This document shows positions 1 through 64,000 of a DNA stretch of 64,000 nucleotides, in pieces. Source of the stretch: Argopecten irradians (Eukaryota; Mollusca; Bivalvia; Pectinida; Pectinidae); the NCBI RefSeq assembly GCF_041381155.1, contig NC_091134.1, forward strand, positions 42,305,338 through 42,369,337. Reading direction: 5' to 3'. The position numbers were made by a program, and so were the translations under genes. The number at the start of each line of letters is the position of its first letter. Position 1 is the stretch's first letter. Below the pieces are notes generated by a model that saw only the letters and a list, made by a program, of their open reading frames with translations, did no database searches and had not been told where the DNA came from.

Positions 1-780
1 ATGCAGTGCACAATTAGTACTTCATTCCATATAGGACATAATATATATACATGTATATCTATAGTGCCACAGAATTTTTTAGGAATGCAATTAATTATTT
101 TTTTAATATTTTATTTTGAAGTAAAATGAGAAGCTCAAACTTTTCAATGGTGGTAATGGTGTAAAGAAAGTAACTTTTGTAACTGAAGAGAAACACTACC
201 AGTAATTCATCTGATCCTGTTTTTGATAGAGAAAAAATACCATTTGTCAGCTATGGAGCATCAATCCTTTGCTATATAATTTCCCCTGTGTATAAAGACC
301 ATTTGGCTAGAAAGACATTTTTTCTTGGTCCCTTGGGTGGTCTTTATAAACAGGCTAAAATTTCACTATTCATTTATTCCCTGTGTACTTTGTTTAGTTT
401 TTACATTTTAAATATTAAAGGCTGTTGTCTTTAAAGTTACATGTACCTTTAAAGCTTTGTAATTAATTCATAGGAGATAATCATTTAGTTTGAGAAATCA
501 GTGTGGTTTTCTTCCTTGCTTAGAAAACTACGATCCTGAACTTGCATTGAAACCATGGCCACCTACCAAACCAAAGAAGGATTGAAATATAATACACAAT
601 TCATTTGATCTGTTTTCATCAATTTAATTGCTGTTTAATTTGCTTTAATAACATTGAAAGTGGGTCATCAACAGCATTCGAAATTAACGCCTGTCCATCT
701 GCCCATTACCGGCAACTTTATAGAAAGGCAGACTTTTTTTGCCATGCAATTGGTCCTATGACCAGCAACTTTTTTTCCAA
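1..780. repeat. Duplicated segment, copy 1 (copy 2 at 3796-4590)
   Basis: This stretch matches 3796-4590 nearly base for base, with small indels and substitutions (for example an A/T swap and run-length changes in T tracts). The two copies diverge abruptly after GACCAGCAACTTTTTT. It holds a possible terminal exon (see 524-585) and a motif CTTGGTCCCTTGGGTGGTC within a short imperfect inverted repeat around 292-355. The high identity means a recent duplication or a haplotype/assembly duplicate. Confidence 0.9.
524..585 (+). CDS. Possible 3'-terminal coding exon of an unidentified upstream gene
   Basis: After a good acceptor (CTTCCTTGCTTAG ending at 523), one frame (from 526) reads [13 protein letters not shown]...KPKKD and then a stop at 583-585. 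It is a short, lysine- and proline-rich C-terminal tail. The same exon, base for base, is found in the second copy at 4337-4398. I do not recognise the protein. Equal preservation in both copies could reflect recent duplication rather than selection, so this remains tentative. Confidence 0.35.
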
Positions 781-995
781 TGGGTATTTTACAGGTGTAC
801 TGATCATTTTAAGCTGTTTATAAATCAGAATAAAATCTATGTTGTCTATATATGGCTAAAAGCAAAAAAACAGAAGAAAAAATATTCTTTTACAGTAAGT
901 TTATTAGGCACTTTTCTTCTACTTGCAGAAATTACCCAAAGTTTCTGAAATAATAAATATTGAAAGAGTTAATCAGTAAACATTTTTTTTTCCAG

Positions 996-1033
996 GTTAC
1001 TTAAACTGAATTCATCTGACATTTTGAAGAGAT
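996..1033 (+). other. GRIN1: GRIN1 5' UTR segment behind a splice acceptor
   Basis: A polypyrimidine tract and TCCAG end at 995, 38 bases before the start codon, suggesting that the 5' UTR is spliced and that the promoter and first exon lie outside or further upstream. The acceptor is inferred from sequence alone. Confidence 0.5.
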
Positions 1034-1432
1034 ATGGCTGTTACCATGACAAGCCACCAGAGTACCTACAGGGCCATCATCCTCTTACTGTTAGTTGTCC
1101 AGTCTCAGTGTCAAAACCCTCGGGTCGTCAGGATCGGCGCTATCCTCAGCTCGACACAGAACCAACAGGTGTTTCAGGATGCTGTACGTGGCCTCAACAA
1201 CAACTCAAACATCCGGTTCGAGTACACCTCCATCATCATGGATTCGAACAGGATTCAATCTGCCCTCAAGCTTTGTGATGAACTTGTGAAGAAGGCTGTC
1301 CATATTGTGATTGTGAGCCACCCACCTGCTCCCGATAATGAACAGGCACCAATATCTGTGTCCTATACATGTGGCTTCTACAATATTCCTGTCATTGGGA
1401 TCTCTACAAGGGACAGCTCATTCTCCGATAAG
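1034..1432 (+). CDS. GRIN1: GRIN1 exon A: signal peptide and start of amino-terminal domain
   Basis: The exon encodes 133 residues. A hydrophobic IILLLLVV core at residues 15-22 forms a signal peptide, probably cleaved near QSQCQ, followed by [10 protein letters not shown], which aligns with the start of the GluN1 leucine/isoleucine/valine-binding-protein-like domain. It ends with [20 protein letters not shown], matching the GluN1 stretch that ends in YSDK. The first ATG was chosen because it precedes the signal peptide; a second Met at residue 5 is also possible. The donor at 1433 is AAG|GTACTC, phase 0. The donor and the preceding exon bases are themselves the template of the downstream 50 bp array. 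Confidence 0.93.
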
Positions 1433-4400
1433 GTACTCACTTCTAGATGTTATATTAGTAGTATCACTCATTCCCAGACAAGGTACTCACTTCTAGATGT
1501 TAGATTAGTAGTATCACTCATTCTCAGACAAGGTACTCACTTCTAGATGTTAGATTAGTAGTATTACTCATTCTCAGATAAGGTACTCACTTCTAGATGT
1601 TATATTAGTAGTATCACTCATTCTCAGACAAGGTACTCACTTCTAGATGTTATATTAGTAGTATCACTCATTCTCAGATAAGGTACTCACTTCTAGGTGT
1701 TAGATTAGTAGTATCACTCATTCTCAGATAAGGTACTCACTTCTAGGTGTTAGATTAGTAGTATCACTCATTCTCAGATAAGGTACTCACTTCTAGGTGT
1801 TAGATTAGTAGTATCACTCATTCTCAGACAAGGTACTCACTTCTAGATGTTATATTAGTAGTATCACTCATTCTCAGATAAGGTACTCACTTCTAGATGT
1901 TATATTAATAGTATCACTCATTCTCAGATAAGGTACTCACTTCTAGGTGTTAGATTAGTAGTATCACTCATTCTCAGATAAGGTACTCACTTCTAGATGT
2001 TAGATTAGTAGGGTTATCACTCATTCTCAGACAAGGTACTCACTTTTAGATGTTAGATTAGTAGTATCACTCATTCTCAGACAAGGTACTCACTTTTAGA
2101 TGTTAGATTAGTAGTATCACTCATTCTCAGATAAGGTACTCACTTCTAGATGTTATATTAGTAGTATCACTCATTCTCAGATAAGGTACTCACTTCTAGA
2201 TGTCTTAAATTAGTTCCTAAGGTAACTTATTATTAGATGTACATGTTGCCATTGTAATACATGTATGAATAACATATGTAACCCTTATTTTGGAAAAGTA
2301 TTTTGCAATTTGGCTAATTTCTATATACTTCACTGGCATCATATTGAGTATTTACTTTTAGACACAGGCGCACAGATTTTTGTTAATAAAAAATTATTAT
2401 AACAATTATCTTGGTAAAATTATCTGAAGTCGATTGTTATTTATTACAATTAAATGACATGATGGTTAGAAATAACCTTTTAGTCTGCAAATAAGTTTAA
2501 CACGCTTGGTCTATCTACATTCCCAGAATATGTCTATGTTAATTGATAGAATTAATTTTTCACAATTCTGCAGAGAAGTCGATCCTGCCATAGTTTTCCA
2601 CTCAGACACGTAACGCATTTTCATAAGTTTTGACTGAAAACACTGCAGGAAAACAAGATTTTAACAGTGTCTAGTGAAGCATTTTTATGCATTTGAAGAT
2701 CCGCTCTTACATTAATAACTCTGAAAGCAGAGAGCTGGTTTAACTTCTGAAAGGTGAGAGATGGTGTCAAGACGTCCGCCATCGATTTTCTATAAATCAA
2801 CCGGAGTTAGCTAATGTATTTCCAGCAGCCGCAACAATAATAAATAGTTACGTGATTTTTGTATTCAACAAATATCGTGTGTACTTCACATCGATTGTAA
2901 ATTGTAATGTGGCGATAACTACACCAAATCAAGGGTGCATGAGGGAAGTGATTACCACCCCCGGGCGTCTGCGGGGAACCATTATATAAAATATTGGTAT
3001 TTGTATATTCTTAGTTCTGGTACAATGGCAGGTAGGTATTACTCACTTAACGTTCGGTTTTTACAGAGAGTGAGGCCTTCCATTGATGAGACTGTACAGC
3101 TGACGGGAGACCTTGTATATCTGACAGAGATAACGCCACGGTTCAGTGGTTTTAGGGATTGATAACGGTACGGTTTGCTTTACTATTTAGAAGTCTTTGT
3201 AGGTATAAAAGTGTGAGAATCCAGACAGATGTATATAAGAGAGGAGAAATATATAACGGCCAATTATACACAGTAATCTGTGAGTTTCAGTACGATGCAC
3301 CCGCTGTTCGGGGGTCATAATGATCTGAGAGATAGCTCATCCCTGTTGGTTGTTGGTGTCGTTATAATTAGTGCTGGTATGCTATAGTTTATGAATAACT
3401 TATCGGTGATCACTCAGCAGTGATTGTTATTTTGTATCAGAAATGTCATATTCTCTGATTGTATTATTCTTATCTATTTAAAAAAAAAACCACTGTTATT
3501 CTGTCGTTCATTGTATTTAGATACATTGTTGTGATATCTATGATATAAGTACATATATACTGTTGAGGTACATGTAACATTGCAATTGTAATGATTGCAA
3601 ATAAACCTGCCTTATCAATCACCTTTATATGTATATAAAGACCACTTATTAATAATTAGGATCTTAAAGATGCTCCACCGCCGACAGGAAGTCATAAACG
3701 ATATATATATTATCATTTGAACAATAATTGGTGTTTAATCCTGTCTAATTAACACAAAAAAATATCACCAAGATAATTTATTTGCTTTTAGTGCATGCAT
3801 GTGTACAATTAGTACTTCATTCCATATAGCACATTCAGTATATATACATGTATATCTATAGATGATGCCACAGAATTTTTTAGGAATGCAATTAATTTTT
3901 TTTTTTAATATTTTATTTTGAAGTAAAATGAGAAGCTCAAACTTTTCAATGGTGGTACCATGGTTGTAAAGAAAGTAACTTAGTATGTAACTGAATTGAG
4001 AAACACTACCAGTAATTCATCTGATCCTGTTTTTTTGATAGAGAAAAAAATACCATTTGTCAGCTATGGAGCATCAATCCTTTGCTATATAATTTCCCCT
4101 GTGTATAAAGACCATTTGGCTAGAAAGACATTTTTTCTTGGTCCCTTGGGTGGTCTTTATAAACAGGCTTAAATTTAACTATTCATTTATTCCCTGTGTA
4201 CTTTGTTTAGTTTTTAAATTTTAAAAATTAAAGGCTGTTGTCTTTAAAGTTACATGTACCTTTAAAGCTTGGTAATTAATTCATAGGAGATAATCATTTA
4301 GTTTGAGAAATCAGTGTGGTTTTCTTCCTTGCTTAGAAAACTACGATCCTGAACTTGCATTGAAACCATGGCCACCTACCAAACCAAAGAAGGATTGAAA

Positions 4401-7400
4401 TATAATACACAATTTATTTGATCTGTTTTCATCAATTTAATTGCTGTTTGATTTGCTTTAATAACATTGAAAGTGGGTCATCAACAGCATTCGAAATTAA
4501 CGCCTGTCCATCTGCCCATTACCGGCAACTTTATAGAAAGGCAGACATTTTTTGCCATGCAATTGGTCCTTTGACCAGCAACTTTTTTACCATGGAGGCC
4601 TCTACCATCCCTTGTAGGTATGTACCATGGAGGCCTCTACCATCCTGTAGGTATGTACCATGGAGGCCTCTACCATCCATTCACCTGTAGGTATGTACCA
4701 TGGATTGCCTCTACCATCCTTGTAGGTATGTACCATGGATGCCTCTACCATCCTGTAGGTATGTACCATGGATGGCCTCTACCATCCTGTAGGTATGTAC
4801 CATGGAGGCCTCTACCATCCATGTAGGTATGTACCATGGAGGCCTCTACCATCCCTGTAGGTATGTACCATGGTGGCCTCTACCATCCATGTAGTATGTA
4901 CCATGGAGGTACCAATGGTATGTACCATGGATGCCTCTACCATCATGTAGGTATGTACCATGGAGGCCTCTACCATCCTTGTAGGTATGTACCATGGAGG
5001 CCTCTACCATCCTTGTAGGTATGTACCATGGAGGACTCTACCACCCATGTAGGTATGTACCATGGAGGCCTCTACCATCCTTGTAGGTATGTACCATGGA
5101 TGCCTCTACCATCCCTGTAGGTATGTACCAATGGATGCCTCTACCATCCTTGTAGGTATGTACCATGGATGCCTCTACCATCCGTGTAGGTATGTACCAT
5201 GGAGGCCTCTACCATCCTTGTAGGTATGTACCATGGATGCCTCTACCATCCTTGTAGGTATGTACCATGGAGGCCTCTACCATCCCTGTAGGTATGTACC
5301 ATGGATGCCTCTACCATCTCTGTAGGTAGGTACCATGAAGGCCTCTATCATCCTTGTAGGTATGTACAATGGATGCCTCTACCATCCCTGTAGGTATGTA
5401 CCATGGAGGCCTCTACCATCCTTGTAGGTATGTACCATGGAGGCCTCTACCATCCATTGTAGGTATGTACCATGGAGGCCTCTACCATCCTTGTAGGTAT
5501 GTACCATGGAGGCCTCTACCATCCCTGTAGGTATGTACCATGGAGGCCTCTACCATCCTTGTAGGTATGTACCATGGAGGCCTCTATCATCCATGTAGGT
5601 ATGTACCATGGATGCCTCTACCATCCTTGTAGGTATGTACCATGGAGGCCTCTACCATCGCTGTAGGTATGTACCATGGAGGCTTCTACAATTCCAATCA
5701 GTAGGTACCATGGAGGCCTCCACAATCCTTGTATGTATGTACCATGGAGGCCTCTACCATCCATGTAGGTATGTACCATGGATGCCTCTACCATCACTGT
5801 AGGTATGTACCATGGAGGCCTCTACCATCCATGTAGGTATGTACCATGGAGGCCTCTACCATCGCTGTAGGTATGTACCATGGAGGCCTCTACCATCCAT
5901 GTAGGTATGTACCATGGAGGCCTCTACCATCCATGTAGGTATGTACATGGAGCTCTACCATGGAGGTATGTACCTCTACCATCCATGTAGGTATGTACCA
6001 TGGATGCCTCTACCATCCTGTAGGTATGTACCATGGAGGCCTCTACCATCCTTGTAGGTATGTATGGGCCTCTACCATCCTTGTAGGTATGTACCATGGA
6101 GGCCTCTACCATCCCATGTAGGTATGTACCATGGAGGCCTCTACCATCCTTGTAGGTATGTACCATGGAGGCCTCTACCATCCCATGTAGGTATGTACCA
6201 TGGAGGCCTCTACCATCCCTGTAGGTATGTACCATGGATGCCTCTACCATCCCATGTAGGTATGTACCATGGAGGCCTCTACCATCCCTGTAGGTATGTA
6301 CCATGGATGCCTCTACCATCCCTGTAGGTATGTACCATGGAGGCCTCTACCTACCTACCATCCTTGTAGGTATGTACCATGGAGGCCTCTACCATCCTTG
6401 TAGGTATGTACCATGGATGCCTCTACCATCCTGTAGGTATGTACCATGGAGGCCTCTACCATCCCTGTAGGTATGTACCATGGAGGCCTCTACCATCCTG
6501 TAGGTATGTACCATGGAGGCCTCTACCATCCTGTAGGTATGTACCATGGAGGCCTCTACCATCCTTGTAGGTATGTACCATGGATGCCTCTACCATCCCT
6601 GTAGGTATGTACCATGGAGGCTCTACCATCCTGTAGGTATGTACCATGGAGGCCTCTACCTTCCATCCCTGTAGGTATGTACCATGGAGGCCTCTACCAT
6701 CCCTGTAGGTATGTACCATGGAGGCCTCTACCATCCTTGTAGGTATGTACCATGGAGGCCTCTACCATCCCTGTAGGTATGTACCATGGATGCCTCTACC
6801 ATCCCTGTAGGTATGTACCATGGAGGCCTCTACCATCGCTGTAGGTATGTACCATGGATGCCTCTACCATCCCTGTAGGTATGTACCATGGAGGCCTCTA
6901 CCATCCTTGTAGGTATGTACCATGGAGCCCTCTACCTCCACTCTACCATCCTTGTAGGTATGTATCATGGATGCCTCTACCATCTCTGTAGGTATGTACC
7001 ATGGATGCCTCTACCATCCTTATAGGTATGTACCATGGAGGGCCTCTACCATCCCTGTAGGTATGTACCATGGATGCCTCTACCATCCCTGTAGGTATGT
7101 ACCATGGATGCCTCTACCATCCATTGTAGGTATGTACCATGGAGGCCTCTACCATCCTTGTAGGTATGTACCATGGATGTCTCTACCATCCTGTAGGTAT
7201 GTACCATGGAGGCCTCTACCATCCATGTAGGTATGTACCATGGATGCCTCTACCATCCGCTGTAGGTATGTACCATGGAGGCCTCTACAATCCCTGTAGG
7301 TATGTACCATGGAGGCCTCTACCATCCATGTAGGTATGTACCATGGAGGCCTCTACCATCCACTGTGTATGTACCATGTATGCCTCTACATCTGTAGGTA

Positions 7401-10400
7401 TGGAGGCCTCTACCATCCCTGTAGGTATGTACCATGGATGGCCTCTACCATCCTTGTAGGTATGTACCATGGATGCCTCTACCATCCCTTGTAGGTATGT
7501 ACCATGGAGGCCTCTACCATCCTTGTAGGTATGTACCATGGAGGCCTCTACCATCCCTGTAGGTATGTACCATGGAGGCCTCTACCATCGCTGTAGGTAT
7601 GTACCATGGATGCCTCTACCATCCCTGTAGGTATGTACCATGGATGCCTCTACCATCCTTGTAGGTATGTACCATGGAGGCCTCTACCATCCATGTAGGT
7701 ATGTACCATGGAGGCCTCTACCATCCTGTAGGTATGTACCATGGAGGCCTCTACCATCCTTGTAGGTATGTACCATGGAGGCCTCTACCATCCTTGTAGG
7801 TATGTACCATGGATGCTCTCTACCATCCTTGTAGGTATGTACCATGGAGGCCTCTACCATCCCTGTAGGTATGTACCATGGAGGCCTCTACCATCCCTGT
7901 AGGTATGTACCATGGATGCCTCTACCATCCATGTAGGTATGTACCATGGATGCCTCTACCATCCTTGTAGGTATGTACCATGGATGCCTCTACCATCCTT
8001 GTAGGTATGTACCATGGAGGCCTCTACCATTCCCTGTAGGTATGTACCATGGAGGCCTCTATCCCATCCCATGTAGGTATGTACCATGGAGGCCTCTACC
8101 ATCCTTGTAGGTATGTACCATGGAGGCCTCTACCATCCCTTGTAGGTATGTACCATGGAGGCCTCTACCATCCTTGTAGGTATGTACCATGGATGCCTCT
8201 ACCATCCCTGTAGGTATGTACCATGGATGCCTCTACCATCCCTGTAGGTATGTACCATGGATGCCTCTACCATCCCTGTAGGTATGTACCATGGAGGCCT
8301 CTACCATCCGTGTAGGTATGTACCATGGAGGCCTCTACCATCCTTGTAGGTATGTACCATGGAGGCCTCTACCATCCTTGTAGGTATGTACCATGGAGGC
8401 CTCTACCATCCATGTAGGTATGTACCATGGAGGCCTCTACCATCCTTGTAGGTATGTACCATGGAGGCCTCTACCATCCTTGTAGGTATGTACCATGGAG
8501 GCCTCTACCATCCCTGTAGGTATGTACCATGGAGGCCTCTACCATCATTGAAGGTATGTACCATGGAGGCATCTACCATCCATGTACGTATGTACCATGG
8601 AGGCCTCTATCATCCCTGTAGGTATGTACAATGGAGGACTCTACCATCCCTGTAGGTATGTATCATGGAGGCCTCTACCATCCCTGTAGGTATGTACCAT
8701 GGAGGCCTCTACCATCCTTGTAGGTATGTACCATGGAGGCCTCTACCATCCATGTAGGTATGTACCATGGATGCCTCTACCATCCCTGTAGGTATGTACC
8801 ATGGAGGCCTCTACCATCCCTGTAGGTATGTACCATGGAGGCCTCTCATCCCTGTAGGTATGTACATGGAGGACATCTACCACCCATGTAGGTATGTACC
8901 ATGGAGGCCTCTACCATCGCTGTAGGTATGTACCATGGAGGCCTCTACCATCCCTGTAGGTATGTACCATGGAGGACTCTACCATCCATGTAGGTATGTA
9001 CCATGGAGGCCTCTACCATCCATGTAGGTATGTACCATGGAGGACTCTACCACCCATGTAGGTATGTACCATGGAGGCCTCTACCATCCTTGTAGGTATG
9101 TACCATGGAGGCCTCTACCATCCCTGTAGGTATGTACCATGGAGGCCTCTACCATCCCTGTAGGTATGTACCATGGAGGCCTCTACCATCCATGTAGGTA
9201 TGTACCATGGATGCCTCTACCATCCCTGTAGGTATGTACCATGGAGGCCTCTACCATCCATGTAGGTATGTACCATGGATGCCTCTACCATCCCTGTAGG
9301 TATGTACCATGGAGGCCTCTACCATCGCTGTAGGTATGTACCATGGATGCCTCTACCATCCCTGTAGGTATGTACCATGGATGCCTCTACCATCCCTGTA
9401 GGTATGTACCATGGAGGCCTCTACCATCCATGTAGGTATGTACCATGGATGCCTCTACCATCGCTGTAGGTATGTACCATGGAGGCCTCTACCATCCATG
9501 TAGGTATGTACCATGAAGGCCTCTACCATCCATGTAGGTATGTACCATGAAGGCCTCTACCATCGCTGTAGGTATGTACCATGGATGCCTCTACCATCCT
9601 TGTAGGTATGTACCATGGAGGCCTCTACCATCCCTGTAGGTATGTACCATGGAGACCTCTACCATCACATGTATGTATGTAACCATGGAGGCCTCTACCA
9701 TCCCATGTACGTATGTACCATGGAGGCCTCTACCATCCCAATAGGTATGTACCATGGAGGCCTCTACCATCCCTGTAGGTATGTACCATGGATGCCTCTA
9801 CCATCACTGTAGGTATGTACCATGGATGCCTCTACCATCCCTGTAGGTATGTACCATGGATGCCTCTACCATCCCTGTAGGTATGTACCATGGAGGCCTC
9901 TACCATCCCTGTAGGTATGTACCATGGATGCCTCTACCATCCCTGTAGGTATGTACCATGGAGGCCTCTACCATCCCTGTAGGTATGTACCATGGAGGCC
10001 TCTACCATCCCTGTAGGTATGTACCATGGATGCCTCTACCATCCCTGTAGGTATGTACCATGGAGGCCTCTACCATCCATGTAGGTATGTACCATGGAGG
10101 CCTCTACATCCCTGTAGGTATGTACCATGGAGGCCTCTACCATCCTTGTAGGTATGTACCATGGAGGACTCTACCATCCATGTAGGTATGTACCATGGAG
10201 GTCTCTACCATCCTTGTAGGTATGTACCATGGAGGCCTCTACCATCGCTGTAGGTATGTACCATGGATGCCTCTACCATCCTTGTAGGTATGTACCATGG
10301 ATGCCTCTACCATCCCTGTAGGTATGTACCATGGATGCCTCTACCATCCTTGTAGGTATGTACCATGGAGGCCTCTACCATCCCTGTAGGTATGTACCAT

Positions 10401-13400
10401 GGAGGCCTCTACCATCCCTGTAGGTATGTACCATGGATGCCTCTACCATCCCTGTAGGTATGTACCATGGATGCCTCTACCATCGCTGTAGGTATGTACC
10501 ATGGATGCCTCTACCATCCCTGTAGGTATGTACCATGGATGCCTCTACCATCGCTGTAGGTATGTACCATGGATGCCTCTACCATCCCTGTAGGTATGTA
10601 CCATGGATGCCTCTACCATCCCTGTAGGTATGTACCATGGATGCCTCTACCATCGCTGTAGGTATGTACCATGGATGCCTCTACCATCGCTGTAGGTATG
10701 TACCATGGATGCCTCTACCATCGCTGTAGGTATGTACCATGGAGGCCTCTACCATCCCTGTAGGTATGTACCATTGATGCCTCTTCCATCATTTACTTCT
10801 GTTACAATGTATCACTGTGACAGCTATAGTGTAAAAAATTATTTTATGAAAACAAATTACACTAGCTCTGCAACCCTACTGTTTAATCTTACTGTAACAG
10901 AGCCAGAGTAGTATGTGGCTTGTTTGACTCAAACCCTCGACCTGGTTCATCACTTTTCCACCTGAGCTAATGGTGATATCTTTGATGATATCATTATAAT
11001 TAGATTATATCAATTCTCACTGGTGATTACAGAAGATAGCTGTTAAGTGGTAAGTTTAGTCACTATATTTAGTGATACCCTTAAGGTATTCTTTAAATGC
11101 ATTCATCATCACATAAGTGCCAACTTAAAGTTGTTTAAACCTTTATATACACTATTTTATATGTAATAATCACTGTCATGTTTGTACAGGTATGTTGGGT
11201 CTGAAGCTGTCCAACAGCACTAACGAAGATGTCCACATCAGAGACAGTGTCCAGGTGATTGGTCAGGCCATGCAGAAATTCTTCATACAAAATAGTGACC
11301 TACAAAATATCACGGACACGCCCACAGACTGTCGTAGTGTGAACAATGACTGGGAAATTGGCAACAAGATACTGGCGTAAGTATCAGCATCAGACATGAA
11401 AAACACACCTTTGATCCTACATGCCCTCGCACTGGACAAACCAAAACAAAACCCTTTTTATCCTACATTAGATTCTGTTCAAGGTCATAGTTGTTTTATT
11501 TTTATTTTTATTTTACATTTTTGTTGTAATTTAGGGCACTAAAGACAGAGAAGCTAGAAAAGGGACAAACAGGACAAGTGAGCTTTAACGAGGATGGGGA
11601 CCGAGTCAATGCAGTGTACTTCATTAGGAACAGTCAGCAGGACAAGGTCATGGTCGGTTACTATGGCAACAAACAGGTAACCATGGCAGTGGAATCGGGC
11701 AAATAAATTCTTCATAAAAAAGTAGATATTCTAGACATTCAGACATTTTTAATCAATGCTAAATGTGTCTGCTTACAGTGAAATAGTGATATATATCGGA
11801 GGGATATGTAAATAAAGAAAATTATTTACGTGTCAATATGGATATGTAACACCTCAACTCATTAAAATGAATGTTTTTCAAATTTACAACTGTAACATTC
11901 CCTTGGTGTAGTAAAAAGAAATGTTGTACTAGAGTTAAGCGTTTCTTTATTTTTATTTGATCTATTTACCAGGCAGCAGAACCTGCATTAAAGATCACTG
12001 GAGAAAATAAGATCGTGTGGCCAGGTAACCTGATGGCAAAACCAAAAGGTGTAAAGATCTCAACCCACCTTAAGGTAAGATTATGGTGTAAAGATCTCAA
12101 CCCATTTTAAGGTAAAATTATATTGTGTAAAAATCTCAACCCGTAAGATATATTGTGTAAAAATCTCAACCCATCTAAAGGTAAGATTATGGTGTAAAGA
12201 TCTCAATCCACATAAAGGTAAGATTATGGTGTAAAGATCTCAACCCATTTTAAGGTAAGATTATGGTGTAAAGATCTTGACCCACCTATAAAAGATAAGA
12301 TTTTTGGTAAAAAGATCTCAACCAATCTAAAGGTAAGATTATATTGTGTAAAGATCTCAATCCATCTAAAGGTAATATTATGGTGTAAAGATCTCAACCC
12401 AATTAAAGGTAAGATTATGGTGTAAAGATCTCAACCCAGTTAAAGGTAAGATTATGGTGCAAGGATCTCAATCCACCTTATGCTAAAATTATGGTAAAAA
12501 GATCTTTAATCACTTAAAGATGACAATGTGCCCAGATATAAAGTTGCAAAGATCTCAACCCACCTAAAGGTAAGAATATGTTGTAAAGATCTCAACCCAA
12601 TTAAAGGTAAGAATATGTTGTAAAGATCTCAACCCAGTTAAAGGTAAGAATATGTTGTAAAGATCTCAACCCATTTTAAGGTAAGATTATGGTGTAAAGA
12701 TCTCAATCCATCTAAAGGTAAGAATATGTTGTAAAGATCTCAACCCAGTTAAAGGTAAGAATATGTTGTAAAGATCTCAATCCATCTAAAGGTAAGAATA
12801 TGTTGTAAAGATCTCAACCCAGTTAAAGGTAAGAATATGTTGTAAAGATCTCAACCCAGTTAAAGGTAAGAATATGTTGTAAAGATCTCAACCCAGTTAA
12901 GCAACCCAATTAAAGGTAAGAATATGTTGTAAAGATCTCAACCCAGTTAAAGGTAAGAATATGTTGTAAAGATCTCTACCCAATTCAAGGTAAGATTATG
13001 GTGTACAGATCTCAATCCACCTTATGGTAAGATTATAGTAAAAAGATCTTTATTTAAAAATGACAATGTGCCCAGATTATGAGATATAAAGTTGCAAATA
13101 TCTCAACTTATCAAGGTAAGATATTTTGGCAAGGCCGTAGGATCAAGAAACAGTCTAAGACTTAAGTTTTGGTCAGCCAATCAATACATGTTTTAGCCAA
13201 TCTGATTCATGATCTTAGTACCAGGTTTAACAGTATAACCTCCCCTCTCTTCCCCCATTCTTTCAAACTGTAAAACAAGCTTTTTTAGGAATACAAAATT
13301 TGCATCTTTGTTATTTTCAACGAACCGGTTTTCGTAAAAATACAAAAACACACTCAAGAGGTTTTACGAACAATTGTGAATTCATACACAATTATTTACA

Positions 13401-16400
13401 TAACGTTTGTACTTGCATTTGAGCTCTCTCGTGAAATTAAGCAAAACAAATTTCTGTAAATCTTATTTGATTTTAGTTTTATTTTAGGGATTTCCGCGCT
13501 GTCAATGAATTTCTACAGCACCAAATTTTGTAAAAGGGTATTTCCAGTATCGAACAATTGAACTGCGCTTATCTACCAGACCATATCAAAGCAAAATGTT
13601 CTTCATCTTGACTAAAGTTCTTCAATTGTTTAACTTACAGGTCGTGACCTTGAAAGCCACTCCCTTTGTACACACAGAACTCCTGTCAGAGAAAGGTTCC
13701 TGTGAGGAGAAGAAAAATGAACGTATCTGTTGGAAAGTTAACGCTACAACAGGTAGTACATTATTACCACTTTAATTGTTATTTACATACAGGAGAAAAA
13801 CTACTGTCTCAAGCTGATAATTTCAACCAGCTTCTTTTCACATTAACATAACTTTGTGCTGTCATGTCACACAACATCTTTGTCAAGGCGGGCAATTTAA
13901 TATTATGATTTGATATCATAGAAATTGAGAAGTATTTAAATTATTTGATAATTCAGACTATCTTGAAATAAGAAAACATAAAATGGTTCACAGTGACTAA
14001 TTTGTCGGGAAAAAACCCAACATCAAATAAGGGTATACTGAAAATGTACATATTTCTATGATAAAAATATTTTTGTGAATGCCTGAATTCATCATTCTGC
14101 TAACCAGTTAAAAACCAATTCAGCCCTTTTTTACCGTTTTACCATTATGTTAGAGATAAATGATTTGTGTTTGATTAGATTATTTAAGATATTTCGATCA
14201 TTCTTACTGTAATTAGCTTATCTAATTCTTATTTTATAAAGGAGAGAAAGTTGACTACTGTTGCTATGGCTACTGCATTGATATGCTGATTGACATCTCT
14301 AAGAAAGTAAACTTTACATTTGAACTACATCTGAGTACTGACAACTCCTTTGGTACTCTAACAAGGGTGAGTATTTCTAATGTATAAAACCAGTGTGTTT
14401 AGTTCAAAAGTAATGATAATTCAGGAAATGTATCTTCTATGTCTCATGAAATGAAATAGAACTAAACTTACACATTTGGTAAAAATATATACATCAATTT
14501 GGTAAAAATATATACATCGATCTGCAGTTTATGATACAGCGTACATATTATATCATCCTGGAAACTCCAGGGGTTACGATCACTTACAATCTATACACCC
14601 CTGGACTATCTCATAGTAAAACTGAAGGCAGCTCAGGGTAACAAATCTGAACCAATCACAGGCCTGCAAAAATTTGCTTTGAAGACTACAGAGAGAGTGA
14701 CACCCAACTTCAAAGCCACTCAGTTAACCATAATGTACCGTTATACGGTTCTTTTGATGTACATCAAATGACTAAAAATCTGTTTGTTTTGTTGCCTTTA
14801 GTTTTACTGTGAGATAGTCCAGGTGTGTAGAAATCATAAGTGATCGAAACCACTGGAGTATCAAAGATGATATTTTATATGTTCTACACTTTATTTGCAC
14901 CTCACAAATTGTAAAAAAAGAAATACAGGAAACTAATTATTGCCAATTTAAGTATACCAGCTTGTCACTGATTTACTTAACCTAACCTTGAGATGGATAA
15001 AGATCTTAATACACAATGGTTTACAGACTAACAACAGTAAGATGAAGACATGGAATGGGATGATCGGAGAATTGGTTAGTGAACAGTCTGACCTGATTGT
15101 GGCACCACTTACCATCAACCCCGAGCGGGCAGAACACATCGACTTCTCAAAGCCTTTCAAGTACCAGGGCCTCATTATACTGGTCAAAAAGGTCAGTTGT
15201 GTATATATTATCATACTGGTCAAAACGGTCAGTTGTGTATTTATTATCATACTGGTCAAAAAGGTCAGTTGTGTATTTATTATCATACTGGTCAAAAAGG
15301 TCAGTTGTGTATTTATTATCATACTGGTCAAAAAGGTCAGTTGTGTATTTATTATCATACTGGTCAAAAAGGTCAGTTGTGTAATTTATTATCATACTGG
15401 TCAAAAAGGTCAGTTGTGTATTTATTATCATACTGGTCAAAAAGGTCAGTTGTGTATTTATTATCATACTGGTCAAAAAGGTCAGTTGTGTATTTATTAT
15501 CATACTGGTCAAAAACGTCAGTTGTGCATTTATTATCATACTGGTCAAAAAGGTCAGTTGTGTATTTATTATCATACTGGTCAAAAAGGTCAGTTGTGTA
15601 TTTATTATCATACTGGTCAAAAAGGTCAGTTGTCAGAAAAAAGTGTAGATCTATAGAGTTAGAGAAGCAGTCTGATTGGTGTTGAGATATTCTCTTTGAT
15701 TTTTAGACCTAGCCTGGTCAGATTCTTTAAGAGTTAAAATTGTCTAAAGTCACCCAATGGACAAAGAAAAAATGGCCTTAACAGACAAGTGGTCTCTTTG
15801 CAGAAGTCAAAGGTTAAAATTGGCCATTTAGGACCCTACTAAAGCTGTCTTATTAAGCAGGTGGTCATTATACAGAGGTGGTTGCTAAAGCAAATCTTAC
15901 TGTAATATTATTGATAATTCTCTCTTTATAGACCCAGAAGGATTCCAGCCTAGCCTCCTTCCTACAGCCGTTCCAGGATACTCTGTGGATCCTGGTCGGG
16001 CTGTCTGTACATGTGGTGGCCCTGGTTCTCTACCTCCTTGACAGATTCTCTCCCTTTGGTCGCTTCAAGCTGGCCAAGAGTGACGATACAGAGGAAGACG
16101 CCCTTAACTTATCTAGTGCAATGTGGTTTGCCTGGGGTGTTCTTCTCAATAGTGGTATTGGTGAAGGTAGGTGACTGGGCGTATATATGAAGTATGTCCC
16201 TGTTGATACCACAGATAATCAACCAATGGATAGTGTTTAGCTGCCTCTGTTTAAATTGAAATTTCCAAATTTACAGATTTCCAAAATCATCATCTTTTTC
16301 ATAGCTGTCTGAATACTCTAAAACTTTTTGGTGTGAAACGTCTAAAAGTAGGCTTTAGCATCATTTAAATGGTAATAAAATATTTGACAATTTTCAACTC

Positions 16401-19400
16401 AGAAATGTAAAACACATTTATTGCCGCTGAAAAGTTGTGAAACTCATGATTTTTTTCTAAAACGTCTAAAAGTAAGCTATAGCATCATTAAACATATGAT
16501 ACTATAACATATAGCTTTCAACGTTCAATGTTAAGCTTTACTGATTTCCCAGGAACACCTCGCAGCTTCAGTGCACGTGTACTAGGAATGGTGTGGGCTG
16601 GCTTTGCTATGATCATCGTAGCATCTTACACTGCTAACCTGGCAGCTTTCCTGGTGTTGGACCGTCCTGAGGCCTCCATCACCGGAATCGACGATGCCAG
16701 GGTATGTATTACATAATTATGTAGAAGATGAGAGTATTTGTAGTTAAAGTGCTGAAAAAAATACAGAAAATGAGACCTTTCAAACAGCATTAACGTCACT
16801 TTTGTCATTTCATAAAATTGAGAGAAAAAATGCCTTAATCTACGCAACAGATGACAAATTGATTATTTTGTAACTCATAAAAAAATTTCATTATTATGGG
16901 GGAAGATTTCCATCAAATTAATATGTACCCCGGTAATGTCAATACAACATACTCCTATTGTGACATCACAATGACATCACATTTTCATGTCATTTGCACT
17001 TTTTTTTTCATTGAGATATGATTGAAAAAACTCATCCAGTCAGAAAGCTGCATACTGCATTCGATAGGATATCAATTATCATGAAATATTTTGGGTACAT
17101 AATTAAGTATGTGTATAATAACACATTTTTAAACTTACGATTTACAGCTCCGTAATCCAAATGAGAACTTTAAATACGCCACTGTAAAGAACAGTGCCGT
17201 GGAGATGTATTTCAAGAGACAAGTGGAGTTGTCTACCATGTATCGACAGATGGAGACGAGGAACTATCGCACAGCTGAAGAAGCCATTGACGAAGTAAAG
17301 AAAGGGTAGGTGTTACTTATCACATGGCCATTAAAGGTTACATGGGTTTACCAAGGTTTGAAAATTCAGATGACGCCAATGTTACTTTTTGTAGAAAGTT
17401 ATTAATGCCTTCTATTAAGAAAATTTATTTCTTGACAAATAATGTTCAAAATAAATCAAGCCTTGGTAAACTTAAGATTTTTAGAATATTCATATTGAAC
17501 AACCAAATTATTAGTCTTCCAAAAGGCCATTTATAATAACAATTTAACCATTTTCTCTGTCACTTGTATGTCACTTTGTTATTTCACCTATTAAAAATAC
17601 ATTTCTCACCTTTTGCTACGTGTGTAAACTGATTTATGCTAATATTGCATACACAGTTTGAAGACAATATTGATATTTACTGGTTCTGGTTTATTGATGA
17701 CAATTTACACATATTGGTAAATGTAGTGAAACCAAGATTCACCTGATGTAATTTGTTGACAGAGACTTCTTTAGGTAATTAATATACAACATAGAAAACA
17801 TGTTGAAAGGTTTGAATATCAAAATACATACAGTTAAACAGTTAATGCTTTTCTTGAATGATGGTAGGGTCATAAAAGTTAAAAAAAAAGAACAATATTT
17901 TACTTTGATGAAAACTATAGCAACCGGACTGTACCATTTATCAAAATAATGTTAAATTAAGGAAAAACTGGTGATAACTACTTCCTGACAATAATACCCT
18001 CCATTGCTCTATTCTAGAATATATAAGTTTCATCTAGGCCTGTTTCTATTGACACAGATATGAAATGCTATAATTGTAGAAACCTACAGGCGTTTATCTG
18101 GGATTCCTCTCGTCTGGAGTATGAGGCGGCCAAAGATTGTGAGCTGATCACAGCCGGGGAGTTGTTTGGTCGCTCTGGCCTAGGTATTGGCCTCAGGAAG
18201 AAAAGTCCATGGACACACGACATTTCCATGGCGATTCTCAAACTCCATGAACGTAAGCTCATCTCTTCCTATAATTTAACTTTGTTGGTTAATTTTACCA
18301 GTACTTGACCATATGTTTTAATCATGTCTAAATGACAAAAAGTTTATTTTATCATTTATTAAATATAAAGTGACTTTATTTCCTCCAGAATAGTTGAATG
18401 TTATTAAATGGAAGAGGGATAGAAGGGAAAAATGGAAGAAGGAAAGAAGAGAAAAGGATAGAAAGGCTGCATATTTCATGTATATGTTATAGAACATTCA
18501 AATTTAGGTGAGGCAGGATCCTTCTTTGATCTGTTGTTAAGAATTATTGGTTTTCTATGAAAGGTGCAACAGTTTACTGGAGACATTATTGATACCACTG
18601 CAATGATTCTCATTCCAGTGGATCATTGGCAAACTGGTGGTTCAATTGGTAGAGCGTTCAGCTGGTGTGAGAAAGTTCAAACCCTGGCCTGGCGGTGCTT
18701 TTTTCCATTATTACTGCACGACTATGTTTATTGTCTTACAGGTGGTCGTATGGAGGAGTTAGACAATAAGTGGATCCTGAATGAGAGTACTGACTGCTCG
18801 GAGAGTGAGAGAGACTCAGCACCAGCCACACTGGGTCTCACCAACATGGCTGGTATGTATATACATGTACAGCCATTCTCTATTTCAAAATCCATATCAT
18901 ACTGTACAGCTACCATATATGTATCTTATTGATTGAGCAGATTTTATCTTATTATGAATCCCATTGTCTTCTCTGTTTGTTGTAACAATTATAAATTGTG
19001 ATCTAGAACACTTATAAAATTTTCTCTATAATCTACTGTATTACCTAATGATAAAAGAATACTCCTTTTTAGCCGTTTTGTTTCTTGTATACAGGCGTAT
19101 TTATGATGGTGGCTGGAGGAATTGTGGCTGGTGTGATCCTCATCTTTGTGGAGATAGCTTACAAGAGGCACAGAGGATTGAAGGAAAAGGAGCTAGAACT
19201 GGCAAGGAATGCTGCTGATCGTTGGAGGGGTAATATCGAGGTGAGTGATAGTCATATACAACATACTGTATTCAACCCAATAATTAAGGACCCAGTGCAC
19301 TTAAAAAATTGGAAAAATGAAAAGGTGCTAATAAGAAGAAATTATTGCAAATCTATACAGTTTTGTGTAGTTTTGGTCTGATGCCTTGTAAATTGAAATT

Positions 19401-22400
19401 GAGGCCTCAAAAAGAGGGAGGGGCGCTTATAGGGACATGGGCGCTTATTGGGTCGAATGCGGTACTCATGTAATATATTTTTTAATATCATTAGGGGTTT
19501 TACTCTATATAAAAATTATAAATACTGGCAAAGAAATCAAGTACATTGTCAAATACCAAAACATACAGTTTAATGTACTTTATCTAAGGAAATGTTATAA
19601 TTTCCTGAAATTAATGCAAGGAAATTATCCAGTGACAAGCATACAGGATTGTTATTGATAACTTCAATATGTAACTAAGCTATGTGAGCGTTACCAGTTA
19701 AAACCTACAGGAATGACTAACCTACAGGAATGTTACCAGTTACTAACCTACAGGAATGTTAACAGTTACTTACCTACAGGAATGTTAAACAGTTACTAAC
19801 CTACAGGAATGTTACCAGTTAAAACCTACAGGAATGTTACCAGCTACTAACCTACAGGAATGTTACCAGTTACTAACCTACAGGAATGTTACCAGTTACT
19901 AACCTACAGGAATGTTAAATAGTTACTAACCTACAGGAATGTTACCAGCTACAAACCTACAGGAATGTTAACAGTTACTTACCTACAGGAATGTTAAACA
20001 GTTACTAACCTACAGGAATGTCACCAGTTACTAACCTACAGGAATGTTACCAGTTACTAACCTACAGGAATGTTCACCAGATACTAACCTACAGGAATGT
20101 TAAACAGTTACTAACCTACAGGAATGTTAACAGTTACTAACCTACAGGAATGTTACCAGTTACTAACCTACAGGAATGTCACCAGTTACTAACCTACAGG
20201 AATGTTACCAGTTACTAACCTACAGGAATGTTACCAGTTACTAACCTACAGGAATGTTACCAGTTACTAACCTACAGGAATGTTACCAGTTACTAACCTA
20301 CAGGAATGTTACCAGTTACTAACCTACAGGAATGTTACCAGTTACTAACCTACAGGAATGTTAAACAGTTACTAACCTACAGGAATGTCACCAGTTACTA
20401 ACCTACAGGAATGTTAAACAGTTACTAACCTACAGGAATGTTAACAGTTACTAACCTACAGGAATGTTAACCAGTTACTAACCTACAGGAATGAACAGTT
20501 ACTAACCTACAGGAAAAACAGTTACTAACCTACAGGAATGTCACCAGTTACTAACCTACAGGAATGTTACAGTTACTAACTACAGGAATGTCACCAGTTA
20601 CTAACCTACAGGAATGTTACCAGTTACTAACCAACAGGAATGTCACCAGTTACTAACCTACAGGAATGTTACCAGTTACTAACCTACAGGAATGTCACCA
20701 GTTACTAACCTACAGGAATGTTACCAGTTACTAACCTACAGGAATGTTACCAGTTACTAACCTACAGGAATGTTACCAGTTACTAACCTACAGGAATGTT
20801 ACCAGTTACTAACCTACAGGAATGTTACCAGTTACTAACCTACACAGGAATGTTACCAGTTACTAACCTACAGGAATGTCACCAGTTACTAACCTACAGG
20901 AATGTTAACCAGTTACTAACCTACAGGAATGTTAACCAGTTACTAACCTACAGGAATGTTCACACCAGTTACTAACCTACAGGAATGTTAAACAGTTACT
21001 AACCTACAGGAATGTTAAACAGTTACTAACCTACAGGAATGTTAAACAGTTACTAACCTACAGGAATGTTACCAGTTACTAACCTACAGGAATGTTACCA
21101 GTTACTAACCTACAGGAATGTTAAACATTTACTAACCTACAGGAATGTCACCAGATACTAACCTACAGGAATGAAACCAGTTACTAACCTACAGGAATGT
21201 TACAGTTACTACCTACAGGAATGTTAAACAGTTACTAACCTACAGGAATGTTAAACAGTTACTAACCTACAGGAATGTTACCAGTTACTAACCTACAGGA
21301 ATGTTACCAGTTACTAACCTACAGGAATGTTAAACAGTTACTAACCTACAGGAATGTTAACAATTACAGTTACAGTTACTAACCTACAGGAATGTTACCA
21401 GTTACTAACCTACAGGAATGTTACCAGTTACTAACCTACAGGAATGTTACCAGTTACTAACCTACAGGAATGTTACCAGTTACTAACCTACAGGAATGTC
21501 ACCAGTTACTAACCTACAGGAATGTTACCAGTTACTAACCTACAGGAATGTTACCAGTTACTAACCTACAGGAATGTCACCAGTTACTAACCTACAGGAA
21601 TGTTACCAGTTACTAACCTACAGGAATGTCACCAGATACTAACCTACAGGAATGTTACCAGTTACTAACCTACAGGAATGTTAACCAGTTACTAACCTAC
21701 AGGAATGTTACCAGATACTAACCTACAGGAATGTTAAACAGTTACTAACTACAGGAATGTTAACCAGTTACTAACCTACAGGAATGTTAAACAGTTACTA
21801 ACCTACAGGAATGTTTACCAGTTACTAACCTACAGGAATGTTACCAGTTACTAACCTACAGGAATGTTACCAGTTACTAACCTACAGGAATGTTACCAGT
21901 TACTAACCTACAGGAATGTCACCAGATACTAACCTACAGGAATGTTAACCAGTTACTAACCTACAGGAATGTCACCAGTTACTAACCTACAGGAATGTTA
22001 CCAGTTACTAACCTACAGGAATGTTACCAGTTACTAACCTACAGGAATGTTAACCAGTTACTAACCTACAGGAATGTCACCAGTTACTAACCTACAGGAA
22101 ATGTCACCAGTTACTAACCTACAGGAATGTTACCAGTTACTAACCTACAGGAATGTTACCAGTTACTAACCTACAGGAATGTTACCAGTTACTAACCTAC
22201 AGGAATGTCACCAGTTACTAACCTACAGGAATGTTACCAGTTACTAACCTACAGGAATGTTACCAGTTACTAACCTACAGGAATGTCACCAGTTACTAAC
22301 CTACAGGAATGTTACCAGTTACTAACCTACAGGAATGTTACCAGTTACTAACCTACAGGAATGTTAAATACCAGTTACTAAACCTACAGGAATGTCACCA

Positions 22401-25400
22401 GATACTAACCTACAGGAATGTTACCAGTTACTAACCTACAGAATGTTACCAGATACTAACCTACAGGAATGTTACCAGTTACTAACCTACAGGAATGTTA
22501 CCAGTTACTAACCTACAGGAATGTTACCAGTTACTAACCTACAGGAATGTTACCAGTTACTAACCTACAGGAATGTTACCAGTTACTAACCTACAGGAAT
22601 GTTACCAGTTACTAACCTACAGGAATGTTACCAGTTACTAACCTACAGGAATGTCACTAGTTACTAACCTACAGGAATGTTACCAGTTACTAACCTACAG
22701 GAATGTTACCAGTTACTAACCTACAGGAATGTTACCAGTTACTAACCTACAGGAATGTCACCAGTTATTAACCTACAGGAATGTCACCGTTACAACCTAC
22801 AGGAATGTTACCTTACTAACCTACAGGAATGTCACCAGATACTCGAAACCTACAGGAATGTTACCAGTTACTAACCTACAGGAATGTTACCAGTTACTTA
22901 CCTACAGGAATGTTAAATAGTTACTAACCTACAGGAATGTTACCAGTTATGTTAACCTACAGGAATGTTAACAGTTAGTAACCTACAGGAATGTTACCAG
23001 TTAGTAACCTACAGGAATGTCACCAGTTACTAACCTACAGGAATGTTACCAGTTACTAACCTACAGGAATGTTACCAGTTACTAACCTACAGGAATGTTA
23101 CCAGTTACTAACCTACAGGAATGTTACCAGTTACTAACCTACAGGAATGTTACCAGTTACTAACCTACAGGAATGTTACAATACTAACCTACAGGAATGT
23201 TACCAGTTACTAACCTACAGGAATGTTACCAGTTAGTAACCTACAGGAATGTTACCAGATACTAACCTACAGGAATGTTACCAGTTACTAACCTACAGGA
23301 ATGTTACCAGTTACTAACCTACAGGAATGTTACCAGTTACTAACCTACAGGAATGTTACCAGTTACTAACCTACAGGAATGTTACCAGTTACTAACCTAC
23401 AGGAATGTTACCAGTTACTAACCTACAGGAATGTTACCAGTTACTTACCTACAGGAATGTCACCAGATACTAACCTACAGGAATGTTACCAGTTACTAAC
23501 CTACAGGAATGTTACCAGTTACTAACCTACAGGAATGTTACCAGTTACTAACCTACAGGAATGTTACCAGTTACTAACCTACAGGAATGTTACCAGTTAC
23601 TTACCTACAGGAATGTTAAATAGTTACTAACCTTCAGGAATGTTAACAATTACTATGTTACCAGTTACTAACCTACAGGAATGTCACCAGTTACTAACCT
23701 ACAGGAATGTTACCAGTTAGTAACCTACACGAATGTTAAACAGTTAGTAACCTACAGGAATGTCACCAGATACTAACCTACAGGAATGTTACCAGTTACT
23801 AACCTACAGGAATGTTACCAGTTACTAACCTACAGGAATGTTACCAGTTACTAACCTACAGGAATGTTACCAGATACTAACCTACAGGAATGTTACCAGT
23901 TACTAACCTACAGGAATGTTACCAGTTATAACCTACAGGAATGTTACCAGTTAGTAACCTACAGGAATGTCACCAGATACTACCCATGTTACCAGTTAGT
24001 AACCTACAGGAATGTTACCAGTTACTAACCTACAGGAATGTTACCAGATACTAACCTACGGAATGTTAACAGGAGGAATGTTACCAGTTACTAACCTACA
24101 GGAATGTTAACCAGTTACTAACCTACAGGAATGTCACCAGTTAATAACCTACAGGAATGTTACCAGTTACCAGAATGTACCAGTTACTAACCTACAGGAA
24201 TGTTACCAGTTACTAACCTACAGGAATGTCACCAGTTACTAACTACAGGAATGTTACCAGTTACTAACCTACAGGAATGTTACAGTTATAACCTACAGGA
24301 ATGTCACAGATACTAACCTACAGAATGTTAACAGTTACTAACCTACAGGAATGTTACCAGATTAACTTACTAACCTACAGGAATGTTAACCAGTTACTAA
24401 CCTACAGGAATGTTACCAGTTACTAACCTACAGGAATGTCACCAGTTACTAACCTACAGGAATGTTACCAGTTAGTAACCTACAGGAATGTTACCAGTTA
24501 GTAACCTACACGAATGTTACCAGTTAGTAACCTACAGGAATGTTACCAGTTAGTAACCTACAGGAATGTTACCAGTTAGTAACCTACAGGAATGTTACCA
24601 GTTAGTAACCTACAGGAATGTCACCAGTTACTAACCTACAGGAATGTTACCAGTTACTAACCTACAGGAATGTTAAACAGTTACTAACCTACAGGAATGT
24701 CACCAGATACTAACCTACACGAATGTTAAACAGTTACTAACCTACAGGAATGTTACCAGTTACTAACCTACAGGAATGTTACCAGTTACTAACCTACAGG
24801 AATGTTACCAGTTACTAACCTACAGGAATGTCACCAGATACTAACCTACACGAATGTCACCAGTTACTAACCCATCATTGGTTGCATCATACAGGAATGT
24901 GATGTAGACCTGAATGACATTTAACATCACTTCACCAGTCACTGACATGTATTCTGTATGCTTACAGAAAAAGAAACAGCTGCGGGAATCATGGAATTTT
25001 CTCCGTGTTCTGAAGGATGAACATCAGGCAGCAGCAGCTAAACAAAAATATGAAGAGGAAAATGAAACAAAAGATCTCTAATTGTTGTTCTTAGTTATAG
25101 TGTAAAATGTGTGTATGAGTGAGTTACATCTGGGTAGTCATACTAATGTTCAGTAATGTGTGAAAACTAGTCAATTATACAAGTAATAACTGTTGCTGAG
25201 GTTAATCTGGATGTTTATTAGCCTAAAAATATTAATGAAATTTTATGAGTAAATAACAGTCAATTATAAGGTATTGTGTGCTAATCAGTACATTATAAAT
25301 CAAATAACCATATAGTTTATATAAGGGGATGAAATTTATGAACAATAACATGAATGCATGCTATAAATTCATGAAATTTGCGTGGTAATCACATACGAAA

Positions 25401-28400
25401 ACCATAAGTGGGTTTACAGTATCGTATGCTGACAATGTTTTTTTAGTAAGATGGTGTGAATGTTTCTTTTTGATGCGATAGAATAAAGTTACTTTATCGA
25501 CAAAGTTTGTATGTTTGTTTAGCAATACCCTATGTGAATAAATATTTCCTGTTTGATGTACATGTGTATATTGCACTTTTAACACAGCTGGAGATCAATG
25601 TTTTTACTATTCAAAGAGAATCACAGTATTTATTTTACTTTTTAATTTATTTTTGAATTTTAAATGCAATGACTTGATTTGGTCTTAATTGAAATAAGAC
25701 ATATATATTCCATTATCATATGTATGTTGTATACAAACTATATACGTATGTGTATACTTGTATCTGCATGAAGTAATATCATTGAACTTTCCATATTCTG
25801 TATAGTGGTTAAATTTTGCGGGTTGATTATTTTTACTATATTCATGTTTTCACTGAAATCAAAAAATTATAAGAACTAGTCAGTAAACGGCAAAATTTAA
25901 TATCAGAGAATATGTTTTGTATATGAAATCATGAAATGTTAACCCCACAAATTTAAAGTTCTATACAGTATATTTGACCTTCCACTCCCAAGAAAACATA
26001 GATATTATGCATTTATGATATTTCACGAGGTTAAGAGTTATCTGACATGATGGCCATACAACAATGTGATAATAGATATGTTCATCATAGCCAATTTATT
26101 CATTTTATAATTCAGAACCAGTTATTAAATTAAATTATTTAACATATCCGGATATAATATATAAATAATATTTTATCTATTTATTATTGTTGTTTTATTT
26201 ATCAGAAGAGATATTTTACCCAAGGTTTTATCAGTACTGTTTGTGGTTTTGGTATATGTGATATTTTTGATACCTGTATACCCGGTATGTATATCCAGTG
26301 TGGCTGTATGTTAATATGTTGGGGAATTGTTTTTATTATAACAAAGTCTGTAATTGTAATAATGATTGAATAATTAATTTCATACTAGGTTTCAAAATGT
26401 CCATTAAACTGTGTACATGATTATGCCAGTAGATAGTAGCTCAATGTCAGTACATACTACTTTGAAATGTATTTTTATATATTGTAATTGGACTGTTTCC
26501 CTTATCAATTCTACCATTTATCTGTTTATATGGAAAATTGATTTTTAACTAATATGTTTTGAGAAAGGTTAAGATCTGTCTGTCCTAATTAAAGGTTTAT
26601 ATTATAAGCTAACTTCATTGTTGTTTCATTGCACATTTCGTATGTTTTGAAATGCACTTTAATAAAGAGTTTTATAAAAGTGTGTGTTTTGTCATGTTTT
26701 TAGCCTACCTAGACCAAGTCAGTTTACCAGGCATACCGTACTATCATCTGGCCAGATATACTATCATCTGGCATCTATTGTTCTCTTTAGTTCCACAATT
26801 TAGTTTGTTATGACTTTACTTTTTTATTTGTTTAAATAAAAGCCAATATTTCTAGATAGTGGATATGTTCTGATTTTCCAATAATACAAGGTCATGTGAA
26901 GGTCAATTAATTTTTACTATTGACTTAGTGTTAACTTAGTCAATATTTCTATTATAACATCACAATTTCCCAGTGTACAGTTCCACAGGGTGCTATCCTG
27001 TGGCCATTGATCTTCTAAGTAACATACATACCCATATGCAACACCATTTTGACCTCAACAAAGTCCATAATTGGCAAATATTTGAATCTATAATAGTATT
27101 GGTATGTGGTGCCTCTACTGCTGGGTAGATACCACACGGTATTCAGTAGAGGTCCTGTACTCTACTGTAAAGTAAAGTGGGAGAACCAACACACCTGATG
27201 TATTAGTATGTGGTACCTCTACTGCTGGGTAGATACCACACAGTATTCAGTAGAGATCCTGTACTCTACTGTAAGGTAAAGTGGGAGAACCAACACTCCT
27301 GATGTATTGGTATGTGGTGCCTCTACTGCTGGGTAGATACCACACGGTATTCAGTAGAGGTCCTGTACTCTACTGTAAAGTAAAGTGGGAGAACCAACAC
27401 TCCTGATGCATTGGTATGTGGTGCATCTACTGCTGGGTAGATACCACACAGTATTCAGTAGAGGTCCTGTACTCTACTGTAAAGTAAAGTGGGAGAACCA
27501 ACACTCCTGATGTATTAGTATGTGGTACCTCTACTGCTGGGTAGATACCACACGGTATTCAGTAGAGGTCCTGTACTCTACTGTAAAGTAAAGTGGGAGA
27601 ACCAACACTCCTGATGTATTGGTATGTGGTACCTCTACTGCTGGGTAGATACCACACAGTATTCAGTAGAGGTCCTGTACTCTACTGTAAAGTAAAGTGG
27701 GAGAACCAACACTCCTGATGTATTGGTATGTGGTGCCTCTACTGCTGGGTAGATACCACACACGGTATTCAGTAGAGATCCTGTACTGTACTGTATAGTA
27801 AAGTGGGAGAACCAACACTCCTGATGTATTGGTATGTGGTGCCTCTACTGCTGGGTAGATACCACACAGTATTCAGTAGAGATCCTGTACTCTACTGTAA
27901 GGTAAAGTGGGAGAACCAACACTCCTGATGTATTGGTATGTGGTGCCTCTACTGCTGGGTAGATACCACACGGTATTCAGTAGAGGTCCTGTACTCTACT
28001 GTAAAGTAAAGTGGGAGAACCAACACTCCTGATGCATTGGTATGTGGTGCATCTACTGCTGGGTAGATACCACACAGTATTCAGTAGAGTCCTGTACTCT
28101 ACTGTAAAGTAAAGTGGGAGAACCAACACTCCTGATGTATTAGTATGTGGTACCTCTACTGCTGGGTGGTAGATACCACACGGTATTCAGTAGAGATCTT
28201 GTACTCTACTGTAAAGTAAAGTGGGAGAACCAACACACTCTGATGTATTAGTATGTGGTACCTCTACTGCTGGGTAGATACCACACAGTATTCAGTAGAG
28301 ATCCTGTACTCTACTGTAAAGTAAAGTGGGAGAACCAACACTCCTGATGTATTGGTATGTGGTGCCTCTACTGCTGGGTAGATACCACACAGTATTCAGT

Positions 28401-30139
28401 AGAGGTCCTGTACTGTACTGTAAAGTAAAGTGAGAGAACCAACACTCCTGATGCATTGGTATGTGGTGCATCTACTGCTGGGTAGATACCACACAGTATT
28501 CAGTAGAGGTCCTGTACTCTACTGTAAAGTAAAGTGGGAGAACCAACACTCCTGATGTATTAGTATGTGGTGCCTCTACTGCTGGGTAGATACCACACGG
28601 TATTCAGTAGAGGTCCTGTACTGTACTGTAAAGTAAAGTGGGAGAACCAACACTCCTGATGTATTGGTATGTGGTGCCTCTACTGCTGGGTAGATACCAC
28701 ACGGTATTCAGTAGAGATCCTGTACTGTACTGTAAAGTAAAGTGGGAGAACCAACACTCCTGATGTATTGGTATGTGGTGCCTCTACTGCTGGGTAGATA
28801 CCACACAGTATTCAGTAGAGATCCTGTACTCTACTGTAAAGTAAAGTGGGAGAACCAACACTCCTGATGTATTAGTATGTGGTACCTCTACTGCTGGGTA
28901 GATACCACACGGTATTCAGTAGAGGTCCTGTACTCTACTGTAAAGTAAAGTGGGAGAACCAACACTCCTGATGTATTGGTATGTGGTACCTCTACTGCTG
29001 GGTAGATACCACACAGTATTCAGTAGAGGTCCTGTACTCTACTGTAAAGTAAAGTGGGAGAACCAACACTCCTGATGTATTAGTATGTGGTACCTCTACT
29101 GCTGGGTAGATACCACACGGTATTCAGTAGAGGTCCTGTACTCTACTGTAAAGTAAAGTGGGAGAACTAACACTCCTGATGTATTGGTATGTGGTACCTC
29201 TACTGCTGGGTAGATACCACACAGTATTCAGTAGAGATTTACCCCATGTATAAACAAATATAATAGATAAAAGGAGTCACAACATCCATGGCAATTTTGT
29301 TTTTACTCTGGCGAAGAAACTGTCAACATGTTTTGACTGCTAGAGGCCATTATCAGGTTGACACTTGTCAACAATTTCTTTGCCAGAATAAAAAGAAAAC
29401 TGCCATGGATGTTGAGTATAGATTTGTGTAATCTATATCAGAACATGATACCTCCACCTCTTTTCAGAGTTAAACCTCTTTTGTACAAAACAATTTTAAA
29501 TGGCTTCTCCTAAACTACTGAAGGGATTTCAACGAAACTATGTGCTAATAATCCTTATATAGTAACGATGTGTAATTGATGTTTAGAATTAGAATGGGAT
29601 TGTTGGGGGATGTTAAGGTAGCACTATATTTACTTTCATATTGAACAGTATGTAATTAGGAGTAACGATCACATATTAGATCTCTTTATACATGTAATAA
29701 ATCTTAGATAATCAAGGATGATGTCTATTCCATTTATATTATTTCATACTGATGTATATACCGGTATATAGTTTTATTAGATTGAGGCTGACTATCCAAG
29801 ATAGATGTCTGAATATGTAATATATGTTACGACTAGTTAATCATGACCGCTATTATTTCTCCACAGAAACGCCGCACACTGAGACAGACTCTACAGAGAC
29901 AGAGGGATGAACAGCTGGCCTCTAATGCTCTCAGCGCTAAGTTTCTGGCTGCACCAGAGGGAAATGGAACCACAATGGGCGAGGGGCACCACCAAGGTCA
30001 CCGCCTGTCCTATACAGAGGCGACGGGTAGTCGACTATATGCCCCACCCCCTGGGGCCATGGCACACTCTAACACCAGGTCTGTCACTATCAACAACCCT
30101 GCCTACTCTTCAGAGCACCATGACGACAACTTGGTGTGA
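1034..30139 (+). CDS. GRIN1: NMDA-type ionotropic glutamate receptor subunit 1 (GluN1/NMDAR1), spliced gene, amino-terminal domain incomplete here
   Basis: This is the obligatory glycine-binding subunit of a heterotetrameric, calcium-permeable glutamate-gated channel at synapses. Coding exons I can join: 1034-1432, then 11190-11376, 11535-11676, 11973-12074, 13641-13752, 14242-14366, 15027-15191, 15932-16166, 16553-16701, 17148-17305, 18080-18252, 18742-18852, 19095-19240, and either 24968-25081 or 29867-30139. From 11190 onward all phases agree. Diagnostic segments are [66 protein letters not shown] and NMAG in family order. Exon 1 ends in phase 0 while the exon at 11190 needs one preceding base, so direct joining gives an immediate stop; about 160 amino-terminal-domain residues are missing from this assembly. 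Introns are dominated by minisatellites. The subunit 1 assignment is secure from the N-site and the DRPE motif after M3. Confidence 0.95.
1433..2205 (+). repeat. 50 bp minisatellite built from the exon A 5' splice junction
   Basis: Fifteen further copies of AAGGTACTCACTTCTAG occur at about 50 bp spacing (near 1481, 1531, 1581 and on to 2184). Each is preceded by CACTCATTCTCAGAT, the near-copy of the exon end GCTCATTCTCCGAT. One unit contains about 17 exon-like bases, AG|GT, and about 30 intron bases. Unit length is not a multiple of three. Confidence 0.95.
2206..3795. other. Intronic spacer without recognisable exon
   Basis: I looked here for the missing GluN1 exons and found no open stretch resembling the family. 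It contains TATA-like GGTATAAAAG near 3201 and AATAAA near 3599, which could be an old LTR or promoter remnant. TTAAAGATGCTCCACCGCCG near 3664 resembles one end of a small TTAA-bounded element whose other end is not visible. Confidence 0.4.
3796..4590. repeat. Duplicated segment, copy 2, inside GRIN1
   Basis: This is the partner of 1-780. It sits in the GRIN1 gap between exon A and the next resolved exon and runs directly into the 34 bp array at about 4590. It repeats the short putative coding exon at 4337-4398. Confidence 0.9.
4337..4398 (+). pseudogene. Second copy of the putative terminal exon, inside GRIN1
   Basis: This 62 bp segment matches 524-585 and keeps the same acceptor and stop codon. 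Inside another gene's intron it has no visible partner exons, so it is most likely a non-functional duplicate or an assembly duplicate. Confidence 0.35.
4590..10790 (+). repeat. 34 bp minisatellite, about 180 copies, each with AG|GTATGT
   Basis: The unit reads TGTAGGTATGTACCATGG, then AGGCCTCTACCATCCC or ATGCCTCTACCATCCT. Copies are mostly 33-34 bp with occasional indels and broken units (near 5700, 5950, 6340, 6930, 7380). Two unit types (GGAGGCCTCT and GGATGCCTCT) alternate irregularly. Every unit contains TAG|GTATGT, a good 5' splice-site match, and ACCATGG, a start-codon context that creates many spurious short reading frames on both strands. CCATGG and AGGCCT are palindromic. It occupies the place where the missing amino-terminal-domain exons should be. 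Confidence 0.97.
10918..10985 (-). repeat. tRNA-derived SINE head (candidate)
   Basis: On the minus strand, TTAGCTCAGGTGG (A-box-like, complement of 10958-10970) is followed by GGGTTTGAGTCA (B-box-like, complement of 10925-10936), the spacing of a tRNA internal promoter. No complete tRNA fold is apparent, so a SINE remnant is preferred. Confidence 0.5.
11190..11376 (+). CDS. GRIN1: GRIN1 exon B: distal amino-terminal domain
   Basis: The acceptor TTTGTACAG ends at 11189. The exon reads (G)[20 protein letters not shown], aligning with the GluN1 segment GIIGLQL, and continues to [11 protein letters not shown]. It requires one base from a preceding exon, so exon A (phase 0) cannot be its direct partner. 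The donor is GGC|GTAAGTA at 11377. Confidence 0.92.
11535..11676 (+). CDS. GRIN1: GRIN1 exon C: end of amino-terminal domain
   Basis: It encodes [20 protein letters not shown] followed by [26 protein letters not shown]. The GxVxFNEDGDR element is conserved at this place in GluN1. The acceptor is TTTAG|GGC and the donor CAG|GTAACC; the exon ends in phase 0. Confidence 0.93.
11973..12074 (+). CDS. GRIN1: GRIN1 exon D: linker into ligand-binding domain
   Basis: These 34 codons read [19 protein letters not shown] and then [15 protein letters not shown], matching the GluN1 IIWPGG...STRLK segment. The donor is AAG|GTAAGAT, a strong site. The last ~27 exon bases (GGTGTAAAGATCTCAACCCA and following) reappear in every unit of the downstream array. 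Confidence 0.93.
12075..13120 (+). repeat. 37 bp minisatellite built from the exon D 5' splice junction
   Basis: About 27-28 units each carry AAGGTAAGATTATGGTGTAA (or AAGGTAAGAATATGTTGTAA) followed by AGATCTCAACCCA. The exon D end has the same order of blocks: GTGTAAAGATCTCAACCCAC, CTTAAG, GTAAGATTATGG. Nearly every unit preserves the strong AAG|GTAAGA donor. Units decay toward 13.0-13.1 kb. Confidence 0.95.
13641..13752 (+). CDS. GRIN1: GRIN1 exon E: start of S1 ligand-binding segment
   Basis: It encodes [20 protein letters not shown] followed by [18 protein letters not shown]. It aligns with the GluN1 IVTIHQEPFVYVKPT...C...ICTG region, with both cysteines retained and a shorter loop. The acceptor is AACTTACAG; the donor ACAACAG|GTAGTA is phase 1. 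Confidence 0.93.
14242..14366 (+). CDS. GRIN1: GRIN1 exon F: S1, cysteine pair and glycine-pocket Phe
   Basis: It encodes [20 protein letters not shown] followed by [31 protein letters not shown] is the family's conserved disulfide-forming segment. The Phe in SFGT corresponds to the aromatic residue that lines the glycine pocket (rat F484). The donor is AGG|GTGAGT, phase 0. Confidence 0.94.
14550..14873. mobile_element. MITE-like element with ~80 bp terminal inverted repeats
   Basis: The left end ATATCATCCTGGAAACTCCA continues through GATCACTTAC and CCTGGACTATCTCATAGT. The right end is its imperfect reverse complement (ACTGTGAGATAGTCCAGG through AAGTGATCG to GATGATAT). The interior has no coding capacity. 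It lies in the intron between exons F and G and is probably a non-autonomous DNA transposon of unknown superfamily. Confidence 0.8.
15027..15191 (+). CDS. GRIN1: GRIN1 exon G: S1 glycine-contact motif to pre-M1
   Basis: Fifty-five codons read [20 protein letters not shown], then [20 protein letters not shown] and [15 protein letters not shown]. The Pro, Thr and Arg of [10 protein letters not shown] correspond to glycine carboxylate/amine contacts in GluN1 (rat P516, T518, R523). The donor is AAAAAG|GTCAGT in phase 0; the last ~20 exon bases plus donor are tandemly repeated immediately downstream. Confidence 0.95.
15192..15632 (+). repeat. 36 bp minisatellite built from the exon G 5' splice junction
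   Basis: Twelve further copies of ATACTGGTCAAAAAGGTCAG, each followed by TTGTGTATTTATTATC, come after the exon copy. One unit near 15380 is 37 bp. Because 36 is a multiple of three, the exon G frame stays open into the array, producing long artificial reading frames with 12-residue periodicity. Confidence 0.96.
15932..16166 (+). CDS. GRIN1: GRIN1 exon H: M1 and pore loop with N-site
   Basis: After [15 protein letters not shown] comes M1 ([20 protein letters not shown]), then [10 protein letters not shown], an acidic linker, and the re-entrant pore loop [19 protein letters not shown]. The Asn in LLNSG is the N-site that controls magnesium block and calcium permeability in NMDA receptors. The acceptor is CTTTATAG; the donor GAAG|GTAGGT is phase 1. 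Confidence 0.97.
16553..16701 (+). CDS. GRIN1: GRIN1 exon I: M3 gate
   Basis: It encodes [20 protein letters not shown] followed by [39 protein letters not shown] is the invariant gate motif of ionotropic glutamate receptors. After M3 the vertebrate GluN1 signature DRPEER reads DRPEAS here. The donor is AGG|GTATGT, phase 0. Confidence 0.97.
17148..17305 (+). CDS. GRIN1: GRIN1 exon J: S2 first half
   Basis: It encodes [20 protein letters not shown] followed by [33 protein letters not shown]. It aligns with the GluN1 [23 protein letters not shown] segment; the second Ser of QSSV is Ala here. The exon ends in phase 2 (AAAGG|GTAGGT). Confidence 0.95.
18080..18252 (+). CDS. GRIN1: GRIN1 exon K: S2 second half
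   Basis: I placed the acceptor at AATTGTAG (ending 18079), because only this start joins in frame with exon J and gives [21 protein letters not shown] nearer CTACAG at 18084-18089 would break the frame. The Trp-Asp of IWDS corresponds to glycine-amine contact residues (rat W731/D732). The Cys in KDCELI pairs with a downstream Cys in the family. The donor GAAC|GTAAGC is phase 1. Confidence 0.94.
18634..18706 (+). repeat. tRNA-derived SINE head abutting an exon
   Basis: GTGGTTCAATTGGTAGAGC (A-box-like) is followed by GTTCAAACCC (B-box-like) and a T run near 18700, the organisation of a tRNA-derived Pol III unit. Its T run lies about 35 bases upstream of the exon L acceptor. There is no full tRNA cloverleaf. 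Confidence 0.65.
18742..18852 (+). CDS. GRIN1: GRIN1 exon L: end of S2
   Basis: It encodes [20 protein letters not shown] followed by [18 protein letters not shown]. The Cys after EST is the partner for the S2 disulfide, and the APATL...NMAG segment leads into M4. The acceptor is GTCTTACAG; the donor GCTG|GTATGT is phase 1. Confidence 0.95.
19095..19240 (+). CDS. GRIN1: GRIN1 exon M: M4 and proximal C-tail
   Basis: M4 is [20 protein letters not shown], followed by [28 protein letters not shown]. This matches the GluN1 C0 region (AYKRHKD...VWRKNL), which binds calmodulin and alpha-actinin in vertebrates. The donor GAG|GTGAGT is phase 0, so either terminal exon can be joined. Confidence 0.96.
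19264..19464. mobile_element. Small MITE with TACYGYATTCRACCCAATAA ends
   Basis: The left end TACTGTATTCAACCCAATAA and the right end (reverse complement TACCGCATTCGACCCAATAA) are imperfect inverted repeats about 200 bp apart. The interior has GGGGCGCTTAT and GGGCGCTTATTGGG repeats. It is non-coding and intronic. Confidence 0.65.
19690..24885 (+). repeat. 26 bp minisatellite, about 200 copies, with TACTAAC + CTACAG
   Basis: The unit reads TACTAACCTACAGGAATG and then TTACCAGT, with common variants (GTCACCAG, GTTAAACAG, CAGATAC, CAGTTAG). Almost every unit contains TACTAAC, the perfect branch-site consensus, followed directly by CTACAG, an acceptor-like hexamer. The array fills the intron before the proximal terminal exon. 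Short reading frames within it are artefacts of repetition. Confidence 0.97.
24968..25081 (+). CDS. GRIN1: GRIN1 terminal exon N1 (short C-tail)
   Basis: The acceptor GTATGCTTACAG ends at 24967. The exon encodes [20 protein letters not shown] followed by [17 protein letters not shown] and a stop. It is a charged, probably helical 37-residue tail continuing the basic C0 region. It is in frame with exon M and ends the protein before the 104 bp array. It is an alternative to 29867-30139; both start with two basic residues in phase 0. Confidence 0.88.
   Translation, partial: KKKQLRESWNFLRVLKDEHQAAAAKQKYEEENETKDL
26661..26666 (+). promoter_or_regulatory. GRIN1: Polyadenylation signal for short-tail GRIN1 transcript (candidate)
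   Basis: AATAAA lies in TTTAATAAAGAG about 1.6 kb after the proximal stop, followed by a GT-rich stretch (GTGTGTTTTGTC). An earlier AATAAA near 25483-25488 is an alternative, though its downstream region is less GT-rich. Confidence 0.45.
27100..29237. repeat. 104 bp satellite-like array with higher-order structure
   Basis: About 20.5 units begin GGTATGTGGTGCCTCTACTG. Each contains two imperfect hairpins: TATGTGGTACCTCTAC opposite GTAGATACCACACA, and the perfect arms CAGTAGAG / CTCTACTG around GTCCTGTA. Variants GTGCATCT and GTAAGGTAAAG recur at about 627 bp (six units), for example near 27271 and 27898, showing multi-unit amplification. Confidence 0.95.
29280..29414. mobile_element. Foldback element, ~45 bp arms
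   Basis: The left arm CAACATCCATGGCAATTTTG...TCTGGCGAAGAAACTGTCAA and the right arm TTGACACTTGTCAACAATTT...CTGCCATGGATGTTG are inverted copies about 135 bp end to end. The element is non-coding and located in the GRIN1 intron just after the 104 bp array. Confidence 0.75.
29867..30139 (+). CDS. GRIN1: GRIN1 terminal exon N2 (long C-tail)
   Basis: The acceptor TTTCTCCACAG ends at 29866. It encodes a 90-residue tail: [20 protein letters not shown], then an Ala/Gly/His/Pro-rich middle, and the end [16 protein letters not shown] with a stop. It is in frame with exon M and mutually exclusive with 24968-25081, which has its own stop. The C-terminal valine could contact a PDZ domain, although the -2 residue is Asn rather than Ser/Thr as in vertebrate STVV tails. 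NPAYSS could be a phosphorylation site; this is inference. Confidence 0.88.
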   Translation, partial: KRRTLRQTLQRQRDEQLASNALSAKFLAAPEGNGTTMGEGHHQGHRLSYTEATGSRLYAPPPGAMAHSNTRSVTINNPAYSSEHHDDNLV

Positions 30140-30808
30140 AGGTCATCTCAGAGTGAGGCTGACAATAAGAGAAAATTTGTTTGAAGGGTTTATCCAATGG
30201 TGGGCTTCCAATTTGTGGGACTATAGAAAAGATTTAGTCAGTAGTGTATCAAGTGTAATACTGACAGACAATAAGGACATTTTCAGTAGAAATTACTTTG
30301 TATTCATGCTGACAGTGAAATAGAGGGAAATATAGATGTGAAGTGTGATTCTGGGGAACTGCTTGATTGGATGATAATTTGTACAAATACAGAAGATTTA
30401 CTATTATTATATGGAAATTTTATATACAATATGGTTGTTAGTTCCATTGAAATACAAGATGTATATGGAAATGAATCTCAATTATAAAAAAAAAATGTTG
30501 TTTAAAAAATAATAATACATGACAACATAACTGAAATATGTATCTAGAATATGATTTTGTGCAATATACACATAAAGACTGCTGCTCTTATTGATACTAG
30601 AATGAAATGTATTTGTTATTAATATAGAGTCTATTGACTTTCTTAAATGCAGATAGAAAAAATGACAACAGAGGCAATCTTTGTAATTGTATTATTCCTT
30701 ATTTATATACATTACACCTGGCTTACAATACTTACTACATGAGTTGCAATTGGTAAATTCATATCTCCAGATGTTATAATCAATTTTAATTTGTTTTATT
30801 GTGATGAA

Positions 30809-30814
30809 AATAAA
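30809..30814 (+). promoter_or_regulatory. GRIN1: Polyadenylation signal for long-tail GRIN1 transcript (candidate)
   Basis: AATAAA in GATGAAAATAAACCC lies about 670 bp after the distal stop, at the edge of the 57 bp array. No other clear signal is closer. Confidence 0.4.
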
Positions 30815-31310
30815 CCCAGTATCATCCAGAAGGTACCATGACAACACTGCCGCATCACCCAGGGTTTACTGTAAAACCAAGTATCACCCTAAAGTTACCA
30901 TAACAACAGTATCACCCAGGGTTTACTGTAAAACCCAGTATCACCCTACAGTTACCATGACAACAGTATCACCCAGTGTTTACTCTAAAACTCAGTATCA
31001 ACCTAAAGTTTCCATGACAACAGTATCACCCAGTGTTTACTGTGAAACCCCGTATCACCCTAAAGTTACCATGACAACAGTATCACCCAGTGTTTACTGT
31101 GAAACCCAGTATCACCCTTAAGTTACCATGACAACAGTATCACCCAGTGTTTACTGTGAAACGCAGTATCACCCTAAAGTTACCATGACAACAGTATCAC
31201 CCAGTGTTTACTGTGAAACCCAGTATCACCCTTAAGTTACCATGACAACACTATCACCCAGTGTTTACTGTGAAACGCAGTATCGCACTAAAGGTACCAT
31301 GACAACAGTA
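30815..31310 (+). repeat. 57 bp tandem repeat, about 8-9 copies
   Basis: The unit contains CAGTATCACCCTAAAGTTAC, CATGACAACAGTATCACCCA and GTGTTTACTGTGAAACC. 57 is a multiple of three, so a 106-codon frame stays open; I do not regard it as a gene. Both outer units read AAGGTACCATGAC where inner ones read AAAGTTACCATGAC. Confidence 0.9.
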
Positions 31311-31870
31311 TCATCCCATGGTTCTTTGAAGAATAATATTATCAATAAGTTACTTTTAAAAGCAGCTGTATAAATCTATGGTAGGGTTGCTATTACAATA
31401 GTATCAAGCAATGGTTTCTTGGACATCTGTAGCTAGCACCAGGGCATCAAGATTCAATGAGGTTTTGTGGATTTTTAGGATTATTAACCCGTAGTCAAAA
31501 TTTTGTATGTTCTTGTCTTTCCAAATACCTAGTCATTCAAAATATACACTGAATTGTGTATTTCAACATGATACATTTTTTTAATTTTCAACAAATATCA
31601 GATAATATTTTCGAAAATTTTCTAAACTAGGCCTGAGAAAATAAGATTTTTCCTTTATTAACTAAATGTTAGAGATTTATGTGTCATACAATGTACAGTA
31701 TTGAAATTTTAATTTGTTGCTAATGGAACAAAATAATAGATATTTGTTTGACTTTAAAAGCAAAGTATTTTTACAAGACTATACGCAATTGTTATAGCTT
31801 TAAACTCCATTGATGTGATTTCATATTGATGTGTATTTATTGTTCTAAAACCATACAATACAAGAGCTTC
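31311..31870. other. AT-rich intergenic spacer, nothing recognised
   Basis: There is no open frame, structured repeat or recognised motif. Confidence 0.5.
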
Positions 31871-32935
31871 TTAAGGTAGGTCCATACTTTTGAAAATCGC
31901 GCCAATTCATATGACGCTATACCGGAAGTTGCGGAGGTTGTTTTTGAATTCCAGAATGGTTTTCCGATACGCCACGACATCACACTTGGATATTTTTTCA
32001 ATAGGTGAAAATTGTCTACATATAATATTGAATGTTTAAAATCATTAAATAAATCAAATAAAAGCAGTGAAGTGAAAATTATATGCTATCTCTGAGGTTT
32101 TTGCGGTCCCTGTCGTAAATGGGAATTGGATTTTTAAACACCGGAAGTGCCGTTCGTCGCTATAAATAATAAGACGGGACCCGGCCGGACCGAAATTCCG
32201 GAATTCTAAAAAAAATCGCATACGGATTTCCTTTAAACACACAATTTGGAGAAAATCATAAAAACAAACAGACATAAACCAGATATAATATCACAAAAAC
32301 GTATGAACTGATGTGGAATGTTTTTTTTGCGGCATGATTTTCAAAAAATAGTCAAATATAACCCATCTTAACACTGGATGAAATGGGGGTAGGGTTGCGA
32401 GTTACAAACTTCAAGCTTACAAAATTGTGAAATTTTGATCGAGGACCCCGTGTTTTTATATGATATTTGAAAAACATATTACCTTGGGCATATCATATAC
32501 AAATATTGTGAAATTGACATGGATTTTCATTTCCTTTTTGGCCTATTCATTGATTTTTTACGGGCGAAAATATGGCAAAACATGGTAATTACGTATAGTA
32601 AACGGTCCTGGGAAATAACAAAAATTAGTTAGCATTTGTAAAAATAAAATAGTTTTTGTATATTGTTCTATCGTAAGAAATTTAGGACAAAAAATCAACA
32701 GGATCGAGACTACATTCACCCTAATATTACAGAAAATATAATTTTATGAATTTTTTCTATTTTCGGTCAGCAAATTTGCATGGATGGTATATTTCAAGCT
32801 CAAATATCCTCAAAAAGTAGCTCGAGAACACCCATTTATCTTTACAGATTTGAAATCTACATGAAAAATGCAAGAAAATAAGACCTGTTAGAAAAAAATG
32901 ACATGGGTTTTTCCAAAAGTATGGAGCTACCTTAA
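31871..32935. mobile_element. TTAA-bounded 1.07 kb element with ~27 bp inverted ends
   Basis: The left end TTAAGGTAGGTCCATACTTT and the right end (reverse complement TTAAGGTAGCTCCATACTTT) are inverted repeats starting in TTAA on both sides. This is compatible with a non-autonomous piggyBac-like transposon. The interior has no transposase frame longer than about 70 codons. Confidence 0.7.
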
Positions 32936-33285
32936 TGATCTGCAATTTTACCTTGACCAATTATGAATGATTATATTTTAATTTAACTATTGTTAACAAT
33001 TTTGTAATGACAAATCATGTTTTAATCTCTAACTTGTTACTGTTTTTACCTTATGTAATAAATTTATAACTATTTCTAATGAATTGCATTTACTGTATAA
33101 TCAAATATACTCAGAAATATTATTTTTATTTCACTTCCATATTAACATTTTACATTGTTGTGATCTCGTTACAATTACTTCTGTATGGTATATCGCTGGC
33201 AATATATGTAGTTTGTATACATGGTACTTGTATGCTTTTATTAATTTCTTATTAAAACTTCTGTTGAGAAAATGATAGTCATTTT

Positions 33286-33373
33286 GTGTGAATACAATGG
33301 GACTCATTTACGTACCACGTGATAACAATATGTGTGAATACAATGGGACTCATTTACGTACCACGTGATAACA
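33286..33373. promoter_or_regulatory. 46 bp direct duplication with E-boxes
   Basis: Two near-identical copies of GTGTGAATACAATGGGACTC followed by ATTTACGTACCACGTGATAA. Each contains CACGTG, the palindromic E-box core. It lies about 3.3 kb upstream of the first sensor gene's start codon. Confidence 0.6.
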
Positions 33374-33427
33374 GATAATGTTTGTAATCTTCCTACCGAA
33401 ATGATGTTAGCGCGGGATATCATCTTT

Positions 33428-33435
33428 TGACGTCA
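33428..33435. promoter_or_regulatory. Perfect CRE palindrome TGACGTCA
   Basis: TGACGTCA is the full CREB/ATF binding site. It sits in a relatively CpG-rich stretch (33.4-34.0 kb) upstream of a candidate non-coding first exon. The motif is seen; its function is inferred. Confidence 0.45.
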
Positions 33436-33959
33436 ATCCATCACCAATAGAAACAGCTATATACACGTAGTCCCGCACAAACCATACATGCCATACCTCC
33501 CGGCATGAGATAAAACCTCCCGTATTTTAAAGCCTTTTATTGTCTCCCGGGGGGAGAGTCTATAATTCCCATATTCCGTTAACCCCTTCATTTCATTTTC
33601 GCCGCTATATTTGTGTACATGCTAGGTTAATTTTAGCACGAGAGTAACCACTCCCTGACCCCCTGACCAACACCCCAATGGCCCAAATTAGCAGCCTTGG
33701 GCTAACCCACCTTGGCCTGTGGTGTCACTTTCACTCACGTCAATAAACAATAAAATAAATATAAATAGACAAAAAGATTTTTTTTATTTGTTACAATCTA
33801 ATATAATGCGCGTTTGGATCGGGCTGGGTACCGGTATACGAATTTTACCCCAAACATAGCTACTCTCGTTTCGTCTGTAATGCTTCTAAAAATAGCTCAT
33901 GTTGTAGCGATGGGGAATTCCTAACCCAGGTAGAAGGGGAAATCGGTCACGTAGATGTC

Positions 33960-34074
33960 AGTGGGATTGTAGGACGCATGCTATCTTGATTATCTTTCGG
34001 ATTTTACTCTCTAGCACATTAATCTTCTGCTTTCATGCATGTACAAATTACTGTTGCACTCTGGAAATACACAG
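33960..34074 (+). other. Candidate non-coding first exon of first calcium-sensor gene
   Basis: The start is unknown. A donor ACACAG|GTGAGC follows at 34075, downstream of the CpG-richer region. The first sensor gene's 5' UTR begins at an acceptor (36604), so an upstream exon must exist; this is the best placed one I see. Confidence 0.25.
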
Positions 34075-34784
34075 GTGAGCTAATTTTAACCTTACGACCT
34101 GTTTACCTGTATACGTACCTGATGCGTGTTTATTTGTTATGTTTGTTTTGTTTTGTTTGTTGTTTTTTTTTGTTTTTTTTGGCAATGACGTTGTCTTATG
34201 TTGTAACACAGCGGTCTGATTAATTGTAATTAAATTATTATTTATTTAATGTAATCACATATGGCACATGCAACTTGCATAGCTATAAATTGTAATTCAG
34301 TCAATATTATTTTAATCATTTAGATCCAAACAATTATAAATAAGATAATCATTAGATACAGTCACTTCCAAACATTTTAACCCTCCTCATCACTGTGTCA
34401 TTTATTACACTCTTTTACCTACACTAAAGATCTAAAACTTATGGAAAAAGTTAATTTTCATAGTACAATATTCTAGACTATAGCTAAACTAAATGTCATC
34501 ATATACATGACATTGTTGCTATGGACAGTGGTATTTGAGATGAGTACTTTACGGAGCTGGATATAAGAATAAGGGTCACGAGTAAACCGATTGGGATGAC
34601 TAAAACCATGTGATTGCTAATTACATATGTTTGCGAGGTCCTTTATCAAAAGCCTGATACCGGATATTTACTAGTCATTTACAAGATTGAGAAACTTCTA
34701 ATAGGCATGATGTAATTGATTCAAATGTATTGTCATGCTATATCTCTGTAAAAGGAGCGGGTCGGTGTGGTTTGTACATAGTGT

Positions 34785-34900
34785 TAAATGTGGTCTCTAT
34801 TACTCAGCTGATGGAGCACGCTTCTTTGGCTGACATTCAATAGAGCCTATAGAGTTTTTCACACCAGAGACCCAGATTCCAGGTCGGGACACTTGACAAG
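34785..34900 (+). repeat. Possible tRNA-derived SINE fragment
   Basis: ATTACTCAGCTGATGGAGCA resembles a tRNA A-box region. A weak B-box-like CCAGGTCGGGACAC lies downstream at wider spacing. Degenerate. Confidence 0.35.
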
Positions 34901-35356
34901 AATTGTATGTGTTTGTTCCCTGTTCTTCTACACCTTTTACATTGTTGGAGCAAATATCAATTTAATTAAGACAGGAGGCACAATTATAATTATAAAGTCT
35001 GCCCAATAGTCTTATATACAAAATAGTAAGGTACTCTGATCATCCAAGAGCCTGTGATCTGAAAACCTTGTAACTTTTTTGAATTTCTTCTATAATATAT
35101 ACTTTTCAGATGCTTTCATGCACATATTTCTAATCTTGTTTTAATAATAAGTATAAGCACTAGAATTGAGAAACTTCAAACAGGAATTGAAACCAATGGC
35201 TTTACCAACCCAGATTCTGTCGACGAAGCCTTTGGATTATCAATTAGACAGAGACACAATTAAGATTTGATCTCTTAATTGTTGGCACTCGACTGGATTG
35301 TTTCCTTATGACGAGACACTTTTGAAACACTATGTACACATATCCACATCACCCCT

Positions 35357-35896
35357 AGCCCGAGATACCCTGGTCCTGACACCAGACTTAGACATTATGA
35401 CAGATAGATGTCTGGTGTAGCATGAGATACCCTGGTCCTGACACCAGACTTAGACATTATGACAGATAGATGTCTGGTGAAGAGCCAGAGCGCAGTGCTA
35501 TATCAAAAGGTGGAACTCGCTGACACCATTTGGTATCGGGTCAGGTCAGCTCCAATTCAGCTGACCTCTGAGAAGCCCCACTAACCATGGTCTTTTCAAC
35601 AAATGAATAATTTATCTACCCAAATATACCAATCCGTCAAGACTGGAGGCGATTTGCATACTTGGAGAAAATGGCGGTGGTAATGTCTAAACCAGAGATG
35701 ACCTGGCCCGATACCAAACGCCTTTTATGGTGTCGGTGAGATCCACCTTTTTATATAGCACTGCGCTCAGGCCCTACACCAGACATCTAGCTGTCATAAT
35801 AAGTCTGGTATCAGGGCCAGAGTATCTCAGGATATACCAGACATCTAGCTGTCATAATGTCTAAGTCTAGTATCAGGGCCAGAGCATCTCAGGCTT
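35357..35896. mobile_element. Foldback element with ~190 bp inverted ends, each internally duplicated
   Basis: The left end carries two tandem copies (about 35362 and 35424) of GAGATACCCTGGTCCTGACA ... GATGTCTGGTG. The right end carries two inverted copies (CACCAGACATCTAGCTGTCA and its partner). The arms continue inward through GCGCAGTGCTATAT / ATATAGCACTGCGC. The unique centre is about 120-150 bp and non-coding. Probably a MITE or foldback transposon. Confidence 0.8.
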
Positions 35897-36089
35897 ATCC
35901 ACCCCATGTAATAATGACTCGAATGTGTGTAGGAGTAGGAGGAGTGCAGTGGCATTGGAACGGGTGATAATCGTCTAGATCTGTGACCAGGTATATCATC
36001 AATCAGAGTATCTAATTAGTGTTTTGAGGTCTCAGTCAGAGCGCTGTCAGTACATTTTCTTCCTTTGTTCTAACCTTCAAAGATATTGT

Positions 36090-36440
36090 AGCTCCATAGA
36101 AAATTAAAACACAGAAAAAAGACCCACAGGGCCTGTATACTTCACTTACTATTAACACACTGTGAACATATTTATCAAAACATTCAACCAACACGATAAG
36201 TTAAGAATGTTCATAAAATAAAGGTCATTGTATTTCAATAAACTGGAAAAAGCCTTCAGCATGCTACAGGCCTAATACAAGGAATTTTCACAATAACTTA
36301 TTATTTGAAAAGTTTTCACCTTATTGTCAATGAAATAAGTTCAATATCATCCACTTGAACACAGTTGGTATCCCTTCTCCTAAGCACTCTACAGGTCTAA
36401 TATCAAGAGTCTGGGATTCTTGGTTATTGAGAAGAAGTTA
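36090..36440 (-). repeat. Diverged copy of the bivalve-type dispersed repeat seen at 41.4 kb
   Basis: Its reverse complement reads AACTTCTTCTCAATAACC ... TGATATTAGACCTGTAGAGTG, matching the 41.4 kb element's CTTCTTCTCAATAACC and TGATATTTGGCCTGTAGCATG in the same order. It contains at least two degenerate internal units. Confidence 0.55.
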
Positions 36441-36604
36441 GGAAAAATAGACCACAAATAACCAGACAATTGAAAGACGGATACAGCATGGTGGCATTAT
36501 ATGTATGACACATCTAGTAGGTGAGCTTACAAAATAAGAGATAAAATAGCCCTCGATAAATCATACAGTACAGTATGTATATTTTTAATTCTTTTTTACC
36601 TCAG

Positions 36605-36668
36605 ATTGATCCAAGATAAAGACTACTTTCTACCCTGATCACAACCTTCGGATTCTCCAGACTTTGGT
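36605..36668 (+). other. 5' UTR of first calcium-sensor gene, behind acceptor
   Basis: The tract TTCTTTTTTACCTCAG ends at 36604. The 64 UTR bases begin ATTGATCC, parallel to CTACAG|ATTGGATAG before the second gene, which supports a shared spliced 5' UTR. Confidence 0.6.
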
Positions 36669-37817
36669 ATGGGCCACAAAACCAGTAAACTTCGCCCGAA
36701 AGAGCTCCGGGATTTACAGATCAACACTCACTTTTCTGAGAAAGAACTGCGTGACTGGTATAAAAACTTTCGTCAGGACTATCCTAATGGTTATCTCACT
36801 ATCGACGATTTCACGAGCATCTACGATAACTGTTTCCCTGAGGGTGATGCAGAGAGTTTCGCTGAACATGCCTTTCGAACATTTGATACGAATGATGATG
36901 GCGTCATTAATTTTCGAGAGTTCATTTGTGCGTTGAGTGTGAGAAGTTGTGGGCACACTGACCAGAAGTTGAGATGGGCATTCCGGATGTATGATATTGA
37001 TGGCAACGGCTATGTCTCCCGCCATGAGATGATGGAAATCATTCATGTAAGTCATATACAAATGTAATACAGCACCTGAAACACAGGGACTTGCATGACA
37101 CCTTTCCATAGTGCCCTTCATGAAAATAGACCTCTTGATCTGAACCCCAGCTAGAAACTTATGATATTATTGACTACAGTGGACTCATGATAAATCAGAT
37201 GCTGATTATCCAGAAAAATCATAATCCTGATTGAAATATCATGGAACAGGTCCGTTTGTAAATGGCATTTTGATAAATGTAATTATTTACAGGGTCCACT
37301 GGGAGTTAGACCAGCTGAAGAATTTTCTCATTCGGGGCAAAATTGACAAAATTTGCATAACTATAAGCCTTGCAATATATATTTGGTTTGTTGTCATGCA
37401 TGAAAATGCTTGGGTTTCCTGGTTGACCCTACTGTCTGGTAAGACATCTCCACATGCTTTGGGTTGAGTATTCTCTTAGGATGACTCTTGTCTAATGGTC
37501 ATGCTGAAAGTTCTTTCAAGGCAACATGGGGAAATTAATATGTAGCTAACACGAAAAAAAATGACATCAACGGCAATTCAGATGCTGTATGTAAATAAGT
37601 GTTCAAAGAATTTGAGAAAATTTCAAATACAACTTTTTCATATTTTGCCTTTCAGGCTATATTCAAAATGGTGGGATATGGTGATGAGTCAGCTGTAGAA
37701 GCTAGGACAGACCAGATATTTAGTTCGATGGACAAAAATGCTGACGGGCAATTGTCACAAGAGGAATTCATAGAGGGAGCACTGAAGGACCCAACAATCA
37801 TTAAGATGATAGCATGA
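36669..37817 (+). CDS. Neuronal calcium sensor, hippocalcin/neurocalcin-like (paralogue 1)
   Basis: Two coding exons, 36669-37046 and 37656-37817, join in phase 0 (GAAATCATTCAT|GTAAGT ... TTTCAG|GCT) to give 179 residues. It is a cytosolic EF-hand calcium sensor that couples calcium to membrane targets. The N-terminus MGHKTSK fits N-myristoylation (Gly2, Ser6, Lys7), the basis of the family's calcium-myristoyl switch. EF1 (around residues 37-48) is degenerate, with YPNG where the family has CPxG. EF2 loop 73-84 ([12 protein letters not shown]), EF3 109-120 ([12 protein letters not shown]) and EF4 152-163 ([12 protein letters not shown]) keep the coordinating residues. The EF3-EF4 linker is shorter than in neurocalcin or frequenin, and the protein stops just after EF4 at DPTIIKMIA without the usual extra tail. 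It is roughly three quarters identical to the product at 57278-58328. Exact subfamily is uncertain. Confidence 0.92.
37047..37655 (+). other. Intron of first calcium-sensor gene
   Basis: A GT-AG intron of 609 bp, with no tandem copies of the splice junction, unlike the homologous intron of the paralogue. Confidence 0.85.
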
Positions 37818-38502
37818 GTAATGATTGATTAATTACCATATATGGTTGATCATGTGACCCTTTGGTTACCATAGCTACATATAATTGATGTAAATGTTCA
37901 AACACCAATGGTACCAGTGTATACAGTATTAAACCAGTCTATACAAGGACATCTGCACTAAAGAGAAAACTATAGACAGGTCTCTCAGTTCTATAGTAAG
38001 TTGGTATGATGAGAGTCTGTCCTTTCCACAGGGATCTGAAAACTATATATTGACCTATCCTAGAGTCTATCCTTGTGTCCATAGATCTTTCTTGCACATT
38101 TTGGGGTCTAGATTGGAAATCGGTAAAATCAAACCACTAAGTAATGCAAATATAAAGCATGTAAAGGTATTACCAGGTTTGTATTTGCATATTAGAGTTA
38201 CCTGCCCTTGTGGGTAGATACTGATTGTAATCATCATGATTTTATGAGCGTACATCATATTTTTCAGAAGAAACGGCATAGTTTTTGCTTACATTATATC
38301 AATACCAACACACAAGGGAGATAACTCTGCAAGATGTGAAGACAAAATATTTGTTATCCAATAGTTCTAAGGTTCTTCCTAGACAAGTGTCCTTATAAAT
38401 CAGGTGTCCTTCAGTCTTTCTGTTTCAATCAAACATGGTGGTTGGTTTATTAACATTGCCTATACATGATATAGATCATAGATGTACATGTAGATTATTT
38501 TC

Positions 38503-38508
38503 AATAAA
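38503..38508 (+). promoter_or_regulatory. Polyadenylation signal of first calcium-sensor gene (candidate)
   Basis: AATAAA in TTTTCAATAAAATG about 690 bp after the stop is the first canonical signal downstream. Confidence 0.5.
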
Positions 38509-38519
38509 ATGTTAGTGAC

Positions 38520-40100
38520 TTGATGATTTTATACATAAGGTTAACTCAGGTTGTTACAAGAAATATAGATATACTGCTATGATGCAGTTTTTATCGTGAG
38601 ATCACTTTTTAAGTTTTTACATTGGACTTGTATATATCAAATATTATGTACATGTATAAGGTTTTAATACTGATTAATGTTTACTTACAAGAACAAATAG
38701 ACTAGGAAATGTTTTGATATTCATTTGATCATTGTGTTGCTCAAAATCATTGTTAATCTGTGATAAAGATGTTTACATGTTCTTTCACTTTATATTAATC
38801 ATTGTATTTGCTTATTATTCCTACATGTTGGACCATTGTCATTCAATGTACACCTTTACATCAAGTACATTTTTTTGTAATTTTGTTTTCCATTTCCATA
38901 TTACCAGCTGATATCTTTTAGGGTTTTATATTTTTAAGCTTGGTATATTGTTTAGATATAATAATTACAAGATAAACATTTTAAATATCACGACTATTGG
39001 TCTCATACCCTCATACTAGTGTAAAAATTTATATGTCTCACTTACATATTTGAGCCTCCACTCACTGTACATGTTCTGATTGCCCTTTTGTATATACCGG
39101 TACAATGCTCTTTATAGCATTGTGCCTCAAGTACTGATTGTATATTCAATGATGGTATTCATATTCTTTGTATCTTGTTAAAATTGCAGATCTCATCGAA
39201 AATTTGACAAATTTCAATTCTTTAACCAATTTGATTTTGCCGATCGATAAAGTTGCAATCTCCTTTTAGGTTCTAGGTTTTCGTTGAGCTATTTTGTGCT
39301 GGATCTCCGGTGTTAGATATTCTGTATACCAGTAAACTCTGTTGGCACTGTTCAGGTTTTCTTATTTGATGTTCCGTGTTATATACTGGTAATTGTTTAG
39401 ACCATTTCCCTACAAACGTTCAAATTATTATCTAGTCATCAAACAATGGATACGGTTGCATTGTGAATGTTGAGGTCAGCGTAATCTTCATTCTTTGCAT
39501 ATCTACCTCTCTGATAATGACCTATATTTCTACTTACTGATTAAGTAAATTATAGACTTTGTTTTTATCTATGACTTAATGAATAGCCTTTTAGAGAATG
39601 ATCATCCAAACTTCTTTATCAACACAATTTTCTGTTTTTATTAGAAAAAAATTGTCTTATTTTTTCTGAATTCATTTAGTATTGATACTTTTATCTGTCA
39701 AAATGTATTGAATATATGTCATCAAATTGAAGAGATCTCAACATTTCAGGTTTATATTACTCTCTGTTGGATTTGATAATGTTTTTGTGATGATTTGATT
39801 TGTCATTTTTTCCTCCTTTTATGTCCTTTTTTCCTGTTTGTAGATATTAGAAGTATAAAGAAGGATGACTACTTTATGTTGATAAATCTACACTATAATC
39901 TACTTTATTAAATACAACATATCTTCTATACCAACTGTTAATCAGACATTGTACTACGATCTACACTTTTATGTTACAAGTTTTCCACGCATTCATATAT
40001 CATAGCCTATTGTATATTGTATATTAATGACCAATATACCTATATGCTACATCATATACTGCCTCAAATCTTTAATGCTTACAATTTTATCATATATATT
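38520..40100. other. AT-rich intergenic spacer, nothing recognised
   Basis: Low-complexity AT-rich sequence without coding exons or structured repeats that I can identify. Confidence 0.5.
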
Positions 40101-40107
40101 GTACAAC

Positions 40108-40500
40108 GACCAATAAGCCACAAGTCTTCCATATCTGTAGTCTATTAGGTTTCTACAATGACTAATGTTACATTATATTGCCACAAGTCATTCCTTACCT
40201 ACTTATTATCGGATACCTGGTATTGTCTAAGGACCAATAAGCCAAAAGGCTTCCATATTTATAGTGTAAATAGGTAGTATCTTAGGACCAATAAGTATTA
40301 CATATCTATAGTCTAAATACAGTGTAGATATTAATAATTATCTCTAAGGACAGATAAGACACAAAATGTCCCTATCTATTGTTTAAATAGATTTGTCTAA
40401 CTTAAGGTTCTATAAGCCACAAATTGTCCATATCTGTAGTCTAAATAGGTATCATATAAGGACCAATAAGTCTTCCATATCTTTAGTCTTAAAATAGGTA
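40108..40500. repeat. Degenerate tandem repeat (GACCAATAAGCC family)
   Basis: Units of roughly 55-65 bp share GACCAATAAGCCACAAG, TCTTCCATATCTGTAGTC and TAAATAGGTA. Some six diverged copies occur near 40109, 40230, 40288, 40350, 40410 and 40460. Confidence 0.6.
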
Positions 40501-41089
40501 TTCACAATCACCAATGTTGTTTTATATTGCCAGAACTCTTCCATTTCCATTTGCAGGCCATCTCTATACATTCTAAACAACATTTTATAACTCCACTAGC
40601 CAAGGGTATTCAGTACAGTTCTTTTAGGGTGGTTATTATACTGAATACCTTTGACTGGTGAAGTTGCTTTTATGATAAGGACCAATATGTGACACTATGT
40701 TTGTATTTCCAGATGAATCCTCGATCCATAATCAATGTGACTGAACAAACTTCACCATCTGTCATTTAATCCTAACTAGGTCAGTCGTAACTATGATGGT
40801 CACAATAATTCAATAGAAATATCTCAAATGATGTTAACATGTTTTCTTTTGCTTTTCAACTTCTTAAAAATTAAAGGTATGAAGAAATACTCTATTTTGT
40901 ATATATGTATTGTAATGATCTTAACAATAGAGTGCCACTTTTTACAATTATCTCATTTCCATTGCTTAATTGTTCCATCTATTAATAGAATAGATCAGCA
41001 GGTATATTGTACAAACTGTACTCAAGCTATCCTAAAGCCTAAAAAGACTGTAACATTTCAAGGATACCGAAAAAATTGAATAAATCAGG

Positions 41090-41215
41090 TGTCACAAGCA
41101 CCTCTGGGTCGTGGGTTTGAATCCTAATTGGCCTTTTCCTCCAACCCTTAAACCTAGTGTCCTTGAATGACCCTGGCTATTACCAGTATTAAGACATTAA
41201 ACAAATGAAATAAAA
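41090..41215 (+). repeat. 5'-truncated tRNA-derived SINE (candidate)
   Basis: GTGGGTTTGAATCCTAATTG contains a B-box-like core. The following CCTTGAATGACCCTGGCT and short A-rich end look like a SINE body and tail. The A-box half is missing. Confidence 0.45.
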
Positions 41216-41408
41216 CCAATTAATCAAAATTGTGTGATTATTGTAACATATTGTAACTTCTGAGATTTTCATAATGATAATAAAAAAAATTCAGCCATTA
41301 CTCTGCTCTATGTAAAACAGAACATGCACAAACTGTTCTCTTCATTACCATCAGGAAAACTGAGTACTGGTAGATGTAAATTGTTGAATAGACTAGCTAA
41401 GTCTTTTT

Positions 41409-41745
41409 AGGTCATCTGACCCGAAGGGTCAGGATGACCTATTGTCATCATGCACCGTCCGTCGTCGTGCGCCGTGCGTAAACTTTTCATTCAAACGACT
41501 TCTTCTCAATAACCGAAAGGCCCAGGGTACTGATATTTGGCCTGTAGCATGCTGGGACAAAGGGCTACCAAGCTTGTTCAAATAAATGACCTTGACCTTC
41601 ATTCAAGGTCACAGGGGTCAAATAGGCTAAAAATCCTTTAAACAACTTCTTGTGAATAACTAAGAGGCCTAGAGACCTGATATTGGGCCCGTAACATGCA
41701 TGGATGAAGGGCTATCAAGTTTGTTCAAATGAATGACCTTGATCA
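41409..41745 (+). repeat. Dispersed repeat, bivalve-type
   Basis: It starts AGGTCATCTGACCCGAAGGG with the palindromic stretch GGTCATCTGACC / GGTCAGGATGACC, then CCGTCCGTCGTCGTGCGCCG, then two diverged ~125 bp internal units (CTTCTTCTCAATAACCGAAA and CTTCTTGTGAATAACTAAGA). I associate this sequence type with bivalve genomes; identification is from memory of the pattern. Confidence 0.65.
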
Positions 41746-42067
41746 GGAGATACTTTTACCGGTGGTGGAAACTGATTTCATTTTAATTTTCCAATGTGTA
41801 TATACCCATAAAAGATGGTTTATATCCTAATGTGCAGAGAAGAAAAAAATGTATAGATTGTTTGTAATATGTTATAATAAGCAGAGAAGAAAACATTTTA
41901 TAGCTTTACATTAGTTTTAAAACAATACCATAGTAATAAACATATTCAATGTATTTATATAATCAAATATTTTATATAAGATATATCTTATTATATTATT
42001 GGTAGACAATTTATATAATAAATTTGTTTTAAAATCTTGTACAATATTTCTCTTTTGTATTATAGTC

Positions 42068-45000
42068 ACTTTCCCTACCTATGTAAACGGTTACCTAATA
42101 TACCTGTGTGAATGGTTACCTGACATACCTGTGTTGATGGTGACCTGACATACCTGTGTTGATGGTGACCTGACATACCTGTGTTGATGGTTACCTGACA
42201 TACCAGTGTTGATGGTTACCTGACATAACCTGTGTGAATGTTTACCTGACATCCTGTGTGAATGGTTACCTGACATACCTATGTGAATGGTTACCTGACA
42301 TACCTGTGTTAATGGTTACCTGACAAACCTGTGTTGATGGTTACCTGACATACCTGTGTTAATGGTTACCTGACATACCTGTGTTGATGGTTACCTGACA
42401 TACCTGTGTTAATGGTTACCTGACATACCTGTGTTAATGGTTACCTGACATACCTGTGTTAATGGTTACCTGATATACATGTGTTAATAGTTACCTGACA
42501 TACCTGTGTTAATGGTTACCTGACATACCTGTGTTAATGGTTACCTGACATACCTGTGTTAATGGTAACATGACATACCTGTGTTAATGGTAACACGACA
42601 TACCTGTGTTAATGGTTACCTGACATACCTGTGTTAATGGTAACATGACATACCTGTGTTAATGGTTACCTGACATACCTGTGTAAATGGTAACATGACA
42701 TACCTGTGTTGATGGTTACCTGATATACCTGTGTTAATGGTAACACGACATACCTGTTGTAATGGTAACATGACATACCTGTGTTAATGGTAACATGACA
42801 TACCTGTGTTAATGGTAACATGACATACCTGTGTTAATGGTAACATGACATACCTGTGTTAATGGTTACCTGACATACCTGTGTTAATGGTAACATGACA
42901 TACCTGTTGTAATGGTAACATGACATACCTGTGTTAATGGTTACCTGACATACCTGTGTTAATGGTTACCTGACATACCTGTGTTAATGGTTACCTGACA
43001 TACCTGTGTTAATGGTTACCTGACATACCTGTGTTAATGGTTACCTGACATACCTGTGTTAATGGTTACCTGACATACCTGTGTTAATGGTAACATGACA
43101 TACCTGTGTTAATGGTAACATGACATACCTGTGTTAATGGTTACCTGACATACCTGTGTTAATAGTTACCTGACATACCTGTGTTAATGGTTACCTGACA
43201 TACCTGTGTTAATGGTTACCTGACATACCTGTGTTAATGGTAACATGAAATACCTGTGTTAATGGTAACATGACATACCTGTGTTAATGGTAACACGACA
43301 TACCTGTGTTAATGGTTACCTGACATACCTGTGTAAATGGTAACATGACATACCTGTGTTGATGGTTACCTGACATACCTGTGTAAATGGTAACATGACA
43401 TACCTGTGTTGATGGTTACCTGACATACCTGTGTTAATGGTAACTGACATACCTGTGTTAATGGTAACATGACATACCTGTGTTAATGGTTACCTGACAT
43501 ACCTGTGTTGATGGTTACCTGACATACCTGTGTTAATGGTAACATGACATACCTGTGTTGATGGTTACCTGACATACCTGTGTTAATGGTAACATGACAT
43601 ACCTGTGTTAATGGTTACCTGACATACCTGTGTTAATGGTTACCTGACATACCTGTGTTATGGTTACTGACATACCTGTGTTATGGTAACCTGACATACC
43701 TGTGTTAATGGTTACCTGACATACGTGTAACCTGTGTTGAATGGTTACCTGACATACCTGTGTTGATGGTTACCTGACATACCTGTGTTAATGGTAACAT
43801 GACATACCTGTGTTGATGGTTACCTGACATACCTGTGTTAATGGTAACCTGACATACCTGTGTTGATGGTTACCTGACATACCTGTGTTGATGGTTACCT
43901 GACATACCTGTGTTAATGGTAACCTGACATACCTGTGTTGATGGTTACCTGACATACCTGTGTTAATGGTTACCTGACATACCTGTGTGTAATGAACCTG
44001 ACATACCTGTGTTAATGGTTACCTGACATACCTGTGTTGATGGTTACCTGACATACCTGTGTTGATGGTTACCTGACATACCTGTGTTAATGGTTACCTG
44101 ACATACCTGTTGTTAATGGTTACCTGACATACCTGTGTTGATGGTTACCTGACATACCTGTGTTAATGGTTACCTGACATACCTGTGTTAATGGTAACAT
44201 GACATACCTGTGTTGATGGTTACCTGACATACCTGTGTTAATGGTAACCTGACATACCTGTGTTGATGGTTACCTGACATACCTGTGTTAATGGTTACCT
44301 GACATACCTGTGTATGGTTACCTGACATACCTGTGTGAATGGTTACCTGACATACCTGTGTTAATGGTTACCTGACATACCTGTGTTAATGGTTACCTGA
44401 CATACCTGTGTTGATGGTTACCTGACATACCTGTGTTAATAGTAACATGACATACCTGTGTTGATGGTTACCTGACATACCTGTGTTAATGGTTACCTGA
44501 CATACCTGTGTTAATGGTTACCTGACATACCTGTTGTAAATGTGTTAATGGTTACCTGACATACCTGTGTTAATGGTTACCTGACATACCTGTGTTAATG
44601 GTTACCTGACATACCTGTGTTGATGGTTACCTGACATACCTGTGTTAATGGTAACATGACATACCTGTGTTGATGGTTACCTGACATACCTGTGTTAATG
44701 GTAACCTGACATACCTGTGTTGATGGTTACCTGACATACCTGTGTTAATGGTTACCTGACATACCTGTGTTGATGGTTACCTGACATACCTGTGTTAATG
44801 GTAACATGACATACCTGTGTTAATGGTTACCTGACATACCTGTGTTAATGGTTACCTGACATACCTGTGTTGATGGTTACCTGACATACCTGTGTTAATG
44901 GTTACCTGACATACCTGTGTTGATGGTTACCTGACATACCTGTGTTAATGGTAACATGACATACCTGTGTTGATGGTTACCTGACATACCTGTGTTAATG

Positions 45001-48000
45001 GTAACATGACATACCTGTGTTGATGGTTACCTGACATACCTGTGTTAATGGTAACATGACATACCTGTGTTAATGGTAACATGACATACCTGTGTTAATG
45101 GTTACCTGACATACCTGTGTTAATGGTTACCTGACATACCTGTGTTAATGGTTACCTGACATACCTGTGTTGATGGTTACCTGACATACCTGTGTTAATG
45201 GTTACCTGACATACCTGTGTTGATGGTTACCTGACATACCTGTGTTAATGGTTACCTGACATACCTGTGTTGATGGTTACCTGACATATCTGTGTTAATG
45301 GTTACCTGACATACCTGTGTTAATGGTTACCTGACATACCTATGGTAATGGTAACCTGACATACCTGTGTTAATGGTTACCTGACATACCTGTGTTAATG
45401 GTTACCTGACATACCTGTGTTAATGGTTACCTGACATACCTGTGTTGATGGTTACCTGACATACCTGTGTTAATGGTAACATGACATACCTGTGTTGATG
45501 GTTACCTGACATACCTGTGTTAATGGTAACATGACATACCTGTGTTGATGGTTACCTGACATACCTGTGTTAATGGTTACCTGACATACCTGTGTTAATG
45601 GTTACCTGACATACCTGTGTTAATGGTAACTGACATACCTGTGTTAATGGTTACCTGACATACCTGTGTTAATGGTAACATGACATACCTGTGTTAATGG
45701 TAACATGACATACCTGTGTTAATGGTTACCTGACATACCTGTGTTAATGGTTACCTGACATACCTGTGTTAATGGTTACCTGACATACCTGTGTTAATGG
45801 TTACCTGACATACCTGTGTTAATGGTTACCTGACATACCTGTGTTAATGGTTACCTGACATACCTGTGTTAATGGTTACCTGACATACCTGTGTTGATGG
45901 TTACCTGACATACCTGTGTTAATGGTAACATGACATACCTGTGTTGATGGTTACCTGACATACCTGTGTTAATGGTAACATGACATACCTGTGTTGATGG
46001 TTACCTGACATACCTGTGTTAATGGTAACATGACATACCTGTGTTGATGGTTACCTGACATACCTGTGTTAATGGTAACATGACATACCTGTGTTGATGG
46101 TTACCTGACATACCTGTGTTGATGGTTACCTGACATACCTGTGTTAATGGTAACATGACATACCTGTGTTGATGGTTACCTGACATACCTGTGTTAATGG
46201 TAACATGACATACCTGTGTTGATGGTTACCTGACATACCTGTGTTAATGGTTACCTGACATACCTGTGTTAATGGTTACCTGACATACCTGTGTTAATGG
46301 TTACCTGACATACCTGTGTTAATGGTTACCTGACATACCTGTGTTAATGGTTACCTGACATACCTGTGTTAATGGTTACCTGACATACCTGTGTTAATGG
46401 TTACCTGACATACCTGTGTTAATGGTTACCTGACATACCTGTGTTAATGGTTACCTGACATACCTGTGTTGATGGTTACCTGACATACCTGTGTTAATGG
46501 TAACATGACATACCTGTGTTGATGGTTACCTGACATACCTGTGTTAATGGTAACCTGACATACCTGTGTTGTTAATGGTTACCTGACATACCTGTGTTAA
46601 TGGTTACCTGACATACCTGTGTTGATGGTTACCTGACATACCTGTGTTAATGGTTACCTGACATACCTGTGTTAATGGTAACCTGACATACCTGTGTTGA
46701 TGGTTACCTGACATACCTGTGTTAATGGTTACCTGACATACCTATGTGAATGGTTACCTGACATACCTGTGTTGATGGTTACCTGACATGCCTGTGTTAA
46801 TGGTAACATGACATACCTGTGTTGATGGTTACCTGACATACCTGTGTTAATGGTAACATGACATACCTGTGTTGATGGTTACCTGACATACCTGTGTAAA
46901 TGGTAACCTGACATACCTGTGTTAATGGTTACCTGACATACCTGTGTTAATGGTTACCTGACATACCTGTGTTAATGGTAACCTGACATACCTGTGTGAA
47001 TGGTTACCTGACATACCTGTGTTAATGGTTACCTGACATACCTGTGTTAATGGTTACCTGACATACCTGTGTTAATGGTTACCTGACATACCTGTGTTGA
47101 TGGTTACCTGACATACCTGTGTTAATGGTTAACATGACATACCTGTGTTAATGGTAACATGAATACCTGTGTTAATGGTAACATGACATACCTGTGTTAA
47201 TGGTTACCTGACATACCTGTGTTGATGGTTACCTGACATACCTGTGTTAATGGTAACATGACATACCTGTGTTGATGGTTACCTGACATACCTGTGTTAA
47301 TGGTAACCTGACATACATGTGTTAATGGTTACCTGACATACCTGTGTTAATGGTTACCTGACATACCTGTGTGATACTGCAATTGTTACCTGACATACCT
47401 GTGTTGATGGTTACCTGACATACCTGTGTTAATGGTAACCTGACATACCTGTGTTGATGGTTACCTGACATACCTGTGTTAATGGTTACCTGACATACCT
47501 GTGTTGATGGTTACCTGACATACCTGTGTTAATGGTAACCTGACATACCTGTGTTGATGGTTACCTGACATACCTGTGTTAATGGTTACCTGACATACCT
47601 GTGTAAATGGTTACCTGACAATACTTGTATGGTACTATACCTGTGTTAATGGTAACTGACATACCTGTGTTAATGGTACCTGACATACCTGTGTTGATGG
47701 TTACCTGACATACCTGTTGTTAATGGTTACATGACATACCTGTGTTGTAATGGTTAACATGACATACCTGTGTTAATGGTAACCTGACATACCTGTGTTG
47801 ATGGTTACCTGACATACCTGTGTTAATGGTTACCTGACATACCTGTGTTGATGGTTACCTGACATACCTGTTGTAATGGTAACATGACATACCTGTGTTG
47901 ATGGTTACCTGACATACCTGTGTTAATGGTTAACCTGACATACCTGTGTTAATGGTAACATGACATACCTGTGTTAATGGTTACCTGACATACCTGTGTT

Positions 48001-50830
48001 AATGGTTACCTGACATACCTGTGTTAATGGTTACCTGACATACCTGTGTTGATGGTTACCTGACATACCTGTGTTAATGGTTACCTGACATACCTGTGTT
48101 AATGGTTACCTGACATACCTGTGTTAATGGTTACCTGACATACCTGTGTGAATGGTTACCTGACATACCTGTGTGAATGGTTACCTGACATACCTGTGTT
48201 GATGGTTACCTGACATACCTATGTTAATGGTAACATGACATACCTGTGTTGATGGTTACCTGACATACCTATGTGAATGGTTACCTGACATACCTATGTT
48301 AATGGTTACCTGACATACCTGTGTTGATGGTTACCTGACATACCTGTGTTAATGGTTACATGACATACCTGTGTTGATGGTTACCTGACATATGTGTTAA
48401 TGGTTACCTGACATACCTGTAGTTAATGGTTACCTGACATACTGTGTTAATGGTTACCTGACATACCTATGTGAATGGTTACCTGACATACCTATGTAAT
48501 GGTTACCTGACATACCTGTGTTGATGGTTACCTGACATACCTGTGTTAATGGTTACCTGACATACCTGTGTTGATGGTTACCTGACATACCTATGTGAAT
48601 GGTTACCTGACATACCTGTGTTGATGGTTACCTGACATACCTGTGTTAATGGTAACACGACATACCTGTGTTGATGGTTACCTGACATACCTGTGTGAAT
48701 GGCTACCTGACATACCTGTGTTGATGGTTACCTGACATACCTATGTTAATGGTAACATGACATACCTGTGTTGATGGTTACCTGACATACCTATGTGAAT
48801 GGTTACCTGACATACCTATGTGAATGGTTACCTGACAAAGCTGTGTTGATGGTTACCTGACATACCTATGTGAATGGTTACATGACATACCTGTGTTGAT
48901 GGTTACCTGACATACCTGTGTTAATGGTAACATGACATACCTGTGTTGATGGTTACCTGAACATACCTGTGTAAATTGTAACATGACATATCTGTGTTGA
49001 TAGTTACCTGACATACCTGTGTATAATGGTAACATGACAAACCTGTGTTAATGGTAACATGACATACCTGTGTTGATGGTTACCTGACATACCTGTGTTA
49101 ATGGTAACATGACATACCTGTGTTGATGGTTACCTGACATACCTGTGTTAATGGTAACATGACATACCTGTGTTGATGGTTACCTGACATACCTGTGTTA
49201 ATGGTAACCTGACATACCTGTGTTAATGGTTACCTGACATACCTGTGTTAATGGTTACCTGACATACCTGTGTTAATGGTAACCTGACATACCTGTGTGT
49301 TAATGGTAACCTGACATACCTGTGTTGATGGTTACCTGACATACATGTGTTAATGGTTACCTGACATACCAGTGTAAATTATTACCTGACATATCTGTGT
49401 TAATGGTTACCTGACATACCTATGTGAATGGTTACCTGACATACCTATGGTAATGGTTACCTGACAAAGCTGTGTTGATGGTTACCTGACATACCTATGT
49501 GAATGGTTACCTGACATACCTATGTGAATGGTTACCTGACATACCTATGTGAATGGTTACCTGACATACCTATGTTAATGGTTACCTGACATACCTATGT
49601 GAATGGTTACCTGACATACCTATGTGAATGGTTACCTGACAAAGCTGTGTTGATGGTTACCTGACATACCTATGTTAATGGTTACCTGACATACCTATGT
49701 TAATGGTTACCTGACATACCTGTGTTGATGGTTACCTGACATACCTATGTGAATGGTTACCTGACATACCTATGTGAATGGTTACCTGACATACCTATGT
49801 GAATGGTTACCTGACATACCTATGTGAATGGTTACCTGACATACCTATGTGAATGGTTACCTGACAAAGCTGTGTTGATGGTTACCTGACATACCTATGT
49901 GAATGGTTACCTGACATACCTATGTGAATGGTTACCTGACATACCTATGTGAATGGTTACCTGACAAAGCTGTGTTGATGGTTACCTGACATACCTATGT
50001 GAATGGTTACCTGACATAGCTGTGTCGATGGTTACCTGACATATCTGTGTTAATGGTTACCTGACATACCTGTGTTGATGGTTACCTGACATACCTGTGT
50101 TAATGGTTACCTGACATACCTGTGTTGATGGTTACCTGACATACCTGTGTTGATGGTTACCTGACATACCTGTGTTGATGGTTACCTGACATACCTGTGT
50201 TAATGGTTACCTGACATCCTGTGTGAATGGCTACCTGACATACTTGTGTTGATGGTAACCTGACATACCTGTGTGAATGGCTACCTGACATACCTGTGTT
50301 GATGGTAACCTGACATACCTGTGTTAATGGTTACATGACATACCTGTGTTAATGGTTACCTGACATACATGTGTTAATGGTTACCTGACATACCAGTGTA
50401 AATAATTACCTGACATATCTGTGTTAATAGTTACCTAACATACCTGTGTTAATGGTTACCTGACATACCTGTGTTAATGGTTACCTGATATACATGTGTT
50501 AATGGTTACCTGACATACCTGTGTTAATGGTTACCTGATATACATGTGTTAATGGTTACCTGACATACCTGTGTTAATGGTTATCTGACATACCTGTGTT
50601 AATGGTTACCTGATATACATGTGTTAATGGTTACCTGACATACCTGTGTTTATGGTTACCTGATATACATGTGTTAATAGTTACCTGACATACCTGTGTG
50701 AATGATTACCTGATATACCTGTGTTAATGGTTACCTAACATACCTGTGTTAATGGTTACCTGACATACCTGTATTAATGGTTACCTGACATACCTGTGTA
50801 AATGATTACCTGACATGCATGTGTTGATGA
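42068..50830. repeat. 25 bp minisatellite, about 350 copies, with 50 bp dimer structure
   Basis: The unit reads GGTTACCTGACATACCTGTG and then TTAAT. Two variants, GTTGATGGTTACCTG and GTTAATGGTAACATG, alternate over long blocks, giving a 50 bp higher-order unit. A GTGAATGG/CTATG variant is enriched at 48.2-50.0 kb, and the last ~500 bp are more diverged. On the minus strand each unit has ACACAG|GTATGT, and many also CAG|GTAACC, both donor-like. It lies between the two sensor genes; no coding function. Confidence 0.97.
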
Positions 50831-51150
50831 TAACTTGATTAATATTATAAAATATATATACAGGAAACAAATGGTCTTTTAACATTAAATTCATTATAAT
50901 TATTTTTTCTTTGTTTTCATACCAAATCTAGGTTTCTGATTGGCCAATACTTTATTGCATACCACTATGAAAAAAAATCTAAGAATGTCCCGAAACCCTG
51001 ACATAATAGAAACATTGGTATTTCCGGGTATTGATTCAGAAAAAAAATCTGAAAAATCACTAGAATGGTACATTTAAACACAGTTTATTTTATCAAATAG
51101 AGTATAGCATTAATTATAAGCATTGATGTTACTATTTTTTAATTTTATCG

Positions 51151-51236
51151 GGTTATGAAAAAATATATGTTTGCAAACTTTGAATCTGTGTAGCGGATTC
51201 TCACAAAAGTTTGCAAACAAAAAATTTTTCATAACC
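51151..51236. repeat. Imperfect palindrome/hairpin, ~35 bp arms
   Basis: GGTTATGAAAAAATATATGT followed by TTGCAAACTTT faces AAAGTTTGCAAAC...TTTTTCATAACC across a short loop containing TGTGTAGCG. Possibly a short foldback element. Confidence 0.6.
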
Positions 51237-51339
51237 CAATCATTTTTTTTTCTAAATAGCGACATCGTTGCTTAATTGAAAGACAAAATAGTTCCCAAAG
51301 TTTTAACAGAAATGATTCATCAATCGCTTATGTTTATTA

Positions 51340-51558
51340 ATCATGGGTGTGTTATTCTTCTGAACCGTCGATACTGACATTGGCACGAGTTAGGGTCGTA
51401 TGTACATGTCCCGTACTGCAGAACATAGTCGATCGTCTTCCGCTTCCTGTTTATGATATTCTAAAAATAACCGTATGTTATTATTGGGGATTTTCCTACA
51501 CAAGAATTCGGTCGGTGTTACGTGCATCAAGGAGCTCGAGGTCGGCGATCGTTTCTGG
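51340..51558 (+). promoter_or_regulatory. CpG-richer region; candidate promoter and first exon of second calcium-sensor gene
   Basis: Locally dense in CG (CCGTCGATAC, GTCGATCGTCTTCCGC, GAGGTCGGCGATCG) within AT-rich surroundings. It ends at a donor TTTCTG|GTAAGCTAATTT. The candidate first-exon donor of the first gene (34075) is followed by a similar GTGAGCTAATTTT. Function inferred. Confidence 0.3.
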
Positions 51559-51599
51559 TAAGCTAATTTACTTGGACATATAACATACCTCCTCTTGTA

Positions 51600-54500
51600 T
51601 CATATCAGATTCTTACATCTTGATAGTTTTACAGCGAATATCTTTGTAGCAACCCAACATTACATGTCTAACGTCTGTATAAAGCAATAACCTAATGTTC
51701 AATAGGTCTAGTAATGCAATGGCCTTCTGACACGCACTTTTAAATTTGTGTTATTTGTGTTATATATCTATATACATAGCTTTTCCAAAAAAAAAAAATA
51801 ACAAAATATTTTTAATTAAAAATTTTTTTTTTTATTAAAAATTTATGTACAGTCATACTGTATGAAACCCTACTGTAGCGGTTGTGCTTACCTGGTAATA
51901 TTTTTTTCTGATCCTGATAATCAACCCATCATGCATGCTTACAATTTCAAAAGTCAATTAGATCTAATATGATTAAATGTCTAGTGCCTGAAATCATTCA
52001 TTGATCTAAATGTACAGTTTGTAGATGATATTGTGATACCTGTGATTGGCAATTCAAAAAAAAAATCAATACACAACGTTAGGTAGGCCTACCTATATAG
52101 TAGCTGTCAAGTAGCTGATAACTCCAAGTAGGCTAGTGACATGAAATCCGGACATGGATCATTGATCTATAATTGAGTCAGCTGTATAAGTTAATGTCAT
52201 GTTTTTACATCCACTTTTGACGATTAGTTGAATTAAATTCTTTTGTATGGTACGTTGAGTTATATAAAGTGTATATAATAATGTTATAATGGTTAAATGT
52301 TTAATGACTATTTTAGAGAACTTTAAGAAATGATGGGTTTATAGATCCAAATTTTACTATTATATTGTAACGAAACTGGGGTTGTGTATATGTATAATTC
52401 AGGCTCTTGCCCTCCTCTACACTCTCTTTACAATCCTGTTCCCTTGTGGGTCAAGTCTGACCAGGACAAGTAGTGTGGTCACAGACCACTTTCCTCAGCC
52501 TATTATTCTTCAGGTCCTCTTGGACCACTAGTAGAAGTATCTTTGAGTTCTATAACCGTACGCCTTGTCAAATACTTATTTATCACTTCCAAAATACTTA
52601 ACTTAAAAGAAAACTAGAAGTCCAAAGATAAATTACTGATTCTTTGTATTATTAAACATTTTCAAATTCAACATTGACAATTAACATTTACAAGATATTG
52701 GTAATGGAGAATGATATTACAGTATTATAAATATAAATACATGGACAATATTAGTATTTATCCAATTATGTTTTCTCAATGAACAACTCCCTCTGTGTAC
52801 TTCTGAATTGGTAAGTTTTTACAATTAAATTAGAGAATTGTCCATAGAAACTCTGTCACAATAATTTAAGCAAGTCAATAATCAATTAAGCCATCAATTA
52901 TCAATAATAGGTCTAAAATATCAGATTACAATAACTTTAAGTGAATTTCTGGTAATGAACTAACTACAACCTATCTTAGGAGACAACAGTATAATTAAAA
53001 GACTTTGAATCCAGTCTAAATATAGTTACATAAAATCTAAATATAGATGAACTTATTATTTCATAGAAACAGGTATAAACCTCTTCCACAGAGAGTTATT
53101 ACTCTTGTAGGTACTATTTTCCCTAATCCATACCAATAATATTCAAATTACTATACAATAAATTAATTTCTCTATAATATACCACTCCTCTTCCTCAAAG
53201 TAAATAAATACTTTTTAGGCAATTATCTTTAACCTCTACGGTTATAGGATCTGGAATATTATCTAAAATTCCGTAGAATTTACCAAAAGTTAATATTGTT
53301 TACATTATTTCATAATGAAATAATATCATATAAAAGCCTAATGACTGTAAAAATAATCCAAAAGTCTTATAAGACCGTACGAGTAGTCTCCCTTATTTGT
53401 ATACTAACTTTGCTCTATACTTTAAGCTATCTATCCAATGGTTATGAAAAGGCGCATGTATACACCAATGCCGACGGGCTAGAACTGTCGAAACAGCGAT
53501 GCACGCCGCCTTTTATAACCTTCCGTCCTCACCATGTGAGGACGTCCTCACCAGATGAGGCAAATTCCTCATCTGATGAGGAAAATATCCATATAAGGAA
53601 AACGTGACCTCACGTGCGGGGTCAACAGTAGCATTTACTACGACCGAGCAGCCGTGTCTAGACGATTCCTTCCGCAACATAATGCGGGAATCTATCAATT
53701 AAAATACATATTTTACAATAAAAATGTACTTCTATAATATAAGTAAAACCTTTCTTATTACATTTATAGACTATTATAAACTATAGAATGCTGAAAGCGA
53801 ACTATTACAACCGTACGCTTCCGAAGTAGTTCTCTCATGACGTTACATTGCTCGCCATGTTGAGAGTGGGAACGGGATGAACTAAGATAAACAAACTATG
53901 AGTTCAGACGTTTATAACCCGTAAGTAATAAAACTTTTGCGAAAATGATCTATGAACTCATAAGTTTTACACAATATGCTAACAAATTCTAAAATTATCG
54001 ATATGATTACAATTTTACCTTGCATAAGTAGGCTGTAACGAATCCCGTATACCAGTAGCAGTGTTGTAATGGCGACCGGGCAAAACTAATTTTAAGACCC
54101 AGTAGACAAATAAAATCATTAAAAATCGAAAAATGAATAGATTTACACAATTCCGTGTTCTACAGTTAGAACAATAATTTTACTAACATCCTAATTAATG
54201 TTGGCATGTAATTATCGCTATTTATCATAAAAACAGTCGAGTAAACCCAGCCGAATACAGAGGTAAAAAAAAATCAGCTGTTTACAAGGTCTCTCGATCT
54301 TGTTATAATAAGATCACACTCACACAGTTTTCCATACCAATTTACCATGCTCAATACATAAGTTACACAAATTTATCTACACCAGAGATGTATAGCCTAC
54401 ATTCTCTATTCATACCCATCCGAAACTAGAATTATAATAAATATCCAAAACTGGAATTATAATTATCACTGATGCCTTGGCACAGGCCCATGCAAATCCA

Positions 54501-54800
54501 GATTCGCCACAATATATATATGTATATATTTACAGTTTGCACTGACATGGACTCAATAACCATGCTTTCTTGAATTATCATTATCAGTGCATAATGATAG
54601 TACAACACGTGTGGCGATTCTATTGTTGCTGGAACAGTCGCTGGCATAGCAACGTGGGGTCATGACCCCACTTTTGGTGGGAACATATAAATGACTCGAT
54701 TCCAATCAGCTATTCAATCAAATTAATTGACGATGACAGGAGAGAAAAACATGTGTTTTTTATTAAAAAAAAATTCAAATGTCGCGAGAATAGATAATAA
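51600..54800. other. Non-coding spacer; no supported gene
   Basis: It contains poly-A/T tracts, TGTAACGAA motifs near 52368 and 54034 that could mark ends of an old element, and nested palindromes at 53.52-53.58 kb. A 103-codon frame at 53296 has no family resemblance. Confidence 0.4.
53524..53583. repeat. Cluster of short perfect palindromes
   Basis: CGTCCTCA-CCATG-TGAGGACG (53524-53544) and TTCCTCATC-T-GATGAGGAA (53565-53583) have perfect arms of 8 and 9 bp. The intervening CCAGATGAGG can also pair with CCTCATCTG. Confidence 0.7.
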
Positions 54801-54824
54801 TCATTTACGTGAAAAACTGTATTT

Positions 54825-54981
54825 ATAAGGAATAGATTTTTATTTTGTTGAGGTTATGAGGTTATAATGTTAATGGAGCCTGTGTAAATTTTATGTAACC
54901 CGGTGAAGGCCGGGGGTTACATAATTTGCACATGCTCCATTATCATTATAACCTCAACAAAATAAAAGTCTATTCCTTAAA
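54825..54981. mobile_element. Near-perfect foldback hairpin, ~70 bp arms
   Basis: TAAGGAATAGATTTTTATTT and onward mirrors the right side ending AATAAAAGTCTATTCCTTA. Inner arms ATGTAACCC / GGGTTACAT close a GC-rich loop (GGTGAAGGCCGG). Compact and non-coding; probably a MITE. Confidence 0.7.
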
Positions 54982-55499
54982 TACACAGACAGTGTTGAAT
55001 GAAGCCATGCATGGACAAAACCTAATGTCTTTTTTTTTGCATTTTCCTCATTACAAGGGTGCATATATTACTGGTATGAATATACAAACTCTAATTATAC
55101 TAAATTATACTGTAACATGAGTACATATTTCATTATTGTTAATGTAGCAGAAAGAGTTCAGTAAAATCTTGACAATAGTTAGAATTTACTAAAGGTACTA
55201 TTATGTGGCTGTTTGTGATAGAGCTTTATGAGATGCTAGGCTATTTGAGCTTGATCAATATAGTGATGTCTATATTAGTTATCACTGGGTTGAACCTAGA
55301 CTGCGACAGAGCAAATCAATTATTTAAATGTTTCTGTTTGAGAATGCATGAGACAGTGTACATTTACATTCTAGCTACTGTTGTAGCGGAAAAGATATCA
55401 TGTGACAGTCTATAGGGATCTGGAGTACACCATAAATGTTATGTTTCACATATAATACAACAGATCAAGGAACTTGATACACCACCAGACCCTATGTAA

Positions 55500-56785
55500 T
55501 TGAAAAGCTTCTCAGCTGAATTTAACACTATATTATCTCCCCCTTATTGATAAATGTAATTCTAGCTGAATTCTAACACTAGATTATCTCCCTTGTTGAT
55601 AAATGTCTTAGCTGAATTCTAAGACTAGGTTATCTCCCCCTTGTGGATAAGTGTTTTCTGCTGAATTCTAAGACTAGGTTATCTCGTCCTTGTTGATAAG
55701 TTTCTCAGCAAAATTCTAACACGAGATTATCTCCCCCTTGTTGATAAATATAATTCTAGCTGAATTCAAACACTATATTATCTCCCCCTTATTGATAAAT
55801 ATAATTCTTGCTGAATTCTAACACTGGATTATCTCCCCCTTGTTGATAGATATAATTCTAGCTGAATTCTAACACTATATTATCACCCCTTATTGATAGA
55901 TATAATTCTAGCTGAATTCTAACACTAGATTATCTCCCCCTTATTGATAAATATAATTCTAGCTGAATTCTTACACTATATTATCACCCTCTTAAAGATG
56001 AATATAATTCTAGCTGAATTCTAACACTAGATTATTTCACCCTTGTTGATAAATGTCTTAGCTGAATTCTAAGACTAGGTTATCTCCCCCTTGGAGATAA
56101 GTGTTTTAGCTGAATTCTAAACTTGATTAACTCCCCCTTGTTGATAAGAGTTTTCAGCTGATTTCTAACACTAGATTATCTCCCCCTTGTTGATAAGTTA
56201 CTCAGCTAAATTCTAATAGTGACTTACACTAGATTAAATTCTGACATTAGATTATCTCCCACTGTTGATAAGAGTTTTCAGCTCAATTCTTCAATTCTTA
56301 CACTAGATTACGTTCTCCTTTTTCACACGTTTCTTACAGCTGAATCCTAACACTAGATTAGTTCCTCTTGTTGATAAGTTTCTTAGCCAAATCCTCCTAA
56401 AACCAGATTAGTTCGCCTTGTTGATAAGTTTCTTAGCCAAATCCTAAAACCAGATTAGTTCGCCTTGTTGATAAGTTTCTTAGCCAAATTCTAACACGAG
56501 ATGAGGTCCCCTTGTTGATAATTTTCTTAGCTGAATTCTAACACTAGATTATCTCCTCTTTGCTTAAAAAGAGTTTCTCTGCTGAATTCTAACACTAGAT
56601 TATGTTCTACTTCGTTCATAAATTTCCTAGCTAAATTCTAACACTAGATTATCTCCCCTTTGTTGAAAAAGAGTTTCTCTGCTGAATTCTAACACTAGAT
56701 TATGTTCTACTTGTTCGTAAATTTCTTAGCTGAATTCTAGCACTATATTATCTCCCCCTTGTTGGTTGAGAAGTTACTCAAACAT
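55500..56785. repeat. Degenerate ~55 bp tandem repeat, about 20 copies
   Basis: Units carry AGCTGAATTCTAACACTAGA followed by TTATCTCCCCCTTGTTGATA. Heavily diverged, with unit lengths from about 45 to 65 bp. It lies upstream of the second sensor gene's coding exons. Confidence 0.85.
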
Positions 56786-57214
56786 TAGATTATATATGGT
56801 TAATGAACAATGAGCCTTGACACACATATGTGATACCACAGTCATTATGTAATATCATATATTTGCAATAAAAAAATATTTTCTGTCTATCTCAGATTTA
56901 AGCACTTGCATGATTTGCTGATGCTATTACAAGTAGTTAGGTAGCAATACTTAATCTCTGACATTAACATTCATTTATAGGTTATAAGTAGATAAATATG
57001 GTTCAAACAACATACATAAATCTGGGATCGACCTCACTTAATGTCTGTATAATATGTAGTAAATTATTGTAACAATTACAGTGGTAAATAATACGTTAAA
57101 ATAGCTCTAAGCAATGCTTATTAACATGATATAGTTTACCACAGCTTGATAGAGAGTTAAATTGTAAACATCAGTAGTCTATTTTCCAATTTGAGTTTTT
57201 GTTTAGTTCTACAG

Positions 57215-57277
57215 ATTGGATAGAAATAAAGGCTACATTTTACCTACGTTAGTACCACAACTCCTCTTGGCTTTGGG
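57215..57277 (+). other. 5' UTR of second calcium-sensor gene, behind acceptor
   Basis: An acceptor TTCTACAG ending at 57214 (or GTTTAG ending at 57206) precedes ATTGGATAGAAATAAAGGCT. The position and sequence parallel the first gene's 5' UTR. Confidence 0.5.
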
Positions 57278-58328
57278 ATGGGGCAGAACACCAGTCAGCT
57301 ACGCCCTAAAGAACTCAAGGATTTACAGATCAACACACACTTCACCGAGAAAGAGCTACAGGATTGGTACAGGAACTTTCGTCGAGATTATCCGGACGGC
57401 TGTCTCACCATTGACAACTTCACCAATATTTACTCGAACTGTTTCCCTGAAGGTGATCCCGAGACCTTCGCTGCTCAAGCCTTCCGCACGTTTGATATCA
57501 ATGGAGATGGTGTGATCAACTTTCGGGAGTTCATGTGTGCTTTGAGTGTGAAAAGTCGTGGACGATGCGAACAGAAATTGAGATGGGCATTCCGGATGTA
57601 TGACATTGATAATAATGGCTATGTATCCCGAGAGGAGATGATTGAAATCATACAGGTAATTATAAATCAGTCAGGTAATTATATCAAATCATTCAGGTGA
57701 TTATAACAAATCATGCAGGTAATTTTAAGTAACATGTTTTTAACAGATAAAATGATAAGTACAATTTTTTTTTTTTCTCTAGGTTACTTAATTTCGTAAT
57801 TTCTATTTTAAATAATTTTCATGAACCTTTTACCAACTGAAAATTTTAATTGAAATAATTCCATTGTAACTTAGTATGGTAAATATGATTTTGTGGAGAT
57901 AAACAAGTCAAGTTATCATGGTAACTATGAGAAATCAGGTTTTCTTGCTGCTTGCTCTTAGTGATACTGATAGTCATTTAGCATGTCACACCTTTGTTTT
58001 CAACCTCTATTTGATAATTACATCTCTGACTACAAGACCTTGAATTTGTTCTTTGTCTTTGTTCTTAATATATATACATTGTATTTTAAATCCTAAATAC
58101 CAGGCCACTGTTCTTGGTCCCTTTCCTCGTTAATCAAATCATACCTGAAATGTGTTCCCTTTTCAGGCTATGTTTAAGATGACAGGAAATGGTGACGCAG
58201 CAGCAGCAGAAGAGCGCACAGACAAGATCTTTAACTTGATGGACAAAAATTCTGATGGTCAGCTGTCACAGGAGGAGTTCATAGAGGGCGCCAGGAGTGA
58301 CCCCACGATAATACAGATGCTAGGATGA
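57278..58328 (+). CDS. Neuronal calcium sensor, hippocalcin/neurocalcin-like (paralogue 2)
   Basis: Exons 57278-57655 and 58167-58328 join in phase 0 (ATCATACAG|GTAATT ... TTTTCAG|GCT) to give 179 residues, with exactly the exon lengths of paralogue 1 (378 and 162 bp). MGQNTSQ fits myristoylation (Gly2, Ser6). EF1 is degenerate, with YPDG. EF2 73-84 ([12 protein letters not shown]), EF3 109-120 (DIDNNGYVSREE) and EF4 152-163 ([12 protein letters not shown]) look functional. It ends at DPTIIQMLG, short for the family. A calcium-myristoyl-switch sensor is the likely role. Identity to paralogue 1 is about 75% overall, lower in the EF3-EF4 linker (GNGDAAAAEERT versus [12 protein letters not shown]). 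The pair most likely arose by local duplication, later separated by the 8.8 kb array. The donor region is followed by small tandem copies of the splice junction. Confidence 0.92.
57656..57724 (+). repeat. Short tandem copies of the paralogue 2 5' splice junction
   Basis: After the true junction ATACAG|GTAATTATAAATC come AGTCAG|GTAATTATATCAAATC, ATTCAG|GTGATTATAACAAATC and ATGCAG|GTAATTTT. That makes three further donor-like copies at about 19-22 bp spacing. The intron otherwise continues as ordinary AT-rich sequence to 58166. Confidence 0.85.
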
Positions 58329-58704
58329 GTAACTATGACAACAGTTGTACCAATCAGGTCTTATTTTGGGGGTCATGTGATCCAGTGATTGGTTACACTA
58401 ATTTAACTGTACTTTGGTAGCTAGACATGATGTCTGACAGAGTAGACAAGTAGAAAAGTGAGTTTTTAAATTCTGATGATATTCAATTTTACATTTTATA
58501 TTATTCAGGCTATTCTATATTCTGTAAATTGTTACATTTACAAAACACTGTCTCTAGTGTTATTTAATGGTAGATATTCTGTATCTGTGTATTGCCTTGA
58601 TGTCTGCCCTTTTGGCAGGTATAGTTGATTGTTACGTCATTTGTTTGTAAGCGTAACATTATATTTTTCAGAGAAAACACTTTATAGTTTACACAAAAAC
58701 AAGC

Positions 58705-58710
58705 AATAAA
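58705..58710 (+). promoter_or_regulatory. Polyadenylation signal of second calcium-sensor gene (candidate)
   Basis: AATAAA in AAGCAATAAAAATC about 380 bp after the stop codon. Confidence 0.5.
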
Positions 58711-58886
58711 AATCTTTAATAGCAGATTACCTTGTAATTTATAGGCAAAATTACTAAAGTCGATTTCAATGGAAATTAATATACCTAGTATGCATGATAT
58801 GAAAAGTTCGTGTGTAACATGGAAAATTAAACTAATCCAAATCCTTTACCAAATGTAAGCTTAATCCATGCACATTTTTAAGTGAA

Positions 58887-59003
58887 TACCGTATTTTAAC
58901 CACAAATAAACTCCTCTCACAAATAAGACCCCACACCTAATTTTACAAATCCAAGATGACGACCTATAGCTAATAGATTCTTAATTGTGGTTAAAATACG
59001 GTA
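58887..59003. mobile_element. 117 bp MITE with perfect 19 bp inverted ends
   Basis: The left end TACCGTATTTTAACCACAA is matched exactly in reverse complement at the right end. The interior holds AAATAAACTCC / AAATAAGACC. The ends resemble those of the 19264-19464 element (TACYGYATTC...), suggesting the same superfamily. Confidence 0.8.
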
Positions 59004-59274
59004 ACAAGCTCATGGAAAAAATTCCTACGATGATAACATAAAATAGGGTTCGATGAACATCTAATCTCAGGTATTGAATTATTTTGAGAAGGGAGAGAAC
59101 TCCTATAGGGACCAGTATGAAAAAGTCGTCATACCTGGTATATGTTGAATGCAATGACCTAAGTGCAATTATATCATAAGAGTGTTTAATCACATTTTCA
59201 AAACAACTTCATCAATATGATACAGTTTGAACATATAACCTTGTGTTTCAATATTTTAATATACACACACCTGT

Positions 59275-59500
59275 AATTTACTTGTGATCAAATTACAAGC
59301 ACTATCTACGCATACCAGTAATTTATTTGTGATCAAATTACTAGCACTATCTACGCATACCAGTGATTTATTTGTGATCAAATTACTAGCACTATCTACG
59401 CATACCAGTGATTTATTTGTGATCAAATTACTAGCACTATCTACGCATACCAGTAATTTATTTGTGATCAAATTACTAGCATACGCATACCAGTGATTTA
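59275..59500. repeat. 45 bp tandem repeat, five copies
   Basis: Units contain TTTGTGATCAAATTACTAGC and ACTATCTACGCATACCAGT. 45 is a multiple of three, so both strands stay open for about 70 codons; this is not a gene. Confidence 0.92.
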
Positions 59501-61429
59501 TATATTGTACTTTATAAGATAGTGACCTAGCTCATACCAGACTTCTCACAGGGACTTTACACATATCTATCAAGATGAATAACACATTATCTGAATGTCC
59601 CAGGAACCCTAAATTCAACAGTCAAGCAATTATCAAGATGTGATACCAAGTAGTTCATCTCAAGATGTTCTCTTTTAGTTGTATATAGAATATAGCTTCT
59701 GCTCACTCGATCTGTAGTTCTTTCGTTTTTGAAAGGTACCAGTAGTGTTACCCCTTCTCTCTTGGAGGTGGAAGATCAGACTTCCTTTCTGAGAAAAACG
59801 CAAATCAAGTTGGCCTGATGATCAGGGGATGAGAATCTCAGAGAAATATTTGAGGGGATGTGTTAGGGGATTAAGGGTAAATATTACAAAATATAGAAAT
59901 GCATCACGTCCCTGTGAGGAAAGCACTCTATATATAGAAAGTGAAAGATGAAATACTGAAGTGGTGTCAACTTCAACAAATGATATACATATTGATACCA
60001 AAGATTTTGTGTCAAAAACATAACTGCTGCCTTTTTATGACTTCTGATGTTATATGGATGTTTTAAAACTGTCTCTCTTGTTTTAACTCTGATTTAAGAT
60101 ATATATACATATGTATATACCAGTAAATATTGGTAAGCCATACATTTGCTATGTGCGTTTATTTCTCGACATTGTAAAGACTGACACATAAAATACAGTG
60201 TACCAGTAGGCAATATGATTTTACTACAGTTAGCATATTGATGAAATCGAAAGATATTAATTTATTTGTCATTGTAATAAAGATGTTAACATAATTTCCC
60301 ATCATATGTGTAGTATTTGTATTTATGTTGTGCACAGATTATGTAATGCCTTTTTGTTGTTGAATGTTCGTGAACAGAATTTTTATGACAAGAACATTTA
60401 CTATGACAGACATTTTAGACTATCTGTTTACAATTTTACAGATGATCAATTTGTTCTACAGGTATGATTAACACAGCTTGAAATTCTTAACTATGATACC
60501 TCTATGAACCTAAGGGTAATAATCAAGAAATGTGCAACATTAACCCTAACTGACTCTTGGGTCTACTGATCTAGAGCCTTAACACATACTCATTAACAAA
60601 TAGTATTGTCATCCAGAGGATATTTTGTTACTAATTATTTGTACATTATTTCTATTATTGATAGTGTTACCTTTACATTTTTTTTTGTTCTTCTTTACTT
60701 TGCTTAATTGTTGCTTCATCTGATATTATATTATATAATCAAAAAGTATTACATTTTAAGTAATTTAATTATTTTTCATTAAAAATTTACATGTGATTGC
60801 TCAATTCAGATTATTTTTAGTAAAGGTTGCAAAATGAAATTAACCCCAGTCCCATTGACATTGATATAAAGTGTTCATTATGAATCTGTTTAAATACTCA
60901 ACTATGTTATATATATATATATCTCCATTTTGAGTTTTTCATATGTAGTTATTTTACTATATTATATTATTTTTACTTCGTTATTTTTTTTCCTCAGAAT
61001 AGATTTAGTTCTGATATCATCACAGTGAAATAAAGGGAGGTAACTCTGATACATGGATGCTATATACCAATGTACTAATAATATGGAGATAATTTTACGT
61101 GTAGTGTACATACACAGATGTACTACTTGTGAATAGTGAATAGTGCCATGATCTTGATAACTGAAAACTATGCTCTAGTACATCTGTGAGCGTAATGATC
61201 AAGTACGAGAAATCATCTGTTTATTCGAGCAAATAAAGGTTGATATTGTCCCACTGTAACATTAATGTCAACTACATATTCTCTATAATATAGTAAGACT
61301 AGTGTCCAGTCGTTTCTCTGGTTGGTGTCTGAAGTATATGTTCTACCCTAGTCAAGCATGTCCATATCAGCTGTTGTTATTCTACATTCTATTGGATCTG
61401 GAGCCATTATTAGTTATCTGTGCTTTTTG
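59501..61429. other. AT-rich intergenic spacer, nothing recognised
   Basis: It includes a short (TA)n run near 60905. No coding exon or structured element was identified. Confidence 0.5.
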
Positions 61430-63030
61430 ATTCACTTTGGAGTATCTGTTGTTCCTTACATTCAGTACGGAGAATCTGTTGTTCCTTACATGCAGTACAG
61501 AGTATCTGTTGTTCCCTACATTCAGTACGGAGTATCTGTTGTTCCCTACATTCAGTACGGAGAATCTGTTGTTCCTTACATGCAGTACATAGTATCTGTT
61601 ATTCTCTACATTCAGTAAGGAGTATCTGTTGTTCTCTACATTCAGTAAGGAGTATCTGTTGTTCCCTACATTCAATAAGGAGTATATGTTGTTCCCTTCA
61701 ATCAGTACGGAATATATGTTGTTCCCTACATTCAGTACAGAGTATCTGTTGTTCCTACATTCAGTAAGGAGTATCTGTTGTTCCCTACATTCAGTACAGA
61801 GTATCTGTTGTTCCCTACATTCAGTATGGAGTATCTGTTGTTCCCTACATTCAGTATGGAGTATCTGTTGTTCCCTACATTCAGTATGGAGTATCTGCTG
61901 TTCCCTACATTCAGTACGGAGTATCTGGTGTTCCCTACATTCAGTATGGAGTATCTGTTGTTCCCTACATTCAGTATGGAGTATTTGTTGTTCCCTACAT
62001 TCAGTATAGAGTATCTGCTGTTCCCTACATTCAGAACGGAGTATCTGTTGTTCCCTACATTCAGTATGGAGTATCTGTTGTTCCCTACATTCAGTATGGA
62101 GTATCTGTTATTCCCTACATTCAGTATAGAGTATCTGTTGTTCCCTACATTCAGTACGGAGTATCTGTTGTTCCCTACATTCAGTACAGAGTATCTGTTG
62201 TTCCCTACATTCAGTAAGGAGTAAATGTTTTTCCCTACATTCAGTATGGAGTATCTGTTGTTCCCTACATTCAGTATGGAGTATCTGTTGTTCCCTACAT
62301 TCAGAATGGAGTATCTGTTGTTCCCTACATTCAGTATGGAGTATCTGTGTTCCCTACATTCAGTATGGAGTATCTGTTGTTCCCTACATTCAGAATGGAG
62401 TATCTGTTGTTCCCTACATTCAGTATGGAGTATCTGTTGTTCCCTACATTCAGTATAGAGTATCTGTTGTTCCCTACATTCAGTTAGTACGGAGTATCTG
62501 TTGTTCCTTACATTCAGTAAGGAGTAAATGTTTTTCCCTACATTCAGTATGGAGTATCTGTTGTTCCCTACATTCAGTATGGAGTATCTGTTGTTCTCCT
62601 ACATTCAGTATGGAAGTATCTGTTGTTCCCTACATTCAGTATGGAGTATCTGTTGTTCCCTACATTCAGTATGGAGTATCTGTTGTTCCCTACATTCAGT
62701 AATGTGTTCCTACATCAGAGTATCTGTATTGTTTTCCCTACATTCAGTATAGAGAGTACATTCAGTATGGAGTATCTGTGTTCTTACATCAGTAAGGAGT
62801 AAATTTGTTTCCCTACATTCAGTATGGAGTATCTGTTGTTCCCTTACATTCATAGTATGGAAGTATCTGTTGTTCCCTACATTCAGTATGGAGTATCTGT
62901 TGTTCCCTACATTCAGTAAGGAGTATCTGTTGTTCCCTACATTCAGTATGGAGTATCTGTCGTTTCCTACATTCAGTATGGAGTATCTGTTGTTCCCTAC
63001 ATTCAGAATGGAGTATCTGTTGTTCTGGAG
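61430..63030. repeat. 30 bp minisatellite, about 53 copies
   Basis: The unit reads GAGTATCTGTTGTTCCCTAC followed by ATTCAGTATG. The 30 bp period keeps several frames open on both strands (for example EYLLFPTFSM repeats), but the frames shift at scattered indels near 61755, 62347, 62600 and 62700-62860. There is no start, splice or codon evidence for a protein. Confidence 0.95.
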
Positions 63031-64000
63031 AAGTTATTGCTGTTTCCTCTGTATGTCTGGAGTTTTCATTTCTTTATATTTTAGCAAGCTTTTAGTCCTT
63101 GCCTCTGTACATTCTAGCAAGTCTAGGACAGTTTCCATTCCTCTGTGTTCTATTGAGCCTGAGAAATCTGTTGTTTTACTACCGGTATGTTCTATTGAAT
63201 ATGGAGAAATTATTGTTAAGATAACTGTTATTTCTCATGTTGTGTTGTATCTCTAGTTCTGTTGACTTTACTACCAGTCCTGGTGACACTTGTAAGTGTC
63301 AGTGCCTTTAGTACTAAGTAGTCTGTGATGATTTAGACCATTTCCTTATACAGCTCCTAACTACACAAATATCTTCTGAAATCCAGGTGTTTACCTAGAA
63401 ATTAAGTGCTTTAAAACGTTTTACTGTTTACCCACTAACATTTCAACTAACTTCAGGAATGGTTGCTAAATAAAATAAAAATTGTCTCATCTGAACTTTG
63501 TCATTAACCTTATTATTAATGACATTGACCTTATGTGGCCATGTCTGTGACTACCCTTTGCATAGCGTAGTTTGTAATAATGATGTAGTTCATAAATATT
63601 AAACATTTATTTACATTTTGTCTTTAATATACATGTGTTTAATTGTTGGACTAAAAAATTAAATAAACAAATTGACTAGAAAAATGGCTCTCTTGTGTTT
63701 TAAAACAGAATAATATGCACAGTTGAGACATGGAAATTAATCTCTTCTTTTGATCATTCGGAAAGCAATTTACCATCTGATCATGCATGCTTGAAAATAC
63801 ATGTACATAAATTATGTATGCTTCCTACAGAAATAACATGAAAGGTTTGGTAAATTGATACACTCACAATTGAAAAGTTTTGATCAGATCATATCAAAGG
63901 ACCTTCCCTAAAACAATGAACATTGGATTCTCATCCATAAGAATGTATGACAAATACAAATAACATCAGAATAATCTGTGAAGCATATTGATTTGACTCC
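63031..64000. other. Non-coding right end of window
   Basis: Shortly after the array, CTGTTGTTTTACTACCGG and neighbours are diverged array-like words. The remainder is AT-rich with no recognised feature. Confidence 0.45.

Follow-up and report, generated by a model that had tools for sequence, protein, structure and literature searches.

Why should tandem repeats lie on 5' splice junctions in genes that are unrelated to each other, and does the junction itself give rise to them? The question is raised by a stretch of 64,000 bases of the scallop Argopecten irradians (the window; all positions are counted from its first base), which holds the GluN1 (NMDA receptor) gene and two neurocalcin-like genes. 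The original prediction held that at four exon ends, in two unrelated genes, the unit of a downstream array is the donor junction itself, and that each array arose independently.

Arrays at four coding donors

The genes and the exons needed here are as follows; the exons ending at 12074 and 15191 were placed from the spliced frame and by comparison with the protein P0002.

1034-30139, plus strand: GluN1 gene, with two alternative last exons (24968-25081 and 29867-30139)
1034..1432, plus strand: GluN1 first coding exon, 133 codons, ending ...SSFSDK; donor AAG|GTACTC at 1432
11973..12074, plus strand: GluN1 exon ending ...KISTHLK; donor AAG|GTAAGA at 12074
15027..15191, plus strand: GluN1 exon ending ...GLIILVKK; donor AAG|GTCAGT at 15191
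36669-37817, plus strand: neurocalcin-like paralogue A
36669..37046, plus strand: exon of paralogue A equivalent to the first coding exon of gene B; donor CAT|GTAAGT at 37046
57278-58328, plus strand: neurocalcin-like gene B, last exon 58167-58328
57278..57655, plus strand: first coding exon of gene B, ending ...MIEIIQ; donor CAG|GTAATT at 57655

The GluN1 protein spliced from the window showed 99% identity to P0001, 'glutamate receptor ionotropic, NMDA 1-like [Argopecten irradians]', and the neurocalcin product 100% identity to P0121, 'neurocalcin homolog [Argopecten irradians]'. P0002 is a GluN1 protein of 955 residues from a 3,183-base intron-free contig (source 'lgn'), presumably of transcript origin. 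The exon ends are genuine: splicing the window exons of GluN1 gives an unbroken frame, and junction peptides were found in P0002 for GluN1 and in P0121 for neurocalcin. The first coding exon of GluN1 matches PDB GluN1 chains, P0001 and P0002 as far as SDK.

The arrays predicted at exon ends 1432, 12074, 15191 and 57655 were all found.

1417..2203, plus strand: array A1, 50-bp unit (16 exon nt and 34 intron nt), 16 copies, donor 1432
12048..13049, plus strand: array A2, 37-bp unit (27 exon nt and 10 intron nt), 23 copies located by pattern and about 26 by wrap-around alignment, donor 12074
15177..15633, plus strand: array A3, 36-bp unit (15 exon nt and 21 intron nt), 13 copies, donor 15191
57645..57724, plus strand: array A4, 19-22-bp unit (11 exon nt and 8-11 intron nt), 4 copies, donor 57655

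The start of each array lies within a coding exon, 11-27 nt before the donor, and the unit consists of the exon end together with its own 5' splice site. The measured 11-27 exon nt and 4 to about 26 copies are close to the 6-27 bases and 3 to about 28 copies estimated earlier. One occurrence of the unit is the true exon end; the repeats lie within the intron, at its start and wholly downstream of the true donor. The copies of one array differ among themselves by substitutions and small indels. The unit of A3 equals 12 codons (one copy, in the interval 15360-15396, is 37 bp) and stays open in frame through several copies; a full copy, if spliced in, would insert 12 residues immediately ahead of the first membrane segment of GluN1.

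The residues at the array-bearing exon ends are conserved in GluN1 relatives, according to junction tallies over those of the 120 homologues listed that fitted each pattern (the THLK-junction pattern matched none); the exon is therefore taken as the source and the array as the product. The dating of A4 by comparison of the neurocalcin paralogues was dropped, as A and B are too diverged, with the same base at 67 of 126 third positions.

A giant array and its missing exon

The four-array set of the original prediction overlooked a fifth case.

4588..10790, plus strand: array A5, 6.2 kb, 34-bp unit, about 182 copies
3795..4592, plus strand: copy of window bases 1-779, 798 bp at 95.7% identity, abutting A5 on its left

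The unit of A5, ATGGATGCCTCTACCATCCCTGTAG|GTATGTACC, carries about 25 coding nt, which code for MDASTIPV and the first base of a G codon, and continues with the intron part GTATGTACC. MDASTIPV is the end of a GluN1 exon that is missing from the window yet present in P0002. This protein holds about 130 residues with no window counterpart between 1432 and 11190, and a tblastn search with its residues 134-255 (E up to 1) gave no match in the window. In P0002 the missing segment runs straight on into MLGLK, encoded by the exon at 11190, and the phase of the A5 unit is the phase which that exon requires. At the peptide level the missing segment matches A5 exactly over 10 residues at most, of which the last M and most of the G are next-exon residues that the intron start GTATG also spells; the corresponding maximum is 3-5 residues in the 11 remaining arrays, taken singly, and 5 in the window without A5. 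Judged from the exon end in P0002, A5 is thus a fifth donor-derived array, with a suspect left flank.

The assembly is probably wrong around A5, since the seed exon is absent and the left flank copies bases 1-779; the copy at 3795-4592 is probably a misjoin or a haplotype duplicate. The same two observations, the unmatched residues of P0002 and the copied flank, would be expected if assembly errors had produced the arrays altogether, or had joined them to exons. A further point for such an error comes from amphioxus, in which the copy number of the PGBD5 repeat differed between two assemblies; its sequence was nevertheless upheld on re-examined reads (PMC3902484). The copies in the scallop bear substitutions of their own, not expected of plain stutter, and the coding context of A1-A4 is intact and in correct order, so a general artefact is very improbable.

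One 34-nt unit of A5 (11 residues), bounded by AG and GT, is annotated as an exon in P0001, and the AG-unit-GT string of this micro-exon occurs 24 times. This annotation, along with the AG|GT present in every unit, would suit the models in which arrays arise by slippage at AGGT microhomology or in which duplicated AGGT segments create introns, both of which had been put forward for this locus. Intron gain through tandem duplication of AGGT-containing segments is described for the model of Rogers (1989), for fission yeast, with multiple copies of a 24-bp AGGT segment, and for vertebrate ATP2A1 (PMC4974935), and the scallop arrays are likewise tandem copies of a coding segment with AG|GT. The geometry of the arrays speaks against both models. 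Slippage at AGGT predicts a left edge at AGGT, but the observed edge lies 11-27 nt further upstream, and slippage was rejected on this ground; the consensus unit of each array has a single AGGT, and its ends showed no obvious bases in common on inspection by eye. As to intron creation, existing donors were multiplied into existing introns: the arrays stand at the start of introns already present, no new intron between copies was seen in the products, 11 of 15 coding donors have array-free introns, and the junction of paralogue A has its intron but no array. These models are the least probable of all the explanations considered.

Placement of the arrays in the window

Twelve arrays of at least three copies, obtained with TRF, fill 28,169 of the 64,000 bases (44% of the window). 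Four of them begin within an exon and cross its donor, and so occupy 4 of the 15 coding donors (the non-coding 5' exons of the neurocalcin genes being left out), and none of the 12 spans any of the 16 acceptors in the window. Random placement over 20,000 trials, with positions overlapping more than 60 exon bases discarded, gave a mean of 0.08 arrays on donors and 0.10 on acceptors; at least two donor arrays occurred in 0.3% of the trials and at least three in 0/20,000, all figures being those of one 64-kb window picked for this pattern. A5 is counted among the 12, with its donor outside the window, so it comes on top of the four. Within the window, the excess of 4 of 12 arrays on donors against 0.08 at random, with 0/16 acceptors, supports the proposal of independent amplification of donor junctions in unrelated genes.

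The same picture was given by a local-repeat test, in which an 18-base junction window was matched against the neighbouring sequence shifted by 10-159 bases. The array donors scored 16-18 of 18 bases and the other 11 donors 9-12; acceptors reached 8-11 on the downstream side and 7-11 on the upstream side. For 2,014 background positions lying outside arrays, the median was 10 and the 99th percentile 15. The remaining 11 of 15 coding donors thus show no local repeat over background (best 12/18, background fraction 0.14), as had been claimed for the other donors of the window. Donor 37046 of paralogue A, which has no array, provides the in-window contrast to donor 57655 of gene B.

Could this be chance, in a minisatellite-rich sequence where some arrays land on donors and nothing special happens there? 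The sequence is indeed rich: in the draft genome of A. i. irradians, TRF repeats account for 15.1% (PMC7090048), arrays cover nearly half of the present window, and 7 of the 12 are tied to no known donor. The observed four against 0.08 expected, the absence of three or more in any trial, and A5 in addition make chance very improbable.

Three arrays lie in introns away from donors (at 19716, 27096 and 55500, the last counting as intronic only if gene B has a real 5' non-coding intron), against five at donors. A donor-like motif as a general seed was tried on the seven other arrays, on both strands against single-base shuffles (14 tests); two results were nominally low and neither is claimed. 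These were CAG|GTATGT on the minus strand of 42076-50829 (9.86 bits, P 0.003, uncorrected for 14 tests), with no exon seen beside it, and CTG|GTATGC on the minus strand of 59262-59481 (P 0.036, likewise uncorrected for 14 tests). The array at 19716-24872 resembles a branch point and acceptor (TACTAAC, CTACAG), and no exon start matching this array was found.

Splicing past the arrays and their origin

P0002 contains every one of the 14 GluN1 junction peptides tested, and P0001 contains 13 of them, FSDKNVHP being absent. P0121 carries EIIQ-AMFK, that is, gene B spliced at the first donor. At the protein level, in these main products, no array-derived residues were found at the five junctions in P0002 or P0121, and no copy donor was seen in use as an alternative donor at A1-A4 in P0001, P0002 or P0121. 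The strong competition by copy donors which had been foreseen was therefore not seen in P0002 and P0121, at this protein level. Judging by these protein sequences, splicing of the main gene products appears to bypass the arrays harmlessly, and minor isoforms are possible.

The copies may instead be spare donors that are kept by selection to secure or diversify splicing, a role for which the alternative donors of human IFI6 offer a model. The donor scores of the copies are close to that of the true donor: 16 of 16 copies of A1 scored at least 3 bits and 12 sites of A3 at least 7 bits. Variation between copies, from the wrap-around alignment, was lower in the donor core than in the rest of the unit for A1 (0 vs 3.4%), A2 (5.6 vs 12.2%), A4 (5.6 vs 12.8%) and A5 (1.2 vs 5.4%), with a combined rank test P of 0.012; the in-frame unit of A3 would also suit such a device. 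In A3 the conservation is reversed (1.7% in the donor core vs 0.6%), and the units of 50, 37, 34 and 22 bp shift the reading frame. Conservation of the donor core is only suggestive of selection on the copies, and weak evidence for it, because copies evolve in concert. Taken with the absence of array-derived residues in P0002 and P0121, these points make a selected splicing device unlikely. Divergence of edge copies, looked for because concerted evolution in mirages (described below) leaves out the array edges, differed between arrays: identity of the first copy of A5 is 0.794 against a median of 0.971 and that of the last copy of A2 is 0.838 against 0.919, edge copies of A1 and A3 show no divergence, and in A2 identity drops only slightly with distance.

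The nearest known structures are the 'mirages' of amphioxus, tandem repeats of minisatellite type in which each unit crosses the border between an exon and an intron. They are described (PMC3087553; PMC3902484) for Adh3 (Canestro et al. 2002), the globins BflGb6 and BflGb9, troponin C and PGBD5. Their units measure 10-72 bp in Adh3 and 150-160 bp in the globins, many copies retain AG/GT, regular splicing is reported to be undisturbed and the origin is called unclear. Mirages are also characterised by length polymorphism and somatic instability. The scallop units are likewise short (22, 34, 36, 37 and 50 bp) and cross a true exon-intron boundary, A1-A4 directly and A5 through the exon end in P0002; regular splicing is likewise kept, at the protein level (14/14 GluN1 junction peptides and EIIQ-AMFK). 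The amphioxus set includes both 5' and 3' boundaries, whereas in the scallop 0/16 acceptors are involved; the use of both boundaries characterises the amphioxus set and not every member of it, and the scallop sample is small. The scallop further differs in having arrays on 4 of 15 donors within 64 kb and A5 besides, one array of about 182 copies, and a different phylum.

In human IFI6 (6-16; Turri et al. 1995), a minisatellite gives multiple donors at an exon end and downstream repeat units serve as donors (PMC4526556). The scallop minisatellites likewise multiply splice donors at an exon end; IFI6 makes several mRNAs from the downstream repeat donors, and no such scallop product was seen. With human IFI6 and the amphioxus genes for Adh, troponin C, globin and PGBD5 as precedents, the description of the arrays as a genome-specific process was too strong. 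In molluscs, a 27-bp intron minisatellite of abalone is described without a junction-spanning claim in the accessible text (PMC6905558), and among the open-access titles and abstract starts listed, none reports junction-spanning arrays. The structure itself thus has precedents, and its donor-only polarity and local density look new.

Very probably the arrays belong with the 'mirages', as minisatellites that span donors. At each donor a founding tandem duplication would have come first, followed by expansion and homogenisation through unequal exchange, slippage or conversion. Such arrays would be tolerated as each copy has a whole donor and the upstream-most donor remains on the intact exon; splicing would continue at that donor, its success being decided by the intact upstream exon, and the array would become intron. 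Five donor arrays were found against three intronic ones although introns are far longer, and therefore either a bias or selection for spare donors must be added to tolerance. A donor-linked mutational bias is favoured over such selection with modest confidence. In this most speculative step, founding duplications would be commoner at donors than in intron interiors, and the source may be, for example, DNA that becomes single-stranded, or is repaired, while the 5' splice site is being transcribed.

These arrays extend a little-known junction-spanning structure to a far-removed phylum, in which they are locally dense, and their donors-only polarity is a constraint which any mechanism must account for. 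They also hold a warning for annotation, since what was annotated as a 34-nt exon is one repeat unit, and genuine exons are absent beside the array. The cause of junction-spanning minisatellites becomes testable in a farmed animal with a sequenced genome. A tentative and rather doubtful extension is that active 5' splice sites are repeatedly duplicated throughout the scallop genome, donors and not acceptors seeding minisatellites genome-wide, which might act via transcription-coupled single-stranded DNA or repair where U1 meets the polymerase. If true, such donor-directed amplification would lengthen introns and supply ready-made AG|GT micro-exons.

Splice-like motifs and paired duplications

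42076-50829: array of 25-bp units, 8.75 kb
19716-24872: array of 26-bp units, 5.2 kb, within an intron of the NMDA receptor gene GluN1

On its minus strand, the array at 42076-50829 contains CAG|GTATGT, a motif strongly resembling a splice donor; it scores 9.86 bits, with P 0.003 against shuffled sequence before any correction. In the neighbourhood of this array, no exon was recognised. The unit of the intronic array resembles a branch point with an acceptor (TACTAAC ... CTACAG), and the similar CATACAGGAATGTGATG is present in its downstream flank. At 35362-35893, 62-bp units form two tandem duplications, one of which by eye is roughly an inverted copy of the other, as exemplified by ACCAGACTTAGACATTATGACAG and its complement.

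Giant array and GluN1 gene model

In the public prediction P0001 for GluN1, one 34-nt unit of the giant array (4588-10790) was taken as a micro-exon encoding an 11-residue peptide; identical AG-unit-GT strings occur 24 times. The array is adjoined by the second copy of a 798-bp duplication (1-779 versus 3795-4592, 95.7% identity), near which GluN1 exons encoding about 120-130 residues are absent from the window. The duplication and the absent exons together probably reflect a misjoin or a retained haplotype.

Alternative C-terminal exons (n=2) were observed in GluN1:

24968-25081, plus strand: type ending the scallop relatives P0003 and P0004
29867-30139, plus strand: type ending P0001 and the 955-residue GluN1 P0002

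A 57-bp array (30812-31318), lying 3' of the GluN1 stop codon, starts directly at an AATAAA, possibly a polyadenylation signal.

Reading frame of the donor array

The 36-bp unit of the array at 15177-15633, which spans the GluN1 donor at 15191, corresponds to 12 codons. The frame is open across the array, shifts at a single 37-bp unit and reaches a stop at about 15654-15656. Use of a copy donor, that is a repeated 5' splice site within this array, would give an isoform with a longer linker ahead of the first membrane segment of GluN1.
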